Shown here: in pieces, positions 1 through 64,000 of the stretch
Layout of the letters: every line of letters begins with the position of its first letter
How positions within the stretch are numbered: the first letter of the stretch is position 1
From: Bolinopsis microptera
Taxonomy: Eukaryota > Ctenophora > Tentaculata > Lobata > Bolinopsidae
DNA length: 64,000 nt
Direction: 5' to 3'
Assembly: GCF_026151205.1 (NCBI RefSeq)
Contig: NC_087084.1
Location: 2,389,345-2,453,344 of the forward strand
Notes under the pieces: generated by a model
What the model saw: the letters and a program-made list of their open reading frames with translations, nothing else
What the model was told of the DNA's origin: nothing
Databases searched by the model: none
Translations under genes and position numbers: made by a program

Positions 1-265
1 TCCAAATAAAGCTATGATTGAACCACGAATTTGTCGCTAGTAGCAGTATACGAAGGAAGGTGGATTCCGGCTAGGATCGTTGGTGCTAACTGCTAAGTTA
101 TATATCATAACTTCAGCTAAAACTTCTGATAAAAAGCCTGTGACTAATACAGGTAGTCTCTCGACACGAAACTTTTTTTAAAAGTATACTGTAAACATTA
201 ATATTTGAACATCATCTGGGAATGTTAAAAAAACAACTACATAATTAAAATAAACATTAAATTAG

Positions 266-1396
266 TAATGTTTTAGTTTAGAGTGAGACTTACTGTTGCA
301 AGTAATTAGTGACGTTTTGCAGTTAACAATTAAAGTTGGACTTACTGTTGCACGTAATAAGTAATGTTTTGCAGTAAACAATTAAAGTTGGACTTACTGT
401 TGCAAGTAATAAGTAATGTTTTGCAGTTAACAATTAAAGTTGGACTTACTGTTGCACGTAATAAGTAATGTTTTGCAGTTAACAATTAAAGTTGGACTTA
501 CTGTTGCAAGTAATAAGTAATGTTTTGCAGTAAACAATTAAAGTTGGACTTATTGTTGCAAGTAATTAGTAATGTTTTGAAGTTAACAATTAAAGTTAAA
601 CTTATTGTTGCAAGTAATAAGTAATGTTTTGCAGTAAACAATTAAAGTTGGACTTATTGTTGCAAGTAATTAGTAATGTTTTGAAGTTAACAATTAAAGT
701 TAAACTTATTGTTGCAAGTAATAAGTAATGTTTTGCAGTGAACAATTAAAGTTGGACTTACTGTTGCACGTAATAAGTAATGTTTTGCAGTTAACAATTA
801 AAGTTGGACTTACTGTTGCACGTAATTAGTAATGTTTTGCAGTTAACAATTAAAGTTGGACTTACTGTTGCAAGTAATTAGTAATGTTTTGCAGTAAACA
901 ATTAAAGTTGGACTTACTGTTGCACGTAATTAGTAATGTTTTGAAGTTAACAATTAAAGTTAAACTTATTGTTGCAAGTAATAAGTAATGTTTTGCAGTA
1001 AACAATTAAAGTTGGACTTACTGTTGCACGTAATAAGTAATGTTTTGCAGTTAACAATTAAAGTTGGACTTACTGTTGCACGTAATAAGTAATGTTTTGC
1101 AGTAAACAATTAAAGTTGGACTTACTGTTGCACGTAATAAGTAATGTTTTGCAGTTAACAATTAAAGTTGGACTTACTGTTGCACGTAATAAGTAATGTT
1201 TTGCAGTTAACAATTAAAGTTGGACTTATTGTTGCACGTAATAAGTAATGTTTTGCAGTAAACAATTAAAGTTGGACTTACTGTTGCACGTAATAAGTAA
1301 TGTTTTGCAGTTAACAATTAAAGTTGGACTTACTGTTGCACGTAATTAGTAATGTTTTGCAGTAAACAATTAAAGTTGGACTTACTGTTGCACGTT
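266..1396 (-). repeat. 52-bp minisatellite (~21 copies) carrying the 5' splice site of PLXDC exon 10
   Basis: The unit period is 52 bp (for example 361 to 413). On the minus strand each unit contains ACGTGCAACA followed by GTAAGTCCAAC; these are the last 10 nt of exon 10 and the start of its intron. The copy touching the exon is the genuine junction at 1386/1385. Units differ by a few substitutions (gcacg/gcaag, cttact/cttatt). Reading on into the intron meets TAA directly after the junction. Confidence 0.95.
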
Positions 1397-2015
1397 TGGG
1401 CACCAACTACAGTTAAATGTAGTCTCTAACGTTGCACAAGCTGCACAACTCTGTGCGGTGGCGCAAGCTGAAATTATTATAAATTAATAATTTAAATTTA
1501 ATACTTAATATATATAAAGCAAATCATTTTTTTTTTCAAGCCTCATATTTCTTCGTGTCCAAAGGCAACACATTATTATAAATTTTAAAAATTAGAATAT
1601 TCCGCTGTTGTCAAAGCTGTCTCGACATAGTTGTCATACATTTAGAAGTGCCAACACTAAATTTCGACAACTACCTATTTTCCATAATGTGTTGTGAAAA
1701 ATTTCAAAGATGCGTCGATTGTTTCTAAAAGTTGGATGTCGAAAATGCAGACGTACGACAGTCGACACCTCGTATTTTTTTGCCATGTACAATATTCTAT
1801 AATATATTCATTAAATTGCGTAATCTTAAAGTTAATATGCTGTCTGAATTCTGAAAAGATTTTCGATTTTGTGACCCTCAAGATTGCTTGACAGTACATT
1901 AATTGTAGATTTAACTTACTGGTGAGAGCGTTGAGCATAACTTCGGAGCCCACCGTTATGTGCTCAAACGGTACATCAACTTTGTGGTATTCGTGGATAT
2001 AGGTCACCGTCATAC
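1386..2015 (-). CDS. PLXDC: PLXDC gene exons 9-10: end of plexin-like domain and start of PSI domain
   Basis: Exon 9 (2015-1920) encodes MTVTYIHEYHKVDVPFEHI and onward to LNALT. Exon 10 (1467-1386) encodes TCATAQSCAACATLETTFNC, then SWCPNVQ; the spacing of these six cysteines is that of the PSI (plexin-semaphorin-integrin) module of PLXDC proteins. Exon 10 ends phase 2 at CAACA then GTAAGT. Both exons have one edge copied into an adjacent array: the exon 9 acceptor side (2,040-2,873) and the exon 10 donor side (266-1,396). Confidence 0.9.
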
Positions 2016-5000
2016 CTGTAGTTATTGCCGGTCACTTATACTGACAATACTATACACAGTACACTATACACACTCAACACAGTACACTATACCTCTAAAC
2101 ACAGTCCACTATACACAGTACACTATACACAATACACTATACACAATACACTGCAAACGGTACATCAACTTTGTGGTATTCGTGGATACAGGTCACCGTC
2201 ATACCTGTAGTTCAGATGTTATTATACACAGTACACTATACACAGTACACTATACACAGTACACTATACACAGTACACTATACACTGCAAACGGTACATC
2301 AACTTTGTGGTATTCGTGGATATAGGTCACCGTCATACCTGTAGTTCAGATGTTATTATACACAGTACACTATACACAGTACACTATACACAGTACACTA
2401 TATAATATATACACAGTACACTATACACTGCAAACGGTACATAAACGTTGTGGTATTCGTGGATATAGGTCACCGTCATACCTGTAGTTCAGATGTTATT
2501 ATACACAGTACACTATACACAGTACACTATACACAGTACACTATATAATATATACACAGTACACTATACACTGCAAACGGTACATCAACTTTGTGGTATT
2601 CGTGGATATAGGTCACCGTCATACCTGTAGTTCAGATGTTATTATACACAGTACACTATACACAGTACACTATACACAGTACAGTATATATATATACACA
2701 GTACACTATACACTGCAAACGGTACATCAACTTTGTGGTATTCGTGGATATAGGTCACCGTCATACCTGTAGTTCAGATGTTATTATACACAGTACACTA
2801 TACACAGTACACTATACACAGTACACTATATATATACACAGTACACTATACACTGCAAACGGTACATCAACTTTGTGGTATTCGCGGATGAACTATTCCA
2901 GATGTTATTGGCTCAAGAAAAAGGAGTATCAAGAATATTAAACTACTTTCACTAGAACAATGTAATATTTGTTTTAATATTTTTAATTATCGATGATACA
3001 ACTAAACACTTGACTGATATATGGATAATATCCGGTTGGAAGAGACAAGGACAAATGAAACAAGGAAGTTAGGAGTAAGGGCAAATTTTCGGCGTCAACG
3101 CCATCTTCAGGCTCAAATTATTTGTTATATAGTAGTGTTGAAAGTATTAATACTTTCAACACTACTATATAACATATAATATCAGTATTTCAATCATGAG
3201 ACTAATAAACAGCGAACTACTCCGTTATTTGAAACACTTCACTCTTGATACGTTAGTCTTGGTAGAACAATAGAATCACCACCAATATCATTACAAGAAA
3301 TATTGTAGAGAATTGTTAAAGTGTATGTACCATGTTTGGTGTCCTATGCATACACTCCTTGATAGTTATCTTGATCTAGTATCTTTGTTTCACACAATAG
3401 AGCATAAGTTTTGTGGTTTATCCACTGGGCTTAGAGTTTGTGTTTAAGCTACCAAATTTTATTATTTTTATTATTACAAGAAATATTGTAGAGAATTGTT
3501 AAAGTGTATCATGTACCATGTTGATAGGTGAAAATTCTGTTTCTTCCTCCACTAGCGAGCTCAACAAATGAAACAAGCAGTTAATCACACAAAAATATTT
3601 TCGATGGTCTACATCTTCATCAGTTCTCAAATTATTTGTTATATAGTAGTGTTGAAAGTATGTACCATGTTTGGTGTCGACCTCGTAGAATGCTTCAGAA
3701 ATTCCAATCTTAACGTAATGAGAGTCATCATCAATACTGTCTACTGAGAAAGGGACCTGAAAATAGCATTAAGTTGTTTAAATAGTAAGTAAGAAGATTG
3801 ATTACAAACATTCTTTGTCGGCAAATTTAGACTAACTTGATTATTATCAACTGAAAATATTCATAATAATTCTCGGATTAGAAATCTAACCTGAGCACTC
3901 GACTGGAGAATAGCATTAAGTTGTTTAAATTTTAATATAACCTATTTGATTGTTTTAAAAACTATCTAATGCTTTAATGCATACCAAAACTAAAATGAAT
4001 CAACATAATATTATAAAGGACTCAATTTGAACCCTGGACAGCTTGTCAAGTACATCGTTTAATAGAACTCATGAACATGTAGCTAAATTATCTTTTTCAT
4101 TAATTCTTAGGATTCTTCTTACTCAGTTATTTTATAAACAGAAATTATTAGAATAATTGTAATTCCTTTGTAAGTAATGAATGCCTTTTGTATAATACTG
4201 TAAATAGATTCTTATAACGTTTATTGCACTTCGCTATAATATAATAACATTAATTTAATAACATTAATATAATAAGATTAATTTCATTTCAGACATAAAC
4301 GAAACCTCTCTATTACATAAATTATTACATAAATTATAATCTTTTATCGACGTTGTAAGAAGATTGATTAAAAACATTCTTTGTCGGAAAACTTAGACTA
4401 ACTTGATTATTATCAAGTTCTGAAAATATTCACAATAATTCTCGGATTAGAAATCTATAGTTCAAAAATTAATTGTACGTTCCGTCATTACTATTATTAG
4501 CACTTATAAGTGGCATAACAATTAAGCAGTTTTATATAATTCGTGATTTACTTTCTCGTTAAAAAGTAACTCCAACGAGAATAATCAGTTGCAGTCCTAA
4601 TTGTTTAATTGTTTAATTGTTTAACTATTTAATGCTTCAAACGGTTTATATGATAAATCATCAAATAAAATTATTCACGATTAATATTGGCCGAAAATCT
4701 GTCACTTGCAAATAATTTAATCACTCTTTAGTCTTCATAATGCTATTATATAATGCATCGATAATCCACATAAAAATAAAGTTCAAGGAAGGGTTAAAAT
4801 ATTGTTATTAATTACTGAAACAATCAGAGATGACTATTAGCAACTAGTTTACTCAATTAGATAATTTGAATACAAATAATCTACGTATAATGTAATTATC
4901 ATGCATATTAACTTATTAAAAAGGGATTACAATAGCCGTAACTCACCTGTTTGTAAGCAAAAATAATGTCACCGTTGATGTACAATTGTGCTTGGAAACT

Positions 5001-8000
5001 GAACGGCATATCTGAAAGGTTTCGCTGATTAATTTCTAAGACGTGTGCATTTTGCAACTAAACCATGTCCATATAATGGCTATAATATAATAATTGTATA
5101 ATGTAAATAACTGCATTTTATCTCTGTTATCTTTGTTACATGTGAACTCATATTAATTAAACCAAGCTGCTGCCTGCTTTTTAAGCTGGGGAGAAGCAAT
5201 GATGGTAAAAAACTCGGTGGGCTAAAAACTGTTGATCAGTGTAATGTCCAGTTACAAACACTATCTGACCATCAATAATTAAGTTCTGTAATCTGTAAAT
5301 CTATATTTTAAACGATAAGAAAATGGTACCTTTCTCTGCATTTGGATCGTTAGGATTACGATGAGAGTGCACGTACACATTATCCCACTGTACAATCGCT
5401 CGTGTATCTGAAGTATTATTATGTAACAACTAACAGTAATTAAATAATAGTAAATTAAATTAATAGTAATTAAATAGCCACAATGACGTACCAGAACGTA
5501 AGACTTTCCTTATCTTCAACTATTTCCTTATTTTCAACTACATATTTCCATATCTTCCATATTTCCCCCATTTTTTTCAAATTTGCAGCTTTTTAGAATC
5601 CCAAATAGGTACAAAGCGTTAGCTGACGTTGAGTATAAAAATGTCAGTACTGAGCTGATGGTATTAATTAACAATACTCTTGTGAAATGTGAACCCCTAA
5701 CTCCCAAATGTAATTCATCCTTTATACACGCGGCCCTTCTAGGTAACCAAAGTCCCCCCCCCCCCCCGTCTTCTCCCATACGAGCGGTGTTTGGGCGGCA
5801 GAAGGATAGCTAAGAAAGATTCTTGCAGCCTGCAGCAGAACTGAAGAACAAAGTAAGATCATTCATTGATCTCACCGTGGAGTGTGCCATCTCCGCACTA
5901 ATCCACTTTAAAGTATGGAGCACGAGACTCTCATGGCGAGAGATTTGGTATAGTGATGCGAAAACTATTCTTCTACCACCTTTTTTTGCCTCTTATAGCG
6001 TTGAGAATATTATAACTTAAAAAGGGGTTTCTAATGAAGTTATTGTTATTAAGGGGGAGGGGAGGGGGCGGTGGGGGCCGGGGGGGTCTTAAGTCATTGC
6101 AAGTTGCAACTAACACTTTTCCAGCTTGTATACCAACATTTTTTGTTTACGAGATTGGCCCCGGGTCCGGGACACTAAGGCGCGAAACTCTTGTAACTCT
6201 TCTAAGCTTCTAGAGTATTTATCAATATCGATCGAAAATACGAGAATTTGTACATCGTAGGGTCCTGTTTCATAGGGCGCCGCCCTAGAGTCTCACACCC
6301 TAGAGTCTCACGCCCTTGAGCCCTAGAGTCTCACTCCCTAGAGTGCCACACCCTATACTTAAAGTTACGCCCTTGAGTCCGGACCCCAATAATAACGGTT
6401 AACGAACATTTACAAAGCCCGTAAAATAAAGCATGATTATTGTCGATAATTATACATTTTCAACAATATAAATGACAAAAATATTCATTATGAAATGATA
6501 TTCACATAATATCATATTATGTGAATATCGTATAATATGTTCAATGACTTTAAATGACAATGTTATACAGTACTGACTATATTATAAGAATAGTGATTGC
6601 ACAGATCAGCAGATCCGTGCACGATATTACATGGCTAACAATAACAGCTGTCTTATGGGTTGCGAGTGTATGTTTAATAAGTAGCCTCTTTATTATCGTA
6701 AAAGCCAGTAAGGCATAATATAAAGCTTTATAAACATGTGACTGTATGGTATACATAATGATACATTAATATAGTATTGCACCGTATCACAAGTCATACA
6801 TTACGCGCCCATATTTTTGCACAAAGATCCTTATTATAAGACCTTTACAATTCCACTGCAACTATTACATGGCTCTATAAGTAAAGTGTCCAGTGTCCAC
6901 TACACCAAGTACAGGAAGTGTGTTCCCATTAGTACTGATAACCAGGGAGGTCTTTTAATAGATAATACCACTGTGTAGACTCAACTATCACGTGACGTCA
7001 CGTGATAATGGTCACGTGACGTCACGTGATAATGGTCACATGACTGTCCGCGTGTAATGTTTTAACGACCACAGCACACATATTATAAAACACGCTCACT
7101 TAGACTTATATACAGCGTGTGGGATGCAACAGAACGTTACCGTGATAACACAAAGGCAGGTTAATGGTATTTAAAGAATGTGTGAGGTCTGATCATGGTA
7201 CAACCCCAGCTTGTCATGTCAGAGAATAGAACATTATCTCTTGAAAGAGACTTTTATTTAACGTAAACTGTTTCGTTCCATAGGAAGATACTGTAGAGGC
7301 CTCATGTAGCCTCCAGGCTCGACAAACCCCGACACACCCCGACATATCCCGACAAACCCAGACATATCCCGACAGACCCCGACAAACCCCGACGTGTCGA
7401 GATATGTCGAAATATGTCGGGCCCACCGGCTACATAAGGCCTCTGTAGCAAAAGAAACATCAGATACAGCTATCATAGGGTATCATATCATATAGAGCCT
7501 CTAGGACTCCAGCAGGAGCTATTCGACTGCGGCCAAATGGTCAACTCCAAGCGTGCTATTGTGTTAAGTCACATGACACACCTAAGCGCACGAAGGTGAC
7601 ATGAATGCTCATTCAAATACTCAGTCTCATCGGGTCCAATGACTCCTCAATTATTCATTTCTCGCTGTTCATGAACTGTCTCTAAACAAAGAGAAATAAC
7701 TCGTGTTATGTGCCTTCTCGGGTACTCGGGCCTATCCATCTGTTACAGCCAACTCTTATTCAAAGAGTTTCTATGTATTTTATAGTTGTTCCACATAATA
7801 AGGAGAATACAACATATTTTAATGCTCTACATGTGTACAGTTGTGATGATCGTTAGCTGACGTTTGATATGAAATGGACAAGTCAGTAATGATGGTATGT
7901 AGATGGTATGTAATAATAGTACTATGTTTACAGTATGTACTGAAGGGGTATCCTAAGAAGTTTCTTGAAATTTTAACAGGTACCCCTCCTCATTTAACCC

Positions 8001-11000
8001 TCAATCAAGTTTCCTATCATTCGGCTGAGTCGACCGAGGAGATCGCATAGATCAATTGGATCCTTAGCTACTCCCTAGACTAGACCTGACACTGGGATTC
8101 GAACCCTGGACCTTCAAGGCGGATGCTATAACCACTAGGCCACCTAGCCTATGAAGAATGTAGATGGTATGTAGATTGTCACCAGCGGGTCACCTCGAGA
8201 TACGTCGTTTTCATAATGTACACTCGACTAGTGACTACCATCAACACACATGTAAAGTTACACACAGTTCCTTATTGCTCTATATTTGAGTGCCTTATTT
8301 CTTTACTTATCGTGGAAGAGGACCTATTGACATCACGTGATAATGGTCACGTGATGGTACACAAACACTAGCGGACAGTATATTATTGTGTATAGTTTAC
8401 AGTGTATTATTGTGTATAGTTTAAAGTAAACATGGTTCTCATTGACAAACGTTACACTGGGGCGCACGTGACAATTGCTCGCAGATGTGATTGGTAGTTG
8501 TTACAGTGTGGGGTACGCTGATTGGTTAAAAACACTGCCCAGTGCAGGGTGGTTAAAAAGTGGGTTTATTAAATACAAAACATTGTGGAGCTAAGATCGT
8601 GTTACAAGGGTTAAGTGGCAAGTTGGTCACGTGGTTAGTGGCAAGTTAGTCACGTGGTTATATTAGTGGCAAGTTGGTCACGTGGTTAGTGGCAAGTTGG
8701 TCACTATAATGCCGTTTTAGAACCAAGTTCATTGGGTCAACAAAACGTGTTTACAATGAGATCCTCATTATGAGACCCATTTAACAGGGGAGCTTCCCTG
8801 ACACATGATCTCCAGGTGAAGTTCGACATCTTGTTCATCAAATCAATGCTGGAAAACTGCAAATGTTCACATGCCCAGCACCTACTTTTAAAAGGAGGTG
8901 TGCGAGATGACGGTACTCATATACAGGCCGCAGAATGAGGTATGCGAAATGACGGTACTCATATACAGGCCGCAGAATGAGGTGTGCGAGATGACAGTTC
9001 TCATATACAGGCCGCAGAATGAGGTGTGCGAGATGACAGTTCTCATATACAGGCCGCAGAATGAGGTGTGCGAGATGACAGTTCTCATATACAGGCCGCA
9101 GAATGAGGTGTGCGAGATGACAGTTCTCATATACAGGCCGCAGAATGAGGTGTGCGAGATGACAGTTCTCATATACAGGCCGCAGAATGAGGTGTGCGAG
9201 ATGACAGTTCTCATATACAGGCCGCAGAATGAGGTATGCGAGATGACAGTTCTCATATACATGCCGCAGAATGAGGTGTGCGAGATGACGGTACTCATAT
9301 ACAGGCCGCAGAATGAGGTGTGCGAGATGACAGTTCTCATATACAGGCCGCAGAATGAGGTATGCGAGATGACAGTTCTCATATACAGGCCGCAGAATGA
9401 GGTGTGCGGCAGAATGAGGTGTGCGAGATGACAGTTCTCATATACAGGCCGCAGAATGAGGTGCGCGAGATGACAGTTCTCATATACAGGCCGCAGAATG
9501 AGGTATGCGAGATGACAGTTCTCATATACAGGCCGCAGAATGAGGTGTGCGAGATGACGGTACTCATATACAGGCCGCAGAATGAGGTGTGCGAGATGAC
9601 AGTTCTCATATACAGGCCGCAGAATGAGGTATGCGAGATGACAGTTCTCATATACAGGCCGCAGAATGAGGTGTGCGAGATGACAGTTCTCATATACAGG
9701 CCGCAGAATGAGGTGTGCGAGATGACAGTTCTCATATACAGGCCGCAGAATGAGGTGTGCGAGATGACAGTACTCATATACAGGCCGCAGAATGAGGTGT
9801 GCGAGATGACGGTACTCATATACAGGCCGCAGAATGAGGTGTGCGAGATGACAGTTCTCATATACAGGCCGCAGAATGAGGTGTGCGAGATGACAGTTCT
9901 CATATACAGGCCGCAGAATGAGGTGTGTGAGATGACGGTACTCATATACAGGCCGCAGAATGAGGTGTGCGAGATGACAGTTCTCATATACAGGCCGCAG
10001 AATGAGGTGTGCGAGATGACAGTACTCATATACAGGCCGCAGAATGAGGTGTGCGAGATGACAGTTCTCATATACAGGCCGCAGAATGAGGTGTGCGAGA
10101 TGACAGTTCTCATATACAGGCCGCAGAATGAGGTGTGCGAGATGACGGTACTCATATACAGGCCGCAGAATGAGGTGTGCGAGATGACAGTTCTCATATA
10201 CAGGCCGCAGAATGAGGTGTGCGAGATGACAGTTCTCATATACAGGCCGCAGAATGAGGTGTGCGAGATGACAGTACTCATATACAGGCCGCAGAATGAG
10301 GTGTGCGAGATGACGGTACTCATATACAGGCCGCAGAATGAGGTGTGCGAGATGACAGTTCTCATATACAGGCCGCAGAATGAGGTGTGCGAGATGACAG
10401 TTCTCATATACAGGCCGCAGAATGAGGTGTGCGAGATGACAGTTCTCATATACAGGCCGCAGAATGAGGTGTGCGAGATGACAGTACTCATATACAGGCC
10501 GCAGAATGAGGTGTATGAGATGACAGTTCTCATATACAGGCCGCAGAATGAGGTGTGCGAGATGACGGTACTCATATACAGGCCGCAGAATGAGGTGTGC
10601 GAGATGACGGTACTCATATACAGGCCGCAGAATGAGGTATGCGAGATGACAGTTCTCATATACAGGCCGCAGAATGAGGTGTGCGAGATGACAGTTCTCA
10701 TATACAGGCCGCAGAATGAGGTGTGCGAGATGACAGTACTCATATACAGGCCGCAGAATGAGGTGTGCGAGATGACGGTACTCATATACAGGCCGCAGAA
10801 TGAGGTGTGCGAGATGACAGTTCTCATATACAGGCCGCAGAATGAGGTGTGCGAGATGACAGTTCTCATATACAGGCCGCAGAATGAGGTGTGCGAGATG
10901 ACGGTACTCATATACAGGCCGCAGAATGAGGTGTGCGAGATGACAGTTCTCATATACAGGCCGCAGAATGAGGTGTGCGAGATGACAGTTCTCATATACA

Positions 11001-14000
11001 GGCCGCAGAATGAGGTGTGCGAGATGACAGTTCTCATATACAGGCCGCAGAATGAGGTGTGCGAGATGACAGTTCTCATATACAGGCCGCAGAATGAGGT
11101 ATGCGAGATGACAGTTCTCATATACAGGCCGCAGAATGAGGTATGCGAGATGACGGTACTCATATACAGGCCGCAGAATGAGGTGTGCGAGATGACAGTT
11201 CTCATATACAGGCCGCAGAATGAGGTATGCGAGATGACGGTACTCATATACAGGCCGCAGAATGAGGTGTGCGAGATGACAGTTCTCATATACAGGCCGC
11301 AGAATGAGGTGTGCGAGATGACAGTTCTCATATACAGGCCGCAGAATGAGGTGTGCGAGATGACAGTTCTCATATACAGGCCGCAGAATGAGGTGTGCGA
11401 GATGACAGTACTCATATACAGGCCGCAGAATGAGGTGTGCGAGATGACAGTTCTCATATACAGGCCGCAGAATGAGGTGTGCGAGATGACAGTTCTCATA
11501 TACAGGCCGCAGAATGAGGTGTGCGAGATGACGGTACTCATATACAGGCCGCAGAATGAGGTGTGCGAGATGACAGTTCTCATATACAGGCCGCAGAATG
11601 AGGTGTGCGAGATGACGGTACTCATATACAGGCCGCAGAATGAGGTGTGCGAGATGACAGTTCTCATATACAGGCCGCAGAATGAGGTGTGCGAGATGAC
11701 AGTTCTCATATACAGGCCGCAGAATGAGGTATGCGAGATGACAGTTCTCATATACAGGCCGCAGAATGAGGTGTGCGAGATGACGGTACTCATATACAGG
11801 CCGCAGAATGAGGTGTGCGAGATGACAGTTCTCATATACAGGCCGCAGAATGAGGTGTGCGAGATGACAGTTCTCATATACAGGCCGCAGAATGAGGTAT
11901 GCGAGATGACAGTTCTCATATACAGGTCGCAGAATGAGGTGTGCGAGATGACAGTACTCATATACAGGCCGCAGAATGAGGTGTGCGAGATGACAGTTCT
12001 CATATACAGGCCGCAGAATGATGGGTACTACCCGATCCCAGTGTAACTAATTTGATCGACGATATCACGACAGGCCCTACAATTACAATCAGGATAGATC
12101 ATTAAGTAACGCAGTTATTGATGATATTATATACTAGTGTAACCCTACGGCTGAGACTTCACTATCGCAGTTGAATTTATGCAAAAGTATAAACCCGCCT
12201 ATTATATATTGAAAACACGCATAACATTGTCGTAATAAGCTTATAGTATTATCTTGCAGCTAACCTAATTATGATCCATGTACCAACGCTACATAATATG
12301 CAGTAATGGAAGAGAGAGCGAGGAGGGAGAAAATGTGAGCCATCTTGTGTCACATTTGTGGTACAAAACCATCAATAAATCTACTTACCACCGGCCGATG
12401 TTTTTTTAAAATTTTCTTATTGGCTTCGTCATAGTTTTGTCGAAACTATACCGAAAAAACCAGTCCCTTAACTCTTACCGTTTTCTTGATTAAGCCGCTC
12501 AGAAATTTCCCACATAAACACATACACACATACACACATACACACATACACACATACACACATACACACATACACACATACACACATACACACATACACA
12601 CATACACACATACACACATACACACATACACACACAACGATTTGTTGGGATTATTAGTATAGATACTGTATGTGTGCTGAAAACTACACAAAATTCTCTA
12701 CTAGATTTAATTGAAATTCTCCATCTCACAAGAAGACGTGTGGCATTAGAGGTTCTTTTTATTAAATTAATTTGGTTTTTACAATGAGTATTATATAATG
12801 AAACCTCGTACCTGGATGATATTATATTATATATAATGCACAGGTACTATATTTAAGTGAACTCTATTGTGATAGGAGACTTGTGTGACGTGGGTAGTGC
12901 TATTCGTAAAGCAGTATCAGACCTTTCTGAGTGATCAGCTGCATCAGCTGTATCTCATATTATTATACTGTTACATGTGAGCAGAGTATCACGTGACTGT
13001 GAGGATCTTATATAGCAGGGCACTGTATTTACATCTACCAATCTCAAGGTATTGTATGTTATATAGCAGGGCACTGTATTTACATCTACCAATCTCAAGG
13101 TATTGTATGTTATATAGCAGGGCACTGTATTTACATCTACCAATCTCAAGGTATTGTATGTTATATAGCAGGGCACTGTATTTACATCTACCAATCTCAA
13201 GGTATTGTATGTTATATAGCAGGGCACTGTATTTACATCTACCAATCTCAAGGTATTGTATGTTATATAGCAGGGCACTGTATTTACATCTACCAATCTC
13301 AAGGTATTGTATGTTATATAGCAGGGCACTGTATTTACATCTACCAATCTGGGGGGGGTGTAACCCAAAAAAACCCAATCCCAGTATGACCTTTTTCAGG
13401 GTAGGAGTTGGGTTTTTTTGGGTTTTTTACAAATTTTTCATTTGAAGGAAATAAAATCATGTAGGCACCTAGCAAAACAATTATCAGTACAACATCACTG
13501 TTGTGGTTCATCACTACAACATCACAATAGATATAATCGCTTAAATATCACCCAAAAGCAGTATTTTATTCACTGATGTGCTCAGAAGAAGTTGGCCATC
13601 CAGATATGATATCAGCCATATGTAATGCTCACTTCGATGGCCATGGCAAATTGAGTTAGTAGGGACGCAACTCACTGATGACCCCAACCCTGACCACAAC
13701 CGGTACGAGAGGAATAAAGCCTTTCTTCTCACCTTCACGATCTCTGTTTCCGTTTTCCTGATCATCCGCTTAACGAGAAACCATGCTCTATCTCCAACTG
13801 AAAGAATCTTGCAGTTACCATGGGCTGCATGATCACATGTGATATTAAGTGATATCTTCGCTTGTTTATGGCCCTGGAGTCGCTAAAATCTTGACTGGGA
13901 TGGCATTCGATCTCGCCCTCCATTGAGGCAAACCTCAACAGCCGTATCATGATGCAGAGCATCACCATCGCATACACAGTTACTATTTTCGCCCATTCCT

Positions 14001-17000
14001 CTGATGAGTCAATATCCTCCACTTCCTCTTCGTCATCATCTGTTTCCGCTTCGTCACTCTCTGCTCCGTCAGAAGATGGTTGGAAAGCCTCTCCTTCAAA
14101 GTTACAGTGTTCTTGAATGAGTTCTCTACCCCTTGAGACTCCCTTCTTCATAGCTTGGAACAATCTTGGGATTGAAGTATCTACCTCAAAATAGTTTCTC
14201 TGCTTTCGGATGCGGTATAACAAGCTTGTTGCGAGAGTGGGCAACTGTTACAGGGATCAAACTTTTGCCGAGTGCATCAAGCTCGAGGGAACGGTTTGAT
14301 TTGCCCATGCCAACCAACATATCCTTAGAAAGTTAGAACACAGATTAGTTCTAATGCCTGCATGGAGGCCTATGCGCAGGACAGCATAAAGTTTGCTCGC
14401 AGGCATCGGATGTAAACAGCCAGGGCATAAAGTGTTGATAACTGTTGTCAGCTGTTACACTGAGAATGTACAGCATCAGACCCTTGACTGTAATAATCGC
14501 ATCATCAAAATTTTTACAGACGTAGGCAGGTGGTCTTTCAATGGTTGTGTGAAGCTTAGGTGGCCCAAGGCGTCACCGCTGGATAGAAGCTGGGTGGAAG
14601 CCCTGGTCTGATGTGAGGCTCCCGAACTTAGAAAAGGGGTATCCTGCTGGTGCCCTCTTCCAGACACTCATCGGACAGCATGATGAAAGCCACTACCTCC
14701 GCGTGGTGAAGACTGGATACTGGACAGGGGGTCCAGGCTAAAGGCAGGACGGTCGACGGGAGACATTGAGCCCTGGAAGTTCAATAATTTGATCTATTGA
14801 CTCCTTAACTCTTGGTCTACAAGAAGCTTTGAGACTCGTAAATCTTTACTGTGGATTGCACAGTAGCTAAAGAGGTGTTGGCTGTTACCCTGTTCAACCT
14901 AGTCTACTATGACCCAGCTAGACTGGACTACACTCTGGTAGTCAGGATACGGCTCCCTATGCCCGGGGTACCGGGTAACGAGGTAGTCTAGTCAGGGGAA
15001 GGGTTAGTCCCCGCTAAAGTGTAGCTCTGTTCTCACTCTAACCTCTTTATGCTTTGGGATAAAAAGTCCCACACTGGAGCAGGTGACGATTGGGTAAGGA
15101 TTACAACTGATGCTGTTGGGTAGAAAAAGGAAGTGTCACATTTGTCTTGTATAGAATATGTTCGTGCAATTACATGCTCAAGATACCCAAGATATTATGG
15201 TGAGAGTTAAATATGGCTATTGTTCAAGCGGATGCCCTTAACCTTTTAGTGGCGCAAGAGTTAAGAACACAATCCACTGCCAATGTGTGAATGTGCAGGG
15301 GACTGCACAGGATTGTGAGCCAACTGAAAAGTCAAGATGAAGTTTATCAACAGCTTAAGGCCAAGGGTTAAAGCCCCTTATTTTTCTAGTGGAAGTGGTT
15401 GCCGGGGTAATTACGCTGCTATTACAGAAGCTGATGACTCGGTCTCCACAACACGACAACCTATTTCTACAGAAAGTCAAACAAGAAAACATCAAAAAAA
15501 TATGAACATCAATTGCATTGTATCATGTAAAAGGGCTGCTCAGGTTGGCACGTTTAACATAAGAACAGCCAAAGAACAGCACAAACGCATCGAACTTGAA
15601 GAACTATTTTCTCGAAGCAAGCTGCACATCCTTGCCCTGCAAGAATCGAACATCGGGTAGTGCATGCTGATTGCTGAGAATACCAGAATAGAAAAGATGG
15701 ACAAAGGGATTCATCCAGTGATCTCATCTGCGTGGAGAAACGCAGCTGGCGCTTCTAATGGGAGAGTAGGAATCATCTTGAAGAGGACAGCATATGAGGC
15801 TATAAGTCTTATAAAGTTATAAAATCTTACAGCGCAAGGATCCTCACCATTTCTCTTAATGGAAAGCCCAGGCTCACTGTCATCACATGCTACAGTCCTA
15901 CAGAAGCCTCATCTGATGAGGAGGCAGGAAATCTCTTTTGTCTAAAACCAAGGATCTTACAGTTAATTTAGTAGGAGAGGAGCCACACACAATAATTTCT
16001 AAGGACGGACATGCCTTAGAAGAAGTTGAGGATTTTAGTACAACGGAGCACGACTTTAGGTTACGCAAGGCCAAGGCATGGGCTGCCTACCACAAAATGT
16101 AGGCTATATGGTTGTCCAATTTGCGCCGAGATTTAAAGATCCGTCTGTTCAAGCTATGGTTGAATCAATCTTCCTGTATGGAACGAAAACGTGGACAATA
16201 ACAGAATCTTTGAAGAAAAGAATAGACGGATGTTACAGTAGAATGCTTCAGATGGCCCTAAACGTGGACTGGAGAGGACATCGCACCAATAAGGAGGTCT
16301 TTGGATTACTCCCAAGAGTTATTTCGAAGATACAGGCCAGAAGAATGAGGTTGGCTGGGCACATCCAGCGACATGATGACCTGGCAGCACACCAACTTCT
16401 CCTTTGGGAACCTAGGGAGGGGTAGACCACCGCTCACCTTCGTCGATAACCTAATAAGTGACACTGGACTCAAGAACACTGGGGAGATTAAGGAGCTTAT
16501 GGCGGACAGAAAGCTTTGGAGACACATCGCATCATCGAGAGTCGGACTCTGAAGCCGCCTTAAGTCAAGTAATTTAAGTCATGTGCTTTGACTTGCCTTG
16601 ACCTTCGTCATAGCCTCCTTCCATGACAGGAGAACACATTTGCCACATTTGGCACATTTCCACTTTGTGCATTCATATGGATTATATCTCGATGAACGAG
16701 ACATCCTGTTTGCTATCGTGATAACATACTATCAATATAAACACACTTATATACTATGTAAACTATCTATTAAGTTAAGACATGAGAACAACACGTAGGT
16801 AAGACTCAGTGGGAAATAATTCACATTCAATACAATTAATGAAATGGCTAGAATTTTGTTTAAATTTTGTTTAAAAAACCCAAAAAAACCCAAAAAAACC
16901 CAATCCCAGTATTACCTTTTCTTGGGTAGGAGTTGGGTTTTTTTGGGTTACACCCCCCCCCCCAATCTTAAGGTATTGTATGTTATATAGCAGGGCACTG

Positions 17001-20000
17001 TATTTACATCTACCAATCTCAAGGTATTGTATGTTATATAGCAGGGCACTGTATTTACATCTACCAATCTCAAGGTATTGTATGTTATATAGCAGGGCAC
17101 TGTATTTACATCTACCAATCTCAAGGTATTGTATGTTATATAGCAGGGCACTGTATTTACATCTACCAATCTCAAGGTATTGTATGTTATATAGCAGGGC
17201 ACTGTATTTACATCTACCATCTCAAGGTATTGTATGTTATATAGCAGGGCACTGTATTTACATCTACCATCTCAAGGTATTGTATGTTATATAGCAGGGC
17301 ACTGTATTTACATCTACCAATCTCAAGGTATTGTATGTTATATAGCAGGGCACTGTATTTACATCTACCAATCTCAAGGTATTGTATGTTATATAGCAGG
17401 GCACTGTATTTACATCTACCAATCTCAAGGTATTGTATGTTATATAGCAGGGCACTGTATTTACATCTACCATCTCAAGGTATTGTATGTTATATAGCAG
17501 GGCACTGTATTTACATCTACCAATCTCAAGGTATTGTATGTTATATAGCAGGGCACTGTATTTACATCTACCAATCTCAAGGTATTGTATGTCTACTCCC
17601 GCTAATAGTATTGTCTGTGTGCTATTTACTGCTGAGACTCTTACTTTACTCATCTTTACTGGGAGGGAATCATTCTGTACACAGATTGTGATGTGTTGAA
17701 GAATATGGAGTGTTTTAAATATTAAAGCCCACCTAAGCTAGCCTTAACTCAATTAAACTCACTAAACCTCAATTAATCTCACTTAACCTCACCTAAATTT
17801 ACCTAACCTCAACTTTGTCAGCTCTCAGCTTTCTAAAATAGCATCACTCTAGCAGGTCTAGCTATACTCTATTATAGTACTAGTATATATTAGTGTACTA
17901 GTATACTGTATACTGTATAGTGTATAGGTTAACACTGCTCAGCTGCTTCTAACATAATGTTTCCGTGTGCTCCTAGTCAGTGTACCAGTCCCTGATCCAG
18001 TGTTGCCCACGTGCTGCCCACGTGTTGTGCACGTGACTGTTAATGAGGTGGTATGTAGAGCTAATGACAGGTAATGGAGTAATAGGGCCATTAGAGGACA
18101 ACACTGGATAGAGTAGTATATACTATATAATATAGTAGTATAGGTGGTTTCTAGGAGAGTAGGAGAGGGGATACACTGTATAATGGACATTGGACAATGA
18201 ACTGAAGCTACACTCTTCAAGTGTTGTAGTAGCGCTCTCATTTAGCACTATGGAGCACTGTGTAGTGTGTATTTTAGTGAAGCACACTTCCTTCAAATGC
18301 AATCTCTCAATAGCATGGACATAAAGAGAAGAAGAGAACGAGAAGAAGAAGAAGAAGAAGAGGAAAGAGAACGGACAGTGTTTAAAGTGGCAGTTAAATT
18401 ATATAAGATTTATTATTTTTTTATAGAATTACTTTAGAAAATGAAATATAATAAATACCACTTTGTGATCAGTTGAAGAGCGTGTAACAGAGAATGACAT
18501 GTTACACGCTGCTTCTATTAAACAATTGTTTTGCTTGAACAAAACACAGCAGCAGCATTATAGGAAGTTGTAGACAACTCTTACGATTGGTTTACACTTT
18601 TACACACAGTTTGCTCCTTTATAATATAGAATGTTATAATATCTAGTAGTGTTTACAAGTTGTACACCTGGTGGTAGCTGGAACTTGAAAAATAGAAGTT
18701 ACGACTAGTTGCTCTTTATTAACCCAGGTCGCTCTCTTTGAACAACTATTAAAGCTCTGTTCGTATCACAGTGCACATATTATCTAGATTCGATCGAGGG
18801 TTGAATATATAAACAAGTTACTAATACCACGAATCACCATATTACACGCTACTAGATCTTCTCTGTTTAATATTACGGGCTCTCTGGAGAGCTATTTAAC
18901 AATGACGAGTTGTAGTAAAGTAAAACTGTAGCTATGGTAACCGCACAGTTACAGAGCACTAATCGTTTAGACTGGACTACACAGTGTATCATTGTCCCTA
19001 TTCATTGTGAGCACGTCCAGATTCTAGGTGAACTGGTGAAGATAACAGGTAATAAAGTTAACAGGTGTTAAATTACTACATAATGTACTATATAATATAT
19101 ATATTATATATTATATATTTTGATTATAATTCCAAGGCGCAGGTGTCTTCTTATTTTATGACCACCACGTACAAATTGGATGAGAATTAAAGGCTGAATA
19201 GTAACGGTGACCAGGGGCTTTCTAGTACTGTATAATATGATTACAGTGCAGCTCTTGTGGCTTATTGTAGCTGACACGTGAGAGAAAAATTAAATACGAT
19301 CTCAAACTGACTGTTTGGTATGTAAATCAATGTAGTGATAGTTGTTGATGTATATGCAGTGAGAAAACAAAACCACTTCCACATTTTGTACACAAATTTG
19401 AAGAGATTTTGACACCCAAACCTCTTCACTCTTCATGAATGTTGTTGTGAACGGTTGTTAACATTTAAACATCTAACTGAAGGCAACTCTTCTCACCTGA
19501 GATGTGATAAAACACGTGAGAGTCGTTGCTAAGAGAGGGGTTAAACTCTGCCATGAGCGGGGCGATGTACTGCGTAGCTGTGAGCTGGTTGTGGATCAGC
19601 TCGCCCACAAATATGAAACCTGGGAATTGTGGGATGTAAACGTGACATTTTGTGCGATTTTAGGCTTAAAATAGCATACAATAGTTGGAGGTTACGGAAG
19701 GTTAACATTTTAAATATGTCTTTAAAAAAATTTGTACTTATGTCTTCGTCCTTTGTCGTACAATTTCAACTGTTCCACAAAGGACAAAGATTTACGTTAT
19801 AAGTACCGCAAGTATGATCTAGAATACAACCTAAGAGGGTATGGAATAGTATCATATGTTAAGGGTGAATTAATAACGGATTGAATTAATGAATTCTCAC
19901 CTCCAGTGGTGGGTGTGATGGAAGTTAGGGGAATACCGTAAAATGGAAAAGAAAATGGAAGTCGTATATTCTGAAATATTAATTATTGAAGTTAGGGGGA

Positions 20001-21078
20001 TACCGTAAAATGGAAAAGAAAATGGAAGTCGTATATTCTGAAATATTAATTACTGTTAGTAGTTAGTAAACTTACAAAACGTAGTTTTGTAAAGCTGCTA
20101 GATAAAAGTAGAGATTATTGCTTACAAGTTACTAATAATTGATTTTCTGGTACCAAGTGAGGCCGAAACGTCGACAACTGTTTGTTTGAAAAACTGAGCG
20201 GAGACTCTCACTTGGTCCCAAAACATATTCAGATCGACCCAGTCAAAAGAGCGAAAACAGATTGTTATTGAGTTACTAATAAACCAGGACCATTTTGGAA
20301 TAAAATGTTGTAGTAATGTTAAATTGATTAAGCAGCCTATTGCTTATTGCATGAAGTAATATGATACATAATACATAAATCACGTCATCTGTATCACAGA
20401 TCTGTTTGAGAATCAACTCCAACGTTTATTATATTGATAATAATGAATAAATCACAAAGAAATTAACTTACATAAGCATATCTGAAGGTACTAGAAAGAC
20501 CATCGTGCAGTGTTTCTTTGTTAAGCTGTGAAATCTCAGGGTCTAATTCAACCCAGGCACTACTATTTGTGAATACTTTAGAGTTGTAATATGTGTGGTT
20601 ATCTTGAGCAACTATTGTTTTTGTTCCTGGTTTCACCTGTGATGATAGGACTGATTAATTTGAGACCTATTATTATTATACTATTCAAAAATAACATTAT
20701 TAAAACTTGTCATCATCACTTAAATATACCAATCTCTGAAAAAGCTCACTGTGTCTTTCCATCAAAACCTTATTTTAATATAACCTGACCAAACTTACTA
20801 TGTCTCTTTTAACAATTTTTGTTTGGTACTGAAATGATCCAATTGCTAATCCTGACTCATCAAAGACTTTGTATTCTGAAATAATGAACATATTATTATT
20901 TTGATTATTTTGGGATTTCAAGCAAAATTATCTATAAAACCCAATGTTATAGTTATCAGGTTCCTAATAAACTAATAAACACCTATTTTTTGATTCACAA
21001 CATCGATAGAAAATAGTTACCTGCAGCATATATTGTGCTATATAATAATGTGTGGAGGATACATAACACATAATACAT
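1386..21078 (-). CDS. PLXDC: Plexin-domain-containing protein (PLXDC/TEM7 family), N-terminal ten exons; gene continues left of the window
   Basis: Ten exons join in one frame (high to low): 21078-21021, 20875-20799, 20636-20472, 19970-19901, 19619-19497, 5407-5330, 5011-4947, 3756-3666, 2015-1920, 1467-1386, giving 301 codons plus two bases. All introns are GT-AG and every phase matches. The order is signal peptide, short N-terminal region, plexin-like domain with GFIFVGELIH, TATQYIAPLMAEFNP, IVQWDNVYVH, FQAQLYINGDIIFAYKQ and YIHEYHKVDVPF, then a PSI cysteine cluster with FNCSWC. This is the domain order of vertebrate PLXDC1/PLXDC2, type I membrane proteins reported to bind nidogen, cortactin and PEDF. 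The transmembrane and cytoplasmic exons are not in the window. Whether it is orthologous to PLXDC1 or PLXDC2 cannot be decided here. The introns are unusual: four exon edges are copied into neighbouring tandem or direct repeats, and one intron is about 14.1 kb. Confidence 0.92.
2040..2873 (-). repeat. ~140-bp compound array repeating the acceptor and first ~50 nt of PLXDC exon 9
   Basis: Six copies of an exon 9-derived segment start near 2151, 2285, 2428, 2571, 2712 and 2852 (spacing 134-143). Five include the acceptor AACTACAG plus about 52 nt of exon 9 up to GTACCGTTTG; the last is truncated. Between them lie repeats of a ~14-nt word, acacagtacactat. The array sits in the intron upstream of the true exon. 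Confidence 0.93.
3124..3173. repeat. Perfect 50-bp palindrome
   Basis: The arm gttatatagtagtgttgaaa reads identically on both strands around the centre TATTAATA. Half-copies recur near 3,634-3,660 and 40,463-40,495, so it belongs to a dispersed family and is not a unique hairpin. Confidence 0.9.
3666..5407 (-). CDS. PLXDC: PLXDC gene exons 6-8: core of the plexin-like domain
   Basis: Exon 6 (5407-5330) encodes TRAIVQWDNVYVHSHRNPND. Exon 7 (5011-4947) encodes FQAQLYINGDIIFAYKQ. Exon 8 (3756-3666) encodes HYVKIGISEAFYEVDTKH. These match in order the family pattern VQWD, FQ-aliphatic-GxIxFxYK and VKxGLSDAF. Exon 8 has a weak donor, ATG then GTACAT, and a 20-nt copy of its end recurs about 333 nt further into the intron. 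Confidence 0.9.
3788..4455. repeat. Intronic direct duplication of ~105 bp
   Basis: The block at 3,788-3,893 (from aagaagattgattacaaaca to ggattagaaatct) recurs at 4,352-4,455 with a few changes. The intron between PLXDC exons 7 and 8 otherwise shows only AT-rich sequence. A copy of the exon 8 pre-acceptor tract, AATGCTATTCTC, lies near 3,905. Confidence 0.8.
6988..7029. repeat. Two copies of the palindrome TCACGTGACGTCACGTGA
   Basis: The 18-bp palindrome occurs at 6988-7005 and again at 7012-7029, separated by taatgg. It combines E-box (CACGTG) and CRE-like (TGACGTCA) cores. Related words occur at 8,333-8,350 and in the inverted repeats of the 5.2-kb transposon. A binding role is only inferred. 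Confidence 0.7.
7290..7448. repeat. Foldback element with 10-bp internal repeats
   Basis: GTAGAGGCCTCATGTAGCC (from about 7,290) pairs with GGCTACATAAGGCCTCTGT (to about 7,448). The loop holds about ten copies of a cgacaaaccc-type decamer, 7,318-7,427. Confidence 0.7.
7913..8157 (-). mobile_element. tRNA-derived SINE with 16-bp target-site duplication
   Basis: On the minus strand the head contains an A-box-like TGGCCTAGTGGTTATAG and a B box GGGTTCGAATCCC at tRNA spacing. The acceptor arms do not pair, so it is a SINE head and not a working tRNA gene. An unrelated body and a short ACTATTATTA-like tail follow. The word atgtagatggtatgta flanks it exactly at 7897-7912 and 8158-8173, as expected from LINE-driven insertion. 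Confidence 0.8.
8613..8703. repeat. Short tandem repeat with CACGTG, ~4 copies of 22-29 bp
   Basis: Units read like gtggcaagttggtcacgtgg, with one 7-bp insertion. Each contains a CACGTG core except the last. Confidence 0.8.
8896..12020. repeat. 3.1-kb minisatellite, 42-bp unit, ~74 copies
   Basis: The unit spans gaggtgtgcgagatgacagt to ggccgcagaat. Variation is almost confined to a few positions (gtgcg/atgcg, cagttc/cggtac/cagtac). A 16-bp partial duplication near 9,403-9,418 shifts the phase once. Because 42 is a multiple of three and the unit has no stop in one frame on each strand, long open frames appear on both strands. They end at the array edges and have no exon context, so I treat them as a by-product. 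Confidence 0.97.
12515..12634. repeat. ACACAT-type microsatellite
   Basis: About 120 bp of cacata/cacacata repeats, nearly perfect. Confidence 0.95.
13009..13350. repeat. 51-bp minisatellite, left part (~6.7 copies)
   Basis: The unit runs from tgttatatagcagggcactg to aaggtattgta. The array stops abruptly at accaatct where the inserted segment begins, and resumes at 16,962. Confidence 0.95.
13762..14244 (-). CDS. Unrecognised 160-aa open frame with an acidic stretch, inside the 3.6-kb insertion
   Basis: The frame begins MPTLATSLLYRIRKQ and has an acidic run near residues 58-82 (TDDDEEEVEDIDSSEE), then a hydrophobic segment (VYAMVMLCIMIRLL). I recognise no domain and no splice context. It could be a remnant of a transposon protein or chance. 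Function unknown. Confidence 0.2.
   Translation of the reverse strand: MPTLATSLLYRIRKQRNYFEVDTSIPRLFQAMKKGVSRGRELIQEHCNFEGEAFQPSSDGAESDEAETDDDEEEVEDIDSSEEWAKIVTVYAMVMLCIMIRLLRFASMEGEIECHPSQDFSDSRAINKRRYHLISHVIMQPMVTARFFQLEIEHGFSLSG
15337..16553 (+). pseudogene. Degenerate non-LTR retrotransposon (LINE) with endonuclease and RT C-terminal remnants
   Basis: An open segment to 15,660 ends in GTFNIRTAKEQHKRIEL and LHILALQESNIG, the start of an apurinic-type endonuclease domain. After a stop, NAAGASNGRVGIILKRTAYE (about 15,730) continues it. The reverse transcriptase core is missing. From about 16,130 come ESIFLYGTKTWTI, GCYSRMLQMALNVDWRGH and RRMRLAGHIQRHDDL, then after a frameshift near 16,420 GRPPLTFVDNLISDTGL and DRKLWRHIASS, the typical C-terminus of invertebrate endonuclease-reverse transcriptases. 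The element is internally deleted and dead. Confidence 0.85.
16962..17592. repeat. 51-bp minisatellite, right part (~12 copies)
   Basis: Same unit as 13,009-13,350. Three units lack one A (taccatctc instead of taccaatctc), a variant absent from the left part. Confidence 0.95.
19497..20636 (-). CDS. PLXDC: PLXDC gene exons 3-5: start of the plexin-like domain
   Basis: Exon 3 (20636-20472, 55 codons) contains FTNSSAWVELDPEISQLNK and corresponds to the region before the conserved FPFYG motif. Exon 4 (19970-19901) encodes LPFSFPFYGIPLTSI. Exon 5 (19619-19497) encodes GFIFVGELIHNQLTATQYIA, among the best conserved segments of the family. Phases run 0, 0, 1, 1. A partial direct copy of exon 4 with its acceptor lies immediately upstream (19,989-20,051). 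Confidence 0.9.
19921..20051 (-). repeat. Direct duplication of PLXDC exon 4 acceptor and 5' end
   Basis: The 63 bp at 19,921-19,983 recur at 19,989-20,051 (offset 68). The extra copy keeps the TTTCAG acceptor and about 50 nt of exon 4 coding sequence but has no donor. Confidence 0.9.
20052..20471. other. PLXDC intron 3 with a foldback motif
   Basis: ACCAAGTGAG (near 20,153) faces CTCACTTGGT (near 20,208) around gccgaaacgtcgac, a small inverted-repeat structure. Nothing else was recognised. Confidence 0.5.
20799..21078 (-). CDS. PLXDC: PLXDC gene exons 1-2: start codon and signal peptide
   Basis: Exon 1 (21078-21021) encodes MYYVLCILHTLLYSTIYAA and ends in phase 1 before GTAAC. Its hydrophobic core followed by Ala-Ala reads as a signal peptide with cleavage near residue 19. 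This is the first ATG after an upstream stretch ending TTTCAG, so a 5' UTR intron is possible. Exon 2 (20875-20799) continues in phase with YKVFDESGLAIGSFQYQ and ends at a GTAAGT donor. No promoter motif was recognised upstream. Confidence 0.8.
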
Positions 21079-21864
21079 GATCCTGAAATATTAAGTTTAT
21101 TATTCAAGTAAATTATGTTACAACAGAAGTGATTGAAGATTCGGTCAAGTCTGAATATTTTCACCTCACTCTTTAGAACCGCTTTATCATGGTTAGTTCC
21201 TGGCATACTAGGGAGTTGCTGTCCATATGGGTGGTATATTTTAAGTACATTATTTCATTTGATTTCATGTCATCTATCATGATCTGAACCTATCATATCA
21301 CAATAAACTATACATATTTTAATATCTAAACAGCACAATATATGTTAAGAAACCTGGATTTTACAATAACTTAGATATTTCATTAGAATGCTTTGGATTA
21401 AGCCATAATAAGAAAACATTAATAATAAGGGATAAGAGCAGAAAATAATAGTGAATTAATGCACTTTATATACAGCACAAAGCACAGCGAATAAATAATC
21501 TTCATTCTACCCTTATGCTGTATTTAGTCATTATGCTACTAAGACCTTATTAATATTGAAAATTGCTGCACCTTAGTGTCAGCCTGATGTAAGACTTGAA
21601 AGTAATTATAAACAATATAAGGCTTGCTATTTCAAATTTCAATAGAATTTAGATGGCAGCTGCTCAACATAACACTTTCACACAGGTACGAAATTATACT
21701 GACATTATGAAAAATTTAAAAACATTGACATTAAAGAATATGAATATTGTATTAATGTCCATTGGGTGCGCATAATTCAAATAGTGACAACTATGACTAG
21801 AATGTAAATCATTGTTTAGACAAGATATTTTCAATTGTGCCCATTATTTTCGTTATTTGAAGAC
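21079..21864. other. Intergenic region between PLXDC and sulfotransferase
   Basis: AT-rich. The stretch 21,153-21,209 is an inverted, diverged copy of 33,829-33,883 (core gaggtgaaaatattc), a dispersed repeat. No gene seen. Confidence 0.5.
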
Positions 21865-22746
21865 TTATAAATTACACCTAACATGACCACCAGCTTGAAT
21901 AACTCGTTCGATGGGATTTTCAAAGTAAGCAGATTGCTCTTCATTCAAGTATTCAACCCATCCACCAACTTCACCCTTACGTAGGAATCCTGATTTTAAG
22001 CCAGTAAGCCAAGAGTAGTTCACATTTTCACTATTTTGCATATGCTTGAATCCACTTTTCTTTAGAGTATTAGCAATACATTCTTCAGACACAGAAAGAC
22101 TAAGAAACTCTGCTATTTTTCTTATCTCCCTCTCAGTATTTTCTTTGAGATCTTCATAGGTCAAATACAAAATGTTCTTTCTCAAAGACTGCTCTAACCA
22201 TTCAATATTGTGATCTTCCCAAAGTCCGAATTCTGTCACGTCTTTCTAAATATAGATTTGGCTAAAATATTCGTCAAATGTCATGTCAGCACATTTGTCT
22301 CCATAGAAGGATTTTAGGGTTTTCATATGATGAAAATAAAAAACGACTTGATCTTTAGGGTTTCTAGAGCAGTAAATAAAGCGAGCAGTCTCCCTTAATT
22401 TCTTGGGCATCCAACTCCAATAATCATGAGTCTTGAACACCCTTGGGCTCTTCATCTTCTCAATATGGTCCAACTTCACCGATTCACCCTGTAACCAAGG
22501 CACCGTTTCATTTAAACGAACTATTGGTCCATTAGGACAGCCTACTAGATAATACAAAATGTTTTGCAACCAAGTAGTACCACTTTTAGCGAACGTGGAC
22601 ACCACGATGTCATCCATGCGGGGAGTGAAAGCTTTTGTGTGAAGTGCAGCATATCTTTCAGGAGTGCAAAAGGGAGGTACTACAATGTCTTTGTACACAT
22701 AGTTTGGGAAAAGGTCGTGCCTTTCGAATGGTGGTTGGTCATTCAT
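21865..22746 (-). pseudogene. Cytosolic-type sulfotransferase, intronless, one in-frame TAG
   Basis: One 294-codon frame including the terminal stop, the usual length for cytosolic sulfotransferases (about 295 aa), which transfer sulfate from PAPS to small hydroxyl or amino acceptors. Visible motifs are KSGTTWLQNILYYL at residues 54-67 (5'-phosphosulfate loop), FKTHDYW with the candidate catalytic His near 107, RNPKDQVVFYFHH at 129-141 (3'-phosphate site) and RKGEVGGWVEYL near 256-267 (PAPS-binding C-terminal motif). Codon 167 is TAG (22,248-22,246), yet homology continues in the same frame on both sides (FSQIYI, stop, KDVTEFGLWEDH). It is either a young pseudogene, a null allele or a sequence error; all other signature residues are intact. 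Lack of introns beside heavily split genes hints at retrocopy origin, but no poly-A tail is visible. Confidence 0.88.
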
Positions 22747-24348
22747 AGTGTCTCACAACAGCTTCATTTGTCTTTGAGCTTTTAGATGAAAAAATCATCA
22801 AACAGAATATGTGAATGTTAAGAGGTTACTTCTATCAAAATGTTTGAGTTGAAATTAAAATAAAGTACGGCTTATTTTGAGGAAAAAGATGGACCCCCAT
22901 ATTTGCAATTAACAAGCTTAAGAATGAAACTTGGAGCAACGCTGTTTCGGTTTTCGAGGCCTTGACACAAAACCAAAACTTTTGAAAGTTAATTTTAGTA
23001 CATGATCAATATTAAAAGGGGACACTTTTTAAACACTGCCGAGTGCAAATATATTTGAATGTGTACTGTAACTTTATGATTTCGATATGCATCCTTGGGA
23101 AATTAGGAACAGGCCCAACAGCAGATGGATATGAACTGAGACATGCAAGAACTGCAGACTATCTGAAATATTTTATTTCTGTAATCTGTTGTACGTGACT
23201 TGTCCATTGTTAATGGACTAGCCCAGCCCGCGCTACTTCGAAGCATGCACCTGCCTCGAGAAGAAAGCTGAAATCGGCGCGCGCTACTATGAAGAAATTT
23301 AGACGAGTAATACATAATATCCGTCGATAAATGACTCAATATTTACTTATTGAACTTACTTCTTTTCAAAAATATTTGTAAACGTAACGCGACGTACGTT
23401 AGCATTTGTAGCGCGATGCACTACTGGGTCGCGCGCGCATCAAATAATGCTTCTCGCAACCTTCGGTAGATCGGCGAGATGCACCACTGTGCCTCACCGA
23501 GCTGCGAAGGATTGACATCGTGAATCAAGTTAGCACAAAATTAAAATACTATCTTATTCTAAACAAATATTGTTTACAGTGGATCAGACTCAGCTTGCTC
23601 TATCCACAATCCAGAGCCCTTGCGCTTGCTGCCGCTTGCAGTAGCTCGCGCCTGCCGTCCGCAAAAGCACATGGTTAGGTGAATAAGCTCAACAAGCTCA
23701 TATAAAATATGATATAGGAAAACAAATTCTTTTAGAAAAAAAAGTTTTAAATTTTGGTATTCATTAATAACAATTTTTTTAAAACAAAAACCAAGTCTTT
23801 TGGTATTTATTTATAATACATAAACAATAAGAAACACTCTTGGTATGAGCCGCGCCGCGCATTTTCTCGCAACCACAGTAGATCAGCAAAATGCACTATT
23901 AGGCCTCAAAGAGCTGCGTTATAGGTTCATAACCTACGTACTAAGACACGCACCGAGTTGGACTCGTTGACAGTCCTAATATTTGAAACAAATATTTTAC
24001 GAGTATCACCTTCACATAGCCATGTGCCTACGCGTACTGCGTGACGCGCTTGTTTCACAAGTAGGATCTTTTGCCGCCTACGGCGGTCGCGCGCTACTGC
24101 AAGCGAGAGGGCTCTGGTTAGAGCAAATACAATTTACCATGGTAAATTTGTACATTTAGAGTTTGATTGACGATGTCAAACCTTCGAGATTGATATAATT
24201 ATTACCTGAGGACCTCAGACTATTATATTTATGTTCATAATCATATGATAGAGATTCGGAAAAATGACTCGTCATAGTGTTATACGTTGTATGACCCGCC
24301 GCGCACGAGTGCTGCTCAGATCACTGCTGCTGTCGCGCGCGCGCCCAT
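22747..24348. other. Intergenic region with GC-richer dispersed repeats
   Basis: Segments such as gcgcgccgagttggactcgt and tctcgcaacc-agtagatc recur in diverged form near 23,440, 23,865, 23,940 and 24,700, suggesting relics of one transposon family. No coding region recognised. Confidence 0.5.
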
Positions 24349-24486
24349 AGCAGCAGTGAGCAGCAGTGAGCAGCAGTGATAAGCAGTGATCAGCAGTGAG
24401 CAGCAGTGAGCAGCAGTGAGCAGCAGTTAGTAGCAGTGAGAAGCAGTGAGCAGCAGTGAGCAGCAGTGAGCAGCAGTGAGCAGCAG
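24349..24486. repeat. 10-bp tandem repeat cagcagtgag
   Basis: About 14 copies with minor changes (aagcagtgat, tagcagtgag). Confidence 0.95.
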
Positions 24487-24601
24487 TTTCTTTGCACTTA
24501 GCCCCTCCTGTGAACGCGTCATCTAAATTTAAAGTAAATTTAATATAAATTGAAATTCAAAAAACTAAACATCAGGCTTCGAATTGACATAGGCCGCGTG
24601 C

Positions 24602-24746
24602 CAACGAGTCCAACTTGGCGCGCGTTTTGGTAGGTTATAAACCTACAAAATATATATAATAGGGCAAATATTTTTGTAGTTTTATACTGCATTATTATTT
24701 GTAGGTTTACAACCTACCAAAATGCGCGCCGAGTTGGACTCGTCGA
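24602..24746. mobile_element. Foldback (MITE-like) element
   Basis: The left arm 24,602-24,646 (caacgagtccaacttggcgc onward) is complementary to the right arm 24,701-24,746 with a few mismatches, around a ~55-bp AT loop. Single-arm relatives lie near 23,935-24,010 and 24,785-24,840. No target duplication identified. Confidence 0.7.
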
Positions 24747-25343
24747 CGGTCCATATATGGAACAGGTATTTTACGAGTATCACCCGTTAACATTATTATA
24801 TAACCTACCAAAACGTGTGCCAAGAATTGTATTGGACTCGTTTATCGTTGCACACTCTACCCTGTGCAGCGTGTATATATACTGTATCAAATGATGGCAT
24901 TAATGTATATATATATACACACGTGTATACCTCCTTTCGCGCGCGAACGTGTATCAATGATACATGGCATAGCAGTAGTATAGTGTGATGCTTTGTATTT
25001 TCATAAAGCTCATTATTAGTGTAGCTCACTGCAGCAAAGATTTATTTTGTAGCACCTTCCTGAGAGTGAGACTCAAAATATTGACTTCAAAATACTTCTT
25101 TGCACGTGCAAATAGCGCATTTGCAATAGCGCATTCGCACGTTTAAATAATAACTTGACACTTGAAAGTCGAAATAATGTATATATTATATATGATCGAC
25201 ATGAAACAATAAGTTCAACACAGAAGAATCACAAATTTTGTGTTTTTAAGTGCGAACAAATCATCGGGAAATTCATCATACAGGTATCATCTGTGAATCA
25301 GAATACAGAACCAACATTTATTTGTGTTACATTCTTTATGCAA

Positions 25344-25610
25344 CGACGGTTCCTGGACAGATCCATGGTTCCCGACGAGAATTACCATGGTTATTGATTC
25401 CTGAAAAGAACCATGTTTCCCGAAAATAACTACGCTTCCTGAAGAAAACTATGGTTCCCGAAGAGGACCACCGTTTCCGAAGAGGACCACCGTTTCCGAA
25501 GAGGATCACCGTTCCCGAAGAAAACCACGGTTCCTGAAGCAAAATACGGTTCCTGAAGAAAATTGCGGTTCCTGGACAGAACCACGGTTCCTGAACAGAA
25601 CCACTTGAAT
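25344..25610. repeat. 18-19-bp minisatellite (gaagaggaccaccgtttcc type)
   Basis: About 14 diverged units of the form ggttcctgaagaaaaccac; best conserved around 25,460-25,540. Confidence 0.85.
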
Positions 25611-26691
25611 AAGAGATCGGGTTAGAGAATGGACGATCTTGGAACCATCGTAATTAAGTTCAAAGTTGTAACTCATTGATGTGACCACAGCAATTTGGCA
25701 GGAACATATATCCTTTACAGAATTTAAGAATCACAGTTGTTTTATGTGGATCATTTAAAGATTTAAAGGACTAGACTAAATGCTCATCATAATACTAAAA
25801 TATTCGCCAGTCCCCGCCCTTGTACGACTCAAACTGGGAATAAGTTTTATTTTTTCACATTTCTCGTGACAGGAGCTGAATTAGAGACAATGAAAGACTT
25901 TCTCCGGTATGCGATAAACTGACCAGGCAAGCGGAACAGAATAACGTTATGGGTCTGAAAACAAGCGTTCAACCGGATGTGAATGGAATATTTTAGTTTC
26001 ATTGTAGTTGCATGTCATATGCCCGGGTTAGTTGTTTGATGTTAAGACCGCTTGGGTAACTTTCTGACTCCTTTGTCTCAAACACTTGTACTTATTAAAT
26101 TTTAATACATTATTTAATAATTTTTCACAAGCATGGAGCTTCAATTCCACAGAAGTAAGTTGCAGAAGGCTACATTTTGGAGATGATGGGTCAGGGTGTA
26201 GATGCTGCAGTGGGCGTAGGCTAGACGGTAAATGGTTGTTTGAATGCCACAGTTAACGCTTCTCGTGATTATTTCATGATGTAAGCGAACAGATTTGGGT
26301 TTTTTCTGAGATCACACTTATCAATAATTACCAAATATCTATGAATTAAAAAAGGGAATTTATTAAATTGTTAAAACAGGTAATTTAATTTGTTATCTTT
26401 AAATTGATTAACAGGAATACAGTTTCATAATAATACTCAATAATAAATTCTGGAGGTCATCAGTTCACTCTTACAAGCACTGATTGGTCGCGTCGTCATG
26501 GTTTCAACTGACCCTTTATTCATATTGCACTGGAACTGTTGACGTTCTACGACTGCAGTCAAAGTTTAATTAGACAACATCCGCTAAATTTAGTAGCAAT
26601 TAATTCACATAGCACTAGAGTACACATTACTTTCCTCAGAAGTAGCTACAAACGTTGAATTAACCTCTGGAATGTTCGATCTAATGTAACT

Positions 26692-27867
26692 TTATCCAGT
26701 GGACTGGTCTTCTGAGGGCAATAAGTGATACAGATTTCCACTGATCTCCGACTCTCCCATTCTTAACTTTGCACCTTTTTCTATTCTCCCACCACTCCTT
26801 TCACTTTTATAACTGCGAGCTGTTTCACTGCGTTCAGTTTCACTTCTCATTCTGTCATTCTGTCTGCCATTCATCCGTTGACTCTCCATCGTGTCAAACT
26901 TTCCACCTGCCCGTGGAACTTCCAATTCGGATTGTAACTTCAATCTCGCCTGAGTATCAGACCCCAGATTTAAAGTTTCGGTCCTAATGGCCTCCAAGTC
27001 CAAATGCAAGGGTTGATCGGGGCTTTCTGTTCTCAAATGTAACGTTCCAGACTGTGTTCCGATAGTAAAGGTGTTGGAGTGAGAAGTCAGACCCTGACGC
27101 TGTGGATCATGAGAATATATATTGTGATCGTTAAGCCTGATCCCGTCTGTTTGTATCTCGTCATTATATCTATGGTGATCACTGATCCAGTACTGACCTG
27201 CTGATTCGTGGAGCTTCTCTCCTAGTTTCCGGGTTGCTTCAGCTCTCTCTGTATCAGAATATCCTATAGACCCCATCTGATCAGAACCCGTCAGCTTTCC
27301 GTTTGTTTGTTCCATCATTCGGAAATTATCCAGATTTGGCTTCCGATTAGAGGCTAGGAGTTGTTGCTTGCTTGGAGCACTTTCAATCACCAGGGTAGGC
27401 ACGTCACCCCCTTCTTTCTCCCCCATATCCTGAAAAATAATGCACAAAATTCAATTTCATTATTCGTAATTTAACATAATTCGCTTTTATTTGTTGGTTT
27501 TTCATCCTGTTGATCTCTTGTTGGCAGAACAAGCTCGATTTTAAAGCAAAACCACGAATCATCACCAGATACAAAATTATTCTTAAATTAGTCTTAAATC
27601 AGTCTTAAGTAATTAGTGTTAAATTAACCTCAAATTCGTCTCAAATTATTATTAAATTAACCGAAATTAGTCTTAAATTAGTGTTAAGTTAGTCTTTAAT
27701 TAGCCACAATAAATAGTCACAATGATAAGGACGATCTCACAAACCTGGTTGGAGAGGTAGCAGCGGTAGATCTTATCGTACATCATACAGAGTGTGATGA
27801 GGCAGATGCAGACCAGGATAGGACCGTATATCAACCAGTTGTGGTCTAGGGGAGCTTGGAGTTTCAT
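26692..27867 (-). CDS. Unrecognised single-pass membrane protein, two exons, 286 aa
   Basis: Exon 1 (27867-27745, 41 codons) encodes MKLQAPLDHN, then a hydrophobic segment WLIYGPILVCICLITLCMMY (residues 11-30) followed by DKIYRCYLSNQ. GTTTGT follows. Exon 2 (27429-26692) begins DMGEKEGGDV after TTTTTCAG and ends TGA, in phase 0. The short N-terminus, the basic and cysteine-containing flank and the long hydrophilic Ser/Arg/Glu-rich tail suggest a single-pass protein with a cytoplasmic, probably disordered tail. It has no signal peptide. AATAAA on the minus strand at 26,520-26,515 could serve polyadenylation. I recognise no family. The open 245-codon last exon with a matching first exon supports a real gene. 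Confidence 0.6.
27430..27744 (-). other. Intron of the membrane-protein gene
   Basis: 315 bp; low-complexity runs of ttaaattagtc-like words between 27,575 and 27,700. Confidence 0.55.
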
Positions 27868-28919
27868 GTGTACGGTGGTTTGAAATTGTGCGTAAATGCA
27901 GCCAATCAAAACACAGTATTCACGCCACGTGACACAAACTAACCAATCAGAGCACAGTAGGATGTGTACGGTGGTTTGAAATCGTGTGCTCCTGTTAGTG
28001 TAATCCTATCAGGAGCTCCAAAAATCTCAGACAAGTTAAACGTTAAATGTTAGTTAAGACGTGTCCAGACAGGTTTGAAGAGGTGTGAAAAGTTCGAAGA
28101 ATTTTTTGTGCTCGGATTAAATCAAGAATCTTTAATGAGTCACCATGCCGACACCATTTCAAAGAGGGGATGTATATAGTGAAGACAGGACTCGAGGAGA
28201 AGTTATTGTATATTTACTATTTCAGGGCGATTGGTAATGGGAGCTTATCTTTATCTTAACTTTTTAGAGAGTGATGATAAGTAACCTTAATTTCATGGGA
28301 AAGTTTGTGAGCAAAGATTTAAGAATATTATGATTAATCAATTTCTAATAACTTAATTTGAAAAGATCTGACGCTGTTTATTCTGTTCTATAGAACTGAC
28401 ATTTTGCAAACACAAGAAGAACTTGACTCTGCTGTAATCTGAAAAATGGAGCTAACCACAGATAAAACTTATACTTACACTCTAATGACATGATCAATGA
28501 CGAATGATCATCCATGCTCGATCAATCTGAACAACACAAATGATTCTGTCGGTAAAATATCATAATTTATCTATTATAAAGGCCTACGTTTTTAACTTCT
28601 CACGCAACCAGAATTTTTGAATTTACTATCATTATCAGGTTATTATTGTAATGATATAGCTGTTATCTAAGTAAATATAGTAGTAGTTATGCTATAAGTA
28701 TATGATATCATATAGTAGTTATATACCTGTTGTCACTGAATCATGACGTTTTAACAAGATGATATCATATACATAGCTATATTAATATACTTATACTGAC
28801 TATTTTTAGTTTATTCATTATTGTTCAGCAAAGCACGCATAAAATAAAATTATTGGTGGAATGAAGTAAAAATATAAAGGTCATAAAAAGGCTTTCTACT
28901 ACTTAATATTAATGCCGAC

Positions 28920-30010
28920 ATGATAGCAGTATAAAAGTATAAACCATGAAACTAGACACTTAGATACAAAACGTATTTCAACCTCGAAAGTCGATATCTC
29001 GAAAACTGTAACGTTTAAAACTGCAGAAAAAATATGGTTAATTTGCACCACTGTTATAGCAACCTACTGGCAAGTTTTCCCATGTTCTTGACACTACCGC
29101 TAGCTCCGATATCTATAACCTCGGTTTTAGGGCTGTCCACCTGAATGTTCCCTCTTCCTCCCCCTTTACCTCCTCCTGCTCCTTTACACCACACACCTCC
29201 CACCTGCGCAGTTCAGAGTCAGAGTCAGAGTCAGAGTCAGAGTCAGAGTCAGAGTCAGAGTCAGAGTCAGAGTCAGAGTCAGAGTCAGAGTCAGAGTCAG
29301 AGTCAGAGTCAGAGTCAGAGTCAGAGTCAGAGTCAGAGTCAGAGTCAGAGTCAGAGTCAGAGTCAGAGTCAGAGTCAGAGTCAGAGTCAGAGTCAGAGTC
29401 AGAGTCAGAGTCAGAGTCAGAGTCAGAGTCAGAGTCAGAGTCAGAGTCAGAGTCAGAGTCAGAGTCAGAGTCAGAGTCAGAGTCAGAGTCAGAGTCAGAG
29501 TCAGAGTCAGAGTCAGAGTCAGAGTCAGAGTCAGAGTCAGAGTCAGAGTCAGAGTCAGAGTCAGAGTCAGAGTCAGAGTCAGAGTCAGAGTCAGAGTCAG
29601 AGTCAGAGTCAGAGTCAGAGTCAGAGTCAGAGTCAGAGTCAGAGTCAGAGTCAGAGTCAGAGTCAGAGTCAGAGTCAGAGTCAGAGTCAGAGTCAGAGTC
29701 AGAGTCAGAGTCAGAGTCAGAGTCAGAGTCAGAGTCAGAGTCAGAGTCAGAGTCAGAGTCAGAGTCAGAGTCAGAGTCAGAGTCAGAGTCAGAGTCAGAG
29801 TCAGAGTCAGAGTCAGAGTCAGAGTCAGAGTCAGAGTCAGAGTCAGAGTCAGAGTCAGAGTTAAGTTTATGTTATAAGTTATGTTACCAACTTGGCAACG
29901 TAAAGATTTCTGACGACCCTAATCTAGCTACTGCCTCTAATCTCAAGATGAAGGCAATATTCTCTTACCAGTATAAAGAACAGAAAAGTGTTGCTGAGTG
30001 TACCCGCCAT
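28920..30010 (-). CDS. Doubtful small gene with signal-peptide-like first exon
   Basis: ATG at 30,010 opens [14 protein letters not shown] and ends exactly at a GTAAGAG donor (29,969). Across a long TCAGAG microsatellite, an acceptor-like CAG at 29,141 opens [19 protein letters not shown], ending before GTAGGT at 29,067. A further CTGCAG at 29,021 opens [18 protein letters not shown] in matching phase. Phases fit (0, then 1), and the pieces could form a short secreted protein. No homology is recognised, and such chains can arise by chance. Confidence 0.22.
29213..29861. repeat. Perfect hexanucleotide microsatellite (TCAGAG), ~108 copies
   Basis: 649 bp with no interruption that I can see. 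It reads Ser-Gln repeats on the plus strand, which is a by-product of the six-base period. Confidence 0.98.
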
Positions 30011-30989
30011 AGCTCTGTAAGAAAACAATTGATATCAGTTTGAAATATTATAAGCTGTGAATAAAATAATAACTTTTGTGCATGAGAAATGTTAAAATAA
30101 TAACTAGGAATGTAATGTGGGACAAATGATTTTATGTTTTATTTTTATTTAATGAAATACTGAAAAGAGATTTTTGGAATAAGGCGATACCAGATTGAAG
30201 GTTCTTATAGTAACTGCAACCAATGAAGAATTCAGGAAGGCAAAGATTATAAAAACAAATTTCTGCACATACTGGTGGTAAATATTAAGATTTGAGACCT
30301 CTATCATAAGTGACCAAATAATATTGATTTATGACCACTAATGAATTTGATCGGCCACTAATGAATACCACCAAAACACTGTATAATCTATATTCTGCAT
30401 GGAGCAACAAATACGACAAAAAAATGCGTGCCAAAAGCAAACCACAGCAGAATTTAATAACTTGGCCGGACCCTTTTCTAGTCATTAGTCATTAATTCGG
30501 AGTTGTGTGTGCTGCAGCAAGCATCAATGTGATATTGGTAAACAGTCAGTGAAATTAGTTGTCCGGTCGACGGGCAGAAACGAACTGGCTTTGTTCAAAC
30601 TAAATGCCGACTACGATGATTGAGGTGGCTTCTTTTAAAATTTTCAAGTCAAACAAATTTATAAATTTGTCTGTATAGAATGAAATGAGGTATTACTATT
30701 AATTGTATCTTGCTCATGTCGTAGGCTCGATAAGTAAAGTTTTAGAAAAGTTTTGCAAAAATGACGATCACAAAAATATTTGTAAAATATTCACAAAGCA
30801 AAGGATTTGTATAGCTAAAAGTAAAATGAGTCCTCGGGGGTCTAGTTTAGACGATTTAGACAGACGTGGTATCGGGATCCTATTACTTTAATCGAATAAC
30901 AGCTGGCAATTCAATATCCTATAACCATGTGCAGGTAAATTTTTATTATTTCATCACAGTATTAAATTATTGACGGACACCCATACCGT

Positions 30990-32920
30990 ATACCACATAC
31001 GAGGGGGCAAGCGTGAAGTATAACGGCCCCCATACTATTACTAGATACGAGGGGGTAAGCGTGAAGTATAACGGCCCCCCATACTATTACTAGATACGAG
31101 GGGGTAAGGGTGGAGTATAACGGCCCCATACTATTACTAGATACGAGGGGGTAAGGGTGGAGTATAACGGCCCCCATACTATTACTAGATACGAGGGGGT
31201 AAGGGTGGAGTATAACGGCCCCCATACTATTACTAGATACGAGGGGGTAAGCGTGAAGTATAACGGCCCCCCATACTATTACTAGATACGAGGGGGTAAG
31301 CGTGAAGTATAAAGGACCCCATACTATCACTAGATACGAGGGGGTAAGGGTGGAGTATAACGGATACGAGGGGGCAAGCGTGAAGTATAAAGGCCCCCAT
31401 ACCGTATACCACATACGAGGGGCTAAGGGTGGAGTATAACGGCCCCAATACTATTACTAGATACGAGGGGGTAAGCGTGAAGTATAACGGCCCCCATACT
31501 ATTACTAGATACGAGGGGGTAAGCGTGAAGTATAAAGGACCCCATACTATCACTAGATACGAGGGGGTAAGGGTGGAGTATAACGGCCCCCATACTATTA
31601 CTAGATATGAGGGGGTAAGCGTGGAGTATAACGGCCCCCATACTATTACTAGATACGAGGGGGCAAGCGTGAAGTATAAAGGCCCCCATACCGTATACCA
31701 CATACGAGGGGCTAAGGGTGGAGTATAACGGCCCCCATACTATTACTAGATACGAGGGGGTAAGCGTGAAGTATAACGGCCCCCATACTATTACTAGATA
31801 CGAGGGGGTAAGCGTGGAGTATAACGGCCCCCATACTATTACTAGATACGAGGGGGTAAGCGTGAAGTATACAGGACCCCATACTATTACTAGATACGAG
31901 GGGGTAAGCGTGAAGTATAACGGCCCCCATACTATTACTAGATATGAGGGGGTAAGCGTGGAGTATAACGGCCCCCATACTATTATTAGATACGAGGGGG
32001 TAAGGGTGGAGTATAACGGCCCCCATACTATTACTAGATACGAGGGGGTAAGCGTGGAGTATAACGGCCCCGGCCATACTATTATTAGATACGAGGGGGT
32101 AAGCGTTGAGTATAACGACCTTCATACTATTATTAGATACGAAGGGGTAAGCGTGAAGTATAACGGCCCCCATTAGCTATTACTAGATACGAGGGGGTAA
32201 GGGTGGAGTATAACGGCCCCCATACTATTACTAGATACGAGGGGGTAAGGGTGGAGTATAACGACCCCCATACTATTACTAGATACGAGGGGGTAAGGGT
32301 GGAGTATAACGGCCCCATACTATTACTAGATACGAGGGGGTAAGGGTGGAGTATAACGGCCCCATACTATTACTAGATACGAGGGGGTAAGGGTGGAGTA
32401 TAACGGCCCCATACTATTACTAGATACGAGGGGGTAAGGGTGGAGTATAACGGCCCCCATACTATTACTAGATACGAGGGGGTAAGGGTGGAGTATAACG
32501 ACCCCCATACTATTACTAGATACGAGGGGGTAAGGGTGGAGTATAACGGCCCCATACTATTACTAGATACGAGGGGGTAAGGGTGGAGTATAACGGCCCC
32601 ATACTATTACTAGATACGAGGGGGTAAGGGTGGAGTATAACGGCCCCATACTATTACTAGATACGAGGGGGTAAGGGTGGAGTATAACGGCCCCCATACT
32701 ATTACTAGATACGAGAGGGTAAGGGTGGAGTATAACGGCCCCCATACTATTACTAGATACGAGGGAGTAAGGGTGGAGTATAACGGCCCCCATACCGTAT
32801 ACCACATACGAGGGGGTAAGGGTTGAGTATAACGGCCCCCATACTATTACTAGATACGAGGGGGTAAGCGTGAAGTATAACGACCCCCATACTATTACTA
32901 GATACGAGGGGGTAAGGGTG
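30990..32920. repeat. 1.9-kb minisatellite, 47-48-bp unit, ~40 copies
   Basis: The unit runs agatacgagggggtaagcgt, gaagtataacgg, then a run of 4-6 C and atactattact. The C-run length changes the unit between 47 and 48 bp. At least four units carry the variant ccgtataccacatacgag at irregular spacing. On the plus strand each unit has a donor-like GGTAAGCG or GGTAAGGG, but no adjoining exon was recognised. Confidence 0.96.
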
Positions 32921-34028
32921 ATGTACGGGACCGTACCCTCCTCCTTTTGGTTACGACCTGAAGGAGTACCGCTATATAATTACAGAAACTAGATACTTAA
33001 CGGTTCTAAAGCAAGCCTCAAAACATCCAATGCTGCAGTTTCAATATAACTATATAAGGTGGTTTTTCAGCACGTCAACATCAAAGTTATTACATATTTA
33101 AGGAAATACTTTCCGTAGATGATGCAAAATTCCTCAATTTAATATTCAAAAAATTTGGCACTTGTATGATTTTTGTTTTGATTTAAAAAAAAATGCATGA
33201 TAAAAAGGGCCAATTATCACTACTTTCATGGCCTCAATGAAGTAATCAAGATGACGATAATACCGTACCAGATGACGTACCGTGTATACAAGCCGTGTAT
33301 AAACAGAAAGCAATATCAAAGAATATATGGGTAATTCGCCGACCAGAACATACCGACCAGAATACTCTGTCAACTCATCGTTAAAATCGTCAGCTGCTCA
33401 ACCAATTGGAGTAGAATCCTCTAAAACTGCAGCCAATCAGAACACAGTACTTTCAAACCAGAAGATATGATCATGGTTTTCGAGAATAACATGGCATATA
33501 AACAAAAAGCAATAATGTATTTCCTTAATTCTTCATTCGTCATGTCAATCACATGCCGGCTGTTTTTAGCTTAAACCACTTTTAATTTTTATCGACGCAC
33601 TGGACCAATCTTAATATGTAAAATAAATATGTATAATAAATCCTATGTTGTTATCTGATGCAGAACGTGCAAGGCTCCATGTTTAATATTTATATTGGCA
33701 GCTAGCCGTTGTGAGATAAAATGATGAGAGGTTAACGTTAGGTGATGAAGGGAGCTGAGGTAGTGGACTAATGAAATGAAATAATGTCCTGGTATAATAC
33801 CGCCCATATGGTTAGCAACTGACACAAGTGCCAGGTACTAACCATGTCAGAGCGGTTCTAAATGGTGAGGTGAAAATATTCAGCAACACACAACTATCGA
33901 TTATCTCAAAAAACGAATCTATTCAGAAAATACCACTTTCTATATCATATAGTTATCATATGAAATTTATAAAAAGTTCATGTTCTAGTCATGATCTGTC
34001 GATGTTTTTAAGGAATGTTTGAAGTATC

Positions 34029-34202
34029 ATGACGGTGACTGGATCTGAGCCAAAGTCCCGTCGTAAGTATTGCTGGATATGTGACAGCGTGAATGATCCT
34101 TTATCACATCTGGGCAATATCGAATTCTTTCAGCATGCATGTCACATGTACCATCTCAAGCTTCACAGGTCGGTGGTAGGAGAGGAATTAAGCGTCACCT
34201 AG
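34029..34202 (+). other. 57-codon open frame with CxxC and H/C spacing, probable transposon remnant
   Basis: The frame has KYCWICDSVNDPL followed by FFQHACHMYHLKLH, a possible zinc-binding pattern. It lies beside a dispersed repeat (33,829-33,883) that also occurs near the PLXDC start, so a mobile-element origin is likeliest. Confidence 0.25.
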
Positions 34203-34358
34203 TGGACCATGAAGTCTGGCGGCGGCTAAAGACCAAAGCTTCTGCTTGGCGTTGCTTCCTATCCTACGTAACTGTTCCTCAGTCCTCACCCTTCCCACTG
34301 TTAAAGTGCTAAGTTACACCCCCTTACACCCTCTAATAACGTGCTAAACAACACAGTA

Positions 34359-34545
34359 TAGACAGCCATTATGCACGCACTAGACAGCCATTATGCACGC
34401 ACTAGACAGCCATTATGCACGCACTAGACAGCCATTATGCACGCACTAGAAGTAGACAGCCATTATGCACGCACTAGAAGTAGACAGCCATTATGCACGC
34501 ACTAGACAGCCATTATGCACGCACTAGACAGCCATTATGCACGCT
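34359..34545. repeat. 22-bp minisatellite (tagacagccattatgcacgcac)
   Basis: About eight copies; two carry a 6-bp insertion (agaagt before the unit). Confidence 0.95.
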
Positions 34546-36160
34546 GAAGACCGAATTAACCAGAAAATTACGGGATATTTTACAGCATCTATACAATTAA
34601 GTGCCATGGATACTGGCGATAATGAATTAATACAACTCGGGAATCTTATAATTAAATGTTTCAAAAATACAACCTAACGATCAAGGTAAACCTATGACAT
34701 TAAAAGATTAAACATAAATCAATTAAAATGTATTTGTGTAGATGCGTCACAAATGACTGAGATATAATGGCATTGAGTTGCAGTCAGCAATTTGGTGTGA
34801 AACGTAATATAAGAATATAGTAGCATAAAATACTACCGTTTGAATCTTTATAAGCAGTAAAATATGAGGACATTTACCGATTGTTGAAATAGCGTCGTAA
34901 CAGTTTCGTTGCACTTATAAAAAGGGGTTTGAGTTTAGCCTCATTCCGACTGAATAAAAGCGGCCATTATTTCAAAAGAGGTAAATTAATTAAACAGAAA
35001 TTATATAGGAATTAAACATGACTTGGTCTTGAAAGTTCGCCAGAAATTAAGAAATAAAATAAATACAATACTTAAATCTGAACAAAGTACGACTCTTTAA
35101 ATGTAGCGGTCTGCACTAGCTGTGGCATAGATTTATTCGTAAAAGTGAAGCAGTTTTAAAATCTCATACTAATCCTTTTTAAAATGTGAGCGGATAAATT
35201 CTTTACAATTGTTTAGGATACAGAATATCCGGATTCATAAAGGGAAATAGTGAATACGTATACCTATTTCTATCTGTCGCCTGGATTTGTACAAAACGAC
35301 AGACTACAGAGTAGAGCAAATAATATTAAACCTAATCAGAGACGAAACAAAGAGACCTCAGTTTGTTTCGAATAGCAGCGCTAGCATGCACTAGGCACAT
35401 GTGCCACTTCATCCTTCTTCGATCCAGTAACCACTCTAGAAGTTCTCTCGAAGTTTCCAGAAGTAGTAGGACAGACAGAGAAGATATGCAAATGAAACAT
35501 TAATATCAACGTGCACCATATGGACAAAAGTGCTTCCTAAAATTCGAGCTAGAACTTATAGAAGTATCGAGATATAGGCATATCCTAGTACATTCACACA
35601 AACAACCAACATCGGTCTACCAAACTTCACAGATCTGATTATCAAACAGCTCTTTATAGGTACAATTTTATTTTAAAATTTTATGATTTGTCACTTTTTT
35701 CAATGCCCCATTATTTTGATGACGGAATGCTTACAAATTATAAATTCCATGAAAATGAGAACAATGATCGTGATCGTGTCGAATGTCGATTAGCAATTGA
35801 AGAACCGACTGGATGTTGAATCCGGTTTCGTCCGGATATTTGGCTTTAATGTCCGGTTTCGGTCCTTTATTCAAGAATTTTGCCGGATTTATTCAACCGG
35901 AAATTTGAAAAAAATGTATTTGTGAAATCCTGAAATGCATATTTTCGTCGAAATGTTTGACTCAAATCCTTGGAAAATTATGCTTTTTATATAATATCGA
36001 GGTAAAACATCTTTTAAGAATACCGAACGGTAGCAATTATACTAATACTAATAGTCATTATTACAATCCAGTTTTGGCTCCGATTCATTGATTCTAAAAA
36101 TGAGAACTATTGTTGTGCAGCCTGATTAAAACGACTCAATTAATACGTTCACCTGCAGCT

Positions 36161-36465
36161 CAGTGGCGTAACGACGTTGCCTGTTGGCCCCCCGCCGAAA
36201 TAGCGCCCCCTTTTGGCGCCCCTTTCCCTTTTGGTGCCCCTCCCTAAAATTGAACAAATTAGCCTTAGGTGATTTTAATTTAGAGGATACGCCGGTAAAA
36301 TTTCTAAAAAAGTGTGTATCTAGAGCAAAACGCGCAGTTTTGCTAGTACTTTAGTTAAGTTTTCGAAATTGTCCCACATTCAAACGACGATTTGGCGCCC
36401 CCCTTAGACGGCGCCCCCCCCCCCCCCGCACAGCGGGGTCAGCGGGGCCTTTCGTTACGCCACCG
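36161..36465. mobile_element. hAT-type MITE, 305 bp, 8-bp target duplication
   Basis: Ends are CAGTGGCGTAACGA and its near-complement (CGGTGGCGTAACGA read inward). The flanks ctgcagct at 36153-36160 and 36466-36473 are identical. An 8-bp duplication and ends fitting YARNG are typical of hAT. The interior has poly-C and gcgccc-rich runs. A second copy in the opposite orientation lies at 63,007-63,353. Confidence 0.82.
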
Positions 36466-36732
36466 CTGCAGCTCCATGCGGGGCAAGTAATATTGTGACT
36501 CAGGAACTTGTATTATGCCAGATGCCTGCTGGCTTGATTCGGAAACTATATGTGTTCTCGATATTCAGACCTGCATGATAAGACGGGAATTACTGTCTCA
36601 CACGTGCAATCGCGCTTCAGCAGCGGTCTATAGTTTGATATGCCAATTGCATGTCATTATTACTTCTGCGCTGCTAATTACTTATCTACTTTTGTTGCTA
36701 CGACATCAAGTCGTAATATCGGGGGCAACGTC

Positions 36733-36832
36733 GACCGGTACAATGCCGACCGGCTTATGTCCGGCTATTAGTATTAAACGCCTAAAAGCTATTAGCCGGC
36801 TAATATAATAGCTGGTAGGCATTGTACCTACT
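36733..36832. repeat. Foldback of ~100 bp
   Basis: GGTACAATGCCGACCGG faces an inverted GCTGGTAGGCATTGTACC; the inner arms share ccggctaatag-type sequence. Confidence 0.65.
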
Positions 36833-38542
36833 TATTTGCTTATCGAGGTCTCGTATCCGACCGCCGATACCAGAGTCAGATCTCGAAGTCGAATCGCGAT
36901 ATCGGGTTTTCATACTCAACTCCAGAATCCCGAGGTCTCGTATCTGACTTAACAAATTTTGAAGATAGAAAAAAATGTAGAGAAAAGTTTCTAAAAACAT
37001 TTTTATTTAATACTTCGGTTGATTAATACTTAGGTTGATTACTGATCAGGTTTTGCATGAAAATCTCGAATCGTGACATGACATAAGGGCTTGGTATTTA
37101 TAAAAATCCGAGTGAGTCCATGAAAATTCAAAATATTTTCAAAATTCAAAATATTTTCAAAAATCAAAATAATTATTTTTACATTTATAGGTGAATTTCT
37201 ACATAAAAACTTGTCGCTTTCATATCAGGATTCTACCTTTTATTTGGTTGAAATTTGGGTAACAATTGGTTGAATTTGAGATAGGACATGAGCACATTAA
37301 TTAGTAAACTTTTTATTGTGTAACTTAAAGTTATCGTCATAGATTTTAATATTAAAAGTGATAAAAACCAAAAATTAGGATTCATTTGTATTTGCCGGCA
37401 ATTTCCGGCAACCTTAAATTTCCTCTCTTAACACTCGGTTCCAGTTCATTAAATTAATCTTACCAACCAATAAATGATAAAAATATAATTACTAAACATG
37501 AAAATTCAAAATACACAAATCCAGAAGCAACTCTAACTGAAATGAAATCATTAACGTTGAAAATTCCTTAAAGCTTATAAAATATCAAAGTACCATATAA
37601 TATGCAAGAGCATAAAGAATTTTCATTCTAATTTATGTAAGTATGTAACGACGGTCCTCCATTTCTAACACAGTAACACTACGAAACCCGTGAATGTTAA
37701 AGTTAAACAAGTATATAATTTGTTGAGTTTTATCACATGGCCACCAACATTTGTAAAGCAGAACCTAATTACATGCTGTTTTGTCTTTGGGAATCTGGGC
37801 GTTAGACTTAGGGCGCTATAGGCATTGTGGAATCATTTATACCTCACAGTCCGGTAAGGACCATGCCGGAGTGCAGGACAGTGACTGAGTATTTTCTGTG
37901 TGTCCTAATTCTATGTTCTGGGGGTACTGGCGTGACACTCGCTGTTTTAACTAAATAACATATGCAAAGACCGAGCACGAGACCGGACGCTTTCCCAAGT
38001 CCCGAGTTCAGGCGAATATTATAAAAAACTTTGACGATGCAAGACAGCAAGATACTATGTCATCATAGTTGTTGAGTGCCAATGGATCTACCAAAATAGG
38101 TTTCTCAGTAGACCAAACAGATAGTTGTTCAGACGAATATTGTAGTTCAAATATTTTACCCCTCGAAATTATTTCTCGATCAGGACTTTTTACCATCAAT
38201 TTTGGACCAAAATCGTTGCCTCTCTGAAGCTACTCTTAGTCGAACTATAATAATAACCTGGAGGGGGATTATTTAAAACATATAAGTGATACGAAAAGTT
38301 TGTTTTTAGCAGGAGCTTTCAAAATACAATCGGCTCTTACTAATTCGCTCGCCCAATTATTTAGCGATTTATTAGTGAGTAGGAGCGGTGTAAATCGTCT
38401 TCAGCTGGGGATGATGTTGTGAAGGGGTGATTATATAAAATGTAGTGGTGTCAATGATGAGTGATGTGTGACATGCAAGGGTGGCTCCACCGGTGGAGTG
38501 GAGAGGGTGGAAAAATGTTTTAAGTTTACAATATAATAACAT

Positions 38543-38960
38543 TCAAATTAAAAAATAGGCTTTTGAGGTAGATGAAAAGGAAATGCCAGATGGCCTGGTC
38601 TTTAGAGATGAAGCAATCTTGGGAAGGATAGGGTCCCATAGTGAGCTACATTTGGGGGCACGATCAGTTCTGTTCATAGAGGGTTGTCTTATCTGAATAG
38701 CGGCGTGTTCTGTCAGGTCAAGTTGAGATCGTGTTGTGAGGGATTTGAGGACTTCTATGTTGTTCCAGGAGATGGAATGTCCAGTGGTCAGGGCACATGA
38801 TGGGCGGGGGCGGATTTGATCCTGTCTGTGGTTTCGTCGAAGGCATTGTTGAGTCTGTAACATCGTTCGTGTGTTCTTTCATGCGGTGGATCAGGGGTCT
38901 GTAGGTCTGTCCGGTATACTTGGAGGGACATTGCGAGCAGGATATCTCGTAGATGGTGTT
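38543..38960 (-). pseudogene. Penelope-like element fragment with GIY-YIG endonuclease remnant
   Basis: From 38,960 downward one frame reads YEISCSQCPSKYTGQTYRPL and HRMKEHTND, the GIY-YIG N-terminal pattern. After a frameshift another frame reads TTGHSISWNNIEVLKS and IRQPSMNRTD, the typical downstream part. No reverse transcriptase remains. A 15-16-nt poly-G tract borders it near 38,978. Confidence 0.7.
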
Positions 38961-41765
38961 AGGAGTGAGTTGAGTGGGGGGGGGGGGGGGGGGTTGGGGT
39001 CTTCGTCTTGGTGAGAAGGTTATAATAATAACTCTAACTCTATCCTCAATCTTAACACAAACTCAGAACTCAACCTAACGCTTGTCAGACGCCGCCAGAC
39101 CAATATAAGCGTTTCATCGTAGCTGGTACGACGGAGGAGGTGCCTAACAAATCGTATAAAGCAATTTACTCAAATATGTAAGTATAACCAATACCACTAA
39201 CGCAGCGGATTGTCCAAATTAATTTTCCTAAATAAAAGTTAAGATCAGAAATATCTAACAGCCTAAATTGTGAGCGTCCCTCATATTGAGCAGTTAATAG
39301 GTAAACTGCTCGAATAAATACCTCTAATCCATTACCAACAGCCCATATTGTGATGTTTAATAAAGACGCCAGGTTGAGTTTCATGATAAGAATATTGTGT
39401 CAGGTTTGAAGATACGTTGTTGAAATTTTACTTCCACTTTTTAAGCTTCCACTTTTTAAGCTTCTTCAGAGTTTTCCTATCTCGGTAATGTATTGAGGTT
39501 GCACTTTAGGTTTAGGACAGGGTTAATACTAGTATTACGAATATTACGAATAATTAATGTTCGTAATGGATGGTGTAACTGTAAGGACAGGTTTGGAACA
39601 AGGCGACATTTTCTGCTCAAAATTCAAGGACAAAGTCTTGAAATGTAATGTCGAGGGGTGATTATGATATGCTCCCACCCATTGCCAATTTCTGATACCC
39701 CTTGCCAAAATTACAATATTCAGCTAGCCCCTCGGGTATCTTTATAGTTATAGTTTAAAACAACGTAGGACAAGATCTGATTAGAGGCAATATTTCAAAC
39801 TTACCTAGCACACAGTTTGTCTTACTTGCATTATTATTACGATCATAACTATTAAAATCAGGAAACTACACGACATAAATTCAAATTGACATATTTTGTA
39901 GGTGACCTCTCGCACAACAAAATAACACCAATCGGGTGCAATCAAAAGCAAAGCCAATTAGAACCCACCCAATAAATTGTAAAATAAAGTAAACAAAGAC
40001 GATAGCACGTATTTTATTATTCATAATTATTTTTCGTGAGCACAAACTGAAGCAAAAACATTCAGAATATAAAATACTCAATCCCGAATATAACGACGCG
40101 ATCTAGCTGATAATGCAATATAAAGGTGCGACAGTGACGCATTGTCATGGATTGTTCTGCTTTACTGTACCGTCTAGCTATCAGTAATATCACACCGATA
40201 CACAGAGCTACAGTAATTCAGGTGGAATCAAAATTAAAGGGCAATAACTATAATGTGATTTCTAGACAGCAATTATAAAAATTATAGTTTATAGTTGAAA
40301 CGGTGGCGGGACTAAATAGAGAGGAGATAAAGGCGTAAATAAAAAATTATTTCCAGTAAATCGGAAGTAAAACGATCCCAGCTCAATGAACTCGGTGAGC
40401 TGATATCTTGACGTAATTTTCGTGAATCGTAATTGTATGACGTCAAGTACAAATAACTTTTAATACTTTCAACACTACTATAACAAATAATTTGAGATCA
40501 TGAATGCGATGTTGTAACATTGAAACATTGAGTAATTCCTTTCCTGATAAGAGCATTTTTCCTTGTTGCATCAAACGGGATCAATACAAATTTACACAAG
40601 AAAACATTGCAACCATGCGACTCATAAATAATATTCCAATCCGGATTTTACACAATAACTAAATAAGATAATCACGCTATAGAGTCTGAAAGTACTGATT
40701 CGAAAGCTCAACTGTACTGTCAACGTATGGGTCTCTTCAAAGCAATGTATGGGTCTCTTGAAAGCTATGAAAGCTATAGCTAGCTCTATAACTATAAGTA
40801 GGTATACAACTATTTTAGTCTTATGCATTTCCTCTTCACGTCGCGTCGTCTTGAAATGAAAAGACGTCATCATTTTTAGGACGGTTGTGAGGTAACATTT
40901 TCAGTGACTGTGACCGTTCAAAACTAGAATTACTGACTAATGACTATTATATAACTACTGCATAACTATTATATTTATAACGAGTAACGACATCCTGGTT
41001 TCGAAGAGTATCAACCTTGCACACGCGGTTAAATAAAACCCCTAGTAATTACTGTGATAAAGTGCAGATAAAGATGACTAATTTAGTGATAATAGCTGTT
41101 AGCAACCTCCCAGTGATTATGGTTATAGTAGTGATGACTCACTGATGAGATTATGGATTACCAAACAAGGAATGGTTGTGGTTAGGCCTCACCTTCACTA
41201 TAATGGGTTACTTCACTGGTATTCTAATAACGGGAATACATAGGAAGCTTGAAGTATCGTGATAATCATTAATTAATCAGTGATCGACAACTAAGATGGA
41301 TTTGAGGTCATTTCCTACCGTTTATCTATGTTGCTTGACCAGAAAATAAAAATACGTGTTTATTGTCAATTCTTAAGATTTAAATATATAACAAAATTTT
41401 ATAAAGATTTACAAAACAGATCTTTAAAAATAGGTAAATTAATTTGTTTTTTGCCGCTTTCTTTTTGAAAACAATAAATTTAATTTATAGGGGCTTGTTC
41501 ATTAATTCTATCAAGTTCCAATTTAATTATGTTATATTTTACATACACCAGAAGGATAGGATTAATAACCTGAATAAGAAAGCAATATAGAATAACAAAA
41601 TATTAAAAATGGGGGTCAATCAAACATACGGCTAACCTATTAAGTAGAAAATAATTTAAAAACTATCAACTTAATACTAATACTATTTACTTGCTCTACT
41701 CCTAATATAGCTGTTGACTTATCGAATATTCAGGAACTATACATTTTCGCAGCTACAGCACAGTA

Positions 41766-42075
41766 ATTTACACGTGGTTTACACGTGATATACACGTGAT
41801 TTACACGTGGTTTACACGTGATTTACACGTGATATACACGTGGTTTACACGAGGTTTACACGAGGTTTACACGTGATATACACGTGATTTACACGTGGTT
41901 TACACGTGATTTACACGAGGTTTACACGTGATATACACGTGGTTTACACGTGATATACACGTGATTTACACGTGGTTTACACGTGGTTTACACGTGGTTT
42001 ACACGTGATATAGACGTGGTGTACACGTGATTTACACGAGGTTTACACGTGATATACACGTGATATACACGTGGT
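41766..42075. repeat. 11-bp minisatellite rich in CACGTG (~28 copies)
   Basis: Units are tttacacgtgg, tttacacgtga, atacacgtga and a cgagg variant. It begins about 13 bp past the stop codon of the vWD gene, so it lies in or next to its 3' UTR. Confidence 0.95.
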
Positions 42076-42087
42076 CTGTTAGCCTCT

Positions 42088-43661
42088 TCACTTCAGGACG
42101 TAGAATGGAGCATTGTTCTTAGTCCAGGGGCACCCAGTTCTTACTCCCTCCAACAGAATCTAAAGAAGACGTGGGGTTAAAAGTCGGGTAAATGTAATTT
42201 TAGATTTCCGAAATTTTGCTCTCCGTAATATTGTTCCCCTACATTTTGCTCTCAGTAATGTTGTTTCCCTACATTTTGCTCTCAGTAATGTTGTTCCCCT
42301 ACATTTTGCTCTCCGTAATATTGTTCCCCTACATTTTGTTTTCCAAAATGTAGTTCTCCTACACAAACTTACCTCTCTAGGTGAAGGACAGTTAAGGTCT
42401 ATGTCCCATCTGGAGATTACGATTCCTTGAGTGTCACGAAGGTGGTCAACAAAAGCTTGGAAACATGAGCATTCTGAAATATTTGTATTTGTTTTGGAAC
42501 ATTCATATTTTTGAAATATTTATATTTTTGAAATAATGTTTATTTGCTGCTTGTGGAATATCTTATAGTTCTCACCCTTGTTGGATCGAATAACTTGGCC
42601 AGAGATATAACGACTGATATATAGCAAGCCGGCTTACATGCATATTGATTTTTAGCTAATATATACTTTAAAGCTTTAAGAAATGATATAACTTATTATC
42701 AAATTGATTACCCATATAGTTAGCCTTAAAAAGTGAGGCTTATAGTTACTTTAAAGCTTTAAGAAATGATATAACTTATTATAAAATTGATTACCCATAT
42801 AGTTAGCCTTAAAAAGTGAGGCTAATAGTTACTTTAAAGCTTTAAGAAATGATATAACTTATTATCAAATTGATTACCAATATAGTTAGCCTTAAAAAGT
42901 GAGGCTAATAGTTACTTTAAAGCTTTAAGAAATGATATAACTTATTATCAAATTGATTACCAATATAGTTAGCCTTAAAAAGGGAGGCTAATAGTTACTT
43001 AAAAGCTTTAAGAAATGATATAACTTATTATAAAATTGATTACCCATATAGTTAGCCTTAAAAAGGCCGGAGGCTAATAGTTACTTTAAAGCTTTAAGAA
43101 ATGATATAACTTATTATCAAATTGATTACCCATATAGTTAGCTTTAAAAAGTGAGGCACTGTCCATCATCCTATCGTGAGCAGCAGCTAGCACGAAATTG
43201 TTATCTGCCGAAAAGTCGATCAAATTGCTAAGTGGACTAGATTTCATATCGTTCATCACCGACTCCCTGAAAGAGAACTTGTTATAGAGAAGGATTAAGC
43301 ATTCGTTATTTAATGTCGTGATATATTTTCATTACAATCATAGATCACTGCTGCATTGTTGATGCATGACAGGGACAAAAGGATTTCGCGGCATGTACGA
43401 AATCGCGAAATTTCCCATTCTCCGCGACAAATTTTATGTATAGTTTAATGTATAGCCTGTTAAATTTCGCGGTATCGCGAAATTTGGCCAAAATAATCGC
43501 GAAATCCTTTTGTCCCTGATGCATGATAACTGTTGTAGAATGTAGATAGATTAATATATATATTGTAGATATAATAATAATATTCCAATCCGGATTGTAC
43601 ACTCACACTGTGTTGGTGTCTATGTCAACACTGTTCAGCTCATTTACACCGCAGGATCCCC
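42088..43661 (-). CDS. Modular gene exons 32-35: C8-like C-terminus and stop
   Basis: Exons: 43661-43607, 43266-43160, 42473-42373, 42159-42088. It encodes GSCGVNELNSVDIDTNT, a helical stretch with FVLAAAHDRMMD, CSCFQAFVDHLRDTQGIVIS and GCPWTKNNAPFYVLK before TGA. The cysteine pattern after a vWD suggests C8. Exon 33 has two donor choices in the same phase: 43,160/43,159 (GTGCCT) or 43,130/43,129 (GTAATC, inside the 83-bp array, adding ten codons). Confidence 0.85.
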
Positions 43662-46600
43662 CTGAGAAATGGTTTTATTAATTGATTTGTATGTTACATT
43701 AAAATTATTAATTTTGTCGACCTTAGTTTGATATAACTTTATTTAGAATCACTATGGGTGTCTGTGGGTCGCCTATTGGTGGTTGTTCTTTAACATTCTT
43801 TATCATCGGCAGTCAATCTCGCAAGATTTTTGTAGAATACTGAATATTCATTATTTTCCTCCGTTTTTCTCCTTACAAGTTGATAGCTCTATACTTACGG
43901 ACATAAGTAACAGCCCAGGTATCAGCGAATGACATTATAGCACCTCCGTTGTAAAGATTTTGTTCCAAGTCGTTTGCGGAGTTTCCTGGGTGTTTGAATT
44001 TATCAATAACTTAATGAAATAATGATCACAATAGCATGGTTATTGTTTCGATAAAGTTTGATTATAGCACTGAGTCTATCTCTAAGTCATCATTCACCAG
44101 TATATCTTCATATCAATAGCGATAATCTTCCTATCCCTTCCTAAATTCAAATATATATTTATTCAATAGCTTTATTAGTACTTATAGTTATAAATGATCA
44201 TAATATCGTAGAATGGGTTAATACGACTTCAATTTTTCATACCGTCGTTATTTGAGCAGAGTCCACAAGTTCTTGCTCCTTTATCAACAATAATCCTAAG
44301 AGAAGAGAGACCGTCCCATTCTACTACAGCTCCACCAATGTCTGCTGTCAGGATAGATCCATCGAACGAGAGGTCAACACCTGAAAAGGAGATCGGGTTT
44401 GAAAACAAATTAATTTTTGTTCCAAGCTCACTATTTTAATTTGAGTCATTTTTCTAAAATTAGAGAAGTTAATTACTAGATTGTTAGATAAGTTACCTCG
44501 AATGGACTGAGTTTCGCCTTTAGAAAGTCCAAACATTCTACCATAGTCGTTTATTCCAAAACCTCTCTTTATTTCCAAAGGACCTGTAAAATGGATATAA
44601 TGGACGTAGTTTCGAAGCATCCTTAAGTCCTTAAGTCCTTAATTAAGGACTTAAACCCTCTAAAAAGCTTACTGATGCAACATGTAATTGTATTGTAATG
44701 TAATTGTATTGAAGTTGTATCGATTAAAAATTGTTCTGCCATCAATCTGATGAGCCGCGCCTAAGAAGAACAGTACGGGCACGTGGCACGCGTGTACGCT
44801 AAATAAATATATGAACGGAAAACGGAAAAGTCCCAACTTCTCATCCGAACACTGAACAGCTGCACTAACCTTGTTGTGTAATGATATCAACATTTTCAAG
44901 GCAGGTAACCCCATTGCCGCAAGCTGCGAACTTTCCGTAGATATACCAACCATACCCAGAACAGTCCATAGCGAGTACATAAGGACATTCACCGTGGAAA
45001 GTGTAGTGTTCACCTGCGATAAGGAATAGATTACATTGGAAATGCTTATGATACTGTATAGACATAGTGCACTGATTAGAATTGGCGATCAGTCACTTAA
45101 CATACACATAAGCATCTATCTAATCATTACCGGACCAGTTTCATTTAATTTGATTCGATTCAACGGTCAAAATACGTTTAGTGAAGTATATAATATTCAG
45201 ATTTCCTAGGGTATACAAGTATACAGTAGAAATGCACGAAACATTATAATATGATTAACTGAGATTTTAACCGCAAATTCTATAGATAGTTGCACTATAG
45301 TGTAATTTCTGAACGTAGCTAAAAGTAATGACGAAGGATCAGGATTCAGGAGCCTAGGATCTCAAAAATATGGATTACATAATATGAGAAATATTCATTT
45401 TATGTACTATGTTATATTCGTATATCTTGTTAAGAAGCATTCAGTAATTTTGAATGGAATGACTGATACAAATTTAATCAACACTATGTTTAATAAAGCT
45501 GTTACATTTACATACACTCACCATCAAAAGTAAGAATGTGAGGATCTCCGAAAACACTGCAGACACTTTTGTCGCTGACAAAGTTGGGATCTTTGGACGC
45601 AACATTGATTGTTTTTATTACAGTAGGGTGAGAAGGACATCTTTTCATTTCTGCGGTATACCGTCCAGCTTCACTGACCTGAGATGCAAACAAATTCTTT
45701 ATTCATGTATTTTAAAAATCCGTGTTAGATACCATGCATGTATACCATGTATACCATGTATACCATGTATATCATGTATACCATGTATACCATGTTTATT
45801 GTTTACCATGTATACCATGCATGTATTTGTAAATCACACGCTCAGACGAAGGGCAAAAAATACAATTTTTTGCAGACCTTGTTGGTCCAGGGATCACGGC
45901 CGGTGAATGAAGACTCTTACCTTGTTGGTCCAGGGATCACGGCCGGTGAATGAAGACTCTTACCTTGTTGGTCCAGGGATCACGGCCGGTGAATGGAGAC
46001 TCTTACCTTGTTGGTCCAGGGATCACGGCCGGTGAATGGAGACTCTTACCTTGTTGGTCCAGGGATCACGGCCGGTGAATGAAGACTCTTACCTTGTTGG
46101 TCCAGGGATCACGGCCGGTGAATGGAGACTCTTACCTTGTTGGTCCAGGGATCACGGCCGGTGAATGGAGACTCTTACCTTGTTGGTCCAGGGATCACGG
46201 CCGGTGAATGGAAACTCTTACCTTGTTGGTCCAGGAATCACGGCCGGTGAATGGAAACTCTTACCTTGTTGGTCCAGGGATCACGGCCAGTGAATGAAGA
46301 CTCTTACATTGTTGGTCCAGGGATCACGGCCGGTGAATGGAGACTCTTACCTTGTTGGTCCAGGGATCACGGCCGGTGAATGGAGACTCTTACCTTGTTG
46401 GTCCAGGGATCACGGCCGGTGAATGGAGACTCTTACCTTGTTGATCCAGGGATCACGGCCGGTGAATGAAGACTCTTACCTTGTTGGTCCAGGGAATAGG
46501 GATCACGGCCGGTGAATGGAGACTCTTACCTTGTTGGTCCAAGGATTACGGCCGGTGAATGGAGACTCTTACCTTGTTGGTCCAGGGATCACGGCCGGTG

Positions 46601-49600
46601 AATGGAGACTCTTACCTTGTTGGTCCAAGGATCACGGCCGGTGAATGGAGACTCTTACCTTGTTGGTCCAGGGATCACGGCCGGTGAATGGAGACTCTTA
46701 CCTTGTTGGTCCAGGGATCACGGCCGGTGAATGGAAACTCTTACCTTGTTGGTCCAGGGATCACGGCCGGTGAATGGAGACTCTTACCTTGTTGGTCCAG
46801 GGATCACGGCCGGTGAATGAAGACTCTTACCTTGTTGGTCCAGGGATCACGGCCGGTGAATGGAGACTCTTACCTTGTTGGTTCAGGGATCACGGCCGGT
46901 GAATGGAGACTCTTACCTTGTTGGTCCAGGGATCACGGCCGGTGAATGAAGACTCTTACCTTGTTGGTCCAGGGATCACGGCCGGTGAGTGGAAACTCTT
47001 ACCTTGTTGGTCCAGGGATCACGGCCGGTGAATGGAGACTCTTACCTTGTTGGTTCAGGGATCACGGCCGGTGAATGGAGACTCTTACCTTGTTGGTCCA
47101 GGGATCACGGCCGGTGAATGAAGACTCTTACCTTGTTGGTCCAGGGATCACGGCCGGTGAATGGAGACTCTTACCTTGTTGGTCCAGGGATCACGGCCGG
47201 TGAATGGATACTCTTACCTTGTTGGTCCAGGTATCACGGCCGGTGAATGAAGACTCTTACCTTGTTGGTCCAGGGATCACGGCCGGTGAATGGAGACTCT
47301 TACCTTGTTGGTCCAGGGATCACGGCCGGTGAATGGAGACTCTTACCTTGTTGGTCCAGGGATCACGGCCGGTGAATGGAGACTCTTACCTTGTTGGTCC
47401 AGGGATCACGGCCGGTGAATGAAGACTCTTACCTTGTTGGTCCAGGGATCACGGCCGGTGAATGAAGACTCTTACCTTGTTGGTCCAGGGATCACGGCCG
47501 GTGAATGGAGACTCTTACCTTGTTGGTCCAGGGATCACGGCCGGTGAATGGAAACTCTTACCTTGTTGGTCCAGGGATCACGGCCGGTGAATGGAGACTC
47601 TTACCTTGTTGGTCCAGGGATCACGGCCGGTGAATGGAGACTCTTTGAACCACGAGACGGTGACTGATTCTTCACCTGTCTTCAGTACGGTTTCCTCTCC
47701 AGCGTTACTGAGGGATGCAAATGCTTTGATTTATTTTGTTAAAACAACCGACCCAACAACACACAGTTAACACGATTCGGTATGTTTATTTATAGGATAC
47801 ATAAGGAGTATAATTAAGAATAGGAAAGCCGAAATTGGTTTACATCATAACAGCGGAGACTGAGTTCTGAGCCTCTAGCACTGGAACTGGAATGTCCAAA
47901 TATGCTGGGTCGTATCCGTCAGCTTCACATACCCAAGTAGGGTCAGCACAGTTCAGATCCAATACTACCTCCTTGCCTTTTACCTGCAACATCTTGGTTA
48001 TTCTCTTTGTAACTCATGATGTTGTTTCTCTTATATTTCAGGAATATTCAGAAATATTCAGAAATATTCAGAAATATTCAGAAATATCCAGAAATATTCA
48101 AAAATATTCAAAAATATTCCATGCAAAGTACCAAACTTATTTAATAGATGTGGGGAGGTATATACCTTCAACACGTTATAGCAATTAGCCAATCAGCATC
48201 CACAATTGACCAACCAAACCCAACAAGAATTGCGCCCGTTGTTTCGTTTTGGCGGACGCTAGATTTCCATTTCACATTTACTATACATTTAAGTATAAGC
48301 TCCAATCAGCTCACTTCAATCTTCATGATAATAATATTGATAAATTATGCATCAAATACGTAGGGACTACGGGTGGAAGATGAATAATTGATATTCCAAC
48401 AGCATCTTGTTCTCTGCATTGTGCTGATTCCGGGAAGCATTTTGTTTACGCTCTCATCATTCTGTAGGATGAGATATCGTTCATTTAAAATTGGGTAATT
48501 ATAGGCCTGTCAAGGATTTCAGCCTAATTAAGAGCTGATCAATTGCAGCTAGTTGTGCCATATAAAGGATAACTGAGGTCACGTGACATTCAGTCCTATC
48601 ACGTGACCGCTAATCCTATCACGTGACCTTGATTCGTAAAGCCTCGGGCACGTGATCACATTCGTAACGTGTCGTATGCCGACTAGGAGATTTTGTGACG
48701 TCACCAGAGCTGAAGCTACTTGATCAGGCCTTATATGGAATAATATCGTGTATCGGGTGTAATTGGACCCAATTAGAGCAGCTGAGCGCTCAAATATAGC
48801 ATCATCTGGTACCACCTTCTGCTCTTCTGAAACCCAGCAGACAGCTGGCCCAGAGAATCGAAATTAGAAGGATTTTTTATTGATGGAAATCGAAGCGGAA
48901 ACCTTGTAACCCTATGTTTTCGATGACGCCGAACAAGATTAAACAGGTTATAATTGTCCTACTCTCGTGTAAATTGCTCTAAAACGTGATTGAAATTGTA
49001 ATGATGCTATCAATTGTAATACAGTTTTTACATTAAGCTGAGCGGCGTAACGGCTGGCATTCCTGGGCCGCACTCATCCCAGATTGTCATTCCGCCGCAG
49101 CTTCAATTTATCTGGATATTACAGCCTGGGGTCCCCAGGTAACGACTGGAACCGCTATATCTGCCTAATCTCAGCTATTGTAAATAACGAAGCCTGTGAT
49201 CCGCACATCAGGTATTGACCACATTGAACGGGCTTGAATCGAACAAGCCGTGTTATTAATATTAAAGATATTAATACCAAAAATCGTATTACTAGATTAC
49301 CTTCTTGTCATTTGTGCGAAGTGCGTACTCTTTATACTGCAGTTTGAAGTGCATTACAGAGTTAATGTTATGTGTATTATACAGTTACAGTTATGTAACT
49401 GTTGCACACAGTAAAACTTACTGCGATCGCGCTGATAAGAAGTGAACTGATAAGAGTCGAGTAAAATTGCAACGTAACTAAAATCAATGTAACACCGCTA
49501 TATGAATAGTGATCATTTCTCAAATAGTTTTCTCAATATTGCAATGAAGTTGTCCGATTTTATTGATGGAACGTGTGACAGCCTTCCATGTCACAGTCCT

Positions 49601-52600
49601 CCGTCAAACAAGGACATCCTTCGTTTTCTTTTGAGCCACAAGGAAAACCATGCGACTCATGTCGATTTAATGCTGGCCGAGGTTTCAAGTTTGATATTAA
49701 GTCATTACAGTACCATCGAAATGTACAGGCAAACGGACTTCTTTCAGCCTTGCAATATTGTCAAGTGAGTGCTAGTGTTTTTTAGGTATTTACCCTACAG
49801 CACAGGTTGTTCACGATACATCAGTCCGGTTTCAAACATATATTTTCTGCTGGGGGAAAATAAGAGAAATATAGCCGATCGATCTTTCATAAATTAATCT
49901 ACAGATGTTTGAAACCAAACCAATGACCAATGTTTCATGAACAATCTGTAGTTGTACTGTATGCATATTTGAGTATGTACTCATTATTTGATGGTTCTTC
50001 TGCCAATCATAGCCCTAAAATATGTTGTTTTGAAAAGTTAGCAAATACATGCACTTGGTTATTGGGAAATGATGTAAATTCTGTCACATTATATGGAATT
50101 TGAAATTCTGGGTGAATTTCCGAAATCATTTATATCTGATTTTGGTTTGGAAGGCGGGAAAACTCTATATAAGGACGATCAACGGATACAGTTGATTCAA
50201 GTATAGGGCAGTTGATGTAAACATCGTCACAAAATGATACGACATCGTAAATAGGTTACATTTTGCGGGGAAAATCTATATAAGGACGATACACGGATAC
50301 AGTTTATTCAAGTATAGGGCAGTTGTTGTAAACATAGTCACAAAATGATACGACATCGTAAATAGGTTACATTTTGCGGGAAAACTCTATAAGTCTATAT
50401 ATAAGGACGATACACGGATACAGTTGATTCAAGTATAGGGCAGTTGATGTAAACATCGTCACAAAATGATACGACATCGTAAAGAAGTTAAATTTTGCGG
50501 GAAAACTCTATATAGGGACGATACACGGATACAGTTGATTCAAGTATAGGGCAGTTGATATAAACATCGTCACAAAATGACATCGTAAGGTTAAATTTGG
50601 AAAAAATGATTATAGAATGAAATAGTCTGTGATTAACATATTACATACATTATAAAATGGGCAGGGGTTTTTATATTTCCTGTATCTCTGTATTAATCAT
50701 TTCGGACTGTAATTGGGACTGTTCACGTGAAAGAAATTGTATCTAAATTTTACAATGACGTACTCGTATGTGACGAAATTTACATTTCTTGACCCTATTT
50801 TGAAGAACCATACCTCGGTTAGAATTCAATTTTCTTCCAGGAATTATTGGTTGGTTATTGTTCAGCAAATTAGAACTCAAGTTTAACAATGCTGAGTTTA
50901 ATTTTACTAAGTTACTGAAATGTGACGAAATTTACTTTTCCTGCCCCAACAGTATAATTTCAATGTGATGAAAAATTGGCATGGGTTCCTAAATTTCCTG
51001 TGTAAATCCATTCTAAATATAATAAGGACTATTGATATGAAGGAAAATCTATCTAAATTTTAAAATGACGTATGTGACGAAATTTACATTTCTTGCCCTT
51101 ATTTTGAAGAACCATACCTCGGTTAGAATTCAATTTTCTTCCAGGAATTATTGGTTGGTTATTGTTTAGCAAATTAGAACTCAAGTTTAACAATGCTGAG
51201 TTTAATTTTACTAAGTTACTGAAATGTGACGAAATTTACTTTTCCTGCCCCAACAGTATAATATCAATGTGATGAAAAATTGGCATGGGTTTCTACATTT
51301 CTTGTATAAATCCATTCCGACTATAATAAGGACTATTGGTATGAAAGAAAATCTATCTAAATTTTAAAATTACGTATGTGACGAAATTTACATTTCTTGC
51401 CCCTATTTTAAAGAACCATACCTCAGTTAAAATTCAATTTTCTTCCAGAAATTATTGGTTGGTTATTGTTCAGCAAATTAGAGCTCAAGTTTAACAATGC
51501 TGAGTTTAATTTTACTACGTTACTGAAATGTGACGAAATTTACTTTTCCTGGCCTGCCCCAACAGTATGATATCAATGTGATGAAAAATTGGCATGGGTT
51601 TCTATATTTCCTGTGTAAATCCATTCTAACTATAATAAGGACTGTTGATACGAAAGAAAATCTATCTAACTAATTCAAGGGCTGATGTGACGAAATTTAC
51701 ATTCCTTGCCCCCTATTTTGAAGAATCATACCTCGAATAGGATATAATTTTACTTTATCACCATACCTATGTCGATAAACTAGTTATTTTGCCAACAAAT
51801 AGCAAATAAAGTTATCATATTTTTTTTGTGACGAAATTTACAAATTTTTACCATGTTCAGGTGTTGAAATTTTGCCAATGTTAACATATCACTGCCATAT
51901 AATAATTTATATGACCGGTGTGTGGTTGAAATATTGTTAATTGATCCATAGTACGTAATATATGGTGTTTAAGTTGGTATACTAATATTTACTCAATTTC
52001 ACACATGTTGAGATATCGTACAAATGTATGTGACAAAGTTTACCCATTTCTGCCTTCCGTATTTGTATTTGCCTATAACAATGAAATATGTGAATAATTC
52101 CAAACACATTCAGCTCACAAAATAATGCTAGACTATTCGGCATTTCTTGTCAGGATGTCATAAACATCCCTCATATAAATTTCTTAAATGTGTGACAGAG
52201 TTTACATGGTGCTACCATTTAACGAAAAAAGTTGCTTAATATGTAGATAATAGTCATATGCAACTATCCTATAAATTTGAAATTCGAAAATTTGGTCAAA
52301 CACGGCAACAAGGGGTCCATGTAAACTCTGTCACGTTTTTATAGTGTGACAAAGTTTACAACTCACTGCCGGCCGCATTGAAGCGATATCTTATCGTCTG
52401 ATAAAGATATCGTTATGCAACAAAGTTTATCTAGAGGATGAAACGATTATCCTAACCATTGAGGGTTTATATAGTTTTATAGTGTGACACATTTTACATC
52501 ATCGTGCCATTTAGTAGGGTCACTAATATTTACCAATATCCTCAAACTTCAATGAACGTGTCCATATATAAATAGATTTTAATTCCAAGTGTTCGTAGAA

Positions 52601-55600
52601 TAATTGAAAACGTAGCACTGTAAATGCGCCAGCTATTCAACTTATGATAACTTAATCAAATTGATGACATTCAAGTGCATTTTGAAAAAATTTACCCGAT
52701 ACTATGATATTTTTTATAGTAATAACACGACGTTCAATTCAAGCCCATTCAATGACTGATGTGCGGATCACAGGCTTCGTTATTGACAATAACTGAGATT
52801 AGGCAGATATAGTGGTTCCAGTCGTTACCTGGGGACCCCAGGCTGTAATATTCAGAAAAATTGAAGCTGCGGCGGAATGACAATCTGGGATGAGTGCGGC
52901 CCAGGAATGCCAGCCGTTACGCCGCTCAGCTTAATGTAAAAACTGTATTACAATTGATAGCATCATTACAATTTCAATCACGTTTTAGAGCAATTTACAC
53001 GAGAGTAGGACAATTATAACCTGTTTAATCTTGTTCGGCGTCATCGAAAACATAGGGTTACAAGGTTTCCGCTTCGATTTCCATCAATAAAAAATCCTTC
53101 TAATTTCGATTCTCTGGGCCAGCTGTCTGCTGGGTTTCAGAAGGTGGTACCAGATGCTGCTATAATTGAGCGCTCAGCTGCTCTAATTGGGTCCAATTAC
53201 ACCCGATACACGATATTATTCCATATAAGGCCTGATCAAGTAGCTTCAGCTCTGGTGACGTCACAAAATCTCCTAGTCGGCATACGACACGTTACGAATG
53301 TGATCACGTGCCCGAGGCTTTACGAATCAAGGTCACGTGATAGGATTAGCGGTCACGTGATAGGACTGAATGTCACGTGACCTCAGTTATCCCTTATATG
53401 GCACAACTAGCTGCAATTGATTAGGCTGAAATCCTTGACAGGCCTATAATTACCCAATTTTAAATGAACGATATCTCATCCTACAGAATGATGAGTGCGT
53501 AAACAAAATGCTTCCCGGAATCAGCACAATGCAGGGAACAAGATGCTGTTGGAATATCAATTATTCATCTTCCACCCGTAGTCCCTACAAATACGGGAAA
53601 CACTTGAAATTCAGTTCAATTGCCGTAGAACTTAACTTGTATCTGTAATTCAAGAAATTATCAGCAAAGGTAAACTATACTCGTGTACACATCAATACAC
53701 TACGCGTGCCACGTACAAATTGGGCGTATTACCTAATAGTAATATTAAACATTACATGCATCATATACATAAAACACAGTCGCGCCGCGCATTCATAGAT
53801 CACAGGCTATCTATACATCACATCTCCGCAAGCAATCCTCGCGCGCGCGCGACTTTTTCGTTGCTTGGTAACATACGGAACGACACCATATTCATACCCG
53901 CCTAACGCGATCTCCAAAATCCATGTTTTTCTGCAAAAACCTCCATTCGTAACCTTTCACTATTGCCTTTTTTCAAAAGGGTGAAAAGGAAAAAATCACT
54001 GTCGCATGCCAAAAAAAGTGTGGACCTACCGAATATCCACCGTTGGAAAACTTAGCATCTAAGATTTTATTTGTCACATCGTCCAAGCAGTTGACTCTAG
54101 CGGAGCCGGGTGTAGGTGACCCAGTTATGAAGATTCTAGCAGTCCCTCCAAATACAGGAGTGGACTCTGGGAATGTTGCCTCAGTTGGTGTCGTGTAGGC
54201 TACGCTAGGTGTAGCGGGTGATGTTTCTGAAAACAAAAAAATGTAGATGAGACTTTTTAATATCATTTCAAACAGATGTCATATATTGTGTGAGTTTGCG
54301 GCCTAGGTAGATTGTCACACAAGGACGAACGCACCTGGGACAACGCAAGCATCAGAGCTAGTTGAGCCAGCAGCAGACTGTCCACCATCAGGACAAGGTG
54401 TACAGGAGCCGGCACCTGACGCACTGTACGTGTTGTCCGGGCATTCAGCACAACCATTCTCAGTCATGAAGCTTCCAGCCTGGCATGGAGCTGAAAAGCG
54501 AAACGGTTTGTTTATTAGATACATAAATAATAATTAAGAATTGGAGAAAGAATGTAAAAATAATTTCTTTTTTAATCAAAATGTTTTTTTAAAAGAAAGA
54601 AAAGAGTGCTTTTTGAAGTCTCCGGATGAATCACTGTTCAATCATTAAATAAGTTGCATTGAACGACAAAAGTTCTTCTTATAATTTCTTGGAGGTTAAT
54701 TAACTTTTACCATAATCACAGTCATCTTCTGATGTAGATCCAGCAGCAGATAGTTTACCATCAGGACAGCTAGTACAAGAAGAAGCTCCATCACCACTGA
54801 AAGAGTTCTCTCCACATTGTTGACATCCACTGTCAGTCATGAAGTCTCCAGCCGAGCATGGTTCTAAAGTATAATTTTGTTAAATATTTATTTTTTTAAA
54901 AAGACAACCAAATGTTTTCTTTACTGATGATAGTATTTCAGCAAATCAGTTACTCTGGACATTATGCATATTCTACGAAATCTTCTAAAAAAAAGTAAAC
55001 GTCAAGACCAACATTGGTAATTTAAATGCTTAGTGCAAAAAAATGGGCAAGACTATCATTATTACCATAATAACAGTCATCAACTGATGAAGATCCAGCG
55101 GAAGAAACTCTGCCTTCGGGGCAGCTATCACAAGAGGAAGCTCCATCACCACTGAAAGTGTTCTCTCCACATTGTTGACATCCACTGGCGGTCATGTAGT
55201 CTCCAGCCGAGCATGGTGCTGAAAGGAAACCGTTATACTCAAACAGACATCACCCATAGGCTCGGTAACAGAGTTCTCAAAATTTGTCATATAAAAAACT
55301 AGAAGAACAGGGATTTAAGGCAAGATAATTTACCATAATCACAGTCATCTTCTGATGTTGATCCAGCAGCAGATAGTTTACCATCAGCACAACTAGTACA
55401 AGAAGAAGCTCCATCACCACTGTAACTGTTCTCTCCACATTGCTGACATCCACTGTCAGTCATGTAATCTCCAGCCGAGCATGGAGCTGCAGAAAGTGTC
55501 ATATTTTACGATATGGTAGGTTTTGTGATAATACTCTAATCGAAATTACGATAAAGTTTTTGTTAAAAATTGAATTGAAACTTCATCAATTTATAAATTC

Positions 55601-58600
55601 AATAGTCTAAATTGATATTCCTATAATTTTACCATATTTGCAGTCATCTAGTGATGTAGATCCAGCAGCCGAAACCTTGTCATCAGCACAACTAGTACAA
55701 GAAGAAGCTCCATCACCACTGTAACTGTTCTCTCCACATTGCTGACATCCACTGTCAGTCATGTAGTTTCCAGCCGAGCAAGGGGCTGCATGATATACAA
55801 ACATTACAGCTGAGATCTTCAAACGGGAGGGCCAAAACTCAAGAAAGAGATTGGAATTGAACGACATTTTACCATGTAGGTCACAAATAATTATATTAGT
55901 AGTTTTCTGCGAAGTAAAATTAGACGATTGGAAAGTATAATATCAAATAAATGGCTCTACAAATTACAAAACGATATTTAATATCTGTAAAACATGTTGC
56001 TTTGTCATTATCTTCTTGTATTCTAAAGTTCTAATCTTCGGGATCGAATTATGCTAAAAAAGGAGATCGAATGAATTATTGAATTTGAAATGTTCCATTT
56101 AATTTGTCCTGTTATCAGATTCACGTCGTTGGTAAGGTGTAAAGATTTAATTTTAGGCTTTCATGTGCTAACGAATTTTGCAAATCCCTATGATTATGTT
56201 CTTTGTGCTTTGAATTTTTAAACTCTGCATCTCTTTTGGAATGAATTTCAAGCTATTATCAGCTCTTACTGTCACTTGTAGCACATCAATTTTTGCAAAT
56301 CTGGTATAATTTGGGCTTCACGATTGCTTAAAAGTCCCAATTTGCTCTGTTCATAAACTGTCTTGCAGTGCACTGCCTCTGGCCGATTGTCTTTTGTTTT
56401 TGCGCTTACGACACTTTTATACAGATTTGTTCCATATCAAACTGCGAGCAGAACTGTCAATACCACTAAACACCATTGAGAAATACACGGGGCTCTTCCA
56501 CGGCTTGCTGGTGATTGAATAATGTTTGGAGTTGTAACGATTTTGTGGCTATGACTAATAAAATTGTGTAATGCAATTACAGATTAAACTGTATCACGGA
56601 GTTTCTAATGTTTAGATCTAAACATCGTATCTATGACGTATATATGACGTAGCTATGACGTCGTATCTATACGACTTGTTCTTCTTGACAATTGTCATGT
56701 TCCGACCGAATACTACTTTGCACAAAAAAGGTAAAGGATGAGGAAGCGATAAAAATTCTCAAAAACTAATTTTTGGCCTTGGATGATGAATGCATATTTT
56801 ATTGATTAAAAGGTGAATTCAACGAGTTTGCAAACGTAATGTCACAACTTTGTACTCACCATAATCACAGTCATCTTCTGATGTTGATCCAGCAGCAGAT
56901 AGTTTACCATCAGCACAACTAGTACAAGAAGAAGCTCCATCACCACTGAAAGAGTTCTCTCCACATTGCTGACATCCACTGGCAGTCATGTAGTCTCCAG
57001 CCGAGCATGGTTCTAAAGTATAATTTTGTTAAATATTTCTTTTGTTAGCAAGACATCAAAATATTTTATTTATTGATGAAAGTATTTTCAGTAAAAAATA
57101 TGGGCAAGACTATCGTGATTACCATAATAACAGTCATCAACTGATGAAGATCCAGCGGAAGAAACTTTGCCTTCGGGGCAGCTATCACAAGAGGAAGCTC
57201 CATCACCACTGAAACTGTTCTCTCCACATTGCTGACATCCACTGACAGTCATGTAGTCTCCAGCCGAGCATGGAGCTGAAAATGTGTCCATTAACATTAC
57301 GATTAAAAAAGACTATATATGAATTGTTTATGATTTTTTGGGAATCAATTTTTTAATCTATACTGGTGTTTGATCTTTATATAATCAAAAACTTAATAGA
57401 TTTATTTTTTTCGGTAGGATGTACTTACGTTATAACTATTCATATTATAAACATAGGCATTACCGTAATAACAGTCATCAACTGACGAAGATCCAGCGGA
57501 AGAAATTTTGCCATCGGGGCAGCTATCGCAAGAGGAAGCTCCATCACCACTGAAAGAGTTCTCACCACATTGTTGACATCCACTGGCAGTCATGTAGTCT
57601 CCAGCCGAGCATGGAGCTGACAATTGTTTCATTTACTGATTATGATTTTTTAAAAACCATTTTTTGCATTAATTATGTGAATCATTGTTTGTCTGCATTG
57701 ATTCTTTCTGCAATCGCAAAGATAACAAGCTTTTTCGGTACAATGAATTTTATCCAAAGTACTAAAATCTTAAAATTATGAACATAAATATTAAGTATTA
57801 CCGTAATAACAATCATCTGCTGATGAAGATCCAGCTGCTGATAGTTTACTATCAGGACAACCACTACAAGAGGAAGCTCCATCACCACTGAAAGTGTTCT
57901 CTCCGCATTGCTGACATCCACTGACAGTCATGTAGTTTCCAGCCGAGCATGGAGCTGAAAATTATGAATTATCATTAGCGTAAAAAGCGTTATCAATATA
58001 TTTGTTCCATTTATAAGCGTTGAGGCCGTGTAATATCGTATTTCATCACATACAAGGAATATACATAATACAATAAATACAAGGAACGTACATAGTACAG
58101 TAATTAATACTAGGAACATAACGAATACACGTAATAAGGTAATACAACAAAAACACGTAGTACAACGAATACACGTAGTACAACTAGATAACAAGGAATA
58201 CAAAGTAAATAGAATTAGGTAGCACTAAAACACACCGCCTGAAAACAGATTGAGTTAAAGAATGGGAGGGTTGGACTTACTTAACACTAAATAAAAACAT
58301 AAATTATTATTCAAGTTAATCTTGAGAAGTTATTATTATATATTATATATATTATATTATTTTCAATTCATTTTCATGGCATTTAGGTTTCGAAATAGAT
58401 CTTTGTACTTATCGCAGCCATTAAAATTAGGTAAGACATACCATATTCACAGTCATCTGCTGATGTAGATCCAGCAGCTGCAACTTTACCCTCAGGACAA
58501 CTAGTACAAGAAGAAGCTCCATCACCACTAAAAGAGTTCTCTCCACATTGCTGACACCCACTGCCAGTCATGTATTCTCCAGCCGAGCAAGGTGCTGAAC

Positions 58601-61600
58601 ATTTTTTCATTTACCTTATGATTTTAGGAAAACTATGTTTGGATTATTTAATTTATGTAAAATCATTGTTTTTCTTCATTGACTATTTCCACAATCCAAA
58701 AGGTAATACGCTTTTTTGGTACAATGTATTTTATCCGAAGTACTAAAATTGTGAACATAAATATTAAATATTACCGTAATAACAATCATCTGCTGATGAA
58801 GATCCAGCTGCTGATAGTTTACCACGTGGACAACCACTACAAGAGGAAGCTCCATCACCACTGAAATAGTTCTCTCCACATTGCTGACATCCACTGTCAG
58901 TCATGTAGTCTCCAGCCGAGCATGGTTCTGAACATTGCATGTGTAAGAATATTAGAATGAAGTACTAAATCAGGACAATGCCAGATAACGGATTATGGTC
59001 AAAATAAGGACCGATGAAATGAATCTTTGGTAACAGTGATGCAGATAAGATTGTATTACACTTTACAATTTTTTTACCATATTCGCAGTCATCACTCAAC
59101 GTAGATCCGGCAGCGGAAATTTTGCCCTCAGGACAATTATTACAAGAAGAAGCTCCAGGGCCACTGAAAGTGTTTTCTCCACATTGCTGACATCCACTGT
59201 CAGTCATGAAGTTTCCAGCCGAGCAAGGACCTGATAATAGAAATAGGTTTGAGTCAAAGACATCATTAAATTATCCCCATACGTTCCCATGGGACCTACA
59301 TCGTATTGGTCAAAGGATTTAGAAGATTAATACGACAAGATGCTCCAATATAATGCTCCAATACAATCTAAAAACCTCAAATTAATATCGCGATAAGCTG
59401 ATCATTCCCCTATTGGTTAAACCGTCTGAAGCTCAGATGGATACTTGATAGGTACGAATTGTGACCAGTAATTAATAATTAATTATTAATCATGACTAAT
59501 GACAGGTTATAAACGAGCGATACCCAGACTACTCAAGAACAAGATTGGTGTACCCAGATAGCCAGAGTTTCTAGTTTAAACGGGATGATGATATAAGGTA
59601 CAATTTCATACCGGTCTAGTTCGATTCGAGAATACAACTAGGAAATGTTATTAAAAAAATGTGCTATGTTTTGCGTGATAAATCAAAGTTATGATCCCTT
59701 CTTTGCGTGATAAATCAAAGTTATGATCCCTTCTTTGCCCACCATATCGACAAAATGTGCTATGTTTTGCGTGATAAATCAAAGTTATGATCCCTTATTT
59801 GCCCACCATATCGACAATCATAAACTGATGTAGATCCTGGAGCGGAAATTTTCCCAACGGGACACTCAGTACATCGACTAGCTCCATCACCACTGTAAGT
59901 ATTCGCTCTGCATGGGTGACATCCACGACTGTTCATAAAGCTTCCAGCCAGACACGGTTCTGTGAATTGTTAAAACTGAATTTTAGATGATTTTTTCTGA
60001 CAAATGGCTTTCTGAGATAAGAAATGGTTTTAATATTTTACATAGAAGGGTTATAAAAAACACTTACTCCATTCACAGTCGTTGTTAGATGTTGATCCAG
60101 CGTTAGATATTTTGCCTGATGGGCAGTCGGTACACGATGAAGCCCCGGCACCACTTTTGGAGAATAAGAATATCAAAAAAATTGATTACCTAATAATTTC
60201 ATCATAATCAAGATAAAAAACAGTTCCACTCAGTAAGTTTATAACCACACAGTTAGTGTTAACAAAAGAATAACAAAACTTATCAAATAAAGAAATCATC
60301 ATTATCAAACGAATAAAAGTAAAAATAACAGCTACAATAAGGTACAATACCTGAAAGTATTCACTGGACATTGCTGACAGCCTAGTACTCCATTATTGAA
60401 TTGTCCGGCAGCACACTCAAGTGGTGCCTCTGGTTCAGTGTCTCCTGAATCTGCGGAGATATCATTTATTCTAAACTGTTGCACCACGCGTAGAATATCC
60501 ATATTACTATTATTTGTATAATTGTACTCTGTTACATAAGAACATGTACGTTTTTTACGTCTTTAAATGTCGTCTTATTATAGTTTGCCAAGATTTATTG
60601 AAGGCCACATTTAAAAAATCTATAACTAATTAAAGTATGTGAATTATGTAAAGTATATGAATTCTACCTACCATCTGCCTCGCAGTTGTTGACTGATATG
60701 GATCCTGGTGGGGAGGTGGAACCGCCCGGGCAACCAACACAACTCTGTACTCCGACCATCGCAAACCTAGAAAACAAACGATACATTACACAATACACAC
60801 AGGCAGTAGGTGAATCGGGGTTATACTATAATATATATATAGACAAACAAATCATCTCCAACGACTACGCTACTCAATCTGGTCAAGTGCTTGAATCTTG
60901 ATGGAAATAATATTACCAAAATGAAACCTTAATAATTTCAAGAATCAATGCTTAAATAAAGTGCTCGAATAGTTCTCAATAGTCTCAGTTCAAACCTCAT
61001 GTTATAGGTGTTGGCTGGACATGATTGACAGCCCGAATCAGTCATATAATGTCCTTGCATACATGGACCTGGGGAAATCAAGTTTTAGTTGAACTTGAAT
61101 TGAGCCGAATTTGTCTTGCCTCATATCATTAATGCTGTTTTCATGAAATCATGTATAAGTATTTGCACTAAAACATAAACCTTACCGTAAGTACAGCCAG
61201 TAAGTTTCTTCACTGGAACCTAAAACTTACCGTAAGTACAGTCAGATAAAGATGTAGAAGCGTACGCTGAGATCTTCCCAGATGGACAGCGGGTACACTG
61301 TGTTGCTCCAGCTTCACTGTAGTAGTTCTTCGAGCAACTCTTACATCCTTCACTTGACATATACTTGCCAGCCTCGCATGGTTCTACGAGAAGTGTGATT
61401 ATCATTGCCTATACTTTGATACAAAGAAATTGTCGGTTTAAAAGGATATCATCAGAATCATGTTCGACAATTATCAGAAGGTAAATGTTACTTTTCTAAT
61501 AAGAGCCGATCTTCTGGCAGAAAGAGTAAAGCTTTTTCCGCATTTAACGGCTGTTTTATCGTAGAAAAAGCGTACAGCAGTCGCCAGTAAAAGCTTAGTA

Positions 61601-63775
61601 AATCTAAAGCGCGAAATGATTTGAAGTATCATTGCAAGTTTGTATCTTTGTACCTTTTTCACAGTCGCTGGAACCAGCCTCTGATACTTTTCCACCTGGG
61701 CATGCTGAGCACTCCCTTACCACACCTCCCTGCATGTAAGGTATTATTAACGGTCAACTTTTCCAACATGTTATACATTACTACAAATCTTCTTATTAAG
61801 ATTACATCGATCGTTCAGAGGTGAATAAAAAGAAAGGGCAGACTACAGGGTGAGTTGAAAATAGTGTGTGGAATGTAAAGATCGATAATTTTTTTATGAA
61901 GGAGCAAATTTATGGCAGACTTTTGATAGTTCTGGAACTATTAAAATTAAACATTATTCTCGTATATTACTAACCGTACTGTACGTATTTTCAGGACACC
62001 TGGAGCAACTCGTAGCTCCTTGAGCTGCGAAATGGCCTGCTGGACAGGTCACTGCTCCATCTAAGGTAGTTATAATGTAAGGTCATGTCGATCATATTTA
62101 TAAATGAAAGGTATGTCATGTGTTTTACAATAAATAACATTACATGCCTTCTGTTCATAGTTGGTCCGTACGTACGTAAAAACAGCAGGGTACTCAAGGT
62201 ACGACAAATTTGATTTAAGGTACGTAAAGCTTTAAAATTGTTTCACACGCACCAATTTTTTATTTGTCTACGGCTGAAGACAGTGAATCTGAGAATGATA
62301 TGTCTGCATTGATTCCGCTTAATGTCTTTAACTTTATCTTGATGATAAATTGTACAATTTAAACTTTTTAAAGGTGTTTAAATCGTGTGAAAATAGCGTC
62401 GAAAGTTGCGAAAGTACTTTAGGGTACTCTCGGGGTACTCTTGAGTACGGACTAACTATGCTTCTGTTAAGATATTAAGATGATAATATTAACAGTCTAA
62501 ATAAGACCTTGAAAAGACTCACTTCTTCAGACTCAGGATAACAAGGTTACTACTTAGTAACTTAGGAACTAGTTAATTATACCTAGTAACTCAGTAACTC
62601 ACCTTCTTCAGACTCAGGATAACTAGGTTACTACTTAGTAACTTAGTAACTAGTTAATTACCTAGTAACTTAGTAACTCACCTTCTTCAGACTCAGGATA
62701 ACATTCATCTAGAGAAGCGGCACCGAGCCCCGCAGTGGTTTCACCTTCAGGACATGACGTACAGAACATGGCCCGACTTTCTGAGTAAGCCCCTTTAGCG
62801 CACTTAGCGCATACTTCATCTCCAGCTGCGTTTCCAGAATAGTAAGTCCCCGGCGGGCAATCTAACAGGGATAGCACTTTATCAGATTATGTTAAACAGA
62901 ATTATAGTGATTCGATTTGATCGGGTACTCCCAGTTTCAAATTCACTTGGAGATATTTTGAGATTTATTAGCTACCGCAAAGACACAAATAAAGTGTAAT
63001 AGTGATCAGTTATAGCGTAACGAAGGGCCCTGCCGACCCCGCGGCTGTGGGGGGGGGGGGGGGGGGGCGGCTCCATCTTAGGGGGGGGGGGGGGGGGGGG
63101 GGGCGCGGCCAAATCGTCGGACAATTTGAAAAAAACTTGACTAAGGTACTAGCAAAACTGCGCGTTTTGCTCTAGAAACGCACTTTTTTAGAGATTTTAC
63201 CGGCGTAAAATCTTTAAAAAATTTGTTTCAATTGGGGCGCCCAAAGGGGAGGGGGTGCCAACAGAGAAACGCTTTTTCAGCGGAAGAGGGGGGGGGGGGG
63301 GGGGGGTGCGGGGCCCGGGGGGCAACAGGCAACGTTACACCACTGATACTCTGATAGTGATCGAGGAGGATTAATTACTAATTATCAAAAACAGCTGGTA
63401 AATAATAATTGCGTCTTACCCGGATCACAAGACATTTGATCATCACTCGTTACCCAGCCATCAGTACAGTCATAACATATGTGATCGCCGCTAAAGGAAT
63501 CTGGAACTCGGAATATTGATTCAATATTATAATATGTTGTTGAATAATTCATTATAAACACAATTCTTTGTACTCTTTTGTTATTGTAGTTTACAAAATT
63601 CTGAAAATAACATAAACGAAGTCCTGAAGGATATGATCATTTGATAGAGATTCAAAGCGATCGATTGTAATTCCGTTAGACTTGAGATCTGAATGATTCG
63701 AATCTTCAAACTTAAATAAAATTGTATATTTCTTACCCACAAAAACAGCTTGATGCTTCGGGCAATCTGTCCAAG
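42088..63775 (-). CDS. Large modular secreted-type protein: GCC2/GCC3 repeats, vWD and C8-like domains (3' 35 exons)
   Basis: Thirty-five exons join without a stop for 1,447 codons before TGA at 42,090-42,088; every GT-AG phase matches. The 5' end lies beyond 64,000. Order: cysteine-rich modules, a long run of GCC2/GCC3 (ephrin-receptor-like) modules of about 51 residues, a Thr/Pro linker, vWD and a C8-like end. GCC2/GCC3 modules fold around paired cysteines, and vWD plus C8 is the multimer-forming unit of mucin-like and zonadhesin-like proteins, so a secreted or matrix role is inferred. No transmembrane segment is present in this part. Exons 1-3 are 63775-63737, 63500-63420 and 62861-62682; the others are given under the domain blocks. 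Introns hold exon-edge-derived arrays and a 5.2-kb transposon. I know no named orthologue. Confidence 0.92.
42213..42362. repeat. 30-bp minisatellite, 5 copies, in the last intron of the modular gene
   Basis: The unit is attttgctctcagtaatgtt plus gtttccctac. On the minus strand it begins about 10 nt after the exon 34 donor; it does not include exon sequence. Confidence 0.9.
42660..43157 (-). repeat. 83-bp array (6 copies) abutting the donor of exon 33
   Basis: The period is 83 (42,750 to 42,833). The copy nearest the exon diverges from the others at 43,157, two bases inside the intron if the upstream donor is used. On the minus strand each unit contains AACTATATGG before GTAATC, a possible donor, so the unit may carry a repeated splice site. 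Confidence 0.92.
43370..43518. mobile_element. 149-bp hAT-type MITE with 8-bp target duplication
   Basis: The ends CAGGGACAAAAGGATTTCGC and its inverse complement are perfect over about 20 bp. The flanks atgcatga at 43362-43369 and 43519-43526 are identical. The interior holds further gcgaaatt palindromes. Confidence 0.9.
43899..45678 (-). CDS. Modular gene exons 27-31: vWD domain
   Basis: Exons: 45678-45522, 45013-44870, 44583-44497, 44380-44243, 43985-43899. The domain opens with CSVFGDPHILTFDG and continues GEHYTFHGECPYVLAMDC, GVTCLENVDI, then VEWDGLSSLRIIVDKGARTC and GLCSNNDGN. These are the vWD hallmarks (GDPHxxTFDG near the start, CGLC near the end). The usual CGLCGNxxG is CGLCSNND here. 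Confidence 0.93.
45738..45832. repeat. 9-bp tandem repeat (ataccatgt)
   Basis: About ten units, some diverged (atatcatgt, tttaccatg), in the intron between exons 26 and 27. Confidence 0.9.
45876..47647 (-). repeat. 43-bp minisatellite (~41 copies) made of the 3' end of exon 26 and its 5' splice site
   Basis: Minus-strand unit: GTAAGAGTCTCCATTCACCG, GCCGTGATCCCTGGACC, AACAAG. Of its 43 bases, about 40 are the last coding bases of exon 26 and the remainder is the start of the donor. The unit at 47,647-47,605 is the exon end itself. Nearly all units keep AACAAG before GTAAGAG. Forty-three is not a multiple of three, and translation past the first donor meets TGA after eight codons, so only the exon-proximal site gives the full protein. 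Confidence 0.97.
47605..54226 (-). CDS. Modular gene exons 24-26: linker region before vWD
   Basis: Exon 24 (54226-54030) begins TSPATPSVAYTTPTEATFPE, a Thr/Pro-rich linker, and goes on to ARIFITGSPTPGSARVNC. Exon 25 (47983-47844) encodes VVLDLNCADPTWVCEADGYD. Exon 26 (47707-47605) ends ESPFTGRDPWTNK and is spliced at GTAAGAG. Exons 24 and 25 are separated by 6 kb that holds the 5.2-kb transposon. The last 39 nt of exon 26 are the seed of the 43-bp array. Confidence 0.88.
48040..48120. repeat. 10-bp tandem repeat (aatattcaga)
   Basis: About eight units of gaaatattca near the 3' end of the large intron; low complexity. Confidence 0.85.
49502..49768 (+). CDS. Unrecognised 88-codon open frame inside the 5.2-kb transposon
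   Basis: It begins MNSDHFSNSFLNIAMKLSDF and contains DILRFLLSHKENHATHVDLM; the last codons overlap a donor-like CAA then GTGAGT at 49,763. It may be a first exon of a lost element protein or chance. No domain recognised. Confidence 0.2.
   Translation: MNSDHFSNSFLNIAMKLSDFIDGTCDSLPCHSPPSNKDILRFLLSHKENHATHVDLMLAEVSSLILSHYSTIEMYRQTDFFQPCNIVK
50155..50585. repeat. ~111-121-bp tandem repeat, 4 copies
   Basis: Units contain aaggacgatacacggataca and gtaaacatcgtcacaaaatg, the latter starting at 50,217, 50,328, 50,449 and 50,560. It carries the inverse complement of the word found in the 152-bp array. Confidence 0.9.
50769..52497 (+). repeat. 152-bp periodic array with conserved word TGTGACGAAATTTAC
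   Basis: The word starts at 50769, 50921, 51073, 51225, 51377 and 51529: five intervals of exactly 152. It continues at 51686, 51827, 52029, 52191, 52345 and 52483 with looser spacing and changes such as tgtgacaaagtttac. In the regular part two diverged half-units alternate, giving a 304-bp dimer. In the irregular part little but the word remains alike. Confidence 0.88.
54335..59959 (-). CDS. Modular gene exons 11-23: thirteen tandem single-exon GCC2/GCC3 modules
   Basis: Exons: 59959-59807, 59230-59078, 58927-58775, 58594-58442, 57954-57802, 57616-57464, 57275-57123, 57012-56860, 55785-55633, 55486-55334, 55218-55066, 54863-54711 (all 153 nt) and 54490-54335 (156 nt). All are phase 1-1, so modules can be added or lost without changing frame. 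The consensus is PCSAGDYMTDSGCQQCGENS, then FSGDGASSC, CPxGKxSAAGSTS and DDC. The middle eleven are nearly identical; the first and last are the most divergent. Flanking introns show block duplications (exons 21-22 resemble 17-18; exons 15-16 resemble 13-14). Confidence 0.93.
59660..59814 (-). repeat. Short tandem duplication carrying the donor of modular-gene exon 11
   Basis: The block ttgcgtgataaatcaaagtt atgatcccttctttgc is present three times. Two copies extend through cccaccatatcgaca, that is TGTCGATATG before GTGGGC on the minus strand, the last 10 nt of exon 11 and its donor. Confidence 0.88.
60068..63775 (-). CDS. Modular gene exons 1-10: N-terminal cysteine-rich and split GCC2/GCC3 modules
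   Basis: Exons: 63775-63737, 63500-63420, 62861-62682, 62060-61975, 61729-61654, 61383-61231, 61068-60996, 60766-60672, 60444-60351, 60153-60068. Exon 3 encodes CPPGTYYSGNAAGDEVCAKC and CTSCPEGETTAGLGAASLDEC. Exon 6 is a whole module (EPCEAGKYMSSEGCKSC and onward). Three other modules are each split in two at the same site after NTY/NTF: exons 4/5 in phase 0, exons 7/8 and 9/10 in phase 2. Module sequences here are divergent, unlike the near-identical ones downstream. Confidence 0.87.
61181..61244 (-). repeat. Duplicated donor of modular-gene exon 6
   Basis: cttaccgtaagtacag at 61,226 recurs at 61,181 (45 bp apart). On the minus strand both read CTGTACTTACG before GTAAG. Confidence 0.85.
62519..62706 (-). 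repeat. ~80-bp array (3 copies) carrying the donor of modular-gene exon 3
   Basis: Exon 3 ends GTTATCCTGAGTCTGAAGAA then G before GTGAGTTAC. This 21-nt exon end with its donor recurs 79 and 159 nt further into the intron; the third copy has lost one base at the junction but keeps GTGAGT. The spacer is rich in ttagtaac words. Confidence 0.92.
63007..63353. mobile_element. hAT-type MITE, second copy, opposite orientation, 8-bp target duplication
   Basis: The flanks atagtgat at 62999-63006 and 63354-63361 are identical. Inner sequence (gcgtaacgaagg, actgcgcgttttgctctaga, ggcaacaggcaacgtta) is complementary to the copy at 36,161-36,465. It has long poly-G runs. It lies in the intron between exons 2 and 3 of the modular gene. 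Confidence 0.82.
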
Positions 63776-64000
63776 CTGAAAGAAAACTGTTACCATTTTG
63801 TTTCCTGACAAACTTTATTGTACAATTAATACTCAGAGATTTACAAAATAGAATATTCACACCTAATATTACCCTACCTTATATTGGGTCAGACATTACC
63901 ATGGCAATTTGACTTTAAATCGTTTAATCCGTTTTTCAAAAATATCTAAAACCTATAATAATAAAACCTATAATAATAATAATGCTTCGTAACCTGATGC

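Follow-up and report, generated by a model that had tools for sequence, protein, structure and literature searches.

Two genes of the ctenophore Bolinopsis microptera carry intronic repeat units that contain the edge of a neighbouring exon together with its splice site. Copies of this kind lie near all nine junctions at which an earlier note on this DNA had claimed them, including exon 33 of the modular gene, which it had listed as possible; seven of the nine are donors and two are acceptors. We consider it probable that they are mirages, that is, minisatellites across exon-intron boundaries, which arose by tandem duplication of the ordinary kind, in a genome rich in repeats, and were tolerated as the intact exon and its proximal splice site remained.

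Exon-edge copies at nine junctions

The window (the whole 64,000-nt stretch analysed, C13:2389345-2453344) lies within a 264.65-Mb assembly of 232 contigs and contains both genes (Table 1). Thirteen of exons 3–34 of the modular gene are 153 nt long. The other gene, which appears by similarity to be of the PLXDC type, had no match in a Pfam search, and the one PDB match, to Plexin-C1, was weak (E 0.46); an Rfam search of the window found no match. Exons are numbered as in the earlier note. Predicted junctions were placed from the reading frame, phase and splice consensus, and in the modular gene also by its repeated exon type, giving 84 exon-intron junctions (42 donors and 42 acceptors) across both genes, all 84 with search strings that occur once in the window. 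A junction was scored as copied when the 24-mer centred on it recurred with at least 21/24 identical positions no more than 1 kb away. Four matches in the modular gene (donors of exons 13 and 15; acceptors of exons 15 and 16) were left out as paralogous exon-exon matches.

Table 1 Genes and exon-edge repeats in the window.
Feature	Position	Strand	Content and junction
Modular gene, exons 3-35	42088..62861	(-)	Ephrin_rec_like (GCC2/GCC3) modules, then VWD domain, then stop
PLXDC-type gene, nine exons (pA-pI)	1386..20875	(-)	single open frame spans all nine
Modular exon 3, ~80-nt array	62517..62703	(-)	last ~23 nt + donor GTGAGT; last exon base 62682
Modular exon 6, diverged two-copy duplication, offset 45 nt	61160..61250, ends approximate	(-)	last ~16 nt + donor; last exon base 61231, copy 61186
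Modular exon 11, duplication, offset 64 nt	59670..59820	(-)	last ~13 nt + donor GTGGGC; last exon base 59807, copy 59743
Modular exon 26, 43-nt array, TRF 41 copies	45876..47645	(-)	last ~41 nt + donor GTAAGA; last exon base 47605
Modular exon 33, 83-nt array, 6 copies	42655..43157	(-)	last ~23 nt + donor; last exon base 43130
PLXDC exon 4, 67-nt two-copy duplication	19921..20052	(-)	acceptor + first ~50 nt; first exon base 19970
PLXDC exon 8, dispersed copy	3331..3666	(-)	last ~15 nt + donor; last exon base 3666, copy at 3331
PLXDC exon 9, 143-nt array, five copies	2095..2889	(-)	acceptor + first 52 nt; first exon base 2015
PLXDC exon 10, 52-nt array, TRF 21 copies	287..1395	(-)	last ~12 nt + donor GTAAGT; last exon base 1386

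The 24-mer rule picked out the donors of modular exons 3, 6, 11, 26 and 33 and of PLXDC exons 8 and 10, together with the acceptor of PLXDC exon 4. This rule misses the PLXDC exon-9 acceptor owing to divergence on the intron side, where only 10 nt are alike among the copies; five copies of the acceptor with 52 nt of exon nevertheless lie upstream, all of them with AG. The description of these repeats as tandem holds clearly for six of the nine cases, where the layout is head to tail (modular exons 3, 11, 26 and 33; PLXDC exons 4 and 10). It does not hold for PLXDC exon 8, whose dispersed copy lies 335 nt downstream of the donor, and is weakened by the diverged pair at modular exon 6 and by the exon-9 array, which begins 189 nt from the real acceptor. 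Unit sizes range from 43 to 143 nt, the dispersed exon-8 copy apart.

Extra copies number 39 at exon 26, 18 at PLXDC exon 10 and five each at exon 33 and PLXDC exon 9, with one or two at each of the remaining junctions. In every donor case it is the real donor that lies furthest 5' among the copies. GT is kept in 15 of the 18 decoys detected in the PLXDC exon-10 array and in all five decoys of exon 33, while the third copy at exon 3 appears by eye to have lost one G at the donor. The exon-33 junction is the least certain of the set, since its donor matches the consensus poorly (-1.6 half-bits, against a window median of 9.8).

Extra copies could also result from collapsed or stuttered long reads. 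PMC10232365 describes a wtdbg assembly of PacBio reads with gap filling, so that copy numbers may be off. The cases occupy nine separate loci with different periods, however, their copies differ by point changes, and all 12 genome matches to the exon-26 unit fall inside the same array. We therefore regard an assembly artefact as very unlikely.

Relation to the mirages of amphioxus

The earlier note knew of no described class that fits these repeats. Such a class exists: in amphioxus, minisatellites across exon-intron boundaries are named mirages in Adh3 and are reported also in globin, troponin C and PGBD5 genes, with units of 10–160 bp and without effect on regular splicing (PMC3087553; PMC3902484). 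Amphioxus mirages are also marked by polymorphism in length, somatic variation included. The ctenophore repeats share several features with that class. Units of tens to ~160 bp contain a single exon edge together with the adjoining splice site, 5' and 3' boundaries are both affected (here at seven donors and two acceptors), many copies keep their AG or GT, and units are alike within a cluster. They differ in belonging to another phylum, in reaching up to ~40 copies and in being known from the sequence of one assembly.

The original paper on mirages is reportedly that of Canestro in 2002. We found the name only for amphioxus genes in the open literature, most subscription journals lying outside the search, and the present host is outside the cephalochordate range so reported. 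A query with the Antp homeodomain returned nothing above 55% identity among the 50 candidates scored, a result that speaks against amphioxus and against any other animal with Hox genes; a COX1 search gave no match. The ctenophore repeats are thus probably a new phylum for an already described class, and mirages beyond amphioxus would make the structure probably no cephalochordate oddity. For the ctenophore Hormiphora, tandem repeats are given as 13% of the genome (PMC8527503), which is consistent with frequent background duplication.

Two other systems bear a resemblance. Human variable internal tandem repeats at exon-intron boundaries in segmental duplications likewise place minisatellite units at boundaries, and are linked there to novel introns or alternative transcripts (PMC2812944), whereas the present repeats are known from DNA alone. 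In the second, intron gain by tandem duplication (Rogers 1989, cited in PMC3087553; see also PMC4974935), a short duplicated segment also contains AG/GT, and the arrays would be newborn introns derived from duplicated exon sequence bearing that motif. AG/GT does frame the exon-3 and exon-26 units. However, intron gain puts a new intron inside one exon, whereas here old introns between distinct exons carry extra junction copies and the protein frame is continuous; in addition, the AGs of the decoys score only -5.6 and -1.5 half-bits as acceptors, compared with a window acceptor median of 13.4. We consider this origin highly improbable. Recursive splicing via the AG/GT unit borders was rejected for the same poor acceptor scores.

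Decoy donors and the reading frame

Of the 66 decoy donors in the window, 61 equal or exceed their own real donor in score, and in the two long arrays conservation at the donor columns is not below that of the remaining positions (0.996 versus 0.977; 0.976 versus 0.963). The decoys have therefore not been disabled, and donor strength alone cannot pick the site. This pattern fits the earlier proposal that redundant splice sites may be tolerated. In all seven donor cases of the window, the frame read on from the exon runs into a stop codon before the next decoy, so the reading frame needs the exon-proximal donor, and we infer from the sequence that this is the site used in splicing. Arrays with up to ~40 donors as strong as the single real donor next to them amount to a natural experiment on how the spliceosome chooses among identical donors, and genome-wide counts of donors versus acceptors would put a number on that choice.

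The exon-26 array also offers a view of how such a unit may begin. All 39 decoys detected there have GT, and 38 of them share the same bases at -1 to +6. The copy lying furthest 3' ends in AAG/GTCTGC with a donor score of 15.4 half-bits, compared with 21.5 for the GTAAGA of the true donor and of 38 of the 39 decoys, and exon 26 itself reads AAGAGTC from 41 nt before its own end. On the simplest reading of this one case, duplication of the 41-nt exon tail plus GT would have joined GT to AAGAG and so turned a weaker donor into a strong one.

Duplicated junctions in the window against null models

The earlier note argued that random duplication would rarely straddle junctions, exons being a small share of the sequence. 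This is the wrong null; what counts is how frequently positions fall in a founding unit. We therefore used a founder null, which gives how likely a position within an intron is to have a downstream copy but no upstream one, the directions being swapped for acceptors. Raw coverage gives the opposite answer, with local repeats making up 27% of the window's intron interior compared with 7/42 donors duplicated (17%), and was set aside; the founder null is the fairer of the two because long arrays inflate intron length.

Under the founder null, seven of the 42 window donors were duplicated where 1.49 were expected (P = 0.0009), or 1.09 when the null was restricted to within 300 nt (P = 0.0001). The acceptors showed one duplication in 42 against 1.59 expected, the exon-9 acceptor being uncounted under the 24-mer rule. 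In the window, donors are thus in excess and acceptors are not. A collapsed null, which weights copies by 1/n and gives 5.1%, left the donors in excess (7 versus 2.13, P = 0.006), with all junctions together at 8 versus 4.27 (P = 0.069). Window donors were above expectation in every unit-based null tried, in the same sample in which the pattern was first noticed.

The counts varied with the matching rule. With 20-mers (18/20) the window gave eight donors and three acceptors and the replicate set described below two donors and one acceptor; with 30-mers (26/30) the window gave four donors (P = 0.056) and one acceptor and the replicate two and none. Restricting copies to within 300 nt left six donors and one acceptor in the window, and two and none in the replicate.

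A donor excess of this kind is what would be expected if some property of donors, whether breaks linked to U1 or R-loops or simply their sequence, promoted local duplication so that exon ends seeded arrays more often than other DNA does. The exon-26 case is compatible with this, since the duplication may itself have made the better donor. The raw duplication profile, however, is flat around donors: among window donors it is 7/40 at position 0 and 4–7/40 from +60 to +120, and among dynein donors 2/108 at 0 and 3/108 at +90 and +120, the intron side including later copies of the same array in both profiles.

Junctions in 13 other genes

As a replicate we took 136 donors and 145 acceptors from 11 dynein loci (nine genes, adjacent loci being counted as one gene) and four myosin loci. 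The spliced-alignment queries were L042, a dynein heavy chain that seems to lack introns, and L039, a myosin with few of them, and junctions were dropped if the flank score was below 8, the donor score below 8 or the acceptor score below 6. The gene of the dynein query (L042, C3:8952001-8962000) and another at C1:6100405-6103008 contain open frames 3357 and 3703 codons long and may be retrogenes, unlike the dynein genes elsewhere in the genome, which are split into many exons.

Thirty PF07699 loci (L009-L038) had been meant as a same-class set and stand outside the counts. Spliced alignment of these loci with the window modules was too weak, and its lone acceptor match (L015) was dropped. A rough heuristic count on the 19 loci left after removal of two repeated-peptide and nine long-frame loci gave 0/13 donors and 0/13 acceptors. 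With this set left out, the genes of the replicate are conserved and intracellular, unlike those of the window.

The earlier note had proposed comparing the overlap of repeats with junctions across the genome. In these 13 genes the overlap was not above the founder null, with 2/136 donors against 2.26 expected and 0/145 acceptors against 2.83, and an enrichment of the size found in window donors was rejected (P = 0.0017, interior null). A control drawn from no more than 300 nt beside each junction gave 2 donors against 0.68 expected, compatible both with no excess (P = 0.15) and with a window-sized effect (P = 0.19); for acceptors it gave 0 against 1.53. Both replicate donor cases lie in one gene, the dynein heavy chain L051; one of them is an array of 62-nt units with a 55-nt exon-side match and 11 decoys, all with GT. 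The same anatomy as in the window thus occurs in an unrelated gene. One decoy there (L051:8439) lies 72 nt on with no stop and would be usable without breaking the frame.

Pooling the window and the replicate gave nine donors against 3.75 expected (P = 0.015), or against 1.77 with the local control (P = 0.0001). The verdict on donors varies with the control and with inclusion of the discovery sample. The earlier suggestion of a mutational process focused on exon-intron junctions is not demonstrated, the donor excess being confined to the discovery window and an acceptor excess appearing nowhere. We regard such a process as unlikely, the pooled donor counts and the donor-acceptor contrast given below speaking for it and the replicate against it. 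No genome-wide process of this sort is shown by these counts, which remain compatible with a modest donor bias.

Donors, acceptors and the origin of the arrays

Over all sets, 9/178 donors were duplicated compared with 1/187 acceptors (Fisher P = 0.009, or 0.03 when the exon-9 acceptor is included); in the replicate alone the contrast was 2/136 versus 0/145 (P = 0.23). Pooled acceptors stood at 1 against 4.42 expected (P = 0.065), or 3.55 with the local control (P = 0.13). These counts make a donor-over-acceptor bias suggestive.

Such a bias could arise from equal mutational input followed by unequal selection, in which acceptor copies, lying upstream and met first by the splicing machinery, would be purged, while donor copies lie downstream of the real donor, which would be transcribed first and win. 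Acceptors fall under expectation over all sets taken together, and the upstream acceptor copy at PLXDC exon 4, if used, would shift the frame by 67 nt. Against this stand the small numbers, with the contrast outside the discovery window as weak as given above, and the five upstream acceptor copies kept with their AG at PLXDC exon 9. We hold this explanation to be possible, although on balance not the probable one.

A further reading combines these elements: donor junctions would be the true seeds of minisatellite birth, a duplication would both copy a donor and be able to strengthen it, donor mirages would accumulate since the first-transcribed donor would win, and acceptor mirages would be purged. 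We find this combination unlikely. If it were true, mirages would serve throughout the animals as a natural archive of how splice sites are chosen.

Ordinary tandem duplication, the origin that we favour, would act as follows. Short tandem duplications would arise throughout a repeat-rich genome without targeting, and now and then the first duplicated segment would happen to straddle an exon-intron junction. At a donor, the exon and its splice site would stay intact at the 5' end of the duplication; at an acceptor, the acceptor and exon would stay intact at its 3' end. Every extra copy would then fall in the intron and, with an intact exon and splice site kept, the change would cost little. 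The array could thereafter expand and contract like any minisatellite. The intact copy would be transcribed first at donors and last at acceptors; if the first-transcribed donor wins, donor mirages would carry less risk than those at acceptors; the bias is consistent with this and does not prove it. Because the anatomy of the duplication could account for the structure, no special process need be invoked.

Other repeats and frames in the window

Further tandem arrays are present in the window. A TCAGAG hexamer array at 29213-29861 is perfect over 108 copies. At 8895-12021 a 42-nt array of ~74 copies, with periods of 59, 101, 126 and 143 besides, is open on both strands for more than 800 codons. 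Two near-perfect arrays ~3.6 kb apart (13008-13350 and 16962-17592) have a 51-nt unit in common and may be the two ends of a single mobile element.

The intron between modular exons 24 and 25 contains, at 48360-53588, three nested inverted-repeat arms of 395, 287 and 172 nt that are 98–99% complementary and surround ~3.5 kb. They resemble an inserted element with long inverted ends, and by eye the arms bear TCACGTGA-type motifs. Upstream of the PLXDC exons, a sulfotransferase frame at 21868-22752 (-) matches Pfam Sulfotransfer_1 on both halves, with an in-frame stop near the middle and no intron between the halves.
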